From Tepidibacter aestuarii (lineage in GTDB: Bacteria > Bacillota > Clostridia > Peptostreptococcales > Peptostreptococcaceae), in the NCBI RefSeq assembly GCF_934924865.1, contig NZ_OW235315.1, positions 1,550,001 to 1,614,000 of the forward strand: a stretch of DNA of 64,000 bases. The letters run 5' to 3'. The stretch's first letter is position 1. Every line of letters begins with the position of its first letter. The position numbers and the translations under genes were made by a program. Below are positions 1 to 64,000 of this stretch, piece after piece. The notes below the pieces were generated by a model. It was not told the DNA's origin. It searched no databases and saw only the letters and a program-made list of their open reading frames with translations.

Positions 1-1217
1 AAGAAGGTAGAATACTGGAGATTGGTCAACGTAGGGAAGTAAAGTTTCTGATAGAAGATAAAATATTTAGGGCTACAATTAAAAAACGTAAGAGAAGCGA
101 TTGTGAAGGATATATTTTGAGAATTAATTATAACAAAGAGTTAAATGAGTATTTCAGAAAAAAGTTTAGTTCAAGTATTAAGTATATTGAAGAGAATAGA
201 AAAATTACGGGTAAAAGTAATATAATTGTTCCAGATGAAATAGGTGAATATATAGAGTTTTATAGAACAGAAGAAATGGATTGTTATAAATTAAAATTAG
301 TTTTAAATGATAAAGGGAAAAAATACCAGGAATATATTGGTGAACCATTTGAAAGTGGTTTTGAAGATAAACGACAAGTAAATTTCATATATGATATTGA
401 AAAATGTAGTAGAGATATAGGTTTATCAGAAGACAATATAAATAAATGGTTAGAAGCTATTAAGCGTAAAGGACAAGCTATAATTTATGGTCCACCAGGA
501 ACAGGTAAAACATATACAGCTAAAAAATTAGCTAAAGTACTATTGTCAGAGGGAGATGGTTTTGTTGATTTAGTACAATTTCATCCAGCTTACGCATATG
601 AGGATTTTATACAGGGTATAAGACCTAAAATTGATAGAGAAGGAAAATTGTCATACAACTTGGAAAAAGGAAGGTTTATTGAGATTTGCGATAAAGCTAG
701 AAAAAGAAAAGGAAACAGTGTATTAATAATAGATGAAATAAATAGAGCAAATTTATCAAGAGTATTTGGGGAATTAATGTATTTGCTAGAATATAGAAAT
801 AGTTCAATTAAATTGGCTAGTGGAGAAAATTTTGATATACCTAAAAATATTTATATTATTGGAACGATGAATACTGCTGATAGATCTATTGCATTAGTAG
901 ATAATGCTATTCGAAGAAGATTTGCTTTTTTAAGTTTACAACCAAATTATAAAGTTTTAAAGAAATATCATTTAGAAAGTAGTTTTCCAATAGATAAATT
1001 AATTAGTATCTTAAAGAATATAAACAAACATATTAACGATAAACGTTATGAATTAGGAATTTCGTATTTTTTAAATAGTAATTTGGAAGAGTGTATACAA
1101 GATATTTGGGAGATGGAAATAGTACCTTATTTAGAGGAGTATTTTTTTGATCAATCAGATAAAATTAATGATTTTTCATGGAAGAACATAGAGGAGCAAT
1201 TGTATGGTGATGTCTAA
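1..1217 (+). CDS. mcrB: McrB-like AAA+ GTPase, 5'-truncated by window edge
   Basis: GTP-driven motor subunit of a McrBC-type modification-dependent restriction system. The reading frame is open to the left edge (frame from base 3), so the N-terminal specificity domain is only partly present. The TTG at 117 is an internal codon rather than a start. Seen: Walker A GPPGTGKT at about nt 489-512, Walker B LIIDEINRA, the McrB-type signature MNTADRS and a following RRRFAF arginine region. In the family, hexameric McrB translocates DNA and activates the McrC nuclease when it meets methylated sites. It overlaps mcrC by 14 bases, which suggests translational coupling. The specificity cannot be read because the N-terminus is missing. 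Confidence 0.9.
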   Translation, partial: EGRILEIGQRREVKFLIEDKIFRATIKKRKRSDCEGYILRINYNKELNEYFRKKFSSSIKYIEENRKITGKSNIIVPDEIGEYIEFYRTEEMDCYKLKLVLNDKGKKYQEYIGEPFESGFEDKRQVNFIYDIEKCSRDIGLSEDNINKWLEAIKRKGQAIIYGPPGTGKTYTAKKLAKVLLSEGDGFVDLVQFHPAYAYEDFIQGIRPKIDREGKLSYNLEKGRFIEICDKARKRKGNSVLIIDEINRANLSRVFGELMYLLEYRNSSIKLASGENFDIPKNIYIIGTMNTADRSIALVDNAIRRRFAFLSLQPNYKVLKKYHLESSFPIDKLISILKNINKHINDKRYELGISYFLNSNLEECIQDIWEMEIVPYLEEYFFDQSDKINDFSWKNIEEQLYGDV

Positions 1218-2412
1218 TAAAAAAGTTATAGAACTTATAGAGTACAATCCTACAGAGTTAGATAAATCATTTTTAGATGAATCTACAGGTGAATATATAT
1301 GGAAAGAGTATAGTAAGCAAATAAATTTAGAATTTCCATCTCGAATCACTGATAATAAGTGGAGATTGACTTGTTTAGGATGGGTTGGATATATTAGGAT
1401 TAATAGAGATTTAGATATTATACTTAAACCTAAAATATTAATAAAAAATTTATTTTTAATGTGGGAGTATGCATATAGGTTAAAAAGTTTTCATATATTA
1501 GATGGATTAATAGAGTGTGAAAGTATTTTAGATTTTTATAACCAATTAGCTAAAGTATTGGTTAAAAAAGTTGTACAAAGAGGAAAAATCGGTTATTACA
1601 AAACTTATGAAAAAAGAGAAGATATTCTTACTTATGTATCAGGAAAAATAGATGTGGACTATTTGATCAGAAATCCAATAAGATCAAATATTAAATGTGA
1701 ATTTTATGAAGATACTACTGATAATGAAGAAAATCAGATAATATTATGGACAATATATACTATATTAAAAAGTAATCTATTAAAGGAGGATTTAAAGGAT
1801 ACTATTAGATCAGTGTATAGAAGTATGTCAAATTTTATTTCATTAAAACGAGTAAGTCATTATAAGTGTTCAAATAGAAGGTATACTAGTTTAAATCATG
1901 ATTATAAGACAATACATTCTTTGTGTAGGTTATTTTTAGAAAATATAGGACCAACTTACAAAATTGGAACGACAAACATGTTGCCATTTATAGTTAATAT
2001 GGGAAGAATTTTTGAGTTATTTATTGCAGAATGGTTAAAAATTAATTTACCTAAACAATTAGAGTTAAAATATCAAGAAAAAGTTTATGTAGGTGAAAAA
2101 AATGAAATGATTTTTCATGTAGATTTAGTAATATATGATAGAAAAACTGGTAAAGCAAAATGTGTTATAGATACTAAATATAAAAACACAAAAAAACCTA
2201 AGCGAGAAGATATTTATCAGATAACTACATATGCTGTTTCTAAAGGGTGTAAGAAGGCTATATTAGTTTACCCATCAGAATTATGCAGTGTTAATAGTTT
2301 GTATATAAATGATATAAAAATTCACAGTCTTATATTCAATATTGGAGAAAATATAGAAAATAGTGGTAAGGAGTTTTTAGAAGATTTATTAAATATATTA
2401 GAAGATTCTTAA
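1204..2412 (+). CDS. mcrC: McrC-like nuclease subunit of McrBC
   Basis: 402-aa partner of McrB. The C-terminal part carries a PD-(D/E)XK-type core: HVDLVIYD followed by CVIDTKYK at roughly residues 300-330, the usual McrC nuclease site. The N-terminal half matches the McrC beta-rich region that contacts McrB. The ATG at 1204 overlaps the end of mcrB and has GAGGAG about 8 nt upstream; an in-frame ATG at 1210 is an alternative. With mcrB it should cut DNA carrying modified cytosines, which is defence against modified phage or foreign DNA. The gene is complete and undamaged. It is followed directly by a HIT-gene remnant, which suggests that the defence cassette was inserted here. Confidence 0.9.
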   Translation: MVMSNKKVIELIEYNPTELDKSFLDESTGEYIWKEYSKQINLEFPSRITDNKWRLTCLGWVGYIRINRDLDIILKPKILIKNLFLMWEYAYRLKSFHILDGLIECESILDFYNQLAKVLVKKVVQRGKIGYYKTYEKREDILTYVSGKIDVDYLIRNPIRSNIKCEFYEDTTDNEENQIILWTIYTILKSNLLKEDLKDTIRSVYRSMSNFISLKRVSHYKCSNRRYTSLNHDYKTIHSLCRLFLENIGPTYKIGTTNMLPFIVNMGRIFELFIAEWLKINLPKQLELKYQEKVYVGEKNEMIFHVDLVIYDRKTGKAKCVIDTKYKNTKKPKREDIYQITTYAVSKGCKKAILVYPSELCSVNSLYINDIKIHSLIFNIGENIENSGKEFLEDLLNILEDS

Positions 2413-2423
2413 ATGGTATTTAG

Positions 2424-2636
2424 AAGATATCTATACTAGACTTAATCTATAAGTGTAAAAATATGTTAGATGATAAGTACTCACCAGATGCATACAATAT
2501 AGGGATCAACTGTAGAGAACATGCAGGTCAAACTGTTATGCATCTGCACATTCATATAATAACGAGATATAAAGGTGATATAGATAATCTTACTGGTGGA
2601 GTAAGAGGGGTTATTTCTAATAAGAGAATATATTAA
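2424..2636 (+). pseudogene. HIT-family hydrolase, C-terminal remnant
   Basis: A stop-free frame here translates to the C-terminal half of a HIT (histidine triad) nucleotide hydrolase. It includes YNIGINC, then the catalytic triad region MHLHIHII, then TRYKGD and a GGVRGVI tail, ending at TAA 2634-2636. Intact HIT proteins are about 110-160 aa and the N-terminal half is absent. The frame is closed by a TAG at 2421-2423, just after the mcrC stop, and there is no ribosome binding site. I infer that a HIT gene was truncated when the mcrBC block arrived or when flanking DNA was deleted. An internal ATG at 2463 could give 57 aa, but it has no Shine-Dalgarno. Confidence 0.8.
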
Positions 2637-2640
2637 TTTT

Positions 2641-2668
2641 GAAGAAGTAGTTTAACTACTTCTTTTTT
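2641..2668 (+). terminator. Rho-independent terminator after HIT remnant
   Basis: GAAGTAGTT/AACTACTTC inverted repeat followed by a run of six T. It probably belonged to the intact HIT gene and now ends mcrBC transcription. Confidence 0.75.
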
Positions 2669-2700
2669 ACGCTTATGGAGATTATATGATTTTCAAATTC

Positions 2701-2812
2701 TGGATAACATTGATGGAAGAGCTATACTTACAACTATTTTTGAGCAACGGAGCCCGTAGGGATCGTTGGCGACATGAGTCAGTGCGTAGCGACTAGACGA
2801 ATTTTTATGTAT
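2701..2812. repeat. Dispersed intergenic repeat, copy 1
   Basis: About 110 bp beginning TGGATAACATTGATGGAAGA, containing AGCCCGTAGGGATCGTT and ending near CTAGACGAATTTTT. It recurs at 11237-11337 with about 80% identity by eye, and a fragment (GGCGACATGAG...GAATTTTA) lies near 6252. There is no ORF. Position between genes suggests a non-coding family repeat of this genome; function unknown. Confidence 0.75.
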
Positions 2813-2856
2813 AAAAACTGTAATATTGAAAAAAATAGTAAAAGGAGGTGTTTATT

Positions 2857-3318
2857 ATGTTAAATCTAACTCAAAAAGAAAGAATGTTATTAGAAGATCA
2901 AAAGATACATGAGCAGATGTGTATTGACAATTATACTGATTATGCTCAAAGAGCTAAATGTCCTGAGCTTAAACAATTGTTCAATGGGTATGTAACTAAA
3001 GAACAACAGCATTTAGACAGTATAAATCAGATACTAAGTGGTACTGTTCCAAATGTTGGCGGTGGCGGACAACAGCAACAACAAAACCAAGCTCAAACTT
3101 TTACTCCTGCAAATACATACGATCCACAAGATGCTCTTTTGTGTAAAGATGCCTTAATGGCTGAAAAGTATATATCTGGATCATATAATATTACTATATT
3201 TGAGTGTTGCGATACGAATGTAAGACAGGTTCTTAACCATATACAAAAGGAAGAGCAAGAACATGGTGAAGGTATATTTAATTATATGAGAAGTAAAGGG
3301 ATTTATAATCCTCAATAG
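2857..3318 (+). CDS. CotF-like spore coat / ferritin-fold protein
   Basis: 153-aa protein with two helical halves separated by a Gly/Gln-rich linker (GGGGQQQQQNQAQ at about residues 70-83). Each half carries an acidic/His helix pattern (EDQKIHEQM, KEQQHLDSI, KEEQEHGEG) typical of Coat F / DUF2383-like ferritin-fold proteins in spore formers. Family members are spore coat components, and this role is inferred. The start is ATG 2857, because AAAGGAGGTG ends 6 nt upstream; the GTG at 2848 lies inside the ribosome binding site. Monocistronic by context. Confidence 0.75.
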   Translation: MLNLTQKERMLLEDQKIHEQMCIDNYTDYAQRAKCPELKQLFNGYVTKEQQHLDSINQILSGTVPNVGGGGQQQQQNQAQTFTPANTYDPQDALLCKDALMAEKYISGSYNITIFECCDTNVRQVLNHIQKEEQEHGEGIFNYMRSKGIYNPQ

Positions 3319-3330
3319 GAAGTTTGACTT

Positions 3331-3362
3331 AGGATATAATTATCAGATGATAATTATATCCT
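3331..3362. terminator. Perfect 14-bp hairpin after coat gene
   Basis: AGGATATAATTATC paired perfectly with GATAATTATATCCT around the loop AGAT. It has no U-tract, so it is a weak terminator or a mRNA 3'-end stabilising stem. The left-arm sequence recurs partially at 3383. Confidence 0.5.
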
Positions 3363-3475
3363 ATTGAAATAAATACAAAAATAGGATATAATTATATAAA
3401 AGATTCGTATAAATGCGAATTAAATCGGAAAAAGTCGAAAAATAATTCGTGAATCTTATTAAAGGGGGTATGTGT

Positions 3476-3562
3476 TTGAATTTATATGTAATAGCATTAA
3501 TCTTAGTTGTATTGTGTTTAGTACTTAGATATGGAATAACTAATAGTAAGTACAATAAGTAG
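3476..3562 (+). CDS. Small single-TM peptide (28 aa)
   Basis: TTG start with AAAGGGGGT 7 nt upstream. An in-frame ATG at 3470 is too close to the ribosome binding site. It encodes one hydrophobic helix (VIALILVVLCLVL) and a short polar tail ending SKYNK. It resembles in style the tiny membrane peptides common in spore formers, but I do not recognise the family. It may be sporulation-related given the coat gene upstream, which is only context. Confidence 0.45.
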   Translation: MNLYVIALILVVLCLVLRYGITNSKYNK

Positions 3563-3605
3563 ATATTGCAAAGGAGAAATAAGTTATGGATTTTTCTTAC
3601 AAATA

Positions 3606-3650
3606 AAACCCTAAAGACTAAATTATTTAGTTTTTAGGGTTTTATTTTGT
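3606..3650 (+). terminator. Rho-independent terminator
   Basis: AAAACCCTAAA...TTTAGGGTTTT stem with T-rich 3' side, ending the transcript of the small peptide gene. Confidence 0.75.
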
Positions 3651-3705
3651 TATTAATTAACATATATTTGGATAGAATGTAGTTAGTAGGAAGGAGAGGT
3701 TTTTT

Positions 3706-3924
3706 ATGTTTAAAAAAGATGATCTACATATTATATCCAAATCATTAGATTATTCTATAGCTAATTTGGAGAATTATTTAAATAAATATAGTGAGCATTT
3801 ATGTGATCTAGATAAAGTTGATATAATATATCAACTAAAAAAGTATGAGGAAATATCGAGTAAAGTAAGATGCACAATTGGGACTAATGAATTATATAAT
3901 CAAAATATTGATATATACAAATAG
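3706..3924 (+). CDS. Small helical protein, paralogue of the gene at 4484-4684
   Basis: 72 aa with GGAGAGG about 8 nt before ATG. It is predicted all-helical and soluble. By eye it aligns with the product of the minus-strand gene at 4484-4684: both have an S-x-(D/E)YSI-x-NLEN-x-L-x-KY core followed by (D/E)KxxII-x-Q-xx-KY. The two paralogues flank a dUTPase gene in opposite orientations. I do not recognise the family. A small coiled-coil or spore/cell-envelope regulator (Spo0E-like size) is possible, but the Spo0E SQELD signature is not evident. Confidence 0.65.
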   Translation: MFKKDDLHIISKSLDYSIANLENYLNKYSEHLCDLDKVDIIYQLKKYEEISSKVRCTIGTNELYNQNIDIYK

Positions 3925-3977
3925 AAAATCCGATGTTAATATATTAAAAGAAAATATATTAATAAAAGGAGAGTTAT

Positions 3978-4475
3978 ATGACAAGAGGGTTTGAAGTAGT
4001 AAGTTATGGTGAATTTAAAAAGATTTTAGGAAAAGATTTAAGTGATGAAGTTATAAAAGAAAAATATAATAGTATGAAAAAACCGAGACGTGCTACTAGT
4101 TTGTCGGCTGGATATGATTTCTATTGTGTAAATGATTTCACTTTAAGTCCTGGGGAGTCTATTGTGGTTCCGACTGGGATTAAAAGTTATATGAAAGCGG
4201 ATGAATGTTTGTACATATTGGTTAGAAGTAGCCATGGCTTTAAGTACAATATAAGACTTAAAAATCAAGTTGGACTAATAGATTCTGATTACTATAATAA
4301 TGAAAAGAATGAAGGGCATATATTTATAGCTTTAAAGAATGAGGGAGATAAAGAATTTGAGGTTAAATCTGGAGAAGCATTTGCACAAGGTATATTTCAA
4401 AAGTATTTAATAGCAGATGATGATGAGCCTGTTGAGGTTCGTAGAGTAGGTGGTATAGGCTCAACATCAAAGTAA
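3978..4475 (+). CDS. dut: dUTP diphosphatase (trimeric dUTPase fold)
   Basis: 165 aa. It hydrolyses dUTP to dUMP and PPi, keeping uracil out of DNA and feeding thymidylate synthesis. The five family motifs can be read in order: SAGYDFY (I, with the metal-binding Asp), RSSHGFK (II), GLIDSDYY (III, with the catalytic Asp region), FAQGIFQKYL (IV) and RRVGGIGSTSK (V, Gly-rich C-terminal arm). The N-terminus has an extra ~35 aa before motif I, longer than a minimal Dut, as in several clostridial and phage forms. AAAGGAG lies 8 nt before ATG. It sits between two small paralogous genes. Confidence 0.9.
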   Translation: MTRGFEVVSYGEFKKILGKDLSDEVIKEKYNSMKKPRRATSLSAGYDFYCVNDFTLSPGESIVVPTGIKSYMKADECLYILVRSSHGFKYNIRLKNQVGLIDSDYYNNEKNEGHIFIALKNEGDKEFEVKSGEAFAQGIFQKYLIADDDEPVEVRRVGGIGSTSK

Positions 4476-4483
4476 TTATATAT

Positions 4484-4684
4484 TTAATTAGCTGTAGCTT
4501 CCATTTTAACGGTTAGCTTTTCTATTTTATTTTGTATATCGTTGTATTTTTGTATTTGAGCTATTATCTCTAGTTTCTCGGATTCTGGTAAACACTTTCT
4601 ATATTTATCTAAACTATTTTCTAAGTTATTTATAGAATATTCTATTGAATGTAGTATGTGTTTTAATTCGTTGTATTCTAACAT
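4484..4684 (-). CDS. Small helical protein, paralogue of the gene at 3706-3924
   Basis: 66 aa, reverse strand, with CGGAGG 8-9 nt upstream of ATG. It shares the S-x-EYSI-x-NLEN-x-L-x-KY...EKLEIIAQIQKY pattern with the 72-aa protein encoded at 3706. It is helical with no membrane segment. Its 3' end lies 8 bp from the end of dut and no terminator is visible between them. Function unknown. Confidence 0.65.
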   Translation of the reverse strand: MLEYNELKHILHSIEYSINNLENSLDKYRKCLPESEKLEIIAQIQKYNDIQNKIEKLTVKMEATAN

Positions 4685-4815
4685 AAATATACCTCCGGTT
4701 AAGTTTAGTATGAGTCTTAATTATTGACATATATGGCATAGTTCTATACATTTTTTTGCAATATAATGGTACAATATATTTTGGCATTATATTAAATTTA
4801 AAAGGAGATATATAA

Positions 4816-5172
4816 ATGAAAAAAGCATTAGACTATTTTGGAAATGGATATAATTGTGCGGAGTCTGTAATTAAAGCAACTAATGAAAAAAAGAATACAC
4901 AAATACCTGTAGAAATAGCAAGTTCTATGGGCCATGGTATGGCAGTTGGAAGTGTATGTGGAGCTATATGTGCAGGTGTTAGTTCTATAGGAGTTTTAAA
5001 AGGTGGACAAGATGTAAGTCAAAAAAAAGAAGCTAGAATGTACACTAAGGAACTTATGAACAAAATAGAACAAGAGTATGGAAGTGTTATATGTAAAGAA
5101 TTAAAAGGAAATAAGGTTAGCTGCAAAGAATTGATTGATTATGTAGATAAATATATTGATAGTATAGAGTAA
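4816..5172 (+). CDS. C_GCAxxG_C_C family redox protein
   Basis: 118 aa. The cysteine layout gives the family its name: YNCAES near the N-terminus, then VCGAICAGVSSIG, then C at VICKEL and VSCKEL. Members are small probable redox-active or metal-binding proteins of anaerobes, often beside oxidoreductases, and their substrate is unknown. AAAGGAG lies upstream of ATG, with possible promoter elements at 4724-4767. The next gene (TtcA-like) has its own promoter. Confidence 0.85.
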   Translation: MKKALDYFGNGYNCAESVIKATNEKKNTQIPVEIASSMGHGMAVGSVCGAICAGVSSIGVLKGGQDVSQKKEARMYTKELMNKIEQEYGSVICKELKGNKVSCKELIDYVDKYIDSIE

Positions 5173-5192
5173 GCTTTTGGAAGATTAATACA

Positions 5193-5221
5193 GAGACATA
5201 ATTTATAAAAAATGCTATAAT
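5193..5221 (+). promoter_or_regulatory. Extended -10 promoter for TtcA-like gene
   Basis: GAGACA (5193-5198), 17-bp spacer, then TATAAT (5216-5221) preceded by TGC, an extended -10. It lies 26 bp upstream of the ATG at 5247. Confidence 0.55.
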
Positions 5222-5246
5222 ACTTTTGTTAAAGAGAGGTGACATA

Positions 5247-6128
5247 ATGAGTAATCAAGAAAACAACGGTATTGCTGGAAGCGGATGCGAGATATTAATA
5301 CCATTTAATGAAAGAAAGCCAGTTAGAGAAATTGAAAAAAGTATAATAAAGACTTATAGAAAACGTATATGGTCAAAGTTTGTAAAGGCTATAAAGGATT
5401 ATGAACTTATAAAGGATGGAGATAAAGTAGCTGTTGCTATATCAGGTGGAAAAGATAGTATGCTTATGGCAAAACTATTTCAAGAGCTTAAAAGACATGG
5501 GCAAATAAAATTTGAACTTGAATTTATAGCTATGGATCCTGGATATCATGAGAATATAAAAGAACTTTTAATAGATAATTGTAATTATTTAAATATACCT
5601 ATTCATTTATATGAATCACAGATATTTGAGGTAATAGATAGAATAGCTCAAGATTATCCATGTTATATGTGCGCTAAGATGAGAAGAGGATCTTTATACT
5701 CAAAGGCTCAAGAGCTTGGATGTAATAAGTTAGCACTTGGACACCATTTTAATGATGTTATTGAAACTACTCTTATAAATATGTTTTATGCAGGATGCTT
5801 TAAAACGATGCTTCCTAAGCTAAAGTCTACAAATCACGAAGGACTAGAACTTATAAGACCAATGTATTATATAAGAGAAAATGACATACAAACATTCACA
5901 CAAAATAGCGGTATATGGCCACTAAATTGTGCGTGTATGGTTGCTGCTAAGAGAACTTCTAATAAGAGGACTGAGATAAAAGAGCTTATAAAAAATCTTA
6001 AGCTTGATTTTCAGGATATAGATAAATCTATATTCAAAGCAGCAGAAAATGTTAATATAGATGCTATTTTGGGATGGCAAAAAGACTCTAAAAAACACTC
6101 TTATTTGGAGTTTTATGATGAAGAATAA
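5247..6128 (+). CDS. TtcA-like PP-loop ATPase (tRNA 2-thiocytidine family)
   Basis: 293 aa. It has the PP-loop SGGKDS at about residue 68, the CYMCAKMRRG CxxC pair at about 145 and a third Cys cluster NCACM near 230. This is the pattern of TtcA/TtuA-type tRNA thiolases that adenylate the base and use a [4Fe-4S] cluster. The family role is sulphur transfer to tRNA cytosine 32 or a related base; the exact tRNA target is not deducible. ATG 5247 is preferred over the upstream TTG because GAGAGGTGA precedes it. Confidence 0.8.
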   Translation: MSNQENNGIAGSGCEILIPFNERKPVREIEKSIIKTYRKRIWSKFVKAIKDYELIKDGDKVAVAISGGKDSMLMAKLFQELKRHGQIKFELEFIAMDPGYHENIKELLIDNCNYLNIPIHLYESQIFEVIDRIAQDYPCYMCAKMRRGSLYSKAQELGCNKLALGHHFNDVIETTLINMFYAGCFKTMLPKLKSTNHEGLELIRPMYYIRENDIQTFTQNSGIWPLNCACMVAAKRTSNKRTEIKELIKNLKLDFQDIDKSIFKAAENVNIDAILGWQKDSKKHSYLEFYDEE

Positions 6129-6137
6129 TATTTTAAA

Positions 6138-6177
6138 GGGTTAATACAGCGAATATGTTGTATTAACTCTTTTTTTG
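6138..6177 (+). terminator. Rho-independent terminator
   Basis: GGTTAATACA...TGTATTAACTC stem followed by seven T, 10 bp after the TtcA-like stop. Confidence 0.8.
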
Positions 6178-6251
6178 ATTAAAGGAATATAAATGGTTTT
6201 GTTGAACTTAAAAAATATGGTTAGAATTACTTGTTTTATTGCTTATAATTT

Positions 6252-6290
6252 TGGCGACATGAGCCATGGGTTAGCATGAAGCGAATTTTA
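6252..6290. repeat. Fragment of the dispersed intergenic repeat
   Basis: GGCGACATGAG and GCGAATTTTA match the 3' half of the repeats at 2701 and 11237; the middle is diverged or deleted. Confidence 0.45.
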
Positions 6291-6321
6291 ATATATGTAA
6301 TTTTTGTAGGGGGGATTAGTT

Positions 6322-6873
6322 ATGAAGTTATATACTACTAGTGAGGTGTCTAGAAAGACTGGATTGAATAAAAAGACTTTAAGAAATTGGGAAAAAGTAT
6401 TCGGACTTAAAGTATATAGAGATGATAATGGAAATAGAAATTATACAGACTACGATATTGAGTTAATGCAAAATATAAAAAAACATAAACAACAAGGAAT
6501 GGGAAACAAATTTATAAAGGAATATATAGAGAATAGTAATTTTGACAAATCTAATGAAGAATGTGCCGCTACTTTGACTCAAGTAAATCCATTAGAATCT
6601 ATTGGGGATATTCAAAAAATTATGGCAGAAAATTTTAAAAACATTATGGGTGAGGCTATAGGTGATATTGTTATTGAAAGAGAACAGAAATTAAAAGAAG
6701 ATTTAGGAAATGAAATTAGCGAAAAACTTGATGATATAAGTATTAATTTAAGAGAAGAGATAAGCAATAAGGTTAGAAAGCAAGTTAGAGTAGAGAATCA
6801 AAAACTCATGTTGTATTTAGCAAATAATAGGAAGGAAAGTAAAAAAGGATTTTTTAGTAAGGTATTTGGATAA
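6322..6873 (+). CDS. RacA-like MerR-type HTH / coiled-coil protein
   Basis: 183 aa. Residues 3-70 form a MerR-type winged helix (YTTSEVSRKTGLNKKTLRNWEK, then the NYTDYD wing). The rest is a long charged coiled coil (about residues 95-165) without an effector domain, with a basic tail (KESKKGFFSKVFG). This arrangement and length match RacA, the Bacillus chromosome-anchoring protein made at sporulation. A chromosome-organisation or sporulation role is therefore more likely than ordinary transcription control, but RacA function is not proven in clostridia. GGGGGG lies 8 nt before ATG. Confidence 0.65.
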   Translation: MKLYTTSEVSRKTGLNKKTLRNWEKVFGLKVYRDDNGNRNYTDYDIELMQNIKKHKQQGMGNKFIKEYIENSNFDKSNEECAATLTQVNPLESIGDIQKIMAENFKNIMGEAIGDIVIEREQKLKEDLGNEISEKLDDISINLREEISNKVRKQVRVENQKLMLYLANNRKESKKGFFSKVFG

Positions 6874-6874
6874 T

Positions 6875-6902
6875 AAATAGGGACTTAAAAAAGTCCCTAT
6901 TT
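6875..6902. terminator. Bidirectional terminator between convergent genes
   Basis: AAATAGGGACTT-AAAA-AAGTCCCTATTT, a perfect 12-bp stem. The Nudix stop codon (TAG, read on the minus strand at 6897-6899) lies inside the hairpin. Confidence 0.8.
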
Positions 6903-7421
6903 ATCAATCAATTCATTTTTAATTAAATTAAGCATGAATGTTTCTCTTTCAACAGAAAGACCCATTTTAGAATCTTGAGTTTTAATTAATTTAGTATTGT
7001 GATTTATTGCTTCATCTATATCTATCCATACTGTAGTCATACCGTTTGAAATCTCATAATCCTCTAACTTAGGTTTTCCTAGTTCTTTAGCGATTTTACA
7101 AACATAAAAGTATGATGTCATATGCATAAGGTCGTATCCTTCATAGTGAGTTGGTCTGTATTCATCAAAGATACCAAATTCTTTTATAATTTCAATATCT
7201 TTAGCACCTGTTTCTTCATTTAATTCTCGCTTGAGGCCGTCGGTTAAGTCTTCGCCAGGGTCGACTCCTCCGCCAGGAAAGCTATAGTCATCGTATCTTT
7301 TAGTATACATTAAAAGTATTTTGTTTTCATCTAGTATTATTGCTCGTGCTGCTTTTCTTTCGAATATATTACCTTTAATTTCATTTATATCTTTATGAAT
7401 CATTTTTTTTAATAGTCTCAT
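6897..7421 (-). CDS. Nudix hydrolase
   Basis: 174 aa. The Nudix box is complete: G at the start of GGGVDPGEDL, then RELNEETGA (REUXEEXGU). Members hydrolyse nucleoside diphosphates linked to other moieties (ADP-ribose, 8-oxo-dGTP and others), and the substrate cannot be told from the box. The start is ATG 7421 rather than TTG 7424, with AAAGGAG about 7 nt upstream. It is convergent with the RacA-like gene and shares its terminator. Confidence 0.85.
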   Translation of the reverse strand: MRLLKKMIHKDINEIKGNIFERKAARAIILDENKILLMYTKRYDDYSFPGGGVDPGEDLTDGLKRELNEETGAKDIEIIKEFGIFDEYRPTHYEGYDLMHMTSYFYVCKIAKELGKPKLEDYEISNGMTTVWIDIDEAINHNTKLIKTQDSKMGLSVERETFMLNLIKNELIDK

Positions 7422-7829
7422 CAAAAAGCTCCTTTATATAGTCATCATTATAATTTTGAATAAACTTAATTATATTATACTATTCTATTATATATTTAAG
7501 AAAATTAATGTAAAGGTAGAATTTTATGATTTATTATGTTTTTTCATCATTAGAGGTATTAAAATGAGCTTTGCAGCATAAAATTAATATGTAGTAACAA
7601 CAAAAGATGAATCACTTTAAGCAGTAATATGCTTAGTGTTGAGTTTATAATCTTTCTTATTAAAAAAGATGTTAAGAAGGAGCCTGCTGGCTCCTTTTAT
7701 AATTGACAAAATTAACGTTTTATAACGATATTGTTTTGAAAAAAATAGAGAAAAATAACAAAATATAGAAAAATGTTGAAAAAAATGAAAAATAATAGTA
7801 AGATAGACTTATCCACAAGGGGGGATTAA
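7422..7829. other. 408-bp gene-poor gap with orphan terminator
   Basis: No supported ORF. It contains the Nudix gene's upstream region on the left and, at 7677-7700, a strong hairpin AAGGAGCC-TGCT-GGCTCCTTTT that terminates nothing annotated on the plus strand. A short untranslated transcript or the relic of a lost gene is possible. TTGACA at 7703-7708 is a candidate -35 for the chemoreceptor gene, but a good -10 at standard spacing is not visible. Confidence 0.5.
7677..7700. terminator. Orphan hairpin terminator
   Basis: 8-bp GC-rich stem with TGCT loop and TTTT tail. No recognised gene ends upstream of it on either strand within 250 bp. Confidence 0.65.
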
Positions 7830-9815
7830 ATGAGACTATCTATAAAAAATAAAATAATAATTTTGGTATTATCATTAATAATAATACCTGCCAGTATTTT
7901 AGGAACGCAAGCATATAATAAATCTACAAAAATATTAAAAAATCAATTTGAAATGTATATGACAGATGTTAACACTAATGCCAATGATGCTATCAAACTA
8001 TACATAAATAGCCATGTAAGAACCATAGAAGTTATAAGTAACAATAAATACTTAAAAGGTATACTAGAAAATTCTGAATATGAAAATGAGTGTAGGGAAA
8101 TATTTGAAGGGTATGCTGATTCGTATGAGGAGATATTGTCGGTTTATATTGGAACTGAGGATGGAAATCATACTTACGATAATAATGCAGAAGATTATGA
8201 TCCTAGAACTAGGCCTTGGTATAAAGAGGCTATAAAAGAAAAAAAGGCGATAATGACACCAGCCTACTTAGATGAAGCTACTAATGAGTTAGTAGTTTCT
8301 TTTACAGCACCTGTATTTAATAATGATAATGAAATTATAGGTGTAGTTGCATCTGATGTAACGCTTGAAAAAATAGCTGATAAAGTAAACAGTATGAAAA
8401 TAGGTAAATCGGGAGATGCAAGTATTGTAGATTCTAAAGGGAATTTTATAGCGAATAAAGATAAAAGTAAAATAGGAGGGAGTATAGGGGTTCCTAAAAT
8501 ATTAGATAAGATAAATAAACAAGCTGAAGATATAGTTTCTTATGACATAAAGGATGAAGATGGATCTGTACATAAAAAAATGGCTTCATTAAAGCGTTTA
8601 GAAAATACAGATTGGACTATGGTTTCAGTTATAGATTTTACCGAAATAGAAGAAAAAAGTAATAATTTATTACATGCTATATTTGGGTTTGGAATTATAA
8701 ATATAATTTTAGCTTCCATTATAGGAATTATTTTTTCTAATCGTATTACAAAAAATATAGACAAGATATTATACAGCATAAACAAGGTAAAAGAAGGCGA
8801 TTTTACAGTATCAGCAGATGTGAAATCTAAAGATGAAATAGGTAAAATAGCAGATGATTTCAATATTATGGTGCATAATATAAAGAATCTTTTATTAAGA
8901 AACCAAGAAGTAAGCAAAAGATTGTCTGAGTCATCAAATGAATTAGCAGCTATAACCGAGGAAGTTAGTGCATCTAGTCAAGAAATATCGGAATCTATAA
9001 ATGAAATATCAAAAGGTGCAGCGGAACAATCTGCTGATGCAGAAAATGGTGTTAAGCTTGCTCTTGATTTGGATAATAAGTTTAGTGAATTATTAGGTGA
9101 TATAAATAAAATGCTAAAAGGTACAGATGAAGTCATATCATTTAACAAGGTAGGTATTGAATCTATTGAAGATCTTCAGAAAAAGACGGATTTAAATAAC
9201 GAGTCTATACTAAAAATAGAAAACGCTCTTGGTAGACTTACACATAAGTCTGAAAATATAGGTGTTATATTAGAAACTATAAGATCGATATCTACCCAAA
9301 CTAACTTGCTTGCACTTAATGCATCAATAGAGGCAGCAAGAGCTGGTGAGGCTGGAAAAGGATTTGCAGTTGTAGCTGAGGAAATAAGAAAGTTAGCTGA
9401 AGGCTCAGGAATGGCAACTAATGAAATTCAAAGTATAATAGATTCTATATATGAAGAAAGTAGGAATACAGTTGTGATTATGGATGAAGTAAAAAATATT
9501 TCTATAGATCAAACTAATTCTGTACAGTATGTTAATAAATCATTTGAAGATATATCTAATTCAATAGAACATATTACAAGTGAAATAAATATAGTTAGTA
9601 ATAATTTGAGTAATTTATCAAAAAATAAGGACTTAATAGTTGAAAGTATCAAAAGCATATCTTTGGTGTCAGAAGAGAGTGCAGCTTCATCTGAGGAGAT
9701 AAATGCATCTGTTGAACAGCAATCTATAGCAGTTGAACATGTTGCAAATAGTGCTCAGGAATTGAATGAGATTTCGCTTGATCTTAATGATAGCATAAAT
9801 AAGTTTAATATTTAA
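7830..9815 (+). CDS. Methyl-accepting chemotaxis protein, dCache type
   Basis: 661 aa. TM1 is at about residues 7-29, followed by a long extracellular region that fits a double Cache sensor (includes [12 protein letters not shown], typical of dCache_1). TM2 is at about 283-305, then HAMP (SNRITKNI...) and a cytoplasmic coiled coil. The highly conserved hairpin tip [20 protein letters not shown] lies at about residues 490-510, where CheA/CheW bind. The ligand is not predictable but dCache receptors often bind amino acids. GGGGG precedes ATG. Monocistronic, with its own terminator. Confidence 0.93.
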
Positions 9816-9818
9816 ATT

Positions 9819-9847
9819 AAAACGGTGAACACTTTGTTCACCGTTTT
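9819..9847. terminator. Bidirectional terminator
   Basis: AAAACGGTGAACA-CTTT-GTTCACCGTTTT between the convergent chemoreceptor and helicase genes. Confidence 0.85.
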
Positions 9848-9851
9848 ATAA

Positions 9852-11018
9852 TTAGTATCTTCTTTTTTTTCTGCTGATTATATTTTTAACAAGAACTATT
9901 TTATTGTCTGCAATTGTTATAGCTTCTTGGCTTATGTTTAATTGTTTCATCATTTTGTACATTATAAACTTTTCTCTATCTCTAACTATATTTATAACAA
10001 CTCCGTCTTTATTCATTCTACCTGTACGACCTGCACGATGTAAATAATCTACTTTATCAAGAGGTAAGTCCATATTAAATATATGAGTTACATCTTGAAA
10101 ATCCATTCCTCTAGTGAATAAATCTGTAGTAACTAAAATTTTAAGTTTTCCTTTTTTAAACGATGACAATAAGTGTTGTCTATCTTGATTTTTAGTTCTA
10201 GTTTGTATACCTCCAACTGAATAACCTTGTCTGTGAAGATCTCTGACAAATCTATCTACATTTTCATTTTTGTTTATAAAAACTAATGATTTTGAAGGCT
10301 TTACAGTTTTTAGTATTTCAACTAGTGTATCTGTTTTTCTAGGAGCCTTACTTATTATATATTGGTGCTTAATTTTTGTAGGTATAGGTTTAATATGGTC
10401 AAGGTTGACAAATTGAGGATTTTTCATAAGCTTATTCAATATATCATTAGATTCTTGTGATATAGTTGCAGAAAAGCTTAGTAACTGTCTATCTCTTAAA
10501 GTTGTTTTTATTATACCTTGAACTTTTGATAAAAAGCCTTTCTCCAATATTTGATCAACCTCATCTAAAGCTATTGTATTTACATTGTGCATTTTTAATT
10601 TTTTAAGACTTATCAAATGTAGAAGTCTTCCTGGAGTTGCTACTATTAAGTGCGGTTTTTGTTTTAATCTCTCTATTTGTTTTTCAAGATTCATACCTTC
10701 TACTACACAAAAAGTTTTTATATCTGAATTTTGAGTTATTCTTTCAGCCTCTTGCTGTATTTGAATACTCAATTCTTTACTAGGTGCCAGTATTAGCATT
10801 TGCAAATCATTTTTATTTGAATCGATTTTTTGTACCATAGGTATTAAATAAGATAAAGTTTTACCTGTACCTGTTCTCGCTTTCCCTATGACATCCATGC
10901 CTTCTAATATTAGGGGGATTGTATCGTTTTGTACCTTAGTTGGTTCTGTAATATCAGATTTAGTAAGGTTGTCCACTATGAATTCATGTAAATTATACTG
11001 TTTAAATTTGTTTTGCAT
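9852..11018 (-). CDS. DEAD-box-type RNA helicase (DEVD variant)
   Basis: 388 aa, a compact single-core ATP-dependent RNA helicase. Motifs in order: Q motif (EPTKVQ), I ARTGTGKT, Ia APSKEL, Ib TPGR, II DEVD in place of DEAD, III SAT, V TTDLFTRGMDF, VI HRAGRTGR. The C-terminus ends in a short basic tail (ISRKKRRY) without a DbpA-type RNA-binding domain. Likely roles are ribosome assembly or mRNA turnover, particularly in the cold. The Val in motif II is a conservative variant also found in other families. AAAGGAG lies before ATG. Confidence 0.9.
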   Translation of the reverse strand: MQNKFKQYNLHEFIVDNLTKSDITEPTKVQNDTIPLILEGMDVIGKARTGTGKTLSYLIPMVQKIDSNKNDLQMLILAPSKELSIQIQQEAERITQNSDIKTFCVVEGMNLEKQIERLKQKPHLIVATPGRLLHLISLKKLKMHNVNTIALDEVDQILEKGFLSKVQGIIKTTLRDRQLLSFSATISQESNDILNKLMKNPQFVNLDHIKPIPTKIKHQYIISKAPRKTDTLVEILKTVKPSKSLVFINKNENVDRFVRDLHRQGYSVGGIQTRTKNQDRQHLLSSFKKGKLKILVTTDLFTRGMDFQDVTHIFNMDLPLDKVDYLHRAGRTGRMNKDGVVINIVRDREKFIMYKMMKQLNISQEAITIADNKIVLVKNIISRKKRRY

Positions 11019-11470
11019 TTTGTATCTCCTTTTTTATTTTATGAATCTATTATATCCTAATATGAGCATATTCGATACCATAATACGGATTTTTTTATAA
11101 TGAGTAGGAAATTATATTCTTATTTGAATTATGTAATAAGTATAATTTCCGTTACGAATTTCAAAAAAGTCTACAACTATAATTTTTAGAATAATGACTT
11201 TTTTATAAACTAAGGAATTATAAAATTTTCGTTTTGTGGATAACATTGATGGAAGAACTACACTTGCAACTATTGTGAGCAACGAAGCCCGTAGGGATCG
11301 TTAAAGACATGAATAAGTAGCAACTAGACGAATTTTTTATAATACTTAACGGTTTTTATTGGAAAGTATTAGTATAGTTTTGATGTATAATATATATAGG
11401 CAATATACAAACTATGCGATTTTAAGGATATATTATATAATGGTAGCTTATTTTAAAATGGGGGATTTTT
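11019..11470. other. 452-bp intergenic region
   Basis: No supported ORF. It holds the upstream region of the helicase gene, repeat copy 2 at 11237-11337 and, at 11386-11391, a TATAAT that may be the -10 of the GIY-YIG gene, but without a convincing -35. Confidence 0.5.
11237..11337. repeat. Dispersed intergenic repeat, copy 2
   Basis: It starts TGGATAACATTGATGGAAGA, has GAAGCCCGTAGGGATCGTT and ends CTAGACGAATTTTTT, matching 2701-2812 with small internal deletions. Confidence 0.75.
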
Positions 11471-11737
11471 ATGATATTTAATGAAGATAAAAGCAATATT
11501 AACTATGTTTATATAATAGAGTGTAGTGATGGCACTCTTTATACTGGATATACTAATGATTTAGATAAAAGGATAAATACACATAATAAGGGTAGAGGTG
11601 CTAAGTATACAAGATGTAGGCTTCCTGTAAAATTACGCTATTATGAAGAATATGGTTCAAAGGGAGAAGCCCTAAAACGAGAATATAAAATAAAACAAAT
11701 GACAAGGCAACAAAAACTAAAATTAATTGAAAAATAA
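11471..11737 (+). CDS. GIY-YIG domain protein, YhbQ/UPF0213 type
   Basis: 88-aa stand-alone GIY-YIG nuclease fold: [16 protein letters not shown] (the GIY...YIG equivalent YVYII...YTGYT), then R at [15 protein letters not shown] and a final E in the [11 protein letters not shown] helix. Family members are small proteins of uncertain cellular role with reported nuclease activity in some cases. GGGGGA lies before ATG. Single gene. Confidence 0.85.
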
Positions 11738-11835
11738 AATAATAAGGATTATTATATATTTGCTGTTGTTTTATTTTTTGTTTTCGACAAATATGTTATT
11801 ATATATATAAGAATATAAAAGATGAGGTTACATAA

Positions 11836-12144
11836 ATGTTTAAGAAGACAAAAAAAAGAAATAGCAAAAAAAACAATACGGCAAAGAAAATTAATTATTT
11901 AAATAAAATGATACCGGGTCTTTCGGTTACCTTGTATTTGAGTATATATTCTATTTATTATCTTGATGTTAGTATATTTGAAAAATATATAAATTTAAAT
12001 GATGATATTTTGCGAATAGTATCTATATTAACGGCTTATATATTAAGTGGGTATATAAGTACTAAGAACATTAAAGACCATAAAAACATAAAGCTAACGT
12101 ATATGATTAATTTTATTGTTTTTATTGTAATACTAGTGATATAA
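11836..12144 (+). CDS. Small membrane protein, unknown
   Basis: 102 aa. A very basic N-terminus (KKTKKRNSKKNNTAKK) is followed by three hydrophobic stretches at about residues 32-46, 62-76 and 85-102. The positive-inside rule suggests a cytoplasmic N-terminus. No family recognised. GATGAGG lies upstream of ATG, with possible TCGACA and TATAAG promoter elements at 11784-11811. It may be co-transcribed with the HAD gene 36 bp downstream. Confidence 0.55.
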   Translation: MFKKTKKRNSKKNNTAKKINYLNKMIPGLSVTLYLSIYSIYYLDVSIFEKYINLNDDILRIVSILTAYILSGYISTKNIKDHKNIKLTYMINFIVFIVILVI

Positions 12145-12180
12145 TTTGAATTAAATTAATATTTAAAGGAGGATTTGAAG

Positions 12181-12978
12181 GTGAGATATAAAGCAATAAT
12201 TTCAGATTTAGATGGAACACTCCTTAATAGTAACCATAGAGTCAGTGAATATACTAAGAGTGTAGTTGAGAAGGTTATAAAAAAAGGCGTAAAGTTTTTT
12301 ATAGCAACAGGAAGACATCATAAGGATGCATCTCATATAAAAGAACAGCTTAATTTAGATACGGTATTAATAACTTCTAATGGGTCAAGGGCACATAATT
12401 TCAAAAATGAAAAATTATTGTGTCATAATATAAACTCTGAAATAGCTAAGTCTATATTAGAAATGAAGTTTGATAATGATATTCATGTAAATGTTTATCA
12501 AGAAGATCATTGGCTTGTAGAAAAAGAGAATGAATGGTTGAGTAATTTTAATGATGAGTCTAGTTTTATGTATAAAATGGTTGATTTTAATAACTTAGAT
12601 TCGTATGAATGTATAAAATTCTTTTTCATATGCAATGATCAAAATAAGTTGAAATCAGTAAAAGAAGAACTTGAATCAAAGTTTTCTGATCATGTACACG
12701 TTACATTTTCACTACCTATATGTCTTGAGGTAATGGCTAAAGGAGTATCAAAGGGAGCTGCTTTAGAGGAAATACTGAAAAATTACGGGATACCATCTAA
12801 TGAGGTTGTAGCATTTGGAGATGGATTTAATGACCTTGAGATGTTAAGTAGTGTTGGAAAAGGCTTAGTAATGGGAAATGCTGATGAGAATTTAAAGAAG
12901 GCTCTTCCTGACAATGAGATTATAAATACTAATAATGATGATGGGGTCGCAAAGTATATAGAAGAATTGTTTTTATAG
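12181..12978 (+). CDS. Cof-type HAD-IIB phosphatase
   Basis: 265 aa. HAD motif I is DLDGTLL (nucleophile Asp and acid/base Asp), motif II TSNG, motif III a Lys before ALEEIL, and motif IV GDGFND. A C2B cap sits between motifs II and III. Members dephosphorylate sugar phosphates, pyridoxal phosphate or flavin nucleotides; the substrate is not predictable. The start is GTG 12181, because AAAGGAGG ends 8 nt upstream; the TTG at 12175 would be only 2 nt from it. Confidence 0.88.
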   Translation: MRYKAIISDLDGTLLNSNHRVSEYTKSVVEKVIKKGVKFFIATGRHHKDASHIKEQLNLDTVLITSNGSRAHNFKNEKLLCHNINSEIAKSILEMKFDNDIHVNVYQEDHWLVEKENEWLSNFNDESSFMYKMVDFNNLDSYECIKFFFICNDQNKLKSVKEELESKFSDHVHVTFSLPICLEVMAKGVSKGAALEEILKNYGIPSNEVVAFGDGFNDLEMLSSVGKGLVMGNADENLKKALPDNEIINTNNDDGVAKYIEELFL

Positions 12979-12989
12979 AAATTTATGAT

Positions 12990-13031
12990 AAAAGAGTTAA
13001 AACTTTAGAGTTTTAGCTCTTTTATTTTTTT
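12990..13031 (+). terminator. Rho-independent terminator
   Basis: AAAAGAGTTAAAACT-TTAG-AGTTTTAGCTCTTTT followed by a T-rich tail, 12 bp after the HAD gene. Confidence 0.85.
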
Positions 13032-13061
13032 ATCATTAAAAAAATTGTATTAACTTTACTT

Positions 13062-13075
13062 ATGACAATAGTCAA
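13062..13075 (+). promoter_or_regulatory. TTGAC-N4-GTCAA-type operator upstream of ndh
   Basis: ATGACAATAGTCAA, a 12-bp perfect dyad core TGACAATAGTCA (allowing the central AATA/TATT asymmetry), then AAAATATTGT. The same sequence class lies before the men cluster and the rdh operons. A TATAAT at 13103-13108 is 34.5 bp from the dyad centre, 7 bp farther than at the four best sites, so the geometry here differs. Confidence 0.65.
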
Positions 13076-13156
13076 AAAATATTGTTTTATGTCGTAAGAA
13101 AATATAATATTTATGTGTGAGTCAAGAAAACGATTGTATTTATAAGGAGGCAGAAT

Positions 13157-14746
13157 ATGAGTAATAAAAAAAGAATAGTGCTTCTTGGCGCAGGGTATGG
13201 AGGTTTATTAACAGCAAAAAAACTTGCAAATAAATTAAAAAATGATAATCAAGTAGAGATTACACTTATTGACAAAAACCCATACCATACAATGCGTACA
13301 GAACTTCATGAGGTAGCAGCTGGTAGAGTTTCAGAGGAATCTATTAGAATTAATTTAAAGAAAATATTTGCTGGAAGAAAGGTAAATGTTGTACTGGACG
13401 AAATAAATGATATCGATTTCAAGGAGAAGGTTTTAAAATCAAAAAACACCAAATATGAATATGATTATTTAGTAATGGGTACTGGATCTAAGCAAACTTT
13501 CTTTGGAATACCAGGGGCACAAGAGAATACTTTTAAATTATGGGATTTTGATGATGCTGTTAAATTAAAAGAACAAATTCTTCATATGTTTAGAGAAGCA
13601 GTAAAAGAAACTAATAAAGAAAAAAGACAAAAAATGTTAACTTTTGTTGTAGTAGGCGGTGGATTTACAGGTATAGAAATGATTGGTGAATTAGGTGAAT
13701 GGAAAGACAGATTATGTGAGGACTTCTATATAGACAAGGAAGAAGTAAAATTATATGTAGTAGATGGTGCACCTAAGATATTACAAATTTTATCTGATAA
13801 CTTAATTAAAAAAGCTGAGAAAAGACTTAAAAAATTAGGAATTGAAATAGTAACAGGTGCAGGTATCACAGAGGTTTCGAAAGATTCCGTTACATTAGGA
13901 GATAAAGGTAAGATAGACACATATACTACAATTTGGGCAGCTGGTGTTGAGGGGTCGGATATTTTAGGTAAAGTGGATATTGAACAAAAGGGAAGAAAAA
14001 GAATAGTTACAAATGATAAACTACAAGCTGTAGATTACAATAATGTTTATGTTGTAGGTGATAATATATTCTATATTGTAGAGGGTCAAGAAAGACCTGT
14101 TCCTCAGATGGTTGAGAATGCTGAACATTCAGCTCCATTAGTTGCAAATAATATTTATAAAGATATAAAAGGTGGAGAAAAGAAATCCTATAAACCAACT
14201 TTCCATGGTTGCATGGTATGTATAGGTTCTCGCTATGGTGTAGCTACTGTTGGAATGCCTGGTAAAATGTTTGGAATGACTGGTTTTATGGCTATGTTTA
14301 TAAAACATTTTATCAACTTGGTATATTTCTTCCAGGTAGCTGGATTTAATAAATGTTGCTCTTATTTATTACATGAATTTTTCCATACGAAAGATAATAG
14401 GAGTTTTGTTGGTGGATGTTTTGCAAAGGCATCTTCAAATCTTTGGTTATTACCTCTTAGAATATTTATCGGTTACAAGTGGTTGGAGCAGGGACATGGA
14501 GTTATTGGATTACTACTGATTCTTGGATTGTTTACTGATATTGCATTAATTATATCTATTGCCGTTGCAGCAATGACTTGGACTTCTGGTATAGCAACTA
14601 TGGATATGCTTTGGTATATAATTTCAGGTATTGCTTTAATTGGATCAGGAAGTACATTTGGTCTAGATTATTATGTAATACCTGCCTTTAAGAAAGCGTG
14701 GAAGAAGATTGGTATTATTAAAAAATCATATCTATATATTGATTAA
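13157..14746 (+). CDS. ndh: Type II NADH dehydrogenase with DoxX-like membrane tail
   Basis: 529 aa. Residues 1-400 are a two-dinucleotide-fold flavoenzyme: GAGYGG at 11-16 (FAD), a second GGGFTGIE (NADH), then VVGDN near the FAD C-terminal motif. Transfers electrons from NADH to quinone without proton pumping. A further ~120 aa hold three or four hydrophobic segments (e.g. HGVIGLLLILGLF, IALIISIAVAAMTW, WYIISGIALIGSG) that resemble DoxX-like membrane domains and would anchor it. Single gene between terminators, GGAGG before ATG, with the shared palindromic operator about 90 bp upstream. I infer it feeds menaquinone for dehalorespiration. Confidence 0.88.
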   Translation: MSNKKRIVLLGAGYGGLLTAKKLANKLKNDNQVEITLIDKNPYHTMRTELHEVAAGRVSEESIRINLKKIFAGRKVNVVLDEINDIDFKEKVLKSKNTKYEYDYLVMGTGSKQTFFGIPGAQENTFKLWDFDDAVKLKEQILHMFREAVKETNKEKRQKMLTFVVVGGGFTGIEMIGELGEWKDRLCEDFYIDKEEVKLYVVDGAPKILQILSDNLIKKAEKRLKKLGIEIVTGAGITEVSKDSVTLGDKGKIDTYTTIWAAGVEGSDILGKVDIEQKGRKRIVTNDKLQAVDYNNVYVVGDNIFYIVEGQERPVPQMVENAEHSAPLVANNIYKDIKGGEKKSYKPTFHGCMVCIGSRYGVATVGMPGKMFGMTGFMAMFIKHFINLVYFFQVAGFNKCCSYLLHEFFHTKDNRSFVGGCFAKASSNLWLLPLRIFIGYKWLEQGHGVIGLLLILGLFTDIALIISIAVAAMTWTSGIATMDMLWYIISGIALIGSGSTFGLDYYVIPAFKKAWKKIGIIKKSYLYID

Positions 14747-14761
14747 TTCAATAATACTCTA

Positions 14762-14800
14762 ATTTCCAGTAAAAATATTATTTTTACTGGAAATATTTTT
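14762..14800 (+). terminator. Rho-independent terminator after ndh
   Basis: ATTTCCAGTAAAAAT-ATT-ATTTTTACTGGAAAT followed by TTTTT. Confidence 0.88.
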
Positions 14801-14863
14801 GTGCATATTAAAATTTAAAATAAGATGACTATTGATCCCAATTATTACAATTGTCGATTAAAT

Positions 14864-14903
14864 GTGACAATAGTCAAAAAGTGTTGATAAAAGACATTAG
14901 AAT
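14864..14903 (+). promoter_or_regulatory. Activator-type operator and -10 of the men cluster
   Basis: The dyad GTGACAATAGTCAA (14864-14877, centre 14870.5) is followed by AAAGTGTTG and a -10 TAGAAT (14898-14903), 27.5 bp from centre to -10. The -35 position reads CAAAAA, far from TTGACA. This places the dyad near -41.5, as for class II CRP/FNR sites. A degenerate half site, TGACTATTGA, lies at 14826. The leader from here to the first gene is about 170 nt. Confidence 0.65.
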
Positions 14904-15080
14904 AGTTAAACTTTTAATAAACAAACTGTTGTAGCACTTGAAGAGACTTAGACTCATACTGGGTTAGAGCGGTAGTTTTATTGATTTTGTAGATTAGTCG
15001 AAATGATTATACGGTAATGTAGTCTTAATATGAATTTAATAAATATTATAAAAAGTATTATGAAAGTGTGGGGAATTAGA

Positions 15081-15872
15081 TTGAAACTTAAGGAGATTTA
15101 TGAGCCAATCGACCAAAGAATTAACAAAATGGAAGATGAACTAAATAATTTATTTAGTGATGCTGGTATTCCTTGTATTAATGAATTATTCGGATATTTT
15201 TTTAAAAATTCAGGGAAGCATCTTCGTCCTGCATTAACATTTTTATCAGCAGGCGCTGTAAAAAAGCAAGATGATATAAATGATAACAATCTTGTACAAT
15301 TAGCCTTAGCCTTTGAACTTTTACACAGTGCAAGCTTAGTTCATGATGATATTATTGATGAGGATTTAACTAGACGTGGTCAGAAAACACTAAATAATGT
15401 ATTCGGTAATAAAATAGCAGTATTAGCGGGAGATACCTTATATTCTAGTGCATATTCGATAATGTCAAACCTGTTTCCTAGAGAATATTCGCAAGATATA
15501 GCTAATCTTGGATTTAAAATGTGTGTTGCTGAAATTGAACAGGCAAAAGGAAGCTTAAATCGTGAAAATTATTTCAAAGTTATTGAAGGAAAAACTGCGT
15601 TATTTATGAGTATTTGTTGTAAATTAGGAGCATCTTTAGCAGGAGCCACAGAAAGTCAATTGAAAAGCTTAGAGAATTTTGGATTGAATTTAGGAATGGC
15701 ATATCAAATAAAAGATGATTATATGGACGATGACCCTAATGGACTAAAGCATGCAACTATAGATGATGCTTGGAATTTTGCATCAAAAGCAAAAGAATCG
15801 GTTAGTGGATTAGATGATTCTGTATATAAGCAGAATTTATGTGGATTAGTGGACTATATTATGAATGTTTAA
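15081..15872 (+). CDS. Polyprenyl diphosphate synthase (menaquinone side chain)
   Basis: 263 aa from TTG 15081. All-trans prenyl synthase that extends FPP/GGPP with IPP. The first Asp-rich motif is DDIIDED and the second is DDYMDDD in QIKDDYMDDD; GKHLRP and GDTLY are also typical. As first gene of the men operon it should supply the side chain for MenA, analogous to HepT/IspB. TTG 15081 is chosen because GTGGGGA lies 6 nt upstream and the family begins MKLKEIYEPI-like; upstream in-frame ATGs at 15030 and 15060 lack a ribosome binding site. No separate HepS-type subunit is seen. Confidence 0.87.
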   Translation: MKLKEIYEPIDQRINKMEDELNNLFSDAGIPCINELFGYFFKNSGKHLRPALTFLSAGAVKKQDDINDNNLVQLALAFELLHSASLVHDDIIDEDLTRRGQKTLNNVFGNKIAVLAGDTLYSSAYSIMSNLFPREYSQDIANLGFKMCVAEIEQAKGSLNRENYFKVIEGKTALFMSICCKLGASLAGATESQLKSLENFGLNLGMAYQIKDDYMDDDPNGLKHATIDDAWNFASKAKESVSGLDDSVYKQNLCGLVDYIMNV

Positions 15873-15873
15873 T

Positions 15874-15911
15874 AAATGGCCTAATATTTTTATATTAGGG
15901 CATTTATTTTC
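15874..15911 (+). terminator. Hairpin between prenyl synthase and menF (possible attenuator)
   Basis: AAATGGCCTAATAT and ATATTAGGGCATTT pair with one internal G-G mismatch, followed by ATTTTCTT. It may reduce transcription into menF relative to the prenyl synthase gene. Confidence 0.5.
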
Positions 15912-15931
15912 TTAGATTGGAGGTTGATAAT

Positions 15932-17077
15932 TTGAAATATAAGGAAAAACAAATTGAATTAGATAATCGGCTTTCATTCTGGAATCATTTTAAAAATGAA
16001 GAACGTTTTTTATTTTATAACCCCATAAGGAAAGAGTTTATATTGGGTGCTAAACGCTTAAAAACTATTTCTATGGAAGAAGATTTAAAAGATTATTTGT
16101 ATACTTTTTCATCAATGACATTCTTTGACTCAATTAAAGATGAAAAGTGGAAAGACTTTGGAAATGAAACTGTTGCATTTGAATACTATCTTGTTGAAAA
16201 AGACGGAAAACAGACTCTTTATTATTTTGAAGATTTAGTTGAAATAGAAAATATGGAAGTCAAAATTTTTAAGCATTCTTACAAATACTCAGAAAATGAT
16301 TATAAGGACTGGAATGAATTATTCTATAGTATAAATAATGAAATATCAAAACAAGAAGTAAACAAGGTTGTTATTTCAAGAGAAATTAAAATTCAGTGTG
16401 ACACTTTAGTAAATGTAGAAAGTATACTAAAAAATCTCTTGGATAAGAATAAAAATGATTTTGTTTTTGCCTATTTTAAAGATGGAAAAACATTTTTAGG
16501 TGCAACACCAGAAATTCTGGTTCAAAAAGAAAAGAATAATATTTTAAGTTATGCTTTAGCAGGTACTATTGAACGAAGTGAAAAAGATGATGAGCTTCAA
16601 AAAATAATGCTTCTAAATGATTCTAAAAATCGTTATGAACATCAAATTGTTATTGATTCAATATCCAATGTTGTGAAAAAATTCACTAAGGAGATTACTA
16701 TAGATGAGACAACAATTTTAACACTTAGAAATTTACATCATTTGTACACACCTATTTATGCAAAGGACAAAAACAGTTCACTGTTGCAGTGGGCAAGACG
16801 ACTACATCCTACACCTGCAATGGGAGGGAATCCTGTAAACACAGCATTAGAATTAATTAGAAGGTATGAAAAACATGAAAGAGGATTGTATGCAGCTCCA
16901 ATAGGCATAATGAATGGAAATGGAGATGGAGTTTTTGTAGCAGGAATACGATCTGCACTTATTAAAGAAAACACGGTTTTTGCATATGCAGGCTGTGGTA
17001 TAGTAGATAAATCGAATTGTGAGATTGAATACATTGAAACTAAAAATAAATTAAGAACCATAATTGAAAGTTTATAG
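15932..17077 (+). CDS. menF: Menaquinone-specific isochorismate synthase
   Basis: 381 aa. Converts chorismate to isochorismate, the entry step of classical menaquinone synthesis. The C-terminal chorismate-binding domain shows ISREIKI, the ALAGTI..R segment, [18 protein letters not shown] and [14 protein letters not shown] with a final AGCGIV, as expected for MenF/EntC. The start is TTG 15932, with TTGGAGG 8 nt upstream; the TTG at 15917 lies inside that site. Its stop is 14 nt before menD. Confidence 0.92.
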
Positions 17078-17093
17078 TAAAGTGGTGAAATCA

Positions 17094-18737
17094 ATGACAA
17101 ATTATTTTGCAGCGTTAGTTGATGAGTTGTACCAATTAGGTGTGCGTGAAGTTGTAATTAGTCCAGGCTCACGATCTACACCATTGTCTTTATTATTTTG
17201 TGAACATGATTTTAAAACTTTTATTAATATAGATGAACGATCAGCTGCTTTCTTTGCACTTGGTATCGCAAAAGAATACGAAAGACCTGTTGTATTAGTT
17301 TGTACTTCAGGTTCTGCAGTTGCAAACTACTTCCCTGCAATTGTTGAAGCAAAATATTCAAGAATACCATTAATTATTTTAACAGCTGATCGACCACATG
17401 AATTGCGTCATGTTGGAGCACCTCAGGCAATTGATCAAAATAAAATATTTAACGATTATACAAAATATTATGAAGAATTATCATTACCTGAAGAAAATAT
17501 GTGTTCCTATGTAAGAGCTGTTATGCAAAAAGCATATTCAATTTCTATGACAAAAGGATATGGGGTATCTCATATTAACGTACCGATTCGTGAACCTTTA
17601 ATTCCAGATTGGGATAACTTGGATTTTACTATAGGACGTTATAAAAATAAATTTGAGTATATAAAAGGCGAAGTTGAATTTTCCATTGACGATTTGATTT
17701 TTAAAAATAAGAATGGACTTATAATTTGTGGTGGGGATGCTTATTCAAATTATCATGAAGAAGTATTGAAGTTAGGAGAAAGGTTAAAAGCACCTATACT
17801 AGCTGATCCAATTTCAAATTTAAGAAATTATTCAAAAGATATAATTATTGATAGTTATGATGCATTTTTAAAAGATGATGAGATAAAAAAAGAATTAAAG
17901 CCTGAATATATCATTCATTTTGGGCAAGTTCCTATTTCAAAACGTTTACACCAATTCTTGTCTATGCATAAAAATGCTTTATACATTCAAGTTGATGAGA
18001 CATTCGAATATCGTAATCCATCTTTATCTACTCAAAAATATGTTCTTTCATCACCAAGAGTGTTTGCCAATTCTATTCGTATACAAAACAGTAATACAGA
18101 GTATTTAGGTAAATGGATAAAATATCAGAAAAAAATGCGAAAACAATTGAATAGTGTAAATAATGAAACAAACTTATTTGAAGGAAAGTTGATTCAGAAG
18201 ATACAAAATATGATGCGAGTGGAAAGTAGGTTAGTTATTTCAAATAGTATGGCGATTCGAGATGTAGATTACTTTTTTGAATCAAAAAATCAAAAAATAA
18301 AAATATTGTGTAATAGAGGGGCAAATGGAATAGATGGTACTATCTCAACTGCACTAGGTGTATCTACATCAGATAAACCAACTGTTTTGTTAACAGGGGA
18401 TCTATCCTTTTACCATGATCTAAATGGATTATTAATTGGAAAAACACACAATTTGAATTTGACTATTATATTACTTAATAATGATGGTGGAGGAATATTT
18501 AGGTATTTACCACAGAGTAAAGAAAAGCATTTTGACTATTTATTCTTAACACAACATGGTATGAATTTTGAAGGTACAAAACATTTGTATGATGTAACAT
18601 ATTATGAAGCAGAGGACTATAATTCATTTGAAAGTGTTTTCAATCAAGCAATATCGTTAGAAGGAATTAAATTGATTGAAGTAAAAATTGATTCACAGTT
18701 AAGTAAGGGATTACATGATAAATATACAACATTATAG
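17094..18737 (+). CDS. menD: SEPHCHC synthase
   Basis: 547-aa thiamine-diphosphate enzyme joining isochorismate and 2-oxoglutarate to give SEPHCHC. The N-terminus has the MenD signature [12 protein letters not shown] and a ThDP glutamate region ([13 protein letters not shown]). The C-terminal ThDP motif is [12 protein letters not shown]...NNDGGG. ATG 17094 is taken as the start: it gives the canonical [16 protein letters not shown]-terminus. The in-frame ATG at 17064 would overlap menF and lacks a ribosome binding site. The ribosome binding site GTGGTGA is modest, suggesting coupling to menF. Confidence 0.94.
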
Positions 18738-18743
18738 GGTGGT

Positions 18744-19538
18744 ATGATGTTTATTGAAATTGAAAATATTAGATATCACATTCAGATAAAAGGTGAAGGT
18801 AAACCACTTATTTGTTTACATGGTTTTTCTGAAAATGTAAATACATGGAAATTAATTAAATTAGACGGTTATCAGTTAATATTTATAGATTTTATCGGAC
18901 ATGGAAAAAGTGATAAACCACTTTCTCGTAAGTACTATAGCTTGAAAGTAATGATAAAACATTTAAATAATTTAATCCATAAATTAGGCTTTAATAAATA
19001 TTCAATGCTAGGTTACTCTATGGGAGGTAGAATTGCACTTGCCTATGCACTAACTTATTCAAATGAAATAGATAAACTTATTTTAGAAAGTGCATCTTAT
19101 GGTGAATGTGGGTTTATAAATCGATTAAAACGACGCAAAAATGAATTAAATCTAGCCAAAGATATAAGAAAAAATGGAGTTGAGTGGTTCAATGAATATT
19201 GGGAGAATTTAAGTATTTTTGATTCACAAAGAAAATTACCAGAAGATATTATTGATGGTATAAGAAAAAGGCGTTTATTAAATGAAGGTTACGCACTTTC
19301 AAATACATTAATATGTACAGGACAAGGTAAATTCCCATGTTTGAAAAATAAAATAGTTAATTTATCCATGCCTGTATTATATATTAGCGGAGAATATGAT
19401 AAAAAATACAAAAAAGTGGGTAATGATTTTGAAAAATTAAATTTAAATATAAATCACAAAACAATAAATGGTGTAGGGCACAATACTCATATTGAAGATC
19501 CTAATGCATTTGTTAAGGCTTTAAGTGAATTTTTATAA
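18744..19538 (+). CDS. menH: SHCHC synthase, alpha/beta hydrolase
   Basis: 264 aa. Eliminates pyruvate from SEPHCHC to give SHCHC. Alpha/beta-hydrolase hallmarks: LHGFSEN (oxyanion region), nucleophile elbow GYSMGG (Ser in LGYSMGGRIALAYAL), Asp in the SGEYD segment and the terminal His in GVGHNTHIED. GGGTGG lies 4-7 nt before tandem ATGs (18744, 18747). It is 6 nt from menD, inside the operon. Confidence 0.9.
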   Translation: MMFIEIENIRYHIQIKGEGKPLICLHGFSENVNTWKLIKLDGYQLIFIDFIGHGKSDKPLSRKYYSLKVMIKHLNNLIHKLGFNKYSMLGYSMGGRIALAYALTYSNEIDKLILESASYGECGFINRLKRRKNELNLAKDIRKNGVEWFNEYWENLSIFDSQRKLPEDIIDGIRKRRLLNEGYALSNTLICTGQGKFPCLKNKIVNLSMPVLYISGEYDKKYKKVGNDFEKLNLNINHKTINGVGHNTHIEDPNAFVKALSEFL

Positions 19539-19566
19539 ATAAAATAATTTTAAAAGGAGTGTTAAT

Positions 19567-20409
19567 ATGAATAAGTTTCCTTGGAAAGAGTTAGATCGTA
19601 ACTACGAAGACATTATTTATGAAACATATGATGGAATTGCTAAAATTACAATTAATCGTCCACACGTACGTAATGCATTTCGTCCTAAGACAATCATGGA
19701 ATTGATTGAGGCTTTTACAATAGCTCGTGAAGATAATAATGTAGGAGTTATTGTGTTAACAGGCGCAAATCATGGACAAGGTGAAGATAAAGAAGCATTT
19801 TGTTCTGGAGGAGATCAAAAGGTAAGAGGTAACGGAGGATATATAGGAGACGACAATATTCCACGTTTAAATGTTTTAGATCTTCAGCGTTTAATTCGTG
19901 TTATTCCAAAGCCGGTTATTGCCATGGTTAATGGGTATGCAATTGGTGGAGGACATGTACTTCATATAGTATGCGACTTAACAATTGCATCTGAAAATGC
20001 CAAATTTGGACAAACAGGACCAAAAGTAGGTTCTTTTGATGCTGGATATGGTGCTGGATATTTAGCACGTATGGTTGGTCATAAAAAAGCACGTGAAATT
20101 TGGTATTTATGCCGTCAATATACTGCAAAGGAAGCACTTGATATGGGGTTAGTAAACACTGTTGTTCCATTTGATAAGTTAGAAGAAGAAACAGTACAGT
20201 GGGCAAAAGAAATACTTGAGCATTCACCTACTGCATTACGTTTCTTAAAAGCATCATTTAATGCAGATACAGATGGGTTAGCTGGTTTACAGCAATTAGC
20301 AGGAGATGCTACATTATTATTTTATACAACAGATGAAGCAAAAGAAGGAAGAGACGCATTTAAAGAAAAAAGAAAGCCTGATTTTGATAAGTTTCCTAAA
20401 TATCCATAA
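19567..20409 (+). CDS. menB: 1,4-dihydroxy-2-naphthoyl-CoA synthase
   Basis: 280 aa, crotonase fold. Cyclises o-succinylbenzoyl-CoA to DHNA-CoA. MenB-specific features: N-terminal [35 protein letters not shown] (oxyanion hole), [15 protein letters not shown] and the C-terminal [16 protein letters not shown] tail. AAGGAG lies before ATG. It is fifth in the operon, 28 nt after menH. Confidence 0.96.
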
Positions 20410-20421
20410 AAAGGTGAGAAG

Positions 20422-21765
20422 ATGAATTGGCTTAAAAAACATAGTTTTGAAAAAAAAAATAAAAAGTTTATTAATAACCTAACATTTGGAGAAGTTTATG
20501 AGAGGGTAGGCGATTTATCTAAAAAGCTATATCCATATGTAAAAAATGAGAAAAGAGTTGCAATTTATTCAGATAATTCAGTTGATATGGCAATTTTCTT
20601 TTTAGCACTTCAATATTTAGAAAAAGAAGTATTGATGGTAAACACAAGACTTACAGATGAGGAAATAACAAAGCAATTAAAAACACTAAATATTGAAGTA
20701 GTATTTTCTTATAACAACAAATTTATATCATTTAATCAAGTATATAAAAGTGAAAAGGAAGATATAAAATTAGTTGAGGAATTCAATGAAGAAAAAATTG
20801 CTGTTATTATGAATACAAGTGCAACAACAGGTGAGTTTAAATCAGTTCCTATTAGGTGGAAACAGTTTTATTCTCATGTAAAAGCATCACAAAAAAGTAT
20901 TGGATTAACAGATGAAGACAATTGGCTTGTTGTACTACCTATGTATCATATTGGCGGATTAGCTATACTAATAAGAAGCTTATACAATGGAACACAAATT
21001 ACTATATTAGAAAAATTTGATGAAGAACAAGTTATAAAGTTAATTGAAATCAGTAGAATTAATATGATATCAGTTGTGCCAACTATGCTCAATAGAATTG
21101 TTGATGAAGTTAAAAAACATAATTTACGCGTGGTCTTGGTAGGCGGAGAGTTTATTCCAAAACCTTTAGTTGGAAAAAGTATAATAAAAAACATTCCTAT
21201 ATATAAAACCTATGGAATGACAGAGACAACAAGCCAATCTACTACTTTTTCAGTATTAAAGTATGCAGATAAAATTGATTCAGTAGGATTACCACTTGGG
21301 GGAGTAGATGTTCGGATTAAAAATCCTGATGAAAAAGGAATAGGTGAAGTTCAAATTAAAAGTCCAATGTTAATGGATGGGTATATTGGAAAAGAAAATA
21401 TTTCTGATTATTTTAATACAGAAGATGTTGGTTATATAGATGAAGATGGATTTTTGTATATACTTGATCGAAGAAAAAATATAATTATATCTGGTGGAGA
21501 AAATATTTATCCAAAAGAAATTGAAAACATATTATATTCACATCCAAAAATAAATGAATGTGCAGTTGTTGGAAAGAAAGATGAACGATGGGGACAAGTT
21601 CCTGTTCTATACATTGTATCTTCATTAGATAAAGATACAATATTAAGCTATCTTTCAGATAAAATAGCAAAATACAAACTTCCAAAAGAAATTAATCATT
21701 TGGATGAGCTTCCTAAAAATGCATCAGGTAAAATATTAAAAAAGAATTTAAAAGAGGTTGATTAA
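20422..21765 (+). CDS. menE: o-Succinylbenzoate-CoA ligase
   Basis: 447-aa ANL-family adenylating enzyme activating OSB with ATP and CoA. It has the P-loop-like MNTSATTGEFKSVP (shorter than the usual S/T-S/T-G-T-T-G), KTYGMTETTSQ (A5), DVGYIDEDGFLYILDRRKN (A7/A8 hinge) and the catalytic lysine in PKNASGKILKKNL (A10). GGTGAG lies before ATG. The stop TAA abuts the menC ATG with no gap. Confidence 0.93.
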   Translation: MNWLKKHSFEKKNKKFINNLTFGEVYERVGDLSKKLYPYVKNEKRVAIYSDNSVDMAIFFLALQYLEKEVLMVNTRLTDEEITKQLKTLNIEVVFSYNNKFISFNQVYKSEKEDIKLVEEFNEEKIAVIMNTSATTGEFKSVPIRWKQFYSHVKASQKSIGLTDEDNWLVVLPMYHIGGLAILIRSLYNGTQITILEKFDEEQVIKLIEISRINMISVVPTMLNRIVDEVKKHNLRVVLVGGEFIPKPLVGKSIIKNIPIYKTYGMTETTSQSTTFSVLKYADKIDSVGLPLGGVDVRIKNPDEKGIGEVQIKSPMLMDGYIGKENISDYFNTEDVGYIDEDGFLYILDRRKNIIISGGENIYPKEIENILYSHPKINECAVVGKKDERWGQVPVLYIVSSLDKDTILSYLSDKIAKYKLPKEINHLDELPKNASGKILKKNLKEVD

Positions 21766-22881
21766 ATGAAAATTGATAGAATAGAACTTTTTCATGTTAA
21801 AATACCATTAAATTTCATATTCAAATCATCACAAACTACTCTAAATCATAGAGAGACAATTATAATTAAAGCAGTAGATGAACTTGGGAATAGTGGTTAT
21901 GGAGAAGTAGTTGCATTTAATGAACCATTTTATACAAATGAAACATTGAGAGATTCTAAGAATGTATTAATAAATAAATATATACAAAAGCTGATTAATA
22001 AAGATATTAAACACCCATTTGATATACACAAATGGGTTGATTTATCATATCCAATGGCACTTGCAGGCTTAGAAAATGCTCTGGTAGATTTGTACTCTAA
22101 GAGTAAGAAAAAACCAATTATGGATATTGTATTTAATGAAGAGACTAATAATGAAATATATGGTGGAATTACATTAGGAGATATAGATATTCCAAGTCTT
22201 ATTAAACAAATTGATAATTATCAAAATCAGGGATATACACGTTTTAAAATAAAGATTAAACCAAAAGACGGATTTATAAAATTAGGGGCTATTAGAGAAA
22301 AATATCCTGATATTCAACTGTTAGCAGATGCAAATAAAAGTTATAAGATTGAACAAATTGAAATGATAAAGAAGCTTGATTCACTAAACTTACTTTGTAT
22401 TGAAGAACCCCTAGATTCAGGGAATTTTCTAGAATATCAAAAACTTCAAGAAGCGATGAATACACCTATATGCTTGGATGAAAGCATTGAAACAATTGAT
22501 GATTTAAAAACAGCAATTGAGTTAAAATCTTTGAAAGTAGTAAATTTAAAAGCTGGGCGTATTGGTGGAATGTATTACGCAAAGCAAATGATTGAATTAT
22601 GTAGAAAAAATAATATTAAGTACTGGATAGGAAGTATGCTTGAAAGTGGTATTTCTAAAATACTACATGTTCATTTAGCAAGCTTAAAAGATACGTATAT
22701 CCCTGGAGATTTATCATCATCAAAGCGTTACTTTAAAAAAGATTTAATTAAACCAGAAGTCACATCCGAAAATGGGATTATTAAAGTACCAAAAGGCTGT
22801 GGTTTAGGAGTAGAGGTTGATGAAAATACATTAAAAAATTATACAATTGACTACATCCAAATAGGTGGTGAGAAGCATTAA
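21766..22881 (+). CDS. menC: o-Succinylbenzoate synthase
   Basis: 371 aa, enolase superfamily, muconate-lactonising subgroup. Dehydrates SHCHC to OSB. Catalytic features: KIKIKP (Lys pair), metal ligands LLADANK, CIEEPLD and CLDESIE, and the second Lys in NLKAGRIGGM. It begins right after the menE stop and ends overlapping the next gene, so the three are translationally coupled. Confidence 0.94.
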   Translation: MKIDRIELFHVKIPLNFIFKSSQTTLNHRETIIIKAVDELGNSGYGEVVAFNEPFYTNETLRDSKNVLINKYIQKLINKDIKHPFDIHKWVDLSYPMALAGLENALVDLYSKSKKKPIMDIVFNEETNNEIYGGITLGDIDIPSLIKQIDNYQNQGYTRFKIKIKPKDGFIKLGAIREKYPDIQLLADANKSYKIEQIEMIKKLDSLNLLCIEEPLDSGNFLEYQKLQEAMNTPICLDESIETIDDLKTAIELKSLKVVNLKAGRIGGMYYAKQMIELCRKNNIKYWIGSMLESGISKILHVHLASLKDTYIPGDLSSSKRYFKKDLIKPEVTSENGIIKVPKGCGLGVEVDENTLKNYTIDYIQIGGEKH

Positions 22882-23254
22882 TTTAATAGAAGGATTAAAT
22901 ATTGAGTATATTAGAGTAAATGATAATGAGCTAGAAGCTAAAATGAATTTAACACAGTTTCATGATCAAACGTTTGGTTATTTACATGGAGGTGCAACAA
23001 TAGCATTTGGAGAAACAATTGCAGGTTATGCGTCAAATAAAAGAATAAACAAAAATCAAGTAGCAGTAGGCCAAACGATTACTGCAAATCATATGAAAGC
23101 AAAAAAAATAGAAGGCTATATTATTGCAAAAGGGAGAATTATGCATAACGGAAAAACTTCTCATGTTTGGAGCATTGAGATGTTTGATGAAAATAATATA
23201 TTAATTTCGCATATAACAGTTACAAATTCTATTATTAAACTAAATAAACGCTAG
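22865..23254 (+). CDS. Hotdog-fold thioesterase, probable DHNA-CoA thioesterase
   Basis: About 129 aa, PaaI/4HBT type: HDQTFGYLHGGATIAFGETIAGYAS contains the HGG motif and the catalytic acidic residue position. Context between menC and menA argues for hydrolysis of DHNA-CoA to DHNA, the MenI step; other PaaI substrates cannot be excluded. The start is uncertain: GTG at 22865 or 22868 inside the end of menC, or a non-standard ATT at 22877 that better fits the GGTGGTGAG ribosome binding site. Confidence 0.82.
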   Translation: MVRSINLIEGLNIEYIRVNDNELEAKMNLTQFHDQTFGYLHGGATIAFGETIAGYASNKRINKNQVAVGQTITANHMKAKKIEGYIIAKGRIMHNGKTSHVWSIEMFDENNILISHITVTNSIIKLNKR

Positions 23255-23304
23255 TTGTTTACAAAATATGGAATATACTTGCTTAATTGAATAGAGGTGA
23301 GAAA

Positions 23305-24204
23305 ATGAGTTTTAAGACAATAATTAAATTAATGGACATAAAAACTCTTGTTGCAGGGGTTATTCCAGTATTATTGGGGTCAATTTATTCATGGTATGAG
23401 TTTGGACAAATAAATTTGGTTTATCTTATATTATTGATGATTTCTATGATGCTGATACAAAGTGCAACTAACATGATTAATGATTATTTTGATTTTAAAC
23501 GTGGAGCAGATAGTGAAGAAAAAGCGGATGAAAAAGCTTTAGTTAGTGGTGAGATTACTCCAAAACAAGTTTTGTTTATCATACTAATATATCAACTTGT
23601 TGCCTGTACAATTGCTATTTTTATTTCCAGCAGAACAAGCTATAATATTTTACTTGTTGGTGTTGTAGGTGTTATGATTTCGATTTTATATGCTTTTGGG
23701 CCTTTACCTATCTCATACACTCCAATGGGCGAAATTGTGTCTGGAATGACAATGGGGATTGGTATAACAACAACAGTGATTTATATACATTCAGGTGTAT
23801 TTAATTTAAATACAGTATTAGTAGCAGCTCCTACTGTAGTATATATTGGGACTATACTATTATCTAATAATTTAAGTGATTTAAAAGGGGATAAAGAAGC
23901 AGGAAGAAAAACATTACCAATACTTATAGGCATTGAAAATTCTGAGAAACTGTGGGTTTTTAATGTAATAATGCTAATTGTATTGACGCTTGTATTAATA
24001 TTAATAGGTATTTATCCTATAGCTGTATTAGTATTTACTATTCTATTATTTCCTTATAAGTCAGTTTCAAATTTTTTATCTTATAATAAGAATGTTAATA
24101 CAAAAGGAAGAACAATGGGACTTATAGGTAAGGTTGGATTAAAATATCATTTATCTGTGATTACTGGATTATTAATCTCAATCATGTTTAAGGCAGGTGT
24201 CTAA
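23305..24204 (+). CDS. menA: 1,4-Dihydroxy-2-naphthoate prenyltransferase
   Basis: 299-aa UbiA-family integral membrane enzyme attaching the polyprenyl chain to DHNA. The first Asp-rich motif is NMINDYFDFKRGAD and the second is NNLSDLKGDKEAGRKT; about eight or nine TM helices. ATG 23305 is chosen over the TTG at 23287 because GAGGTGAG lies upstream. It is followed by menG after 6 nt. Confidence 0.93.
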   Translation: MSFKTIIKLMDIKTLVAGVIPVLLGSIYSWYEFGQINLVYLILLMISMMLIQSATNMINDYFDFKRGADSEEKADEKALVSGEITPKQVLFIILIYQLVACTIAIFISSRTSYNILLVGVVGVMISILYAFGPLPISYTPMGEIVSGMTMGIGITTTVIYIHSGVFNLNTVLVAAPTVVYIGTILLSNNLSDLKGDKEAGRKTLPILIGIENSEKLWVFNVIMLIVLTLVLILIGIYPIAVLVFTILLFPYKSVSNFLSYNKNVNTKGRTMGLIGKVGLKYHLSVITGLLISIMFKAGV

Positions 24205-24210
24205 AAACAA

Positions 24211-24912
24211 ATGAATAAAGAAGAAAAAGTATATGAAACGTTTCAAAATATCTCACAGGATTATGACAAATTAAATGACATAATTAGCTTTAATATGCAT
24301 AAAAGATGGAAAAGAGACACTATTAAGCATCTAAACATAGTAGAAGATTCAAAATTGCTAGATGTATGCTGTGGTACAGGTGATTTTAGCATTATGTTAT
24401 CTTCGGAAATTGATAAAAAAATAAGTGTTATCGGTCTAGATTTTTCAGAGAACATGCTATCTGTTGCAAGAGAGAAAAAGGAGCAATATAAATTAGATAA
24501 TGTTGAGTTTATTCATGGAAATGCCATGGATCTGCCTTTTGAAGATAACACTTTTGATAATGTAACTATAGGATTTGGGCTGAGAAATACACCTGATTAT
24601 GAAAAAGCAATTAGTGAAATGATGCGTGTTGTAAAGCCTGGTGGAAAGGTTGCTTGTTTAGATACATCACATCCTACTTTTCCAATTTATAAACAATTAT
24701 ACTGGTTTTACTTTAAAAATATAATGCCAAGAATAGGACAATTATTCTCAAAACATAGAAAAGAATATCAGTGGTTAAATGATTCAACTGAACAATTTTT
24801 AAGTAAAAAGGAATTAAAAGATTTATTTTCAAAGGTAGGCTTTAAAAATGTAAAAGTAAAGTCCTATGTAGGAGGCTGTGCAGCCTTACACATAGGAGTA
24901 AAAGGCAAATAA
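24211..24912 (+). CDS. menG: Demethylmenaquinone methyltransferase
   Basis: 233 aa, UbiE/MenG class I SAM methyltransferase performing the last step to menaquinone. It has YDKLNDIISFNMHKRWK, the SAM-binding DVCCGTGDFS, VDL-like GLDFSENML and the UbiE signature TIGFGLRNTPDYEKAI. It ends 15 nt before tatA, so the Tat genes continue the operon. Confidence 0.94.
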   Translation: MNKEEKVYETFQNISQDYDKLNDIISFNMHKRWKRDTIKHLNIVEDSKLLDVCCGTGDFSIMLSSEIDKKISVIGLDFSENMLSVAREKKEQYKLDNVEFIHGNAMDLPFEDNTFDNVTIGFGLRNTPDYEKAISEMMRVVKPGGKVACLDTSHPTFPIYKQLYWFYFKNIMPRIGQLFSKHRKEYQWLNDSTEQFLSKKELKDLFSKVGFKNVKVKSYVGGCAALHIGVKGK

Positions 24913-24927
24913 TAGGAGGGGAAAAAC

Positions 24928-25110
24928 ATGGTGTTTAATATTGGTGTAACAGAGATTCTTATAATTTCAGTAGCTGGATACTTAATTCTAGGACCTAAGA
25001 GACTTCCTGAGATAGGTAAAAAAGCGGGTGAAGCAGTGAGAAAAATATCTAAAGAGACAGAAGGAATTAATAACGAAATAAAAGAGATAAAAGAAGCGGT
25101 AACAAAATAA
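24928..25110 (+). CDS. tatA: TatA/E-type twin-arginine translocase subunit
   Basis: 60 aa: a short periplasmic N-terminus, one TM helix (ILIISVAGYLILG), then the TatA hinge GPKRLPEIGKKAGEAVRK and an acidic amphipathic tail. With TatC it forms the translocation pore for folded proteins. AGGAGGGG lies before ATG. Being at the end of the men operon links Tat export to respiration; the likely cargo is RdhA. Confidence 0.92.
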   Translation: MVFNIGVTEILIISVAGYLILGPKRLPEIGKKAGEAVRKISKETEGINNEIKEIKEAVTK

Positions 25111-25136
25111 TAAGTGATAAGAAGTAGGTGAATAAG

Positions 25137-25871
25137 ATGACAGATCATGAAGAAATATGGATGGATCATTTAAAAGAAATACGCAAACGATGTATTAGAG
25201 TTTTAATATTTTTTGTTATTGCATTAGTTACTGCTTTTTCCTTTGTTCCAAGAATTCTTGATTTTATTACATTAACATCTACATTAGTAAATGTAGATTT
25301 GAATGTATTCAACATTACAGATCCTTTATTGCTCCATCTTAAAATTGCATCAATTGTAGCTTTTATTGCTTCTTTTCCATACCTTATTATGCAGTTATGG
25401 TTATTTCTTAAACCAGGATTAACAAAAAGCGAAAGAAGGTTTATATATAAATACATTCCAATGATTTTTATTCTTTTTATATCAGGAATAGCATTTTCTT
25501 ATTTTGTTCTTGTTCCATACTATATTAGGTTTTCTCAGCAACTTGCAGGAAGCACTGATTTGAATATTGTTATGGGAGCTAACACATATATTGATTTTTT
25601 AAGCAAAATGTTATTGTACTTTGGACTTATTTTTCAATTTCCTGTATTAGTTTTTGTTCTTTCATATATTCAGGTGGTAAGTTCACAACTACTAAAAGTC
25701 ATTCGTAAATATGCTTATTTTGGTTTATTAATTGTTTGTGCATTTATTACTCCACCAGATCCGATATCAATGGGAATTGCTTTAGTTCCTTTAGCGTTTC
25801 TTTATGAAATTAGTATATTGCTATGCAAAGTTAATGAGAGAAAAAGAAGAAACAAATTAAAAACTAGCTAA
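25137..25871 (+). CDS. tatC: Twin-arginine translocase subunit TatC
   Basis: 244 aa with six TM helices and the family landmarks: N-terminal MDHLKEIRKR (signal-binding surface), FKPGLTKSERRF after TM2 and FITPPDPISMG near TM6. It recognises the RR signal peptide. The start is ATG 25137, with TAGGTGA upstream; the GTG at 25128 is less well placed. The last codons (KLKTS, stop) lie in the palindromic terminator. Confidence 0.94.
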   Translation: MTDHEEIWMDHLKEIRKRCIRVLIFFVIALVTAFSFVPRILDFITLTSTLVNVDLNVFNITDPLLLHLKIASIVAFIASFPYLIMQLWLFLKPGLTKSERRFIYKYIPMIFILFISGIAFSYFVLVPYYIRFSQQLAGSTDLNIVMGANTYIDFLSKMLLYFGLIFQFPVLVFVLSYIQVVSSQLLKVIRKYAYFGLLIVCAFITPPDPISMGIALVPLAFLYEISILLCKVNERKRRNKLKTS

Positions 25872-25890
25872 ATATTTAGCTAGTTTTTAA
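25857..25890. terminator. Perfect 34-bp palindromic bidirectional terminator
   Basis: TTAAAAACTAGCTAAAT followed by its exact reverse complement. It ends the men-tat operon and the convergent regulator gene, and encodes the C-terminus KLKTS of both proteins. Confidence 0.9.
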
Positions 25891-26775
25891 TTTGTTTAAT
25901 CTATTTTGGACAAATGTATTGAAATGTTCATCGTCAGAATATTTAATCAACTTATGTAGCCTTAATGCTTGATTGTACCATGATTTAAATGCTGTTTCCT
26001 TTTTCAAGCGATAACATAATTCGCTTTTCAAAAAATATAGTTCTGGCAAAATAGTATGGGTATTGTTTTTTTTACAGTAATCAATAGCATAATCGAGGTA
26101 TTCAGATGATTCTTTTAGCTTTGACATATCGAGGCAAACACAAATTAAATGCATATAAAATCTAGATATGATGGCATAAGTATGAAGAAATTTTATATGT
26201 TTAATATATTCTTTTATATTAATTAAATGAGTATATGCCTCTTCTTTTTGATTATTTAATGAAAGAAAAAAACCATAAAGAAACATTAGTGAGAATTCTA
26301 TATCATTAGGTACTGTTCCTTCAGTATAAGTAAGGTTTAATATATTTTTTATTTCACCTATTCCAAATTGATAATTTTGATTTAACATGGTCATACTAAA
26401 ACATTTAAATAGTTTGATTATCTGTATATCTTGAATTGATTTAACATCAAGTTCTTTTTCTTTTTCAGTTATTAATCTATAAATATTTTTAAAATCATGT
26501 CTTTCAGCATTAAAGAATAGTTGGTTTAATAATTCATTCACTTGTAAAGACCCAGATGATTCAATTAATCTAAATAAATACTCTGGAGTAATACCTAATT
26601 TGTTCGTTATTTGTCTTAATATAACTGAACTAGGACAACGCTCTCCATTTTCTATTCGAGTAATATATGAAACAGAACAAATATCATCTGCAAGTTGAGA
26701 TCTAGACATATTACTTTTTTTGCGTAGATCTTTGATGAGGGGTCCTATTTTTGTATAGTAATTAGTCTTTTCCAT
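25876..26775 (-). CDS. XRE-family HTH/TPR regulator 1 of the rdh island
   Basis: 299 aa. Residues 10-68 are an HTH_3 domain (IKDLRKKSNMSRSQLADDI..SYITRIENGERCPSS); about residues 75-290 are helical repeats of TPR type. The layout resembles RRNPP-type regulators (PlcR, NprR, Rgg), which sense peptides, but no pheromone gene is visible. Three related copies accompany the other rdh modules. Divergent from rdhC-1 with an operator array between; AAGGAGG lies before ATG. I infer control of the neighbouring rdh genes. The ligand is unknown; known rdh regulators are CRP/FNR, MarR or two-component types. Confidence 0.85.
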   Translation of the reverse strand: MEKTNYYTKIGPLIKDLRKKSNMSRSQLADDICSVSYITRIENGERCPSSVILRQITNKLGITPEYLFRLIESSGSLQVNELLNQLFFNAERHDFKNIYRLITEKEKELDVKSIQDIQIIKLFKCFSMTMLNQNYQFGIGEIKNILNLTYTEGTVPNDIEFSLMFLYGFFLSLNNQKEEAYTHLINIKEYIKHIKFLHTYAIISRFYMHLICVCLDMSKLKESSEYLDYAIDYCKKNNTHTILPELYFLKSELCYRLKKETAFKSWYNQALRLHKLIKYSDDEHFNTFVQNRLNKLKTS

Positions 26776-26871
26776 TTTATCCTCCTTATAAAATAGAATT
26801 GAAAAGTTTGTGTTTTTGTATATTTTGAATTATTTATACATTACATAACATAATAATACATAATCTAAAAA

Positions 26872-26960
26872 GTGACAATAGTAAAAAAACATAACAGTAG
26901 TAAAAAGTGACTATTGTCATTTTACGATGACTATTGTCACTTTTTGATGACAATGTTCAT
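26872..26960. promoter_or_regulatory. Array of four or five dyad operators between regulator 1 and rdhC-1
   Basis: TGACAATAGTAA (26873-26884), a weaker TAACAGTAGTAA (26892-26903), perfect TGACTATTGTCA twice (26908-26919, 26928-26939) and TGACAATGTTCA (26948-26959). The last three are spaced exactly 20 bp, about two helical turns, so on one DNA face. Candidate -10 elements for rdhC-1 are TATAAT 26971-26976 and TATAAA 26982-26987. Confidence 0.7.
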
Positions 26961-27125
26961 TTGATGAGATTATAATGAATTTATAAACCAGTAAATGTTA
27001 TTTGATTAACAAGAATATATATAAACCTCATTCAATTCTTAAAACTCTTATAGATTTATAAGTGTACCACTAAATCAACAAAAATTATACATGTATCTAG
27101 TCAACAGAAAGTATTTGCAATTAAG

Positions 27126-27166
27126 AAACATATTTTTTAGTATTAACAAACATATTTTTTAGTATT
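27126..27166. repeat. Tandem direct repeat in the rdhC-1 leader
   Basis: AAACATATTTTTTAGTATT occurs at 27126-27144 and 27148-27166, just before the ribosome binding site. Only one related unit is seen before rdhC-2. Confidence 0.6.
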
Positions 27167-27180
27167 CATTGGAGGTAATT

Positions 27181-28404
27181 ATGAAAAACAGATGGACTAT
27201 TCGTGAACTGTATTTAGGATTTTTAGCTATTTCGTTATTGCTATTTGGTGCGTATTCCATGTTCTTTAGTCATGAAGTTGAGGACTATTCATCAAAAATA
27301 TACAAAATAAATCCTAATATTGTTAAAACAGAAGAAATAAATAAATCACCATTAATTTTTAAAGCATATACAAAAAACGACCCTAATAAATTCTATTTTG
27401 TAACTTTTACAGAAGAAGTTGGATATCAGTCAACTATTGAAGTTATGACTATGATTAATAACGAAGGAAATGTAGAACAAGTAGAAGTTGTTAAAGAAGG
27501 GGAGACACCAGCTTTCTTTGATAAAGTTGAATCAGGTAAATTTAATGAAAAATTTATAGGATTATCTATTTTTGAGCCTATATATATTGATAATGCTATA
27601 GGATATGCAGGAAGTAGTGAAGGAATAGATACTAACAATAAAGTTGATGCTGTTAGTGGTTCAACAATTTCATCTTCTGCTATAACAAGAGCTGTTAATG
27701 ATGGAACAACTATTGTGGTGGGTAAATATTTTGATGAAAATATTGTTAACCCATTTTATAAAATGACATTTGGATTAAGTGAATTAGCACTTTTACTAAT
27801 TTATATAATCGCTGCTTTAAGTGTTTATATCAAGTCAATTAATAAATATCGTAAATGGATTTTGTTATATACAGCCTTAGTACTTGGTTTTAAGTTTAAT
27901 AAGTTTGTAACATTTGGTATGTTGTACTCATTCTTAAATGGAAATTGGCCAGCAATGAATAATGTTTCGTGGTATTTATTAATTACAGGTACAATTGGAC
28001 TTATATTAATTACAGGTAAAAATTTATATTGTTCATGGATTTGTCCATTTGGGGCAACACAAGAAGTTATATTAAAATTTGGTGGATTAAAACAGATTAA
28101 GTTAAATTCTAAGATTGTAAAAATATTTAGATTAATTCCACCGACATTGGCTTATTTAGCTTTAATGATTGTATTTTATACTAATGAAACTCAAGCATTA
28201 GCATATGATCCATTTGGAGCAATATTTAATTTGACAGCATTACCGATTATGTGGATGAGTTTACCGATACTTATTTTTATAAGTTTATTCCAATATCGTT
28301 TTTATTGTACCTATTTCTGTCCAATAGGATTAACATTTAATTTAATAACAAAATTAAGAAATAAAGGAGTTAAGTTATGGAAGAAAGAGAAAATAAAAGC
28401 ATAG
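27181..28404 (+). CDS. rdhC: RdhC/PceC-type membrane flavoprotein, copy 1
   Basis: 407 aa, NosR/NirI-like. An N-terminal TM is followed by an extracytoplasmic FMN-binding domain ending in the flavinylation motif SGST at 159-162, where T162 is the likely covalent FMN site (needs ApbE, not in this window). Then come about five TM helices with two CxxxCP motifs, C284-C288-P and C376-C380-P. In other organohalide respirers PceC is proposed to pass electrons from menaquinol towards RdhA. ATG 27181 has GGAGG 6 nt upstream. First gene of a six-gene operon; overlaps the next ORF by 28 nt. Confidence 0.92.
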   Translation: MKNRWTIRELYLGFLAISLLLFGAYSMFFSHEVEDYSSKIYKINPNIVKTEEINKSPLIFKAYTKNDPNKFYFVTFTEEVGYQSTIEVMTMINNEGNVEQVEVVKEGETPAFFDKVESGKFNEKFIGLSIFEPIYIDNAIGYAGSSEGIDTNNKVDAVSGSTISSSAITRAVNDGTTIVVGKYFDENIVNPFYKMTFGLSELALLLIYIIAALSVYIKSINKYRKWILLYTALVLGFKFNKFVTFGMLYSFLNGNWPAMNNVSWYLLITGTIGLILITGKNLYCSWICPFGATQEVILKFGGLKQIKLNSKIVKIFRLIPPTLAYLALMIVFYTNETQALAYDPFGAIFNLTALPIMWMSLPILIFISLFQYRFYCTYFCPIGLTFNLITKLRNKGVKLWKKEKIKA

Positions 28405-28499
28405 CAAAGAAAGATGTAATTTTAAGCTTTTTTATTTTATTAATAATGGTATTCCAAATTATATTAATATTACAGAATTCAGGATTTATGAAATATTAA
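28377..28499 (+). CDS. 40-aa membrane microprotein overlapping rdhC-1
   Basis: ATG 28377 with AAAGGAG 7 nt upstream, inside the 3' end of rdhC-1 and in another frame. It has a charged N-terminus (MEERENKSIAKKD), one TM helix (ILSFFILLIMVFQIILIL) and a short tail QNSGFMKY. The same ORF, with the same length, overlap, ribosome binding site and about 70% identity, overlaps rdhC-2 at 38216-38338. Most of the ORF lies beyond the rdhC stop, so its conservation is not forced by rdhC. I do not recognise a family; a subunit or assembly factor of the RdhC membrane complex is my inference. Confidence 0.75.
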   Translation: MEERENKSIAKKDVILSFFILLIMVFQIILILQNSGFMKY

Positions 28500-28511
28500 G
28501 GAGGTGACATA

Positions 28512-28697
28512 ATGTTTGGAAGACTAGGTGGTACAGAAATAATGGTTATTTTAGCTGTTGGATTCTTATTTTTCGGACCTAAAAAATTGCCTGAGATAGG
28601 AAAATCGTTTGGAGAGACAGTACGTGAATTTAAGAAATCAGCAAAAGATGCTGAAGAGGCGATAACAGAGGCTACTAAAGTAGAAGAAAGTAAATAA
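28512..28697 (+). CDS. tatA: TatA paralogue within rdh operon 1
   Basis: 61 aa: MFGRLGGTE, one TM helix, then the hinge FGPKKLPEIGKSFGETVREFKKS and an acidic tail. It differs from the men-operon TatA but is nearly identical to the copies at 34460 and 39978. GGAGGTG lies before ATG. Its place directly before rdhA suggests that extra TatA is made together with the Tat substrate RdhA. Confidence 0.92.
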   Translation: MFGRLGGTEIMVILAVGFLFFGPKKLPEIGKSFGETVREFKKSAKDAEEAITEATKVEESK

Positions 28698-28740
28698 AAA
28701 AAATATATATAAATAACTAGAATTTAGGGGAGGACTATAT

Positions 28741-30285
28741 ATGAATAGGCGTGAATTTTTAAAAGTTGCTGGAGCTACTACAGCAGTAACAGGAGCTGCA
28801 CTTGCATCAAAACCAAAGAAAGCCTTTGCAGTGGAGCTTGGTAAAGAACATGATGAATTTCCATTAGAAGTAACGAAAAATTTCAAAGGTTTTAGGCAAC
28901 AAGACCATGTTTTTTTCCGTACATTTTGGGATAAAGAACCAGTTGATAAGTATATATCAGACAGATTTGGATATAAGACATTTACTGAACCAGGGATGAT
29001 ATTTAACGCTGTTCATGACGGCATTATAGAAGGTAAAAATACAGGTAAAATGGGTTTTAGACAAATTGATTCAGCTTTAGATAGAGCAGCATGGAGTGTA
29101 AATAAGAATTTTGCTGCGAATAGTGAATTAGGCGTTCGTAATACACTACTACAAAAACATCCAATTAATCCACAGACAGGTGAAAAAATAAAAGACATGC
29201 CTGTTTTAGTTGAAAGTTTATATTCATGGAATAACTCAAAAGTCGATGAAATGCTTGCACAGGGAAAAGAACAGTATAAATTCAAAGATGCAAAGGAAGT
29301 ATCAAAACATATTAAAAAGGCAGCAAAATTTTTAGGAGCCGACTTAGTTGGAGTTGCACCATATAATGAAAATACAAAAAGATGGACTTATACAGAGTGG
29401 GCAGTTCCAAATGTAAAACCATTTACTATGCCGGATGGAACAGTAGAATATCTTCCATTCGATCCTTTTAAATTTATGAAAGGTGAATATGAAACATTTG
29501 GGGTTAAAACAGTGAAGCCTGACTTTAAACGTGAAGCAGGGTTTGAACCAAAATCAGTAATTGTTTTAGCATTTGAAATGGATTATGATGGATTTAAGAC
29601 AGCACCAACATTAGTAGCTAGTGCATCTGCTGGAACTAGATATTCTAAAATGGCAGAAACAGCACATAAAGTAGCTGAGTTCCTACGTAATTTAGGTTAT
29701 AAAGCGGCTCCATGTGGAAATGATACAGCTTTATCTGTTCCACTTGCAATTGAAGCTGGTTTAGGTGAAGGTAGTAGAATGGGGATGTTAGTTACAGAAA
29801 AGTTTGGACCTCGTGTTCGTTTAGCTAAAGTTTATACAGATTTAGAAATTCAACCAGATAAACCAATTACATTTGGAGTAAAACAGTTCTGTAATGTTTG
29901 TATGAAGTGTGCGGATGCCTGTCCATCTAAAGCTATTTGTCATGAACCAGCACAGGTTATTGAAAAGGATATGGAATTTGATACAGGTAAAGTTACTAAA
30001 TCAACACTGACAGGTGTTGAAAAATGGTTTGTTAATGGTGAAAGGTGTGTGTCATTCTGGGGATATAATGGTGGAGATTGTGGTACATGCATTGCAGTTT
30101 GTCCATACAATAAGATTGATGAGTGGCACCATGATTTATCAAAATTAATGACATTAACTCCATTTAAACCATTATTACGTTCTCTTGATGAAACGTTTGG
30201 ATATGGTGGACCAATTGAGCCAGAGGAACGTTTGGAATCAAAATATTTAAAAGATGCTATAAATGATTTCTGGGATAAAATTTAG
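28741..30285 (+). CDS. rdhA: Reductive dehalogenase catalytic subunit, copy 1
   Basis: 514-aa corrinoid/Fe-S enzyme that removes halogen from an organohalide acceptor at the outer face of the membrane. Tat signal RREFLK at 3-8 with cleavage predicted after AFA (about 30). The central region should bind cobalamin (base-off, as in known RdhA structures). C-terminal [4Fe-4S] motifs: C384-x2-C387-x2-C390-x3-C394-P and C436-x10-C447-x2-C450-x3-C454-P. The substrate is not predictable. Closest in the window to the copy at 40206, while the 34668 copy differs in its N-terminal half. GGGGAGG before ATG. Confidence 0.96.
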   Translation: MNRREFLKVAGATTAVTGAALASKPKKAFAVELGKEHDEFPLEVTKNFKGFRQQDHVFFRTFWDKEPVDKYISDRFGYKTFTEPGMIFNAVHDGIIEGKNTGKMGFRQIDSALDRAAWSVNKNFAANSELGVRNTLLQKHPINPQTGEKIKDMPVLVESLYSWNNSKVDEMLAQGKEQYKFKDAKEVSKHIKKAAKFLGADLVGVAPYNENTKRWTYTEWAVPNVKPFTMPDGTVEYLPFDPFKFMKGEYETFGVKTVKPDFKREAGFEPKSVIVLAFEMDYDGFKTAPTLVASASAGTRYSKMAETAHKVAEFLRNLGYKAAPCGNDTALSVPLAIEAGLGEGSRMGMLVTEKFGPRVRLAKVYTDLEIQPDKPITFGVKQFCNVCMKCADACPSKAICHEPAQVIEKDMEFDTGKVTKSTLTGVEKWFVNGERCVSFWGYNGGDCGTCIAVCPYNKIDEWHHDLSKLMTLTPFKPLLRSLDETFGYGGPIEPEERLESKYLKDAINDFWDKI

Positions 30286-30300
30286 TAAGGGGGATATAGT

Positions 30301-30639
30301 ATGCATATAATAGTTAGCTTAGTAAAATGGTTATTCACACTACATCAATTAGTATGGTTTGTAGCTGGAGGATTAATGTTTGGTGCAATGACATATTTTC
30401 ATATGAAATTAAAACAGGATAATAAAGCTAATAAACTGAATTTTACGTTTATATTGTTATCAGCATGTACTTTTGTATTTACAATATTATGGACATATGA
30501 TTCGTATATGGAAAATGAAGTTAGAGCAGCTAATATGGGATTATTAGTATTTGGAGGATTAGCAGTAGTTTTTGCAATACTTGGATATAGATTTACACAG
30601 AAAAATGATGTAAATAAAGTTGAGGTAAAAGGGCATTAA
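30301..30639 (+). CDS. rdhB: RdhB membrane anchor, copy 1
   Basis: 112 aa with three hydrophobic helices (WLFTLHQLVWFVAGGLMFG; FTFILLSACTFVFTILW; GLLVFGGLAVVFAILGY). Family role: anchors RdhA to the outer face of the cytoplasmic membrane. Between helices 2 and 3 lies the conserved acidic stretch YDSYMENEVRAAN, probably exposed outside and contacting RdhA. GGGGGA before ATG, 15 nt after rdhA. The stop lies in a palindrome. Confidence 0.93.
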   Translation: MHIIVSLVKWLFTLHQLVWFVAGGLMFGAMTYFHMKLKQDNKANKLNFTFILLSACTFVFTILWTYDSYMENEVRAANMGLLVFGGLAVVFAILGYRFTQKNDVNKVEVKGH

Positions 30640-30648
30640 TGCCCTTTT
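30627..30648 (+). terminator. Palindrome at the rdhB-1 / rdhT-1 junction
   Basis: AAAAGGGCATTAATGCCCTTTT, a perfect 22-bp dyad over the rdhB stop, followed by ATCTATTTTTATTT. It is a probable attenuator lowering rdhT expression relative to rdhA/rdhB, or a processing stem. Confidence 0.55.
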
Positions 30649-30692
30649 ATCTATTTTTATTTAGTAGATAAAACATTAGAAAAGGTGATAAC

Positions 30693-31589
30693 ATGAAGGT
30701 TCAACTTGGTCAATATAAAGGAATTGGTTTAAAGAGACCAGATGTAAATGTAAAAGATGAAGAAATTAATAATTATATTAATAAAATAAGAGAAAATTAT
30801 AAAGTAGAAGTTGAAAAAGAAGGTTTTATTGAAAATGGAGATTATACTACCATGGATTATGATGGCTACCAAGACGGATTACATATTCCTGAGGCTAGTG
30901 GTAAAAATTATCATTTAAGAATTGGACAAGGGTTCTTTCTAGATGAATTCGAAGAGCATTTATTAGGAATGAGAAAAGGGGATACAGTTAAATTTGATTT
31001 GGTATTACCTAGTAATTATCAAGTGAAGCATTTGCGTGATGAGACTATTCATTTTGAAGTAAAGATATCATCAGTTATGAATAGAGTTATCCCTGAACTA
31101 ACAGATGATGTGGTAAAAAGGTTTAAAATTGAAGGGATAAACACGATAGATGAATTAAAAGAATATGCTAAAGATAAGATTTATTATCAAAAAATGATGA
31201 AAGAAAGTGCAAGAGTTATCAATGAAATAATGCATAAAGTTATAGACGGTTCAAATGTTGAACTAAAAGATGAAGAGATGGAGAGTCTTAAACAGGAAAT
31301 ACTTGAAGACTTTAAAAATCAACTTAAAGGGAAAAATGCAAATTTAGAATTATATTTATCATATACTAAAAAAACAGAAGAGGAAATACTTGAACAATGC
31401 AAGATAGAAGCTGAAACATATTTAATAGAAAAAGCTATTATTGAGAAAATAGCAGAAGTAGAGAATATTACACTAAATGACGAAGAAAAAGAAAAATATG
31501 AAAATATTGAAGAAGATGCTCTTAATGAATTATTGTATCAAAAGGTTATTCATTTTCTTCTAAAAGAAAATACAATTATAATTAAATAA
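30693..31589 (+). CDS. rdhT: RdhT/PceT trigger-factor-like chaperone
   Basis: 298 aa. An N-terminal FKBP-type PPIase-like domain is followed by a helical trigger-factor C-terminal domain (from about residue 140). The trigger-factor ribosome-binding domain is absent, as in PceT, the dedicated chaperone that binds the twin-arginine signal of PceA during cofactor insertion. It is the only intact copy in the window and so may serve all three RdhA proteins; the second copy (38408) is broken. AAAGGTGATA before ATG. Confidence 0.9.
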   Translation: MKVQLGQYKGIGLKRPDVNVKDEEINNYINKIRENYKVEVEKEGFIENGDYTTMDYDGYQDGLHIPEASGKNYHLRIGQGFFLDEFEEHLLGMRKGDTVKFDLVLPSNYQVKHLRDETIHFEVKISSVMNRVIPELTDDVVKRFKIEGINTIDELKEYAKDKIYYQKMMKESARVINEIMHKVIDGSNVELKDEEMESLKQEILEDFKNQLKGKNANLELYLSYTKKTEEEILEQCKIEAETYLIEKAIIEKIAEVENITLNDEEKEKYENIEEDALNELLYQKVIHFLLKENTIIIK

Positions 31590-31590
31590 T

Positions 31591-31642
31591 AATATAAAAA
31601 ACCCTTTGTTATAAATTTATATAACAAAGGGTTTTTTATATT
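31591..31642. terminator. Strong bidirectional terminator after rdhT-1
   Basis: A 23-bp perfect stem (AATATAAAAAACCCTTTGTTATA) around AATTTA, with T-runs on both sides. Related palindromes end the other modules. Confidence 0.92.
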
Positions 31643-32400
31643 ATTCATTCAAATTTCGTGCTAATGAAATTTGCTTTAGCTGCTTTAACCTACTTTTAAT
31701 AAAGATATTGAAATATAATTCGCTTTTTAAAAAATATAATTCTCGTAAAGCAGAATGTGTATTATATTCTTTACAGTACTCAATAGCATAATCAATATGT
31801 TCAAGGCATTCATTTAAATGGGATGTATCAAGGGAAGCTATAATTAACTGAACATAAAATCTAGGAACTGTATATCGTGTATGAATAAAGTTAATATTCT
31901 CTATATATTTTTTTATATTGATTAAGTAATTATAGGCCTCTTCTTTTTGAATATTTAATAATAGAAAAAAGCCATACATATGCATAATTGCAAATTCTAT
32001 ATCAGTAGGAGTACTTTTTTTGGTATAAGTAAGTTTCAGTATATTTCTAACTTCATTCATTCCCCATTGATAATTTTGACTTAAAATAGTATATCTAATA
32101 CATTTTAAACCATTGATAAGTTGTATATCATGAATTGATGTTATATGAAGTTCTTTTTCTTTTTTCTTTAGTAATTTATAAATACTTTTAAAATCATATC
32201 TTTCAATATAAAGAATTAATTCGTTTAAGAAATCTTTAACATCTAAGCCCTCAGGAGACTCAATCGCTCTAAATAAATACCCCTAGTCTAGTTGTTATTT
32301 GTCTTAATATAACTGAAGTAGGGCAACGCTCTCCTTTTTCTATACGAGTTATGTATGAAATAGAGCAAACACCATTTGTAAGTTGTGTTTTTGTCATATT
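31641..32400 (-). pseudogene. Broken XRE/TPR regulator 2
   Basis: Homologous along its length to the regulators at 33104 and 38777, with three lesions. The first ~22 codons are replaced at about 32398-32401 by rdhA sequence. About 11 nt are missing in the HTH-TPR linker at 32281 (CTAGGGGTATTTATTTAG against CTAGG...TTTATTTAG in the intact gene), giving a stop. About 30 codons are missing in frame near the 3' end, where ELYF joins directly to NIFIKSRL. The longest surviving ORF is 31641-32060. The DNA-binding region is partly present but not joined to a start. Confidence 0.88.
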
Positions 32401-32636
32401 TCTCATTCTGGAATTACAATGGGATTGGGTGTGTTACATGTGTCTCTGTTTGTCCATACAATAAGATTGAGGAGTGGCACCATGATTTATCAAAATTAAT
32501 GACAATGACACCATTTAAACCATTACTACGTTCACTAGATGAGTTATTTGGATATGGGGGTCCAGTAGAACTAGATGTACGCATAGAATCAAAATATTTA
32601 AAAGATGCTGTTAATGATTTCTGGAATAGACTATAA
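32401..32636 (+). pseudogene. rdhA: rdhA copy 2, C-terminal scar
   Basis: Encodes only the last ~78 residues of a reductive dehalogenase: FWNYNG, then the C-x2-C-x3-CP part of the second Fe-S motif (GCVTCVSVCPYNK), WHHDLSKLM and the conserved C-terminus KYLKDAVNDFWNRL. It joins directly to the 5' end of regulator 2 in the opposite orientation. One deletion therefore removed the intergenic promoters, the tatA and about 440 rdhA codons. There is no signal peptide, no first Fe-S motif and no ribosome binding site. Confidence 0.92.
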
Positions 32637-32651
32637 TAAGGGGGATAAATT

Positions 32652-32987
32652 ATGCATATAATAGTTAGCTTAGCAAAATGGTTATTTACACTACACCAAT
32701 TAGTATGGTTTATAGCTGGAGGATTAATGTTCTTTTTACTTACATATTTTTATATGAAATTAAAGAAGGATAATAAAATTAATAAATTAAATTTTACATT
32801 TATATTATTATCAGCATGTACTTTTGTATTTACAATATTATGGACATATGATTCATATGTAGAAAATGAAGTTAGAGCAGCTAATATGGGATTATTAGTA
32901 TTTGGAGGATTAGCAGTAGTTTTTGCAATACTTGGATATAGATTTACACAGAAAAATGATGAAATTAAAGTTGAGATAAAACAATAA
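32652..32987 (+). CDS. rdhB: RdhB membrane anchor, copy 2 (orphaned)
   Basis: 111 aa, intact three-helix anchor like copies 1, 3 and 4, with GGGGGA before ATG. Its own rdhA is a scar and the promoter has been lost, so expression is doubtful. It may still be translated if read-through occurs from upstream. The C-terminus FTQKNDEIKVEIKQ diverges slightly. Confidence 0.85.
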   Translation: MHIIVSLAKWLFTLHQLVWFIAGGLMFFLLTYFYMKLKKDNKINKLNFTFILLSACTFVFTILWTYDSYVENEVRAANMGLLVFGGLAVVFAILGYRFTQKNDEIKVEIKQ

Positions 32988-33021
32988 AAATAGAAAAAAA
33001 TATCATTTATAATTAAATAAT

Positions 33022-33075
33022 AATATAAAAATCTCCCTTGTTATTAATATTAATAACAAGGGAGATTTTTATATT
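33022..33075. terminator. 54-bp perfect palindromic terminator
   Basis: AATATAAAAATCTCCCTTG...CAAGGGAGATTTTTATATT. It ends rdhB-2 and the convergent regulator 3. The preceding bases TATCATTTATAATTAAATAAT recur before the terminator of module 3 (36588-36608). Confidence 0.92.
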
Positions 33076-33103
33076 GTTCATTCAGATATGGTGTCGATGA
33101 AAC

Positions 33104-33997
33104 TTATTTTAGTTGATTCAATCTATTTTGTATAAAGGTATTGAAATATTCATCATCAGATCTTTTAATCAATTCATGCAGTCTTAATGCTTTACCATAC
33201 CATAGTTTAAACTTCTTTTCTTTTTTTAAGCGATAGTATAATTCACTTTTTAAAAAATATAATTCTCGTAAAGTATAATGTGTATTGTAATCTTTACAGT
33301 AATTAATAGCATAATCAAGATATTCAAAACAGTCTTTTAAATTACATGTATCAAGAGAAGCTGAAATTAAATATACATAAAATCTTGGTAATATAAAGCG
33401 AGTATGAAGAAGGTTAATATTATGTATATATTTTTTTATGCTAATTAAGTAATTATATGCTTCTTTTTTTTGGTTACTAAATAAAAGTAAAACCCCATGC
33501 ATACTCATAAGCGCAAATTCCATATCAGTAGGAGTACTTTTGTTGGCGTAGGTAAGCTTCAATATGTTTTTAACTTCATTTATTCCCCATTGATAATTTT
33601 GATTTAAAATAGAATAACTAAAACATTCTAACCCTTTGATGATTTGTAAATCGTGAATTGATGTTACATGAAGTTCTTCTTTTTTGCTCTTTATTAATTC
33701 ATAAATATTTTTAAAATCATGCCTTTCAATATAAAGAAATATTTGGTCTAATAGTTCCTTAACATGTAAAGATGTAGACGACTCAATTGCTCTAAATAAA
33801 TGTTCAGGGGAGATACCTAGTTTATTTGTTATTTGTCTTAATATAACCGAAGTAGGACAACGTTCTCCTTTTTCTATACGAGTGATGTATGAAATGGAGC
33901 AAATACCATCCGCAAGTTGTGTTTTTGTCATATTCTGTTTTTCACGTAATTCTTTAATAATCTGACCTATTTTTAAATAATAATTCTGTTCTTGCAT
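33104..33997 (-). CDS. XRE-family HTH/TPR regulator 3
   Basis: 297 aa with an HTH_3 at residues 10-68 (IKELREKQNMTKTQLADGI, SYITRIEKGERCPTS) and helical TPR-like repeats to the C-terminus (SELYYRLKKEKKFKLWYGKALRLHELI). Divergent from tatA-rdhA-rdhB module 3 across a 462-bp region that holds the dyad operators. GGAGG before ATG. Paralogue of regulators 1 and 5; specificity probably differs in the TPR part. No partner peptide gene is seen. Confidence 0.85.
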   Translation of the reverse strand: MQEQNYYLKIGQIIKELREKQNMTKTQLADGICSISYITRIEKGERCPTSVILRQITNKLGISPEHLFRAIESSTSLHVKELLDQIFLYIERHDFKNIYELIKSKKEELHVTSIHDLQIIKGLECFSYSILNQNYQWGINEVKNILKLTYANKSTPTDMEFALMSMHGVLLLFSNQKKEAYNYLISIKKYIHNINLLHTRFILPRFYVYLISASLDTCNLKDCFEYLDYAINYCKDYNTHYTLRELYFLKSELYYRLKKEKKFKLWYGKALRLHELIKRSDDEYFNTFIQNRLNQLK

Positions 33998-34117
33998 CGT
34001 AACCTCCGTATATATAAATAGATAATTTAAAAAGTTTAAATTGGATGAAAGGTAAAGCTTTATTTAAATCTATTTTAAAGTATTTTACTCAACATTTATC
34101 AAAATATATTTGAGATT

Positions 34118-34188
34118 TTGACATTAGTCAAGAAATCTTGTGTGAGATTTGACATTAGGCAAGCAATCTTGTATCTAAACAGTATAAC
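34118..34188 (+). promoter_or_regulatory. Two dyad operators and -10 for module 3
   Basis: TTGACATTAGTCAA (34118-34131) and TTGACATTAGGCAA (34149-34162) lie 31 bp apart in a tandem direct repeat (GAGATTT...AATCTTGT). The -10 TATAAC (34183-34188) is 27.5 bp from the centre of the nearer dyad, and the -35 position reads CAAGCA. The rest of the 462-bp gap between regulator 3 and tatA holds no ORF I can support. Confidence 0.7.
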
Positions 34189-34459
34189 ATATAAAATCAT
34201 GTTACAAAATAATACAAAAAATATATTATGAGAAAAATCACAGAAGTCTAAAATTAGTTAAAAGTTAAAGTTGTATTCAAATGAATTTGTTTTGCTGACG
34301 CTGAACAAGAAAATTCGTATGTAGAAATTATAATATATAAAATTATATTATAAAAAATAATAAAATCAATAAATGTTAGAAAAAAAGTTGATTTTTTCAT
34401 AAGAAATAATAATGGGATATGAGCCTTTCTAGTTATATTCTATTATAGGAGGTGATATT

Positions 34460-34633
34460 ATGTTCGGAAGATTAGGTAGCACAGAATTAATTGTTATTTT
34501 AGTTGTTGGATTTTTAATATTTGGACCGAAAAGATTACCTGAGATTGGAAAATCATTTGGAGAAACAATACGAGAATTTAAAAAATCAGCAAAACAGGCT
34601 GAGGATGAAGTGACAGAGGCTACTAAAGAATAA
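34460..34633 (+). CDS. tatA: TatA paralogue within rdh module 3
   Basis: 57 aa: MFGRLGSTE, TM helix (LIVILVVGFLIF), hinge FGPKRLPEIGKSFGETIREF and an acidic tail EDEVTEATKE. Very similar to the copies at 28512 and 39978. AGGAGGTGATATT before ATG. The predicted transcript starts about 265 nt upstream. First gene of the tatA-rdhA-rdhB operon. Confidence 0.92.
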   Translation: MFGRLGSTELIVILVVGFLIFGPKRLPEIGKSFGETIREFKKSAKQAEDEVTEATKE

Positions 34634-34667
34634 AGTAGATAAAACAATTAATATAGGAGGCATACAA

Positions 34668-36224
34668 ATGAATAGACGTGAATTTTTAAAAGTTGCTGGA
34701 GCTACAACTGCAGTAACAGGAGTTACACTTGCAACAAAACCAAAGAAAGCTTTTGCAGTGGAACTTGGAAAAGAACAAGATCAATTTCCAAATAAGGTAA
34801 CGAAAGATTTTAAAGGTTTCAATCAGAAAAATCTTATGTTTATGCGTGGATTTTGGGATAATACTCCTTATGATGATGAATATATTAAAAAAACGTTCGG
34901 TCGTAATTCACCTATGGATTCATTATTAAATTATGTTGCAGTACAATATGGATTAAAAAATGCACAAAATGATAGCGAAGATAAGGAAGGTTTTAGACAT
35001 ATAGACAAAGTATTATCACTTGCAGCTGGTAGTGTTGATAAGCATTTTGGAGGAATGAGTAAATATACTATTGCAAATTCACCTCTTCCAACACATCCAA
35101 TTAATCCATTGACTGGTGAAATAATGAAAGACCAGAATGTTTTAGTTCCAGGTTTGTTTTCTTGGGATAACTCAAAAGTAGATAATATGTTATCAATGGG
35201 TAAACCACACCATAAATTTAAAGATACAAAGGGAGCATCACAATACGTTAAAAGAGCTGCAAAATTATTTGGAGCTGATTTAGTTGGAATTGCACCATAT
35301 AATGAAAATACAAAAAGATGGACTTATACTGAGTGGACATCTTTAAATACAAAACCATTTACAATGCCAGATGGCTCAAGAGAGTTTATGCCATTCGATC
35401 TTGATAAGTTAGTAAATGAAAATAAATATGAAGGATTTGGTGTTAAAACAAGAAAATCTGATTTTAAGAGAGAAGCAGGATTTGAACCGAAATCAATTAT
35501 TGTATTAGCATTTAATCAGGATTATGACGGGTTTAAAACAGCACCGTCATATATTGTGAATGCAGCATCTGGAGTTAAATATTCTGCTATGGCAGAAGTA
35601 TCTCATAAATTAGCTGAATTTTTAAGGGGGATAGGTTATAAAGCTATTCCATGTGGAAATGATACAGCTTTATCAGTTCCACTTGCAATAGAAGCTGGTT
35701 TAGGTGAAGGTAGTAGAATGGGAATATTAGTTACAGAAAAATTCGGACCACGTGTTCGTTTGTGTAAAATCTATACAGACTTAGAATTACATCCAGATAA
35801 ACCAAAAACATTTGGAGTTAAAGAATTTTGTAATGTTTGTATGAAATGTGCAGATGCTTGTCCAGGTAAAGCTATTTCACACGAACCATCAAAAGTTCTT
35901 AAAGAAGGAATGGAGTTTGAAACAGGTAAAGTAGGTATATCAAATATTAGTGAAGTTGAAAAATGGTATATGAATGGAGAAAGATGTTTGTCATTTTGGA
36001 GCTACAATGGGTCTGGTTGTGGTACGTGTATTTCAGTTTGTCCATACAATAAAATTGATGAGTGGCATCATGATTTATCAAAATTAATGACGTTAACGCC
36101 ATTTAAACCATTATTACGTTCGCTAGACGAAATGTTTGGATACGGAGGTCCTATAGAGCCGGATGAACGTTTAGAATCAAAATATTTAAAAGATGCTGTT
36201 AATGATTTCTGGAATAGACTATAA
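34668..36224 (+). CDS. rdhA: Reductive dehalogenase catalytic subunit, copy 3
   Basis: 518 aa. Tat signal RREFLK, AFA cleavage site. Fe-S motifs at C388/C391/C394/C398 and C440/C451/C454/C458, each closed by Pro. It is the divergent member: residues about 50-150 (FWDNTPYDDEYIKK..., a different central loop) differ from copies 1 and 5, whereas the cobalamin-proximal and Fe-S halves are alike. A different organohalide substrate is likely, but I cannot name it. GGAGG before ATG. Confidence 0.96.
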   Translation: MNRREFLKVAGATTAVTGVTLATKPKKAFAVELGKEQDQFPNKVTKDFKGFNQKNLMFMRGFWDNTPYDDEYIKKTFGRNSPMDSLLNYVAVQYGLKNAQNDSEDKEGFRHIDKVLSLAAGSVDKHFGGMSKYTIANSPLPTHPINPLTGEIMKDQNVLVPGLFSWDNSKVDNMLSMGKPHHKFKDTKGASQYVKRAAKLFGADLVGIAPYNENTKRWTYTEWTSLNTKPFTMPDGSREFMPFDLDKLVNENKYEGFGVKTRKSDFKREAGFEPKSIIVLAFNQDYDGFKTAPSYIVNAASGVKYSAMAEVSHKLAEFLRGIGYKAIPCGNDTALSVPLAIEAGLGEGSRMGILVTEKFGPRVRLCKIYTDLELHPDKPKTFGVKEFCNVCMKCADACPGKAISHEPSKVLKEGMEFETGKVGISNISEVEKWYMNGERCLSFWSYNGSGCGTCISVCPYNKIDEWHHDLSKLMTLTPFKPLLRSLDEMFGYGGPIEPDERLESKYLKDAVNDFWNRL

Positions 36225-36239
36225 TAAGGGGGATAAATT

Positions 36240-36575
36240 ATGCATATAATAATTAGCTTAGCAAAATGGTTATTAACACTACATCAATTAGTATGGTTTG
36301 TAGTTGGAGGACTGATATGTTCTTCAATAGCATATTTTTATATGAAATTAAAGCAGGATAATAAAATTAACAAATTGAATTTTACATCTATATTATTATC
36401 AGCATGCACTTTTTCATTTACGATATTATGGACATATGATTCATATGTAGAAAATGAAGTTAGAGCAGCTAATATGGGACTATTAGTATTTGGAGGATTA
36501 GCAGTAGTTTTTGCAATACTTGGATATAGATTCACACAGAAAAATGATGTAAGTAAAGTGGAGATAAAACATTAG
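36240..36575 (+). CDS. rdhB: RdhB membrane anchor, copy 3
   Basis: 111 aa, three TM helices, with the YDSYVENEVRAAN segment between helices 2 and 3 identical to the other copies. Substitutions cluster in helices 1 and 2 (VVGGLICSSIAYFYMK; SILLSACTFSFTILW). GGGGGA before ATG, 15 nt after rdhA. Ends tatA-rdhA-rdhB module 3. Confidence 0.92.
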   Translation: MHIIISLAKWLLTLHQLVWFVVGGLICSSIAYFYMKLKQDNKINKLNFTSILLSACTFSFTILWTYDSYVENEVRAANMGLLVFGGLAVVFAILGYRFTQKNDVSKVEIKH

Positions 36576-36606
36576 AAGTGGAAGAAAATATCATTTATAA
36601 TTAAAT

Positions 36607-36664
36607 AATAATATAAAAATCCCCTTGTTATATACGTATATAACAAGGGGATTTTTATATTATT
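36607..36664. terminator. 58-bp perfect palindromic terminator of module 3
   Basis: AATATAAAAATCCCCTTG...CAAGGGGATTTTTATATT, same design as the palindrome at 33022 with compensating base changes. No convergent regulator follows here, which suggests that a regulator gene was lost. Confidence 0.92.
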
Positions 36665-36745
36665 TGTTCTGACCTGGTATCAATGTAATTTAAAATATAA
36701 ACATATAGGGATGAAGCAAATCACATGTTAGATAGGAGCTACTGA

Positions 36746-36785
36746 TTGACACTAGTCAACAAATATTGTATGTAGACAGGATAAT
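36746..36785 (+). promoter_or_regulatory. Dyad operator and -10 for rdhC-2
   Basis: TTGACACTAGTCAA (36746-36759, centre 36752.5), then CAAATATTGTAT and the -10 GATAAT (36780-36785) at 27.5 bp. The -35 position reads CAACAA. Remainder of the 444-bp gap to rdhC-2: no supported ORF. Confidence 0.7.
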
Positions 36786-37019
36786 ATATAAAATAATATT
36801 GCAAAATGCTATTAAAAATATAAATAGGGTAAAATGACGCCAAAGAGGTTGATTATTTAACAAAAAATAAAAGGAAGGATAATATAACAAACATGAGTTT
36901 TTTGGGTGATTTACCATTTATAATTAAAAATAATAATATCATAAATTTTTAATTAAATAATTATATGAGATTTTATGTTTTTAAACACATATATGTCATA
37001 GTATTCATTGGAGGTAATT

Positions 37020-38243
37020 ATGAGAAAAAGATGGACTATTAGGGAGTTGTACTTAGGATTTTTAGCTATTTCATTATTTATATTTGGTGGTTATACCTTA
37101 TTTTTTAGCCATGAAGCTGAGGACTATTCATCTAAAATATATAAAATAAATCCCAATATTATTAAAACAGAACAAATAAATCAATCACCATTGACTTTTA
37201 AAACATACACAAAAGATGATCCTAATCAATTTTATTTTATAACTTTTACAGAATCGGTCGGATATCAGTCGACTATAGAAGTTATGAGCATAATTAGTAA
37301 AGAAGGAAATATAAAACAAGTAGAGGTTACAAAGGAAGGAGAAACGCCCGCTTTTTTTGATAAAATTGAATCAAGTAAATTTAATGAAAAATTTGTAGGG
37401 TTATCAATTTTTGAACCTATTTATATTGATAATGCTACAGGTTATGCGGGAAGTAGTGATGGAATAGATACAAACAATAAAGTTGATGCTGTTAGTGGTT
37501 CGACGATTTCATCTGCTGCTATAGCCAAAGCTGTTAATGATGGGACAACTATTGTGGCAAGTAAATATTTCGATGAGAATGTTGTTAATCCATTTTATAA
37601 AATGGCATTTGGATTAAATGAATTAGCTCTTTTATTAGTTTATATAATTGCTGCTTTAAGTGTTTATATCAAGTCAATTAATAGATATCGTAAATGGATT
37701 TTATTGTATACAGCTATAGTAATTGGTTTTAAATTTAATAAGTTTGTAACGTTTGGTATGTTACACTCATTCTTAAATGGAAATTGCCCAGCAATAAACA
37801 ATGTCTCATGGTATTTATTGATAATAGGTACAACTGGGCTTATCTTAGTTACAGGTAAAAATTTATATTGCTTGTGGATTTGTCCATTTGGAGCGACACA
37901 AGAAGTTATATTAAAATTTGGTGGACTAAAGCAGATTAAGTTAAATCCTAAGCTTGTAAAATTATTTAGATTAATACCACCGACATTAGCTTATTTAGCC
38001 TTGATGATTGTATTTTACACTAATGAAACTCAAACACTAGCATATGATCCATTTGGAGCCATATTTAATTTGACGGCATTACCAATTATGTGGATGAGCT
38101 TACCAATACTTATTTTTATAAGTTTATTCCAATATCGTTTTTATTGTACTTATTTCTGTCCTGTAGGATTAATACTTAATTTAATAGCAAAATTAAGAAA
38201 CAAAGGAGTTAAGTTATGGAAAAAAGAGAAAGTAGAAGCATAG
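37020..38243 (+). CDS. rdhC: RdhC/PceC-type membrane flavoprotein, copy 2
   Basis: 407 aa, about 85% identical by eye to copy 1. The N-terminal TM, FMN domain with SGST flavinylation motif, multi-TM part and both CxxxCP motifs (CLWICP, CTYFCP) are all retained. GGAGG 6 nt before ATG 37020. It is not followed by tatA-rdhA but by the microprotein and a broken rdhT, so this is an rdhC-only transcription unit with its own operator. It could serve RdhA-3 and RdhA-5, whose operons have no rdhC. Confidence 0.92.
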   Translation: MRKRWTIRELYLGFLAISLFIFGGYTLFFSHEAEDYSSKIYKINPNIIKTEQINQSPLTFKTYTKDDPNQFYFITFTESVGYQSTIEVMSIISKEGNIKQVEVTKEGETPAFFDKIESSKFNEKFVGLSIFEPIYIDNATGYAGSSDGIDTNNKVDAVSGSTISSAAIAKAVNDGTTIVASKYFDENVVNPFYKMAFGLNELALLLVYIIAALSVYIKSINRYRKWILLYTAIVIGFKFNKFVTFGMLHSFLNGNCPAINNVSWYLLIIGTTGLILVTGKNLYCLWICPFGATQEVILKFGGLKQIKLNPKLVKLFRLIPPTLAYLALMIVFYTNETQTLAYDPFGAIFNLTALPIMWMSLPILIFISLFQYRFYCTYFCPVGLILNLIAKLRNKGVKLWKKEKVEA

Positions 38244-38338
38244 TAGTGAAAGATATAGTTTTAAGTTCTTTTATTTTATTGATAATGGTATTTCAAATTA
38301 TATTAATATTACAAAATGCAGGTTTTATATCATATTAG
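38216..38338 (+). CDS. 40-aa membrane microprotein overlapping rdhC-2
   Basis: ATG 38216 with AAAGGAG 7 nt upstream, overlapping rdhC-2 by 28 nt. MEKRESRSIVVKD, then TM helix (FILLIMVFQIILIL), then QNAGFISY. Exactly 40 residues, as at 28377, with the TM core unchanged and substitutions mostly conservative. Evidence that this is a real coding sequence rather than a shadow. Confidence 0.75.
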   Translation: MEKRESRSIVVKDIVLSSFILLIMVFQIILILQNAGFISY

Positions 38339-38407
38339 AGAGAGCAATAGAGATTTATACAGAAAAGCAAGGAAATAAATAGATAAAACATTAGAGAAGG
38401 TGATGAC

Positions 38408-38720
38408 ATGAAAGTTCAGCTTGGTCAATATAAAGGATTTGGTTTGAAAAGACCAGATATAAATGTAAAGGATGAAGAAATTAATGAGTATATTGATAAT
38501 ATAAGATAGCAATATAAAATAGAAGTCAAAAAAGAAGGTTCTATTGAAAAAGGTGACTATATTGCCATGGATTATGATGGATACCATGAGGGGTCACATA
38601 TCCCTGCGGTAAGTAAAAAGAATTATCATTTTCGAATTGGACAAAGATTTAGATGTTTTCAATCAGTTATTGTATCAAAAGGTTGTTCATTTTCTTTTAA
38701 AAGAAAATACAACTATATAA
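38408..38720 (+). pseudogene. rdhT: Broken rdhT
   Basis: It begins like the intact rdhT (KVQLGQYKGFGLKRPDINVK) with GAGAAGGTGATG before ATG, but codon 34 is TAG (GAA in the intact gene). After about 80 codons, at IGQRF, a deletion of roughly 570 nt joins out of frame to the last ~20 codons (NQLLYQKVVHFLLKEN), ending TAA 38718-38720. No functional product is expected. The unit therefore depends on the rdhT at 30693. Confidence 0.92.
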
Positions 38721-38727
38721 GTAAATA

Positions 38728-38777
38728 ATAATAAAAATTCCCTGATATCAATCCATATATCAGGGAATTTTTATTAT
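38728..38777. terminator. Bidirectional terminator after broken rdhT
   Basis: AATAAAAATTCCCTGATAT...ATATCAGGGAATTTTTATT, between the pseudogene and convergent regulator 5. Confidence 0.9.
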
Positions 38778-39700
38778 TATTTACTTAAATCTGATGTCAG
38801 TGGAATTTGTTTTAGTTTTTCTAATCTACTTTTAATAAATGTATCCAAATATTCATCGTCAGAATTTTTAATTAAATCATGAAGTGTTAATGCTTTACTA
38901 TACCATACTTTAAAGTCTTTTTCTTTTTTTAAACGATAGTATAATTCACTTTTTAAAAAATATAATTCTCGTAAAAAATTATAGGTGTTGTTTTTTTTAC
39001 AGTAATCAATAGCATAGTTAATATATTTAGATGATTCATCTAATTTAGACATATCAAGACAAGCTGAAATTAAAAACATATAAAACGCAGGGAATATAAC
39101 TCGCGTATGAAGAAATTTGATATTATCCATATATTTTTTTATACTTATTAAGTGATTATATGCTTCTTTTTTTTGGTTATTTAATAAAAGAAAGAAGCCA
39201 TAATTAAACATTATTATAAACTCTATATCAGTAGGATTACTCTCTTTATTATAAGTGAGTTCTAGTATATTTTTCATTGCATCTATTCCACGCTGATAAT
39301 CTTGACTTAGCATGGTGACACTAAGACTTTTAAAAGTTCTAATAATCTGCGTATCATGAATTGATGTTATAGACAATTCTTTTTCTTTTTCATTTATTAA
39401 ATTATAAACACTTTTAAAGTCATGCCTTTCAATATAAAGAAATATTTGGTCTAATAGTTCCTTAACATGTAAAGATGCAGGAGACTCAATTGCCCTAAAT
39501 AAATATTCTGGAGTAATACCTAATTTAGTTGCTATTTGCCGTAATATAACTGAAGTAGGACAACGGCTTCCGTTTTCTATTAAAGTAATGTATGAAGGGG
39601 AACAAATACCATCTGCAAGTTGTTTTTTTGTCATATTATTTTTTTCACGAAGTTCTTTAATATAAGGGCCTATCTCTATATAGTAATCTGTCAATTTCAT
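38777..39700 (-). CDS. XRE-family HTH/TPR regulator 5
   Basis: 307 aa: HTH_3 at residues 10-68 (IKELREKNNMTKKQLADGI, SYITLIENGSRCPTS), then TPR-like helices. The recognition-helix region reads SPSYITLIENGS, where copies 1 and 3 have SVSYITRIENGE and SISYITRIEKGE. This is a change at likely DNA-contacting positions. C-terminal extension LKQIPLTSDLSK. AAGGAGG before ATG. Divergent from tatA-rdhA-rdhB module 5. Confidence 0.85.
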   Translation of the reverse strand: MKLTDYYIEIGPYIKELREKNNMTKKQLADGICSPSYITLIENGSRCPTSVILRQIATKLGITPEYLFRAIESPASLHVKELLDQIFLYIERHDFKSVYNLINEKEKELSITSIHDTQIIRTFKSLSVTMLSQDYQRGIDAMKNILELTYNKESNPTDIEFIIMFNYGFFLLLNNQKKEAYNHLISIKKYMDNIKFLHTRVIFPAFYMFLISACLDMSKLDESSKYINYAIDYCKKNNTYNFLRELYFLKSELYYRLKKEKDFKVWYSKALTLHDLIKNSDDEYLDTFIKSRLEKLKQIPLTSDLSK

Positions 39701-39779
39701 CTCATATCCTCCTTACAATATAGCGTTTTTTGAACGGTTTTCGTCATATTTTTACATTATAATGTATAATCAAGGAAGT

Positions 39780-39855
39780 TTACAATAGTAAAATGATTGA
39801 CAATAGTAAAGCTAGGTAACAATAGTCAACAATTATTGTATAAAAAGGTCATAAT
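39780..39855 (+). promoter_or_regulatory. Three dyad operators and -10 for module 5
   Basis: TTACAATAGTAA (39780-39791), TGACAATAGTAA (39798-39809) and TAACAATAGTCA (39817-39828), spaced 18 and 19 bp. The last extended dyad (39816-39829) is followed by CAATTATTGTAT and the -10 CATAAT (39850-39855), again 27.5 bp from the dyad centre, with CAACAA at the -35 position. Confidence 0.7.
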
Positions 39856-39977
39856 AGATAGAATTGTAGACGGAAACACTTTAGTATTATTTTAACAAAT
39901 AAAAAAATAATTATTATAAAGATTAAATGGAGATAAATCCATTTATATATTTATATCATATTACAGGAGGTGGCATA

Positions 39978-40160
39978 ATGTTTGGAAGATTAGGTGGCAC
40001 AGAATTAATGGTCATTTTAGTAGTTGGATTTTTAATATTTGGTCCTAAAAAATTACCTGAGATAGGGAAGTCTTTTGGAGAAACAATACGTGAATTTAAA
40101 AAATCAGCAAAAGACGCTGAAAATGAAGTAATAGAGGCTAAAGTAGAAGAAAGTAAATAA
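39978..40160 (+). CDS. tatA: TatA paralogue within rdh module 5
   Basis: 60 aa: MFGRLGGTE, TM helix (LMVILVVGFLIF), hinge FGPKKLPEIGKSFGETIREFKKSAKDAE. ATG 39978 has AGGAGGTGG upstream; a longer in-frame ATG at 39927 has no ribosome binding site. First gene of module 5. Confidence 0.92.
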   Translation: MFGRLGGTELMVILVVGFLIFGPKKLPEIGKSFGETIREFKKSAKDAENEVIEAKVEESK

Positions 40161-40205
40161 AAAAATATATAAAATAAATGATTAAATTTTAGGGGAGGAC
40201 TACAT

Positions 40206-41750
40206 ATGAATAGGCGTGAATTTTTAAAAGTAGCTGGAGTTACAACTGCAGTAACAGGAGCTACACTTGCTTCTAAACCAAAAAAAGCATTTGCAGTAGA
40301 ACTTGGAAAGGAACATGATCAATTTCCAAATGAGGTATCTAAAGATGCTAAGAGATTTAGTCAACAAAATCATGTCTTTTTCCGTGCGTTTTGGGATAAG
40401 GAACCAGTGGATGAATTTATAGCAGATAGATTTGGGTATAAGTCATTTACTGAAGTAGGATTAATCTTTGTAAGTCAACATGAAGGAATTAAAGAAGGTA
40501 GAAATGCAGGAAAATTAGGCTTTAGACAAGTTGATAAAGCGTTAGAGCTATCATCTTGGAGTGTAAATGACCATTTTGCTTCGAATAGTCAATTAGGTGT
40601 TCGTAATTCTCTTATTCAAACATATCCTGTTAATCCAGAGACAGGTGAACAAATGAAGGATATGCCTGTTTTAGTTCCTGGTTTATTTTCTTGGGATAAT
40701 TCAAAAGTAGATAAAAAGATTGGAATGGCTAAAAAACAATATAAATTCAAAGATGCAAAGGAAGCTGAACAATGTGTCAAAAAAGCTGCAAAACATTTAG
40801 GAGCAGATTTAGTTGGAATTGCACCATATAATGAAAGTACAAAGAGATGGACATATGAAGATTGGGCAGTTCCAAATGTAAAACCATTTACAATGCCAGA
40901 TGGAACAGTAGAATATTTGCCGTTTGATCCATTTAAATTTGAAAAAGGTGAATATGAAACATTTGGCGTTAAAACAGTAAAATCTGATTTTAAAGGTGAA
41001 GCAGGATTTGAACCAAAATCAGTAATTGTTTTAGCATTTGAAATGGATTATGATGCGCTGAAAACAGCACCAACATTAACAAGTGGTTCAACTGTTGCAC
41101 TTGGGTATTCTCGTATGGCAGAAACAGGACATAAACTAGCTGAATTCTTAAGAAACTTAGGTTATAAAGCAGCTCCGTGTGGAAATGACACAGCTCTATC
41201 AGTTCCACTTGCAATTGAAGCTGGTTTAGGTGAATCAAGTAGAATGGGATTGATAGTTACAGAAAAGTATGGACCTCGTGTCCGTTTAGCTAAAGTCTAT
41301 ACAGACTTAGAAATTCAACCAGATAAACCAATTACATTTGGAGTAAAAGAGTTCTGTAATGTTTGTATGAAGTGTGCTGATGCTTGTCCTGGTAAAGCCA
41401 TTTCTCATGAACCAGCACAAGTAATAAAAGAAGGTATGGAATTTAGTACAGGTAAAGTTACTAAATCAACAATGACAGGAGTCGAAAAATGGTTTGTTAA
41501 TGGAGAAAGATGTCTTTCATTCTGGTCTTATAATGGTGCAGATTGTGGTACATGTATTTCAGTTTGTCCATACAATAAGATTGATGAGTGGCACCATGAT
41601 TTATCAAAATTAATGACATTAACTCCATTTAAACCATTATTACGTTCTCTTGATGAAACGTTTGGATATGGTGGACCAATTGAGCCAGATGAACGTTTGG
41701 AATCAAAATATTTAAAAGATGCTGTAAATGATTTTTGGGATAAACTTTAA
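40206..41750 (+). CDS. rdhA: Reductive dehalogenase catalytic subunit, copy 5
   Basis: 514 aa, the same length as copy 1 and the closest to it (HVFFRAFWDKEPVDEFIADRFGYKSFTE). Tat signal RREFLK with AFA cleavage. Fe-S motifs at C384/C387/C390/C394 and C436/C447/C450/C454. Differences from copy 1 concentrate around residues 75-110 and 285-300 (LKTAPTLTSGSTVALGYS), possibly the substrate pocket. GGGGAGG before ATG. Confidence 0.96.
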   Translation: MNRREFLKVAGVTTAVTGATLASKPKKAFAVELGKEHDQFPNEVSKDAKRFSQQNHVFFRAFWDKEPVDEFIADRFGYKSFTEVGLIFVSQHEGIKEGRNAGKLGFRQVDKALELSSWSVNDHFASNSQLGVRNSLIQTYPVNPETGEQMKDMPVLVPGLFSWDNSKVDKKIGMAKKQYKFKDAKEAEQCVKKAAKHLGADLVGIAPYNESTKRWTYEDWAVPNVKPFTMPDGTVEYLPFDPFKFEKGEYETFGVKTVKSDFKGEAGFEPKSVIVLAFEMDYDALKTAPTLTSGSTVALGYSRMAETGHKLAEFLRNLGYKAAPCGNDTALSVPLAIEAGLGESSRMGLIVTEKYGPRVRLAKVYTDLEIQPDKPITFGVKEFCNVCMKCADACPGKAISHEPAQVIKEGMEFSTGKVTKSTMTGVEKWFVNGERCLSFWSYNGADCGTCISVCPYNKIDEWHHDLSKLMTLTPFKPLLRSLDETFGYGGPIEPDERLESKYLKDAVNDFWDKL

Positions 41751-41768
41751 TAAAAGGGGGCATATATT

Positions 41769-42101
41769 ATGCATATAATAGTTAGCTTATTTAAATGGTT
41801 ATTTACATTACATCAATTGGTATGGTTTTTAGCTGGAGGAATGATGTTCTCTTCACTTACATATTTTTATATGAAATTAAAGAAGGATAACAAAATTAAT
41901 AAACTGAATTCTACATTTATATTACTAGCAGTATGTACTTTTGCATTTACAATATTATGGACATATGATTCATATGTAGAAAATGAAGTTAGAGCAGCTA
42001 ATATGGGATTATTAGTATTTGGAGGATTAGCAGTAGTTTTAGCAATACTTGGATATCGATTTACACAGAATAAAATTGAAGCTGAGGTAAAAGGACATTA
42101 A
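41769..42101 (+). CDS. rdhB: RdhB membrane anchor, copy 5
   Basis: 110 aa, three TM helices with the invariant YDSYVENEVRAANMGLLVFGGLAVV. The C-terminus is shortened (FTQNKIEAEVKGH). AAGGGGG before ATG. Ends the island; no rdhC or rdhT follows. Confidence 0.92.
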   Translation: MHIIVSLFKWLFTLHQLVWFLAGGMMFSSLTYFYMKLKKDNKINKLNSTFILLAVCTFAFTILWTYDSYVENEVRAANMGLLVFGGLAVVLAILGYRFTQNKIEAEVKGH

Positions 42102-42122
42102 TAGTCCTTTTACCTTTTTTTT
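42086..42122 (+). terminator. Terminator of rdh module 5
   Basis: GGTAAAAGGAC-ATTAATA-GTCCTTTTACC followed by eight T, overlapping the rdhB stop. Confidence 0.9.
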
Positions 42123-42240
42123 ATTGATAATTTTAATTTTTGTATGCTTATACATAAAGGTGTTTTTTCATAATCAACAAATTTATATTAATCGGCATAT
42201 ATTATTATAGGAATATAGGTTGAAATTAAGGAGGGAGAAA

Positions 42241-43098
42241 ATGAGTAGAAATTTAGAAGAGTTGCATCCATATGTTAAATACTTAGCTGAAAAGTTTATT
42301 GAAGAATGTAAAAAACAAGGAATATATGTTTTGATATATAGTACTTTTAGAAGTAAAGAAGAACAAGATAAATTATATTCTCAAGTAAGAACTACATCTG
42401 GTAAAAAGGTTATTAATGCAAAAGGGGGGTATTCTTATCACAATTATGGATTAGCTTTTGACTGTGTACCAATAATAAATAACAAGGCTCAATGGAATAG
42501 AATTGATTTATATAATACTATGGGTAAAATAGGAAAAAATTTAGGGCTTGAATGGGGTGGTGACTTTAAAAATATTAAAGAAAGACCCCATTTCCAATGG
42601 ACAGGAGGACTCAGTATAAAAGATTTATTACAAGGTAAAAGACCTGTATCTCAAGTGAATTTAGAATTTGAAAATTCAATAAATAAATTATTTCAAGAAA
42701 ATATAATAAATAGTCCATATTATTGGATTAATAATAAAGAATATAAAACTGAATATGTAAAAAAACTTATATATAAATTTTCTCAGTATTTAGGCATTAA
42801 TAAACTAGAAAATGAATTTACAAATATATTAAACAAATTAAGAGATAAAAAAATAATAGACTCACCAGATTATTGGATTGATAATAAGGAATATAAAACT
42901 GAATATGTGATAGAGCTTATTATTAAATTCGCAAAATATATAGAAGAAAACAATATTGACAGTGAATTTATATCTGCAATAAATAAGTTGGTTAACAGAA
43001 ACATAATAAATAGTCCAGATTATTGGATTAATAATAAAGAATATAAAAATGAGTATGTTAAGGAGTTTATAAAGAAAATTGCAGATAAATTAGGGTAG
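42241..43098 (+). CDS. M15-type peptidoglycan peptidase with three C-terminal repeats
   Basis: 285 aa. Residues 1-130 are a VanY/L,D- or D,D-endopeptidase-like domain: STFRSKEEQDKLY, the zinc pair SYHNYGLAFD and the second His in RPHFQW. The C-terminal part has three ~55-aa repeats, each with I(I/D)SPxYWIxNKEYKxEYVxxLI(Y/I)K, as in cell-wall-binding regions of clostridial and phage endolysins. No signal peptide, so export would need lysis, a holin or another route; a phage-derived lysin is possible. ATG 42241 with GGAGGGAG upstream. Confidence 0.85.
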   Translation: MSRNLEELHPYVKYLAEKFIEECKKQGIYVLIYSTFRSKEEQDKLYSQVRTTSGKKVINAKGGYSYHNYGLAFDCVPIINNKAQWNRIDLYNTMGKIGKNLGLEWGGDFKNIKERPHFQWTGGLSIKDLLQGKRPVSQVNLEFENSINKLFQENIINSPYYWINNKEYKTEYVKKLIYKFSQYLGINKLENEFTNILNKLRDKKIIDSPDYWIDNKEYKTEYVIELIIKFAKYIEENNIDSEFISAINKLVNRNIINSPDYWINNKEYKNEYVKEFIKKIADKLG

Positions 43099-43116
43099 TT
43101 AAACTACCCTAATTTA
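43086..43116. terminator. Bidirectional terminator
   Basis: TAAATTAGGGTAGTT-A-AACTACCCTAATTTA at the end of the peptidase gene, also facing the minus-strand small gene. Confidence 0.85.
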
Positions 43117-43135
43117 CATATTTTACAACTATATA

Positions 43136-43309
43136 TTAGTGATTTTCATTATTATCATTTTTCTTTTCATATGGTTTAGTAGAACCAATTGTATGTCTCT
43201 TTAACTCATTTGGCAAGCTTATTTCATTACCAATTTCTAAATCAAGTTGATGAAAATTTTTTCTTGCCTGAGAATCTTGTATTTTACGAGTTTTCTTATT
43301 TTTAACCAT
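43136..43309 (-). CDS. Small hydrophilic protein (57 aa)
   Basis: Reverse-strand ORF with AAAGGAGG 8-9 nt before ATG. Highly charged, no membrane segment: MVKNKKTRKIQDSQARKNFH, then LDLEIGNEISLPNELKRH and a Lys/Asn tail. The strong ribosome binding site and convergent terminator support expression. No family recognised; spore-core or RNA-binding small proteins look similar in composition. Confidence 0.6.
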   Translation of the reverse strand: MVKNKKTRKIQDSQARKNFHQLDLEIGNEISLPNELKRHTIGSTKPYEKKNDNNENH

Positions 43310-43566
43310 AAATATATCCTCCTTTATTTTAACTTAGTATTAATTTAACCAATATTATAAAAGCTATATTAGAAATTATTGAAAATAAAATTCATAAATT
43401 TAATGAATACATTAAGCTAAAGTTAAGTTTGGATTTTATAATCGCAAAAAAAGACAAATTCACAGAAAATGTAATGTTATTTTACGAAAATGTTGTGATA
43501 TAATGTTAAAAACAGAACTTTATTTGTTTTTATGCTTTATAAAACATACAGAAAGGATAAATCAAT

Positions 43567-45081
43567 ATGTCTCTATATAATTTCTTTTTATCTTTATTTA
43601 GATTGAATAATTGGAAAAAATCACATAATAGAATTAAGAAAAATAAAGAACAAATATCAGATCAAATAGAGCTTTGCTTAAATTGTGGACAAACAATAAA
43701 GATGAAAGAAAATTTTAAATTTCTTCAAAATTTTATTGATACTATTCCTAATCCAATGTTTTACAAAGACGAAGGTGGTTTTTTTAAGTACTGTAATATA
43801 GCTTTTACAGAATTTTTAGGGTTTGAAAAAGAAGAAATTATAGGACATACTATTTATGATATTAATCCAAAAGAACTTGCAGAAATTTATTATAAAGCTG
43901 ATATTAAATTGATGAAAAATAGAGACAAACAAACCTATGAGGCTAAGCTTAAACATAAAGATGGTTCAATTAGAGATGTGATTATTAATAAAGCTGTTGT
44001 TACAAATGAAAAAGAAGAGATTAAAGGTATCGTCTGTTCTATAACTGATATTACTGAACGTAAGAAAGACCAAAAGAGAATAAATAAATTATTAAAGCTA
44101 AAGGAAGCTATGCTTGAAATAAGTTATTCTATTATTGGAGTAAATGATATTAATGAGTTATTTGATTTAATATTGCAAAAGGCAATTGATTCTATTGAAA
44201 ACGCAAGTATAGGGTCTGTGCTAATTTTAGATGATAATGAGAATTTAAAAATTGCTACATCTAAAGGCTATGTAATTGAAGAATCTAAAAAATTCAGCAT
44301 TAAGCTTAATGAGTCAATTATATGGGATAAAACAAAAGGAAATATAGATAAAACAATAATTATTAACGATGTTGATAAAATAAATAAAATTAATTTTTTA
44401 ACTGAAAATGAAGCATTAAAAATAAAATCTGTTATTTGTTCACCTATAATTATAGATAGAAAATTATATGGATTTATAAATATTGATAGTAATTACACCA
44501 ATGTTTTTGATGATACAGATTTAGAAATAATGGAATATATAAAAAATCAAGTACAAATAGCAATTAGTAAATATAAGTTATATGAAGAACTGTTTTATTC
44601 ATCTAGATATGATAAATTAACTAATGTTTATAATAGAAGATACTTTGAAGACTTATTTGATGGATATATTAATAAATCTACTAAATATAAAGAAAACTTT
44701 TCTTTGGTAGTATTTGATTTAAATGAATTAAAATTTGTCAATGATAATTATGGGCATTTAGCAGGTGATGAATTAATTAAAGCATTTGCTAAAAATTTAA
44801 GTGAATGTATTAGATCTTCAGATATTTTAGTAAGACTTGGAGGAGATGAATTTGTAGGAGTTTTCTTCAAAACTAGCTCACAGAACTTAATTAAAAAATT
44901 TGAAGATTTAATTGAAAATTTTAAAAATAATCAAATAGTATTCGAAGGAAATAATATTACTTGTAGCTTTAGCTACGGAATTGCTGAATTTCCAGAAGAT
45001 AGTAATAACTATAAAGAATTAATAAAAATTGCAGATAAACGTATGTATAAGTATAAACAGGGATTAAAAAATAATGAATAG
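43567..45081 (+). CDS. PAS-GAF diguanylate cyclase
   Basis: 504 aa, cytoplasmic (no TM). PAS at about residues 50-165 (FIDTIPNPMFYKDEGG..., ending DITERKK), GAF at about 185-330, GGDEF domain from about 340 with the active-site GGDEF at 425-429. The inhibitory I-site RSSD lies exactly five residues upstream, so product feedback by c-di-GMP is expected. An N-terminal segment has CLNCGQ. A paralogue follows at 45289. No EAL partner in the window. Confidence 0.92.
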   Translation: MSLYNFFLSLFRLNNWKKSHNRIKKNKEQISDQIELCLNCGQTIKMKENFKFLQNFIDTIPNPMFYKDEGGFFKYCNIAFTEFLGFEKEEIIGHTIYDINPKELAEIYYKADIKLMKNRDKQTYEAKLKHKDGSIRDVIINKAVVTNEKEEIKGIVCSITDITERKKDQKRINKLLKLKEAMLEISYSIIGVNDINELFDLILQKAIDSIENASIGSVLILDDNENLKIATSKGYVIEESKKFSIKLNESIIWDKTKGNIDKTIIINDVDKINKINFLTENEALKIKSVICSPIIIDRKLYGFINIDSNYTNVFDDTDLEIMEYIKNQVQIAISKYKLYEELFYSSRYDKLTNVYNRRYFEDLFDGYINKSTKYKENFSLVVFDLNELKFVNDNYGHLAGDELIKAFAKNLSECIRSSDILVRLGGDEFVGVFFKTSSQNLIKKFEDLIENFKNNQIVFEGNNITCSFSYGIAEFPEDSNNYKELIKIADKRMYKYKQGLKNNE

Positions 45082-45098
45082 ATAATTACATGTAAAAG

Positions 45099-45127
45099 AA
45101 CTTCTCAAATTACTGAGAAGTTTTTTT
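45099..45127 (+). terminator. Rho-independent terminator
   Basis: AACTTCTCA-AATTAC-TGAGAAGTT followed by a T-run; separates the two cyclase genes. Confidence 0.85.
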
Positions 45128-45288
45128 ACTTTTATATATTTTAAACTGTAAATCTAATAATTAAAAAATACGAATATTATTAGAAAAATACAAGGAAATT
45201 TTCGATATTCCAATACAAATGTTTGAATAATGCCTATTATTTGATATACTTAGTATAAAATGACAATTTTATATAGGGGGGAAAATAA

Positions 45289-47160
45289 ATGTTTTCATTT
45301 AATTGGATTAGGTCTTTATTTAATCCTAAAAAATTAAATATTTCTAATAATACAAATGAAAATGAAATTGTTTTAAGTGAAAAAGAAGCAATCTTAAAAT
45401 GTGCTCAAGAAATAGCTGGTTTAGGTATTTGGGAATGGAATTATAGATTAAATAAAATTTGCTTTTCAGATAAATTATGCAAAATACTTGATATAAGTAA
45501 AGAAAAATATGAAGATGATTTAGATTTATTTATTGAAGCATTAACTCACAATGACTATAAAGATTTTGTAATAAAATCTATCAAAAATTCAATAGAAGAT
45601 GGAATAGAAAAAAATGAGGAATATAAAATAATAAATCTAAATGGAGAAGAAATGTGGATAAGGACAAATGCCACTTGTATATATGATGATAGTAAAAACA
45701 AACTTAAAATGATTGGGATGGTTCAAGATATTACTCAGTCGAAAAAATCTAAAGAATTACTTCAAGAAAATTATAATTTTCTTGAAGTAATTATCGATAC
45801 GATTCCAAGCCCAATATTCTATAAAGATGAAAAGGGCATATATAAATATTCTAACATTGCTCATATAGAGTATTTGGGTATTAGAAAAGAAGATATTATT
45901 GGGCATACTATTTATGATATTATTCAAAAAGAATTTGCAGATGCTCACAATGATGTAGACGTCGATATAATTAAAAATAAAGAAAAAAATATATACGAAT
46001 CTAAGCTTCGATATAAAGATGGTGCACTACATGATGTAATTTTTAATAAAGCACCATATACAAACCAGCAGGGGGAAGTTAAGGGAATAGTTGGAGTTAT
46101 AGTAGACATCACAGAAAGGAAGAATGCAGAAAAAAGAATAAATAAATTATCAAAGATAAAGGATGCTATATTGGAAATAAGCTATTCTATAACTGAAACT
46201 AGTGATATTACAGAACTATTCAATTTAATATTAGAAAAGGTAATTGAATCTATACAAAATGCACACATTGGTTCCATTTTAATACTAGATGAAGACGAAA
46301 ATTTAAAAATTGCTACACATAAAGGCTATAAACAGAAAAATGCTGAAAACTTTAGTCTTAGATTAAAGGATTCATTTATATGGCATAAGACCCTTGGAAA
46401 GATAGATAAAACAGTTATTATTAATGATTTTGATAAAATGGTTACTAGTAAATGCCCAAATATTTTAGAAAATGAAGAATGTTTTAAAGTAAAATCGTCT
46501 ATTAGTTCTCCGATTATAATAGATGGGCAGTTATATGGCTTGATAGGAATAGATAGTAAATATAATTATGCATTTGATGAAATTGATATAGAGTTAATGG
46601 AATATATGAGAAATCAAATTGCTACAGCTATTAGTACACATAAACTTTATGAAGAGACCATATATTTATCCAGATATGATAAATTAACAAATGTTTATAA
46701 TAGAAGATATTTTGAAAAGATACTTGATAGGTATATTAATAATTCTATTATGAATAATGAAGAATTTTTATTGGTGTTATTTGATTTAAATGGATTAAAA
46801 TTTATAAATGATACATATGGACATTTAGCAGGAGATGAAATTATTAGAACATTTACATCCATATTGAAAAAACGTATGAACGCTTCAGATATATTAGCAA
46901 GAATTGGGGGAGATGAATTCGTAGGAGTTTTTTTTGAAACTGATTTGCAACATCTTATTGAAAAATTTGAAGATATAATTGATTATTTTAAAAGACATTG
47001 TATAATATTTGAGGAAAATGATATTGTGTGCAGTTTTAGCTATGGTATAGCTAAGTTTCCTTATGACGGAGACAAATATAATAAATTAATAAAAACTGCT
47101 GATGAAAGAATGTATAAATATAAACAAAAAAGTAAACATATTTTAAAGAGGATTTATTAA
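45289..47160 (+). CDS. PAS-PAS-GAF diguanylate cyclase
   Basis: 623 aa, paralogue of the gene at 43567 with an additional N-terminal PAS/PAC (residues about 35-155; LGIWEWNYRLNKICFSD). The second PAS, GAF and GGDEF domains align with the first protein. GGDEF at 540-544. At the I-site position it has NASD instead of RxxD, so feedback inhibition is probably lost. GGGGGG before ATG. Differential regulation of the two is likely, since a terminator lies between them. Confidence 0.92.
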   Translation: MFSFNWIRSLFNPKKLNISNNTNENEIVLSEKEAILKCAQEIAGLGIWEWNYRLNKICFSDKLCKILDISKEKYEDDLDLFIEALTHNDYKDFVIKSIKNSIEDGIEKNEEYKIINLNGEEMWIRTNATCIYDDSKNKLKMIGMVQDITQSKKSKELLQENYNFLEVIIDTIPSPIFYKDEKGIYKYSNIAHIEYLGIRKEDIIGHTIYDIIQKEFADAHNDVDVDIIKNKEKNIYESKLRYKDGALHDVIFNKAPYTNQQGEVKGIVGVIVDITERKNAEKRINKLSKIKDAILEISYSITETSDITELFNLILEKVIESIQNAHIGSILILDEDENLKIATHKGYKQKNAENFSLRLKDSFIWHKTLGKIDKTVIINDFDKMVTSKCPNILENEECFKVKSSISSPIIIDGQLYGLIGIDSKYNYAFDEIDIELMEYMRNQIATAISTHKLYEETIYLSRYDKLTNVYNRRYFEKILDRYINNSIMNNEEFLLVLFDLNGLKFINDTYGHLAGDEIIRTFTSILKKRMNASDILARIGGDEFVGVFFETDLQHLIEKFEDIIDYFKRHCIIFEENDIVCSFSYGIAKFPYDGDKYNKLIKTADERMYKYKQKSKHILKRIY

Positions 47161-47203
47161 TATAATAATTTGAGAATGATTAAAATTGTATACTAGTAGG
47201 ATT

Positions 47204-47295
47204 TTGCAAAAAAAAGCATTATAGATTATAATACTATAAGTAAAGTTGATATTAAAATATAAAAATATCGAGCATATTGTATGCTCGATATTTTT
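47204..47295 (+). promoter_or_regulatory. Promoter and terminator with no gene between, upstream of topB
   Basis: TTGCAA (47204-47209), 17-bp spacer, TATAAT (47227-47232), then a strong hairpin AAAAATATCGAGCATA-TTG-TATGCTCGATATTTTT (47261-47295). This predicts a ~55-nt terminated transcript 45 bp before the topB ATG: an attenuator leader or a tiny RNA. Confidence 0.6.
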
Positions 47296-47345
47296 ACTTA
47301 CTAGGAATTTATTCAAAAATTTTATATTGTAGGTGATTTATTAAT

Positions 47346-49640
47346 ATGAGTAAAGCATTGTTTGTAGCAGAAAAACCTAGTGTTGCGATGGAATTTTCAA
47401 AAGCGTTAAATATAAAGGGAACTAAGAAGAATGGATATTTTGAGTCGGATAAGGCTGTAGTGACTTGGTGTGTAGGACACTTGGTCAATATGAGTTATCC
47501 TGAAAAATATGATATAAAATATAAAAAATGGGTTCTTAAAGATTTACCTTTTCTTCCTAAAAAATATAAGTATGAAGTTATACCAGGAGTAAAAAAACAG
47601 TTTGATATAGTTAAGAGTCAAATGCAAAGAAAAGATATATCTACTATATATGTATGTACGGACTCTGGAAGGGAAGGAGAGTATATATATAGATTGGTTG
47701 ATGATATGGTCGATGTAAAAGATAAGGTAAAAAAAAGGGTATGGATAGATTCTCAAACTGAGGATGAGATTAGGAAAGGTGTAAAAAATGCAAAGCCGCT
47801 TAGTGAATATGATAAATTATCAGATTCTGCATATTTAAGAGCAAAAGAAGACTATCTAATGGGAATAAATTTTTCAAGATTATTGACTCTTATGTATGGT
47901 AGAACTGTTAGTGATTATTTGGGAACCAATTATACTGTAATTGCAGTTGGTAGAGTTATGAGCTGTGTGCTTGGTATGGTTGTAAAAAGAGAAAGAGAAA
48001 TAAGAGATTTTATAAAGACACCTTATTATAAGGTTAACTCTTCTTTTAAATTTGAAAACTCTCTTGATTATGATGGAGAATGGAAGGCTGTAGAAGGTTC
48101 CAAATATTATATGTCCAATTTATTATTTAAAGATATTGGATTTAAAGAAAAAGAAAATGCTGAAAAATTCATTGATTACCTTAAGGAAGATAATGAGGAA
48201 TTGATTGCAAAAATTGAAGAGATACAAAGAAAAAAAGAAAAGAAAAATCCACCACTGCTTTATAATTTAGCAGAGCTTCAAAACGAATGCTCAAAAAAGT
48301 TTAAATTAAGTCCGGATGAAACATTAAAAATTGTACAAGGTTTATATGAAAAGAAAATGCTTACATATCCAAGAACGGATGCTAGAGTTTTATCGAAGTC
48401 TGTTGCAAAAGAAATAGATAAAAATATAAGGGGTCTTTTAAATATAAAAAATACTTGTAATTTGGACAATGAGGATGAAGCTATTAATGGTTTTACCAAA
48501 AATATATGGGATAATAAATTGTTTTTAGGCCTGGAAAAAACCAAATATGTAAATGATAAAGCTATTACTGATCACTACGCCATTATACCTACTGGTCAAG
48601 GGTTAGGTAATTTTAATAAGCTACATGATATGGATAAAAATATATATTTGCTTATTGTACGAAGATTTTTAGCTATATTTTACCCTAGTGCAGTTTTTAA
48701 TAAGTTATCAATAATCACTAGTATAAAAGATGAAAGATTTTATACATCTTCTAAGGTATGTATTGAAAGAGGCTATTTAGAAATAATGGATTATGATAAA
48801 AAATCTAAAAACTCCAAGAAAGATAATATGGATGAATTTAAAAACTTAAAAAAAGGTGCTGTCATAAAAATTAATAAAATTGAAATTAAAGAATCTGAAA
48901 CTACTCCACCTAAGAGGTATAATTCAGGATCGATGATTTTGGCCATGGAAAATGCGGGTAAATTAATTGAAGATGATGAACTAAGAGGGCAAATAAAAGG
49001 TAGCGGTATTGGAACTAGTGCTACAAGAGCTGAAATATTAAGTAAACTTCAAAAAATTAAATATATTAAGTTGAATAAAAAAACTCAAATACTAACTCCT
49101 ACATCTATGGGAGAGATGATTTATAATATAATAATAGGATCAATACCTTCTTTAATTAAACCAGAACTTACAGCAAGTTGGGAAAAGGGATTAACTATGG
49201 TGTCTAATGGTGAAATAGGTTCTGAAGATTATATGGTAAAACTTGAATCATATGTTATGAAGAATACTCAAAAAGTGTTGGGACTTAGAAATCATTTGAA
49301 ATTAATGGATTCATTTACATCAATCCCAAATTGCAAAAAATCGACTAAAACCAATAAACGAAAAAAACCTGAAAATTCTTTAGGAAAATGTGGTTGTTGT
49401 GATGGCGATATTTTGGAAAATAGTAAGGCTTTTTATTGTACTAATTGGAGTAGAGGGTGTAAGTTTACTCTATGGAAAAATAGTCTTGAAAAACATGGAG
49501 TTATAATGGACGATAAAATTATAAAAAAATTATTAAAAGAAGGTAAGGTTAGTGGGATAGAATCAAACCAGAATAATAAAAAAGTAAATATATCCATTAG
49601 AATTAGCAATGATAAAAAACCACTATTGGAAATATTCTAA
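47346..49640 (+). CDS. topB: DNA topoisomerase III-like (type IA)
   Basis: 764 aa. Relaxes negative supercoils and decatenates via strand passage. N-terminal TOPRIM (FVAEKPS; DSGREGE), active-site tyrosine Y341 in LTYPRTDARV, then SGIGTSATRAEI and TPTSMGEMI regions. The C-terminal domain carries a zinc-ribbon-like CGCC...CTNW..GCKFTLWK as in clostridial and plasmid TopB. The zinc domain and small accessory ORF downstream are typical of chromosomal extra copies. GTAGGTGA before ATG. Confidence 0.93.
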   Translation: MSKALFVAEKPSVAMEFSKALNIKGTKKNGYFESDKAVVTWCVGHLVNMSYPEKYDIKYKKWVLKDLPFLPKKYKYEVIPGVKKQFDIVKSQMQRKDISTIYVCTDSGREGEYIYRLVDDMVDVKDKVKKRVWIDSQTEDEIRKGVKNAKPLSEYDKLSDSAYLRAKEDYLMGINFSRLLTLMYGRTVSDYLGTNYTVIAVGRVMSCVLGMVVKREREIRDFIKTPYYKVNSSFKFENSLDYDGEWKAVEGSKYYMSNLLFKDIGFKEKENAEKFIDYLKEDNEELIAKIEEIQRKKEKKNPPLLYNLAELQNECSKKFKLSPDETLKIVQGLYEKKMLTYPRTDARVLSKSVAKEIDKNIRGLLNIKNTCNLDNEDEAINGFTKNIWDNKLFLGLEKTKYVNDKAITDHYAIIPTGQGLGNFNKLHDMDKNIYLLIVRRFLAIFYPSAVFNKLSIITSIKDERFYTSSKVCIERGYLEIMDYDKKSKNSKKDNMDEFKNLKKGAVIKINKIEIKESETTPPKRYNSGSMILAMENAGKLIEDDELRGQIKGSGIGTSATRAEILSKLQKIKYIKLNKKTQILTPTSMGEMIYNIIIGSIPSLIKPELTASWEKGLTMVSNGEIGSEDYMVKLESYVMKNTQKVLGLRNHLKLMDSFTSIPNCKKSTKTNKRKKPENSLGKCGCCDGDILENSKAFYCTNWSRGCKFTLWKNSLEKHGVIMDDKIIKKLLKEGKVSGIESNQNNKKVNISIRISNDKKPLLEIF

Positions 49641-49762
49641 AATTAAATTAGAAAATTGTATCATCTTTAATTATTTTATTCATACAGTAATATAAAGGGA
49701 AACTTTTAAACAAATATAAGATATAGGTTTCACTTTATATTAAATATTAAAGAGGGGATTAT

Positions 49763-49900
49763 ATGGATAATCTTAGACAACACCAAAAATTAAAAATGAG
49801 AAAAATTACTATAGAAGAAATGAGAAAAGAACAAAAAAAAATAAAGGATATAGCAGAATATATACTTAAACAAAAACTAAAAAATAATAAACCAAAGTAG
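49763..49900 (+). CDS. Small basic helical protein (45 aa)
   Basis: ATG with GAGGGG 6 nt upstream and a terminator directly after the stop. Very Lys-rich, predicted single amphipathic helix (KLKMRKITIEEMRKEQKKIKD). No family recognised; possible nucleic-acid-binding peptide. Independent unit between topB and the KTSC gene. Confidence 0.6.
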   Translation: MDNLRQHQKLKMRKITIEEMRKEQKKIKDIAEYILKQKLKNNKPK

Positions 49901-49902
49901 TT

Positions 49903-49942
49903 AAAAAAGTGGGGTCTACATATAATTAACCCCGCTTTTTTA
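49903..49942 (+). terminator. Rho-independent terminator
   Basis: AAAAAAGTGGGGT...ACCCCGCTTTTTT with one G-T pair and a T-run. Confidence 0.8.
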
Positions 49943-50195
49943 TATACCGGCGAATATATGCGAAAGTTAAAAGTTCTAAGATTCAATCCTATTGTGGACT
50001 AGCTTACCTACAGGTCCCTGATGTAACTAATAATTAATTATACAAGGTGTTAAAAGTTGTTGATATTATATAAAAAATTTTAGAATAAATATTTTTTTTA
50101 AATAAAAAATAAAATACGACAACGAATTTTTGCATTTTTTTCACATGTAATTTAGTATAATTAAGATAACAAGGGTTTATTTAGGGGGAGATAAA

Positions 50196-50408
50196 ATGAT
50201 AAGAAAAAATATAAATTCATCAAGCATATTTTCTTTGGGTTATGATTCTGAGAATAAAATGCTGGAAATTCAATTTGATTCTGGAGAAATATACAGACAT
50301 TTAAATGTACCGGAACGTGTATATGAAAAAATGTTAGATTCTGAATTTGTAGGATATTACATAAATTATAATATTAGAAATAACTATCCTTGTGTAAAGG
50401 TAAGATAA
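50196..50408 (+). CDS. KTSC domain protein
   Basis: 70 aa. Matches the KTSC domain pattern: SSSIFSLGYDSENKMLEIQFDSGEIYRHLNVPERVYEKML then GYYINYNIRNNYPCVKV. The domain occurs alone or fused to lysyl-tRNA synthetases and other proteins; its role is not established. GGGGGAG before ATG; own terminator. Confidence 0.85.
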   Translation: MIRKNINSSSIFSLGYDSENKMLEIQFDSGEIYRHLNVPERVYEKMLDSEFVGYYINYNIRNNYPCVKVR

Positions 50409-50413
50409 TATAT

Positions 50414-50449
50414 AAAAACTGCTGGCAATAAATTTGCCAGCAGTTTTTT
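50414..50449. terminator. Bidirectional terminator
   Basis: AAAACTGCTGGCAA-ATAAA-TTTGCCAGCAGTTTTTTT between convergent KTSC and nitroreductase genes. Confidence 0.9.
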
Positions 50450-50452
50450 TGT

Positions 50453-51004
50453 TTAGTGAATACCTTCATATGGGCTATCCCATTTGTTTAAACATATGTG
50501 ATCATTTATAGTATCTTTGTTAGATTGGTTATCATCGTAATCAGAGTACTCTCCCATTGGACTCATAGCAACAACTCTATATTTGTCTGGAATACAAAGA
50601 GTCTTCTTTATTTTATCTTCATCAAGTGATGCTATCCAGCATGTACCGTATCCTTCATTTGTACATGCAAGAACTAAATGCTCCATTGCTATACCGCTAT
50701 CAACTAGATATAGATCTTTATTGTCAATAGATCCAGAGCTAGAAGGATCAGCAACTACAACTACAACAAGAGGAGCTTGTGTAACTGAATTAGAAGCACT
50801 ATTAACGTTATTCATAACAGCCATTGATAATTCTTGCTTTTGGGTTTCATTATCTACTAATATGAATTTAAAACACTTATTGTTTTTCCATGAAGGAGAC
50901 ATTATAGTAGCTGTTAAAATTCTATCTAATTTATCTTTTTGTATAGGGGTATTTTTAAAGTTTTTGATACTTTTTCTCTCATTTATAACATCATAAAATT
51001 GCAT
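50453..51004 (-). CDS. Nitroreductase-family FMN protein
   Basis: 183 aa. FMN-binding features: N-terminal ERKSIKNFKNTPI (the R-S-x-R-x-F-like phosphate site), SPSWKNNKCFKF, DSGIAMEHLVLACTNEGYGTCWI and MSPMGEY. Reduces nitro- or quinone-like compounds with NAD(P)H; physiological substrate unknown. AGGAGCG before ATG. Divergent from putP. Confidence 0.9.
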   Translation of the reverse strand: MQFYDVINERKSIKNFKNTPIQKDKLDRILTATIMSPSWKNNKCFKFILVDNETQKQELSMAVMNNVNSASNSVTQAPLVVVVVADPSSSGSIDNKDLYLVDSGIAMEHLVLACTNEGYGTCWIASLDEDKIKKTLCIPDKYRVVAMSPMGEYSDYDDNQSNKDTINDHICLNKWDSPYEGIH

Positions 51005-51128
51005 GAAATCACGCTCCTTTTTGTTAGTATTGGCATTAAAAGTATTAAAAATGCTTAACTTATTATGGAATAATAAAAATGAAAGAAAAATAAAAGAATA
51101 ATGAAAATATTAATAATAATAAAAAAAT

Positions 51129-51160
51129 GACTATCGAAAATAGTCGAAATGTGTTATAAT
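51129..51160 (+). promoter_or_regulatory. putP promoter with overlapping inverted repeat
   Basis: GACTAT-CGAAA-ATAGTC (51129-51145) ends 9 bp before an extended -10 TGTTATAAT (TATAAT 51155-51160). The repeat covers the -35 zone, the expected place for a repressor. It resembles the TGAC/GTCA dyads only superficially (5-bp loop, different arms). The rest of the 322-bp gap has short repeats of AGCATAATTTATAT. Confidence 0.45.
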
Positions 51161-51326
51161 ATTATTTATATATAAAAATATATAAAAGCATAATTTATAT
51201 GCAAAAAGAGAAGCATAATTTATATTATTTTATAATATGAAAAATGCTTTTTTTATGAAGCTAAAAAGCCTATATGGTAAGATTAGTAAAATAGCTTTTT
51301 AGGAAAAATATTGAGGAGGTTTTATA

Positions 51327-52808
51327 ATGTCGGCAGATATAAGTATTCTTATATCTTTTGGAGTTTATTTAGTTGGTATGTTATTAATAGGGCTTATATT
51401 CTACAAAAGAACTGAAAACTTATCAGATTATGTGTTAGGAGGAAGAGGATTAAATAGTTGGGTAACAGCTCTTAGTTCTCAAGCATCTGATATGAGTGGA
51501 TGGCTACTTATGGGACTACCAGGATACGCTTATTTATCTGGTCTTGAATCCATTTGGATTGCTATAGGTTTGGCTATAGGAACGTATATGAATTGGAGAT
51601 TTATAGCTAAGAGGCTTAGACAATATACTGAAGTAGCAGGAGATGCTATAACATTATCGGTTTACTTTGAAAATAGATTTAGAGATAAAAGTAAATTACT
51701 TAGAACTGTCTCAGCTATATTTATATTAATATTTTTTATATTATACACATCATCTGGACTTGTAGCTGGTGGAAAATTGTTCAATACTGTGTTTGGGATG
51801 CCATATGTATCAGCACTTACTGTAGGAACAATTGTTGTTATATCGTACACATTTTTAGGAGGATTTATGGCTGTCAGTTGGACAGATTTTTTTCAAGGTA
51901 TGTTGATGTTCTTTGCTATACTTGCTGTTCCAATAGCAGGTATTGTTAAATTAGGAGGAACTGAAATTACGATTAATTCTATAAGAAGCTTGACTCCTGA
52001 GTTTTTAAATCCATTAACTACTATGGATGGAAATACTATTGGAATTATATCAGTAATTTCATTATTGGCATGGGGTCTTGGATATTTTGGTCAACCTCAT
52101 ATATTAGCCAGATTTATGGCTATAACTTCTCCTGAAAAAATAAAGGAAGCAAGAAGAATAGCTATGATATGGGTTGTTATAAGTTTATGTGCAGCTGTTG
52201 TTGTAGGTATTGTTGGTAGAGTGTATGTTTCACAATATCTTCAAGGTCCAGAGTCGGAAACTGTATTTATATTAATGGTTAACTCTGTTTTTCCAGCTGC
52301 ATTTGCAGGGATATTTTTAGCTGCTATTCTAGCTGCTATTATGAGTACTGCTGATTCTCAGCTTTTAGTTGCAGCATCTGCATTTACTGAAGACATATAT
52401 AAAGCATTAATAAAAAAAGATGCTACAGAAAAGGAATTAGTTTGGGTAAGTAGGATGACAGTTATAGGTATAGCTATAATATCGTATATATTGGCTCTTA
52501 ATCCTAATAGCTCTGTTCTTGATTTAGTAGCCTATGCATGGGCTGGGTTTGGAGCAGCATTTGGACCTGTTGTTATAATGTCTTTATTCTGGAGAAGAAT
52601 GACTTCTAAAGGAGCATCAGCAGGTATGCTGGCAGGAGGAATTACTGTTTTAATATGGAAGCACCTTCAAGGTGGAATCTTTGATGTATATGAAATAGTA
52701 CCTGGATTTATATTGGCTGTAATAGCTATAGTAATATTTAGCTTGATGGATAAGGAGCCTTGTAAAGAAATAATAGATGAATTTGATAAGGTAGAAAATC
52801 TATCTTAA
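51327..52808 (+). CDS. putP: Sodium/proline symporter
   Basis: 493 aa, SSS family, about 13 TM helices. Family signatures: RTENLSDYVLGGRGLNSWVTALSSQASDMSGWLLMGLPG near the N-terminus (Na+ and proline sites) and GFGAAFGPVVIMSLFW in the later half. Proline uptake would fit Stickland fermentation together with the grd locus at the right end. GAGGAGG before ATG. Confidence 0.94.
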   Translation: MSADISILISFGVYLVGMLLIGLIFYKRTENLSDYVLGGRGLNSWVTALSSQASDMSGWLLMGLPGYAYLSGLESIWIAIGLAIGTYMNWRFIAKRLRQYTEVAGDAITLSVYFENRFRDKSKLLRTVSAIFILIFFILYTSSGLVAGGKLFNTVFGMPYVSALTVGTIVVISYTFLGGFMAVSWTDFFQGMLMFFAILAVPIAGIVKLGGTEITINSIRSLTPEFLNPLTTMDGNTIGIISVISLLAWGLGYFGQPHILARFMAITSPEKIKEARRIAMIWVVISLCAAVVVGIVGRVYVSQYLQGPESETVFILMVNSVFPAAFAGIFLAAILAAIMSTADSQLLVAASAFTEDIYKALIKKDATEKELVWVSRMTVIGIAIISYILALNPNSSVLDLVAYAWAGFGAAFGPVVIMSLFWRRMTSKGASAGMLAGGITVLIWKHLQGGIFDVYEIVPGFILAVIAIVIFSLMDKEPCKEIIDEFDKVENLS

Positions 52809-52925
52809 ATTTAAAATTTTAAAAAGTAAAAGTAGATGTATTAACTTAATATAGTATGCATATCCTTATATATGGTTACTTTAAAACTTGAAACTATTAA
52901 ATTGAGCTTAGAGGTGAATTTAATA

Positions 52926-52998
52926 ATGAGGAAGTCTTATTTGAGTATCGTTTAAAGGAGTGTATACTATGGGTCTAAATGAAAATGAATATGATTAG
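52926..52998 (+). other. Two 9-codon mini-ORFs with ribosome binding sites
   Basis: MRKSYLSIV (52926-52955, after AGAGGTG) and MGLNENEYD (52969-52998, after AAAGGAG), followed at once by a terminator. They may be leader peptides or signalling peptides. Too short to test by eye; the rest of 52809-53198 shows no gene. Confidence 0.3.
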
Positions 52999-52999
52999 G

Positions 53000-53035
53000 A
53001 AAGGGCAGGTTGAAGAAATTCAATGTGCCCTTTTT
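53000..53035 (+). terminator. Rho-independent terminator
   Basis: AAAGGGCA...TGCCCTTTTT with an 18-nt loop, after the mini-ORFs. Confidence 0.7.
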
Positions 53036-53198
53036 GAAATTGAATTCATAAATAAAATTATGAGAATTAAGGCATAAGGAAATATTAAATTTGATGGGTA
53101 TTTTTTATAATTTATAATTTTGCACCAGAACTCGTAACACTATATTACTTAGTATCATGGTATAGAGTATGTAATTTGATAAATGTGGAGATGAGTAA

Positions 53199-53396
53199 AT
53201 GAAAAGCAAATATCAGTGTATAGCTAATATAAGAGGAGGTCCAATCAGACCACAAATTAAGGGTATAGTATTTATAAAAGATGTATCTGGGGGGGGCTTG
53301 GGTATATGCCAATATACAGGGATTGCCATCATACCAACTTCAGGTAATGCAGGAAGAAGACTTGCTTGTGGAGTGATAAAACCATACTATTTATAG
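53199..53396 (+). pseudogene. Collapsed Cu/Zn superoxide dismutase-like gene
   Basis: 65-aa ORF. Residues 5-33 (IANIRGGPIRPQIKGIVFIK DVSGG) match the N-terminus of bacterial SodC-like proteins; residues 46-60 (TSGNAGRRLACGVI) match their C-terminus. The intervening ~100 residues with all copper and zinc histidines and the first disulphide Cys are absent, so no activity is expected. The reading frame survives the deletion. GGAGATGAG precedes ATG, so a peptide could still be made. Confidence 0.7.
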
Positions 53397-53415
53397 GGCT
53401 GAGATGCCCTTTTTT
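53395..53415 (+). terminator. Rho-independent terminator
   Basis: GGGC-TGAGAT-GCCC followed by TTTTTT, overlapping the stop of the SodC remnant. Confidence 0.7.
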
Positions 53416-53775
53416 GTACGGAAATAAAAAATACAAACTCAAAAGAATCTATCTTTTTTCTGGATGTTCTAAGGGTTCAGTCCATTTTGCAGGTTCAGTT
53501 TTTTAAATTTATATAAAAAAAATGGACAAATCATGCCATGCTTGTACCACTAATTGGGCATACCCCAACAAGAATGCTTTATATACTTGTTTAACTATTA
53601 AATATATGTTTACGCTAAAGTTGAGTTTTATCTTGTCTGGATTTTATGATGGAAAAGACAGTGGTTTTTAAACTATAACTGATAAATTTACTTACATATA
53701 TTAACAGAATAAAACTGATATTATCGCATATAATAAATTTAATAACTACAAATTAGACATATAGGAGGGGTAATC
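53416..53775. other. Intergenic, nothing recognised
   Basis: AT-rich, with stops in all frames. Ends with the AGGAGGGG ribosome binding site of the SASP gene. No hairpin or repeat stands out. Confidence 0.5.
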
Positions 53776-53973
53776 ATGGCAAATAAGAAAGTTGTTACTG
53801 AAGCAAGAGCTGCACTTAATCAAATGAAACTTGAAACAGCTAATGAATTAGGTTTATCTAATTATAACAATGTAGATAAAGGAAACTTGACTGCTAGACA
53901 AAATGGTTATGTTGGTGGATATATGACTAAAAAGTTAGTTGAAATGGCAGAAAAACAAATGAGTGGAAAATAA
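53776..53973 (+). CDS. Alpha/beta-type small acid-soluble spore protein
   Basis: 65 aa. SASP signatures: MKLETANELGLSNY, where the ELG stretch is the GPR protease cleavage site, and GNLTARQNGYVGGYMTKKLVEMAEKQM. Coats spore DNA and protects it from UV and heat; degraded to amino acids at germination. Normally made in the forespore under sigma G. AGGAGGGG before ATG. Good evidence that the organism sporulates. Confidence 0.95.
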   Translation: MANKKVVTEARAALNQMKLETANELGLSNYNNVDKGNLTARQNGYVGGYMTKKLVEMAEKQMSGK

Positions 53974-53984
53974 TATATTTATAT

Positions 53985-54036
53985 AAAATAAAAGTCATGG
54001 CTAAAGATTAATATCTGGAGCCATGGCTTTTATTTT
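53985..54036 (+). terminator. Rho-independent terminator
   Basis: AAAATAAAAGTCATGGCT...AGCCATGGCTTTTATTTT stem-loop after the SASP gene. Confidence 0.85.
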
Positions 54037-54354
54037 ATATTTGATTTACAGTATACCGGTAATCTTAATTGTTAGCACATATTCTGCTAATAATACATCT
54101 TCTTACATAATTGTTCTACGTAGTAGCCTCCTCAATATTAACTACAAATGGGTTTCGTCCATTTATTCATTCCTTTCATAATCTTTTCAAATTATTATAT
54201 GATATATGTTTACGCGATGTACTTTGACTAACATAAATGCTATGTTCTCTCAGCTATTAGTCTGGGGGATTTTTATAAATTATAGGTTAACAATTGAGGT
54301 CAATATCATATGGTATTAGTAGTATAGAAAATTTATGTGAAAGGAGAAATTAAG
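54037..54354. other. Intergenic, no supported gene
   Basis: On the minus strand a 10-codon ORF starts at 54170 (MNKWTKPICS), and another frame reads VVNIEEATT, vaguely like a PqqA-type precursor, but frame-broken. Ribosome binding site AAAGGAG for the next gene at the right end. Confidence 0.35.
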
Positions 54355-54900
54355 TTGAATAGATCATTAGTGGATCTACTTAGAGAGGGTGGCTATATAC
54401 TATATTCTAGACATGGGGAAGCAACAGTAGGAGTAGATCAACCTAATTTAAATTTTTGGTACTGTTTTACTCAAAGAAATCTTTCTGAAGAGGGTAGAAA
54501 GCAAGCAATTTATTATGGAGAAATTCTTCGTGATTTACAAATTCCCATTAGTTATCCAATAATAACTAGCCCTTTTTGTAGAACTATAAAAACGGCACAA
54601 TTGGCTTTTGGGAAGGCAAATATTAAAATCGATCCGTTTTTGTTTGAAATTTACAAATTGAGTAAAAGTTCTTCAAGTACAGAACAAAAAATAATATTAG
54701 ACTTTCTCCGTTCAATGTTAGAAATAGAACCACCTCACGGAAATAATAGGGTTATTATTGCTCACGGTTTTTCAAGAGATATTGGTTTAGGTGAAATCCC
54801 AAATATGGGAACAGTTATTATTAAACCCCTAGGACAGGGAAATGGTTATGAAATCGTTGATAAATTATCCTTAGAAGATTTAGGCAATCTGTTAAGTTAG
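54355..54900 (+). CDS. Histidine phosphatase superfamily protein
   Basis: 181 aa. Catalytic SRHGE (nucleophile His at the N-terminus), CRTIKTAQLAF (second Arg) and IAHGFSRDIG (second His). Resembles the small phosphoglycerate-mutase-like phosphatases and SixA-type proteins; substrate unknown. Start TTG 54355 with AAAGGAG 8 nt upstream; the GTG at 54337 overlaps that site. Confidence 0.8.
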   Translation: MNRSLVDLLREGGYILYSRHGEATVGVDQPNLNFWYCFTQRNLSEEGRKQAIYYGEILRDLQIPISYPIITSPFCRTIKTAQLAFGKANIKIDPFLFEIYKLSKSSSSTEQKIILDFLRSMLEIEPPHGNNRVIIAHGFSRDIGLGEIPNMGTVIIKPLGQGNGYEIVDKLSLEDLGNLLS

Positions 54901-55295
54901 TACTCTATTTTAGATTGATAAAAAATGGATTTTCTGGAACAAAAGCAACTTTATATTCTTACGTTGATTTTTCTAATAGTGCTTGAATATTAAAGCGTAA
55001 AAATATTACTCTATGGAATTAAATATATTATAAATGTAATGCTTGAGGTGAGTTTTATCTTAACCAGTTTTTATTTTTAAGATATTTTATTTTAATTAAA
55101 TATTATAAAAGTATATTTACTAAACAATCGAAATATATTTATTAGATATGTCTGGAGTGCAAAGAATTGGTTGGATGAAAGAGTATAATAAATTAGCATA
55201 AGCAGATACTAAAAATATCATAGAACATTATGATTTTTATTTTATATAAAAGGAAAAGAAATAAGATATAAAAACATAGAAGAGAAGGAGATACC
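54901..55295. other. Intergenic, nothing recognised
   Basis: No ORF above about 30 codons with a ribosome binding site, no strong hairpin. The right end has GAAGGAG for selO. Confidence 0.5.
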
Positions 55296-56771
55296 ATGAT
55301 AGAGAAAAAAGAAATAATAGAAACAGGATGGAATTTCCACAACAGTTATGCTCATCTACCTAAATCATTTTTTACCAGAATTAATCCAACTCCTGTACGA
55401 TTACCCAAGTTAATCATTCTTAATAATATATTGGCAAAATCTCTGGGGTTAAACGTTGAGGCTTTGCAAAGTAATGATGGATTAGATGTATTTGCTGGTA
55501 ACAATATTCCAGAAGGATCGTTCCCTATAGCTCAAGCATACGCAGGACATCAATTTGGACATTTTACCATGTTAGGTGACGGTAGAGCTGTGCTCCTTGG
55601 GGAACAGATAACACTTTCAGGTGAAAGATTTGATATTCAACTAAAGGGTTCAGGTAGAACACCATATTCACGAGGAGGGGATGGTCGAGCATCACTTGGA
55701 CCTATGCTACGTGAATACATTATAAGCGAAGCAATGTATGGACTTGGTATTCCGACGACACGTAGCCTAGCAGTTGTAACAACAGGTGAGTCAATAATTC
55801 GTGAAACAAGGCTGCCAGGTGCAATACTGACTCGTATAGCTGCAAGTCACATCCGTGTGGGAACCTTTCAATATGTTTCAAAATGGAGTAATGCTGAGGA
55901 ACTTAAAGCCTTGGCTGATTATACAATACAAAGACATTTTTCATATATCAAAAATGATGAGAACCCATATCTTTCCTTACTTAAGGAAGTAATAAAGGGT
56001 CAGGCTGAGTTAATTGCTAAATGGCAACTAGTTGGCTTTGTACACGGGGTAATGAACACTGACAACATGACCATTAGTGGAGAAACAATTGATTATGGTC
56101 CCTGTGCCTTTATGGATACGTATAGCCTTAAAACTGTATTCAGCTCCATTGATCTTCATGGTCGATATGCCTATGGTAATCAGCCGGATATTGGAGTATG
56201 GAATTTATCTAGATTTGCTGAAACCCTATTGCCATTGATACATGAAAATCAGGATAAAGCTGTTGAACTGGCTCAGAATGCTGTTTTGGATTTTACTAAA
56301 TTGTATCACAATAACTGGATGGCAGGGATGAGAGCAAAACTAGGATTATTTAACGAAGAGACACAGGATGAATCTCTTATTGAAGACCTCATTAGTATGA
56401 TGGAGAAGTATAGTGCTGATTATACAAATACCTTCCGTGAATTAACTTTTGATAAGGTAGAGGATACAGTCCTAGTTGGCAAAACTGAATTTACTAAGTG
56501 GTATGATTTATGGAAGGCTAGATTAGAGAGACAACAGGAATCAAAAGATGAATCACATGAGTTAATGAAAAACTCTAATCCCGCAGTAATCCCCCGTAAC
56601 CACCGAGTAGAGGAGGCACTAGAAGCTGCGGTGGAAAAAGGAGATTATAGTGTGATGGAGAGACTTCTTAATGTTTTATCAAAGCCATACTCATATTCCC
56701 CTGAACAGGAAGAGTACTCAAAACTGCCTCCGCCATCAACATGTCCTTACAGAACCTTTTGCGGTACCTAA
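55296..56771 (+). CDS. selO: SelO-family protein adenylyltransferase
   Basis: 491 aa. Pseudokinase-fold enzyme that transfers AMP to protein Ser/Thr/Tyr. Features: N-terminal [89 protein letters not shown] and the C-terminal [10 protein letters not shown], whose last Cys is the position of selenocysteine in some homologues; here it is Cys. Linked to redox-stress regulation. GC content is a little higher than its neighbours. Confidence 0.94.
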
Positions 56772-56861
56772 TATATATGTTTCAGAGAGGGAATTTTAGT
56801 TCAAAATTTAAACTACTTTAATAATATAAAAAGGAATAAGTAATAAGAGAGAAGTTCTATT

Positions 56862-56910
56862 GACACCTGGAATTTGAATTGATATACTTCAAATTCTAGG
56901 TGTCTTTTAT
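56862..56910 (+). terminator. Rho-independent terminator
   Basis: GACACCTGGAATTTGAA...TTCAAATTCTAGGTGTC followed by TTTTATT. Confidence 0.8.
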
Positions 56911-56970
56911 TATTAGACACTTTAGTAAAAAATTAAACATATAATTAAGTCAATATAAGGAGTTACCAGT

Positions 56971-57453
56971 ATGGAACAACAATCTAAAATCAATGTTTAC
57001 TATTTAGGAAAAACTTATCCTTTATATACAAAAGTAGATTCATCAATAAAAAAGGTTAATATAGAATGGAATGGTAAAGCCTTTATATGTACTAGTCCAC
57101 AAGAGGGAAAAATAGATATTGCTAATGCGCTCAAATCCTTCTATACAAAAGCCAGTAAAAAATTAATTGAAGAAAGATTAAAACTATACCAGCCATACTT
57201 TAAAGTGAAATACAAATCTTTCTCTATAGAAAGCCACCAAAATAAATGGGGAAGCTGTAGTTCAAAGAGGCATATAACTTTCCATTGGAAATTAGTAATG
57301 TTTCCTCTAAATGCCATTGACTATGTAGTCGTACATGAGCTCTGTCATCTAATACATATGAATCATGACCGTTCCTTTTGGCGTTTAGTAGGCAAAGTGT
57401 ATCCAAAATATAAAGAAGTTATGGACATTTTGGGAACAGAAAAAACTAGATAA
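56971..57453 (+). CDS. YgjP/DUF45-type metallopeptidase
   Basis: 160 aa. Zincin motif HELCHL followed by a third His in MNHDRSFW, and the upstream family stretch QNKWGSCSSKRHITFHWKLVMFP. Related to WLM/SprT-like domains. Likely intracellular metalloprotease, substrate unknown. AAGGAG 9 nt before ATG. Confidence 0.88.
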   Translation: MEQQSKINVYYLGKTYPLYTKVDSSIKKVNIEWNGKAFICTSPQEGKIDIANALKSFYTKASKKLIEERLKLYQPYFKVKYKSFSIESHQNKWGSCSSKRHITFHWKLVMFPLNAIDYVVVHELCHLIHMNHDRSFWRLVGKVYPKYKEVMDILGTEKTR

Positions 57454-57847
57454 TTATAGGAGATATAGAACGATTGCATTTAAAAGAAATCATAATACCA
57501 AAAATATAGTATGGATATTATATCTATATGTAATGAACCCCTATTAATTAAATTTAATAGAGTATATAAGTATGTTGAAATGTATATAACATTAATAAAG
57601 AAGTATTTAGAATTAATAGAGGTAAACTGTACAATAAATAAGTGCGGTTTTCTTTAAAAATAAGTTAAATCAAGGGTTTTAACAGGAAAATTGTATAAAT
57701 AGGAGTTGTAATTAATTGACATAAGTGATATTTTTCTAAAGAGAGAAAACAGAATAAAGTATTTTTGGCAATAAAATTTACATATATAAACCTATTTTAA
57801 TCTATGATAGAATGTATTGATTGGTATTTAGAAAAAGGAGGATTCAA
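57454..57847. other. Intergenic, nothing recognised
   Basis: AT-rich, no supported ORF or strong hairpin. AAAGGAGG (57834-57841) is the ribosome binding site of the TruA-like gene. Confidence 0.5.
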
Positions 57848-58594
57848 ATGCAAAACTATAAGATGATGATAGCTTATGATGGTAGAAAATATACGGGGTA
57901 TAATAAATCAAAAGGTAAATTAGAAAAGAGTATTCAAGGGAAGTTAGAATTAATATTATCAAAGCTTTATGAAGAAGACGTAGAGGTTATTAGTGCAGTT
58001 AGTACTGATGCTGGGGTACATGCTAAAGGACAAATTGTTAATTTTACAGCACCAAATAGTAGTTTAGATGAAAAAGAAATCCTTGATTATTTCGAAAAGT
58101 ATTTAACTGATGATATTATTATATTATCAGTAGAAACTGCTGATGAAAGATTTCATAGTAGATATTTAATGAAAAGTTTAACTTATGAGTATCGTTTATG
58201 GAAAAAAGATGCTCCTAATCGTCCTTTGTTTGAGAGACAATATGTTAACTTAATGAATCAAACAGTAGATGTAGCTAAAATTAAAAAAGCTGCAAAGTAC
58301 CTTGTAGGTGAACATGATTTTTTAGCTTTTACTACTAATAAGAAAACAAGAAAATCAATTAAAAAAATAGTTTCTCTTGATATAAGAGAAACTAGAAATG
58401 AAATTATTATTACTATGACAGCAAATGGATTTTTATTAAACATGGAAAGAGTAATAGTAGGTACACTAATTCAAGTGGGTCTTGGTCAATTACCTATGAA
58501 TACAATTGAGAAAGCTTTTAAATCTAAGGATATGAATGATGTAGGTCATAAAGCTAGTGCAGGATCACTTTGTTTATTAAGTGTTGAATACTAG
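57848..58594 (+). CDS. TruA-type tRNA pseudouridine synthase
   Basis: 248 aa. Pseudouridylates the anticodon arm (positions 38-40) in the TruA family. Catalytic Asp in SAVSTDAGVHAKGQ (the usual R-T-D-x-G-V-H-A has Ser in place of Arg), YDGRKYTGYNK near the N-terminus and ANGFLLNMERVIVGTLIQVG near the C-terminus. Clearly divergent from a housekeeping TruA, so possibly a second copy with altered substrate. ATG 57848 with AAAGGAGG upstream, not the TTG at 57821. Confidence 0.85.
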   Translation: MQNYKMMIAYDGRKYTGYNKSKGKLEKSIQGKLELILSKLYEEDVEVISAVSTDAGVHAKGQIVNFTAPNSSLDEKEILDYFEKYLTDDIIILSVETADERFHSRYLMKSLTYEYRLWKKDAPNRPLFERQYVNLMNQTVDVAKIKKAAKYLVGEHDFLAFTTNKKTRKSIKKIVSLDIRETRNEIIITMTANGFLLNMERVIVGTLIQVGLGQLPMNTIEKAFKSKDMNDVGHKASAGSLCLLSVEY

Positions 58595-58626
58595 TTCGTA
58601 TAAAAATTATATGAAACATAACAATT

Positions 58627-58656
58627 AGAACTTGATATAATCAGGTTCTTTTTTTA
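58627..58656 (+). terminator. Rho-independent terminator
   Basis: AGAACTTGAT-ATA-ATCAGGTTCT followed by TTTTTTT. Confidence 0.8.
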
Positions 58657-58800
58657 TTATTTAACTATTGGTATAAATACAGCACTAAACGGTACCAGAA
58701 GTAAGTCTTAGATAATTTTACGAAGGCTTACTTATTGGCCACCATTTTGCTACCGCCGAGCAAAATTTCATACTTATAGGGTTTTATATAAATGTCTACC

Positions 58801-58880
58801 TAACAGGGATAATATCAGAACGGTACGTACGGTGGTGTGAGAGGAAGATAAATAAAATAATTATTTGCATCCTACTCGAT
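58801..58880 (+). mobile_element. Group II intron 3'-end remnant
   Basis: GAACGGTACGTACGGTGGTGTGAGAGG followed 26 nt later by CATCCTACTCGAT reads as the 3' half of domain V and domain VI of a bacterial group II intron. The 5' strand of domain V (expected CACCGTA) and the maturase/reverse transcriptase ORF are absent. The rest of 58595-58946 holds no ORF. Confidence 0.55.
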
Positions 58881-58946
58881 TGACCACCTTGGAATAACAT
58901 GCTACAATTGAAAATGATGAGCATTATCGATTGAGGAGGGGTGTCT

Positions 58947-59705
58947 ATGAGTTCTGCTGTAACAAAAAGATATAGTATAAAATTAATTAATATCATCAAA
59001 CATAATAATGAAACTTTTAGCTTTGATTTTAAAAGCTCTAAACTAAAAGAGTGGTCTGAAGGAGACAGTTCGAAAATTTTTATAAGTATCAAAGGACAAG
59101 AAGTTGGGAAAAAATTTTCTTATACAACTTTACCTTATGAGTCACATATTCGTTTTACAACACGTATTAGAATGAACAGAAGTGAATATAAGGATCAACT
59201 TTCTAAGCTAAAAATTGGGGATACAATAGAAATAACTGAACCACAAGGGAATTTTAAGCTGCTTCGAGAAAAGCGTCCTATAGTGCTTCTATCAAATGGT
59301 GTTGGTATAGCAGCAGTAAGATCTTTAATTAAGGCATATCAAAGGAACAAGTCCAATATTCCTATAGTTGTTCAAATTAATGTGGATAGCACTGGTGCAA
59401 TTTATAAATCAGAATTTGATGAATTGATGAATAAAACAAGCCACTTTAGTTCGTATTATACATCACATCGAGGAGAGTTTTATAAACGACTTGATCATGA
59501 AATTCAAAAGATAGTATCTGCCTATGAAGAAGATCCTTATCTATATGTTGTAGGAAGTGATAATTTTGTGAGTGATATTATACGACATCTGAAAGATGTA
59601 GGGTTTTTAGATTGTGATATTATTACAGATGCTCATGTTTCAAGTGGAGGTTCTTGCGGATGTAGTATTTCTGGAGGTTGTGGATGTGGAGCGAATCTTA
59701 TTTAA
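58947..59705 (+). CDS. Ferredoxin-NADP+ reductase-fold protein with Cys-rich tail
   Basis: 252 aa. FAD-binding beta-barrel at residues 1-105 (IRFTTRIR, GDTIEITEPQGNFKL) and a nucleotide-binding half (VLLSNGVGIAAVRSLI; YVVGSDNFVSDI). Resembles FNR/flavohaemoprotein reductase modules. The last 20 residues hold five cysteines (GGSCGCSISGGCGCGANLI), where a [2Fe-2S] plant-type ferredoxin would usually attach. The spacing is not that of the ferredoxin motif, so a metal- or sulphur-binding tail is possible. ATG 58947 with GGAGGGGTG upstream. Confidence 0.75.
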   Translation: MSSAVTKRYSIKLINIIKHNNETFSFDFKSSKLKEWSEGDSSKIFISIKGQEVGKKFSYTTLPYESHIRFTTRIRMNRSEYKDQLSKLKIGDTIEITEPQGNFKLLREKRPIVLLSNGVGIAAVRSLIKAYQRNKSNIPIVVQINVDSTGAIYKSEFDELMNKTSHFSSYYTSHRGEFYKRLDHEIQKIVSAYEEDPYLYVVGSDNFVSDIIRHLKDVGFLDCDIITDAHVSSGGSCGCSISGGCGCGANLI

Positions 59706-59794
59706 AATAATTACATTGGATAATATTAATTCCTGCAAAGTCTAAATCCAAAGCCTGGGGGTAGCCTCTAGACACAAAGAAATAACAGTATTAT

Positions 59795-60013
59795 TTAATT
59801 TATATGGTTCTGCACGTACTCCATTAACTTTTCTTCTAAAAAATCATTAGTTTCATTAAAATTTTCAAATTTATACTCTCTAATACCTCCTCCTCCTCCA
59901 TCTTTCTTTTTGAATACGATGGGTGGTTTCAGTGATATTTCTGGAATATTTAAAAGTTTATACATGACTTTTGATTTGTTGAAGCCATTTCCTCCAAGTA
60001 TACTTATATTCAT
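59795..60013 (-). CDS. Small protein, unknown (72 aa)
   Basis: Reverse strand. N-terminal MNISILGGNGFNKSK, then PPIVFKKKDGGGGGIREYKFENF and an acidic helical C-terminus (ETNDFLEEKLMEYVQNHIN). The ribosome binding site AAAGGA is 12-13 nt upstream, farther than ideal. No family recognised. It could be a short secreted or RiPP-like precursor given the Gly run, but no modifying genes lie nearby. Confidence 0.45.
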   Translation of the reverse strand: MNISILGGNGFNKSKVMYKLLNIPEISLKPPIVFKKKDGGGGGIREYKFENFNETNDFLEEKLMEYVQNHIN

Positions 60014-60187
60014 ATTTTAATATTATTCCTTTCTAAATTTTCATTATTTACATTGTCTATTTTATAGTGTACGGTTTGCAAAGAAGTAGTTTTTTAATTG
60101 TAAATAAAGGAAAATATAATTGCTTGTAGAATCAATTTTAAGAGGATTTTATCCTTAGCGATATTTTGTATTGAGGTGAATATATCC

Positions 60188-62218
60188 ATGAAGAAAAAAG
60201 TAATATGTGTCTGTATAATGGCAACATTTCTAATAGCTTTATTTTCTAATATGTATTTAGAGATTCAATACGATATAAATATACTTGAGTATTTTAAAAA
60301 AACAAAGGACTTAACCAAAGAAGAGAAGATGTGGCTGACTGAACATGAGAAGATTATATATGGTTCAGATAACAATTCGCCACCACTTAGATATATTAAT
60401 GAAAAGAACGGACAGTATAGTGGACTTATAGTTGATTATATTAGAGCTTTATCTATTGAATTAGGAATAGAGATTGAGTATAAACCATTGGGGTGGTGGG
60501 ATCAATCATTAAAGAGCTTGAATAACAAAGAAGTAAATTTTTTAGACTTAATTCCTTCTGAAAAAAGAGGAAAATCATATGATTTTTCGGATCCTATATA
60601 TAATTTAAGTGGTGTTATATTAGTGCATAAAGATGAAAATGAGATTACTAATTACAATGGCTTAAAAGGAAAAAGTGTTGCAGTTCCAAAAGGGGACTAT
60701 GCAGTAGAATTTTTAAATTCAAAGGTAAAAAATATTAATTATATTTTGACTCCTAACTTGATAAGTGCTATTAGATATCTGAAAGAAGGACAAGCACAAG
60801 CTGTTGTAGGAGATGAACCAGTAATAACATATCTTATTAATGAAATGAATTTAAAGGATGATTATAAAATATTAGAAAATCCAATGTATAGACAAGACTG
60901 TGTTTTTGCAGTACCAAAATCAGAAAAAATACTTTTATCAATAATTAATAAAGGGATTTTTAGTTTAAAAAAGAAAAAAACAATGTTTAAAATTCAACAG
61001 AAATGGTTTGGAATTGCTGCTCCATTTGCTAGAGAGAATACATCAGGTAAGATTAGTTTATTAATTTTAATATTCATAAGTATAATATTATTGATTATTT
61101 ATATATCTTATTCATGGAACAATACTCTAAAAGAAGAGGTTGATAAGAGAACAGAGGAGTTGGTTCTTAGTAGGAATAGACTTCAAACTACTTTTGATAG
61201 CTTAACGCATCTAATGATTGTAGTAGATAAAGATCATAATATAATAAGTGTAAATGAAGCATTTTGTAGGTTTTTACAATTAGATAAGGATGAGATTATA
61301 GGTCAAAATTGTATAGAATTTAAAGATATTGTATATGGCCATGGGATAGAATATATAATTGAAAATACTTTTTATACAGGAAAACAATACAATCAGGAAT
61401 TCAAATATAAAAATAAAATTTTTAATATAAGCACATTTCCACTAGATGATAATACTAATAATATATTAAATGTCTTAATTATGGTAAAAGACATAACTAA
61501 GCTTAAATTAAGCGAAAGGAAGATGTTACAGGAAAATAAAATGGCGGCTATAGGGCAGTTGGCAGCAGGGGTTGCACATGAGATCAGAAATCCTTTAGGG
61601 TTAATAAGAAACTATTGTTATATCTTGAAAAATAATTTGGATGATGAAGAAAAGGTAAAAAAATCTATAGATGTTATTGAAATATCAGTTCAAAAGTCAA
61701 GTGATATTATTGATAACTTATTGAATTTTTCAAGAATTTCAAGCAATGAGTATGAAAAAATCAATATGCGAAATTTTATTACTAAATTAATAGAATTAGA
61801 GAAGAATACTCTTAAAAAAAATAATATAGATTATAAAATTGTTTGCAGTAAAGACATTATATGTTATGCAAATCAAGAATCATTAAAACATATTTTTTTA
61901 AATTTGATATCAAATTCAATTGATGCTTTGACAAATGGTGGATTAATAAGTATAGAATTGAATAAAAAAGGCAATATGCTATTAATTAAATTCAGTGATA
62001 ATGGTACAGGAATAAGTGAAGAAAATTTAGAAAATATATTAAATCCATTCTTTACTACAAAGCAGTGTGGAAAAGGAACTGGATTAGGACTGTATATTGC
62101 TTATAATGAAATACAAAAACATGGGGGTAATATAACAGTAAAAAGCAAGTTAGGAGTAGGAACTACATTTTATATTGATATACCACTAAGGGAGGGAGCA
62201 GATGAAAAAATCAAATAA
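60188..62218 (+). CDS. Sensor histidine kinase with periplasmic-binding-type sensor
   Basis: 676 aa. TM1 at about 4-25, an extracellular SBP_bac_3 domain at about 45-275 (amino-acid-type solute binding), TM2 at about 290-310, PAS at about 335-435, HisKA with H464 in GVAHEIRNPLG, then HATPase (ISNSIDALT, DNGTGIS, GTGLGLYIAYNE). Overlaps the response regulator by 17 nt. Amino-acid or betaine sensing is inferred from the sensor type and the grdX gene downstream. ATG 60188 with GAGGTGA; the GTG at 60176 overlaps it. Confidence 0.92.
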   Translation: MKKKVICVCIMATFLIALFSNMYLEIQYDINILEYFKKTKDLTKEEKMWLTEHEKIIYGSDNNSPPLRYINEKNGQYSGLIVDYIRALSIELGIEIEYKPLGWWDQSLKSLNNKEVNFLDLIPSEKRGKSYDFSDPIYNLSGVILVHKDENEITNYNGLKGKSVAVPKGDYAVEFLNSKVKNINYILTPNLISAIRYLKEGQAQAVVGDEPVITYLINEMNLKDDYKILENPMYRQDCVFAVPKSEKILLSIINKGIFSLKKKKTMFKIQQKWFGIAAPFARENTSGKISLLILIFISIILLIIYISYSWNNTLKEEVDKRTEELVLSRNRLQTTFDSLTHLMIVVDKDHNIISVNEAFCRFLQLDKDEIIGQNCIEFKDIVYGHGIEYIIENTFYTGKQYNQEFKYKNKIFNISTFPLDDNTNNILNVLIMVKDITKLKLSERKMLQENKMAAIGQLAAGVAHEIRNPLGLIRNYCYILKNNLDDEEKVKKSIDVIEISVQKSSDIIDNLLNFSRISSNEYEKINMRNFITKLIELEKNTLKKNNIDYKIVCSKDIICYANQESLKHIFLNLISNSIDALTNGGLISIELNKKGNMLLIKFSDNGTGISEENLENILNPFFTTKQCGKGTGLGLYIAYNEIQKHGGNITVKSKLGVGTTFYIDIPLREGADEKIK

Positions 62219-63557
62219 TTTACCATTAAAAATACTTATAGTAGATGATGAGATTGAGTATAGAGAAAGTATTCAGATGATTTTAGATGGTCAAGGATAT
62301 TATATTGAAACTTCAGAAAGCGCAGAAGAGGCTTTAGAAAAATTAAAGAAAACTAATTTTAATCTAGTATTAACAGATTTAATAATGGGTGAAACGGATG
62401 GAGTGCAGTTATTAAATAAAATTAAAGAAAAATATAATGATATAGAAGTAATATTAATAACCGGATATGGAACTGTTGAAAATGCTGTGGAGGCAATGAA
62501 AAAAGGTGCTTTTACATATTTTGTAAAAGGACATAATCCAGAAGATTTAATTAAAGAAATTAAAAAAGTAGAAAAAATGATAAGTTCAAAAAATAAAAAG
62601 TTAATAAGTGAAAAAAATAGCTTAGAATCTATTTTAACAACAAATAGTAAAAAATTTAGAAAAGTATTAAACATTGCAAAAAAGGCTGCTAACAGTAATG
62701 TAAATATATTGTTGTTAGGGGAATCCGGTGTAGGAAAAGAAGTGTTTGCAAAGTATGTCCATAATTGTAGCGAAAGAAAGAATGAGAAGTTTATACCTGT
62801 AAATTGTCATGCATTTTCAGGTGGGCTGCTTGAGTCAGAGCTATTTGGTCATGAAAAAGGTTCTTTCACTGGAGCTGTGGGTAAAAGAAAGGGTAGATTT
62901 GAGGTAGCGGATAATGGAACATTGTTTCTGGATGAAGTTGGGGACGTATCCTTAGATATTCAGGTTAAGCTTCTTAGAATTCTTGAAACAAAAAAAATTG
63001 AAAGGCTTGGAGGCAATGACTTAATACCAGTAAACTTTAGACTAATATCAGCTACAAATAAGAAGTTAGAAAAAGAAATTGGAAAAGGTAATTTTAGAGA
63101 GGATTTCTTCTATAGAATAAGTACCATCGCAATAGAGATACCACCTCTTAGGGAAAGAAAAGAAGATTTACATATGTTGATAGATTTCTTTTTTAAAAAA
63201 TCTAAAAGAGAATTAAATAAAGAAATCTTAAATATTGAAAACGGAGTAATGGAATTTTTGCTTTCTTATGACTATCCCGGAAATATACGAGAATTAAAGA
63301 ATATTATTGAGAGGTTGGTGGTTCTGTCCGAAAATGGAATTATATCAAAGAGGGATTTGCCAAAATCAAAAGATGTATATATAGATGATGAAGTGGAGAT
63401 AATAAAGCCACTAAAGGATATGAGAAAGGAAGTTGAGTCAGAATATATTGCAAAAGTACTTGAAATGTGTGATGATAATGTTTCAGAAGCTGCAAGAAAT
63501 CTGTGCATAAGTAGGAGACAATTATTTAATAAAATCACAGAATATGGGCTTAAGTAG
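62202..63557 (+). CDS. Sigma-54-dependent response regulator (NtrC type)
   Basis: 451 aa. Receiver with phospho-acceptor D59 (VLTDLIMG); AAA+ domain with Walker A GESGVGKE, the sigma-54 contact loop GSFTGA (usual GAFTGA with A-to-S) and Walker B LFLDEVGD; C-terminal Fis-type HTH (VSEAARNLCISRRQLFNKI). Partner of the kinase with overlapping start. A sigma-54 promoter lies 210 bp after its end, upstream of grdX, and is its probable target. Confidence 0.94.
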   Translation: MKKSNNLPLKILIVDDEIEYRESIQMILDGQGYYIETSESAEEALEKLKKTNFNLVLTDLIMGETDGVQLLNKIKEKYNDIEVILITGYGTVENAVEAMKKGAFTYFVKGHNPEDLIKEIKKVEKMISSKNKKLISEKNSLESILTTNSKKFRKVLNIAKKAANSNVNILLLGESGVGKEVFAKYVHNCSERKNEKFIPVNCHAFSGGLLESELFGHEKGSFTGAVGKRKGRFEVADNGTLFLDEVGDVSLDIQVKLLRILETKKIERLGGNDLIPVNFRLISATNKKLEKEIGKGNFREDFFYRISTIAIEIPPLRERKEDLHMLIDFFFKKSKRELNKEILNIENGVMEFLLSYDYPGNIRELKNIIERLVVLSENGIISKRDLPKSKDVYIDDEVEIIKPLKDMRKEVESEYIAKVLEMCDDNVSEAARNLCISRRQLFNKITEYGLK

Positions 63558-63602
63558 GAAAATTTTTTCATACTAAGTAGGAAATTTATTTCCATATAGG
63601 AA

Positions 63603-63637
63603 AGATGTTTCTCAAAAAATGAGAAGCATCTTTTTTT
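63603..63637 (+). terminator. Rho-independent terminator
   Basis: AGATGTTTCTCA-AAAAA-TGAGAAGCATCT followed by TTTTTTT, ending the two-component operon. Confidence 0.85.
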
Positions 63638-63767
63638 ATTTTTTGAGAAAAACAGTTATAAAAAAATTTAAATTAAAAAATACAACTAGAAGAAAAGCTT
63701 CTTAGATGCACGTTTTGAACTAGATTATATAATATTAATTTTAAATTATTATTTTTGAGGAAATTTA

Positions 63768-63784
63768 TGGAATGGATTTTGCTA
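63768..63784 (+). promoter_or_regulatory. Sigma-54 (-24/-12) promoter before grdX
   Basis: TGGAATGGATTTTGCTA: GG at 63769-63770, exactly 10 nt, then GC at 63781-63782 in TTTTGCT. The predicted start is near 63794 and the gene begins at 63867. Upstream is an AT-rich region with a partial dyad around AAGAAAAGCTTCTT (63691-63704). Confidence 0.65.
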
Positions 63785-63866
63785 CTATAGTAGTTTAAAT
63801 AAAAGAATACAGAAGTGATAAAAAAATAACAAAAGATCTATTTATTCTTTAAGTAGAGGTGAAGAT

Positions 63867-64000
63867 ATGAACAAAATGATTATAACAAATAATAGCTTAG
63901 TCTATGAAAAATTTGATGAAAAAATAGAGATAGTTTATTTAAGTGAATGTAGTTATCTTAAAACATTAGAATATGTTAGAGATATGATTCACAAAGGACA
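63867..64000 (+). CDS. grdX: GrdX-family protein, 3'-truncated by window edge
   Basis: 44 codons visible: MIITNNSLVYEKF, then YLSECSYLKTLEYVRDMIHKG, which match the start of GrdX proteins. GrdX is commonly the first gene of glycine/sarcosine/betaine reductase clusters in amino-acid-fermenting clostridia; its function is not settled. AGAGGTGA before ATG. The rest of the cluster would lie to the right. Confidence 0.75.
   Translation, partial: MNKMIITNNSLVYEKFDEKIEIVYLSECSYLKTLEYVRDMIHKG

Follow-up and report, generated by a model that had tools for sequence, protein, structure and literature searches.

A shared dyad before ndh, men-tatC and reductive dehalogenase genes of Tepidibacter aestuarii, a candidate operator of PlcR-like regulators

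Gene content of the cluster

The window (the whole 64,000-nucleotide stretch of Tepidibacter aestuarii DNA that was analysed) contains a flavoprotein gene, a predicted menaquinone synthesis operon that includes tatC, and reductive dehalogenase (rdh) modules with divergent regulator genes.

13157..14746, plus strand: ndh, a Pyr_redox_2 flavoprotein (NDH-2 is the label of the original prediction)
15030..25871, plus strand: men-tatC operon, predicted gene functions
25876..26775, minus strand: PlcR-like HTH-TPR regulator a, divergent from rdhC-1
27181..28404, plus strand: rdhC-1 (FMN_bind, Fer4_5)
28512..31589, plus strand: tatA, rdhA-1, rdhB-1 (by position) and a trigger-factor-like protein
31641..32403, minus strand: a fourth PlcR-like regulator copy, decayed, two matches with internal stops
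33104..33997, minus strand: PlcR-like HTH-TPR regulator b, divergent from module 3
34460..36575, plus strand: module 3, tatA, rdhA and rdhB (by position)
37020..38243, plus strand: rdhC-2, start similar to that of rdhC-1
38777..39700, minus strand: PlcR-like HTH-TPR regulator c, divergent from module 5
39978..42101, plus strand: module 5, tatA, rdhA and rdhB (by position)

The men-tatC operon is ordered polyprenyl synthetase, isochorismate synthase, menD, menH, menB, menE, menC, MenI-like thioesterase, menA-like, menG and tatC; the MenI-like and menA-like genes scored under their NCBIfam cut-offs, and the ndh product matched no NCBIfam model above the model's own cut-off. The three rdhA of the cluster scored 247.8, 238 and 245.7 bits to TIGR02486 (against 160.35), and the single rdhA tested in Pfam matched Dehalogenase and TAT_signal, both under the cut-off. 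The components of a respiratory reductive dehalogenase cluster, namely rdhA with a Tat signal, rdhB and rdhC, are present, with rdhB assigned by position only. Both rdhC-1 and rdhC-2 match Oceanirhabdus rdhC. Rfam at gathering scores gave no match between 12000 and 43000.

The three regulator paralogues, overlooked by the original prediction, are encoded divergently beside the dyads described below. Each joins HTH_3 at the N-terminus to a TPR-like helical domain, in about 280-310 aa, the make-up of the PlcR family, and the modelled fold appears PlcR-like. The homology runs along the length of PlcR (residues 9-278, E 6.6e-11, in a profile search; 10-278, E 6.1e-10, with a single sequence). The next best Foldseek fold matches, with weaker scores, were the RRNPP receptors ComR, Rgg2 and PrgX, whose operators and gene sets differ from those here. 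Among the paralogues the DNA-binding domain is similar and the TPR domain more divergent.

Dyads and their conservation

All twelve dyads on which the original prediction was built were found in the sequence, with coordinates within 1 bp.

13062..13075, plus strand: dyad upstream of ndh, ATGACAATAGTCAA
14864..14877, plus strand: dyad upstream of the men-tatC operon, GTGACAATAGTCAA
26872..26960, plus strand: four-dyad array at rdhC-1 (26872, 26907, 26927, 26947)
34118..34162, plus strand: dyad pair before module 3 tatA-rdhA-rdhB (34118, 34149)
36746..36759, plus strand: dyad upstream of rdhC-2, TTGACACTAGTCAA
39779..39829, plus strand: dyad triplet before module 5 tatA-rdhA-rdhB (39779, 39797, 39816)

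The final three dyads of the rdhC-1 array are spaced 20 bp apart. Across a total of 31 sites from this and other genomes, the consensus is N-TGAC-A-H-T-A-GTCA-N. The left arm TGAC (positions 2-5) is kept in 29, 29, 31 and 31 of the 31 sites and the right arm GTCA (positions 10-13) in 30, 30, 24 and 28; the centre is also conserved, with positions 6, 8 and 9 kept in 27, 30 and 29.

The exact motif TGACAHTAGTCA occurs six times in the 3.67 Mb genome, every time inside the cluster, against two for the reversed-pattern control. In a third genus (G144), 6 of 7 exact sites are on contigs carrying matching genes (control 1), and in Oceanirhabdus 3 of 5 are with matching genes (control 2). Allowing one mismatch to TGACAHTAGTMAA gave 49 sites in the own genome, where the reversed pattern gave 64; of the 49, the cluster holds 11 and the rest of the genome 38. 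Looser counts outside the cluster were thus not separated from chance, and all six exact TGACAHTAGTMAA sites lie in the cluster. The arms alone (TTGAC-N4-GTCAA) were found 46 times in the window at up to two mismatches against 28.9 expected, a count reached by one of 100 shuffles, and 83 times in the genome at up to one mismatch against 73 for the reversed pattern. The loose arm pattern is only mildly enriched, and specificity resides in the complete motif, conserved centre included. The off-cluster dyads inspected were two in a repeated hairpin, one in a hairpin upstream of a gene and three within reading frames.

A scoring matrix was built from 19 sites, all from other genomes; it is not wholly independent, since these sites were found through the own consensus (up to three mismatches), two of them by eye (GGGACAATAGTCCC, GGGACAATTGTCCC). 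On the window, its ranks 1-11 were 11 of the twelve dyads, all intergenic, where intergenic sequence makes up 19%; the dyad at 26947 is the one missing, and ranks 12-20 were genic. At 13 bits or more the matrix gave 10 matches, where 100 first-order Markov sequences averaged 1.3 and gave at most 4; at 11 bits or more it gave 11 (Markov mean 3.7, largest 11).

In Oceanirhabdus and G144, too, the dyad precedes ndh, men-tatC and rdh modules, and in a fourth genus (G021) it precedes a broken ndh. The men dyad is identical over 14 bp in three genera, the ndh copies with dyads in Oceanirhabdus and G144 are 75-76% identical, and the men-tatC gene order is shared with both; the matching G144 genes are spread over four contigs, so that gene order there holds within contigs only. 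G144 also has an array similar to that of rdhC-1 (L157 517-587). Three same-genus genomes had no ndh at E<=1e-100 and no rdh above the cut-off, and the island looks mobile. The regulator co-occurs with dyads. HTH and operator agree across copies, an agreement that may reflect linkage because the HTH-coding gene end abuts the operator, and the array sites are non-independent; the third G144 copy, whose N-terminal part is missing at a contig end, was excluded. In the own genome, the ndh and men dyads are not adjacent to a regulator gene; the men operon end adjoins regulator a, with its dyad 11 kb off.

Among 28 loci with rdh-like matches from genomes other than the own one and G144 (L111-L138), none had a dyad at up to two mismatches, a weak control since the loci end 1.5 kb past the match and the own rdhA-1 locus (L110) is also dyad-free. 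In relatives that lack a close homologue of the regulator, the 13 ndh-like loci (L140-L153 except L148), which are 41-53% identical to ndh and perhaps not orthologues, had no dyad at up to one mismatch; two had a two-mismatch dyad far from the gene start.

Promoter geometry

We surveyed promoter boxes at the 17 promoter-proximal sites, with the two array promoters (rdhC-1 and its G144 counterpart), which deviate from the common geometry, excluded. Conservation is better for the promoter pattern TTGNNN-N16/17-TANNNT, in which the -35 box lies 6 bp past the dyad: TTG stands at +6 in 15 of the 17 promoters, and a -10 box at +29 or +28 in all 17. These boxes give the following predictions in the own genome.

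13082..13110, plus strand: predicted ndh promoter, TTGTTT (13082) with TAATAT at 13105, or TATAAT at 13103 with a 15-bp spacer
14884..14912, plus strand: predicted men promoter, TTGATA (14884), N17, TAAACT (14907)
34169..34197, plus strand: predicted module 3 promoter, TTGTAT (34169), N17, TAAAAT (34192)
36766..36794, plus strand: predicted rdhC-2 promoter, TTGTAT (36766), N17, TAAAAT (36789)
39836..39864, plus strand: predicted module 5 promoter, TTGTAT (39836), N17, TAGAAT (39859)

A further geometry test, which also bears on the position of the dyad relative to these boxes, used 13 of the 17 promoters, leaving out Oc XRE2c, G144 C51b, G144 C51c and G021. Its looser form, on the own promoters alone (TANNNT at two adjacent offsets), was reached by 2 of 3000 for five promoters and by 12 of 3000 for four. 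The regulator-side promoters compared had no common geometry.

The original prediction had placed the dyad centre 27.5 bp before the -10 hexamers TAGAAT, TATAAC, GATAAT and CATAAT. This distance is true of the four promoters named, but the hexamer at +20 (5 of 6 bases of TATAAT) occurs in 10 of the 17 promoters and in none of the four ndh promoters. The claim that the -35 position is never TTGACA-like followed from choosing this hexamer as the -10 box. Since the better conserved boxes put the -35 box 6 bp past the dyad, the dyad centre is predicted near -48 and not at -41.5, ahead of a -35 box of the TTG type.

A candidate operator of PlcR-like regulators

The idea of a single regulon across ndh, men-tatC and rdh is supported, as one motif stands before ndh, menaquinone synthesis with tatC, and the rdh modules, and is kept at matching genes in three genera. 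The dyad is probably the operator of the adjacent PlcR-like HTH-TPR proteins, which would activate these genes jointly. The sequences show a common operator, nearly restricted to the gene set and conserved in three genera, as well as the promoter geometry, the predicted fold of the regulator and the co-occurrence of regulator and dyad; binding of the dyad by the PlcR-like protein, activation and the signal are inferred. A dimer bound to a dyad that ends 6 bp ahead of a weak TTG-type -35 box may aid the housekeeping RNA polymerase in the joint transcription of ndh, men-tatC and the rdh modules, and tandem dyads about 20 bp apart could seat adjacent dimers side by side. At the rdhC-1 array the last dyad covers the -35 box, and binding may repress there instead.

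The original prediction had named a CRP/FNR activator of the CprK/RdhK type and a class II arrangement in which 27.5 bp separate the dyad centre from the -10 box; we consider this model quite improbable. The arm spacing suits CRP/FNR proteins and fits the dehalobox TTAATacacATTAA as described in PMC7062800, and 10 promoters have the +20 hexamer. Against this stand its absence from the ndh promoters, the conserved centre of the dyad and the position near -48. In class II geometry the dyad centre lies 29.5 bp from the -10 hexamer, against the 27.5 bp observed. The dehalobox TTAAT-N4-ATTAA itself had no exact match in the window; with one mismatch allowed it occurred 32 times against 43.3 expected. 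The own genome has 13 HTH_Crp_2 (PF13545) matches, seven of them full genes and none of the 13 in the window; the rdh cluster thus lacks the CRP/FNR gene that a CprK/RdhK system would have. All seven full genes have 82-97% identical orthologues in same-genus G001, and six have orthologues of 85.6-94.3% in G003, the seventh lying outside the G003 loci compared; both congeners are without an rdh match above the family cut-off. The comparisons with G003 and G144 are partial, being based on 30 loci, and two partial HTH_Crp_2 matches above the cut-off, in reading frames of 377 and 268 aa, lay outside them. In favour of the CRP/FNR model, two of the seven full genes encode a helix of the E-xx-SR form, the FNR-type recognition motif. 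When two own CRP/FNR proteins were compared with the PDB, CprK was among many CRP/FNR chains matched, not at the top. The CRP/FNR search of the own genome, G001, G003, G144 and G393 gave no regulator tied to the cluster.

It is also conceivable, but unlikely, that repression is the main role of the PlcR-like protein, which would then come off the dyad on a signal, its own promoter included. The last array dyad overlaps ATGACA-N18-TATAAT at rdhC-1 and at its G144 counterpart, and at several copies the dyad on the regulator side is overlapped by -35-like hexamers, with weak significance (depending on the copy, 20 to 1504 of 2000 shuffles score as high). Most of the 17 other promoters, however, with TTG at +6 in 15, have a poor -35 box 6 bp past the end of the dyad, an arrangement commoner for an activator, and PlcR activates from boxes upstream of -35 in sigma A promoters, as described in PMC2464732. 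That the dyads are functionless sequence inherited with module duplication and island movement is very hard to credit: the rdh module promoters are alike outside the boxes too and the island appears mobile, but the dyad is common to the unrelated ndh, men and rdh promoters, the 14 bases upstream of men do not vary between genera, and the distance to the promoter boxes is constant.

The PlcR box is described as a palindrome with a required A/T centre and tolerant end bases (PMC2464732). PlcR (RRNPP/RRNPPA; PDB 3u3w, 2qfc) shares with the regulators the HTH_3 and TPR fold, the length and a full-length match, at about 22% identity. Its operator, ATGhAwwwwTdCAT, differs from the dyad, and its gene set is virulence whereas the cluster is respiratory. 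CprK/RdhK with the dehalobox resemble the present case in target genes, in regulators beside rdh modules and in 5-bp arms with a 4-bp spacer, but belong to the unrelated CRP/FNR superfamily, with other arms and another predicted promoter position; the gene set here additionally includes ndh, menaquinone synthesis and tatC. MarR-type proteins regulate reductive dehalogenases in Dehalococcoides. PMC7062800 and PMC2610375 describe CRP/FNR regulators (CprK/RdhK), and PMC7755780 a Sulfurospirillum two-component system. A PlcR-type regulator, if true, would be a further unrelated solution to dehalogenase control, with a single operator spanning NADH oxidation, menaquinone synthesis, Tat export and dehalogenases.

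Given the similar DNA-binding domain and more divergent TPR domain, the paralogues may answer different signals at a common promoter set. More tentatively, they could form a bank of PlcR-type TPR sensors with one operator and one gene beside each of three modules, governing organohalide respiration with its quinone and export machinery as one regulon. The sensors may have come to detect organohalides or another small respiratory signal, in which case the RdhK plan of one sensor per dehalogenase would have been invented twice; if they still bind peptides, dehalorespiration would be subject to cell-cell signalling. The TPR domains of PlcR and its kin bind peptide pheromones. Across 26 stretches of three genomes, neither a PapR-like gene nor another conserved peptide gene turned up next to the regulators. 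This survey took in small ORFs with a ribosome-site match, 18 in all, of which by eye only tatA and internal frames recur. A 19-codon ORF (36893-36952) with GDLPF, likened to the PapR7 peptide ADLPFEF (PMC6568020), was taken as chance because it did not recur in the other genomes. Searches with the regulator gave general transcription-regulator families only in PHROGs, and six matches at 25-27% identity in plasmid records.

Distribution of the dyad

The dyads named in the original prediction, palindromes with TGAC arms ahead of ndh, the men-tatC operon and the rdh modules, were all found at their window positions (contig 1, bases 1550001-1614000 of a 3.67 Mb genome; 28.3% G+C in the window). 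The loose motif, TTGAC-N4-GTCAA, is not rare: allowing two mismatches, it occurred 46 times in the window versus 28.9 in shuffles (46 was reached by 1 of 100 shuffles), and allowing one, 83 times genome-wide versus 73 for the reversed pattern. Specificity lies in the tight form. Exact TGACAHTAGTCA was present six times in the genome, always within the cluster. In G144, another genome, six of seven copies lay on contigs bearing the cluster's genes, and in Oceanirhabdus sp. W0125-5 three of five were within the matching cluster; the three stray sites were a repeated hairpin (two) and one site within a reading frame.

A scoring matrix was built from 19 dyad sites of other genomes. The 11 top-scoring positions of the window were 11 of the 12 dyads, all intergenic, while ranks 12-20 fell inside genes. 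At ≥13 bits there were 10 window matches versus a mean of 1.3 (maximum 4) in 100 first-order Markov sequences, and at 11 bits 11 matches versus a mean of 3.7 (maximum 11).

Three PlcR-like HTH-TPR regulators (a, b and c) are encoded divergently from rdhC-1, module 3 and module 5. A contig scan with these proteins gave 44 loci, including one close relative (60%, Oceanirhabdus sp. W0125-5). Close homologues were detected solely in this genome and G144 among 393 genomes of the order, and solely in this genome among 391 of the class. G144 and Oceanirhabdus each carry ndh, a tatC-terminated men operon, tatA, rdhA, rdhB, rdhC and a trigger-factor-like gene. In both, the dyad lies upstream of rdh modules, of ndh (ATGACAATAGTCAA here and in G144, GTGACAATAGTCAA in Oceanirhabdus) and of men (GTGACAATAGTCAA in all three genomes); the G144 ndh adjoins an rdhA-rdhB-trigger-factor set and has a dyad of its own. 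A second Oceanirhabdus ndh had no dyad at ≤3 mismatches, and in relatives that lack a close homologue of the regulators, none of 13 ndh-like loci had one at ≤1 mismatch. The predicted single regulon of ndh, men and rdh is real as far as sequence can tell.

Promoter geometry

We examined 17 promoter-proximal dyads from three families (ndh, men and rdh). In 15, TTG followed exactly 6 bp past the dyad; TANNNT lay 29 bp past it in 14 and 28 bp past it in the other 3. Together these form a predicted -35/-10 pair with a spacer of 17 (or 16) bp. For 13 of the 17 promoters, TTG at one offset (12/13) and TANNNT at two adjacent offsets (13/13) were each equalled in 0 of 3000 within-sequence shuffles; for the five promoters of this genome, TTG (5/5) and TANNNT at one offset (5/5) were likewise equalled in 0 of 3000, and a looser TANNNT test in 2 of 3000, all figures being inflated by homology of the rdh promoters, although ndh, men and rdh belong to distinct families. 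The array promoters (rdhC-1 here, C48 in G144) deviate, with ATGACA-N18-TATAAT overlapped by the last dyad.

This predicted geometry does not support the class II CRP/FNR activation originally proposed. The hexamer at +20 that had been taken as the -10 box was present in 10 of 17 promoters (5 of 6 bases matching) and absent from all four ndh promoters. If the -10 hexamer begins at -12, the predicted position of the dyad centre is about -48.5 instead of -41.5, and the proposed 27.5 bp spacing would itself put it at -39.5. Excerpts of two papers (PMC7062800, PMC2610375) give the CprK/RdhK operator as TTAAT-N4-ATTAA at -41.5.

Dyad and start codon are far apart, giving long leaders of about 81 to 297 bp (tatA starts corrected), several of which hold a TTNTTTAACAAA-like stretch, judged by eye (window 13076-39977).

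A candidate reader of the dyad

Across regulator copies of three genera, identity was 65-92% in the HTH (7 copies) and 45-76% in the TPR part (8 copies). Residues 24-25 of the HTH are TK in b, c, Oc2 (Oceanirhabdus) and G144-51, and SR in a, Oc1 (Oceanirhabdus) and G144-48. We compared the 22 of 31 operators that lie beside a regulator, 11 per HTH type. Position 1 was T in 10/11 sites beside TK copies versus 1/11 beside SR copies (Fisher 3.5e-4), and position 14 was A in 11/11 versus 2/11 (Fisher 2.2e-4), sites within one array being non-independent. The whole-protein tree paired a with G144-51 and Oc2 with G144-48 (both 100/99); these pairs cross the HTH types, and the operators track HTH type, as should be expected of a DNA reader. 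Linkage of the operator to HTH-coding DNA could yield the same pattern. CRP/FNR should yield to the PlcR-like regulator as putative reader of the dyad.

According to excerpts of PMC10518010, ligands of RRNPPA receptors are short peptides, and RopB homologues have an adjacent small ORF in 478 of 975 cases; no conserved small peptide ORF was found beside the present regulators in the genomes compared. A 19-codon ORF at 36893-36952 (MSFLGDLPFIIKNNNIINF) has a weak ribosome site, its GDLPF resembles the PapR heptapeptide, and the other genomes compared hold no counterpart. A literature search with most subscription journals outside its reach found nothing linking reductive dehalogenases to PlcR, RRNPP or Oceanirhabdus.

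Mobility and decay of the cluster

Three genomes of the same genus had no ndh (E≤1e-100) and no rdh over the cut-off, and because both are missing there, the block 13157-43098 looks horizontally mobile. In G021, another genome of the same taxonomic family, a broken ndh (7519-8766 of its locus) retains the dyad; the best regulator match in this genome is distant (E 8.9e-5), and its single rdh-like match is under the cut-off. We read this dyad-bearing ndh as the trace of a lost island.

A decayed rdh module lies at 31641-32987, with a broken PlcR-like regulator, a short frame like the end of rdhA and an open rdhB-like frame, the latter two being putative identifications. A 21-codon frame at 38444-38509, 3' of rdhC-2, resembles the start of the trigger-factor-like protein and is perhaps a lost copy of its gene.
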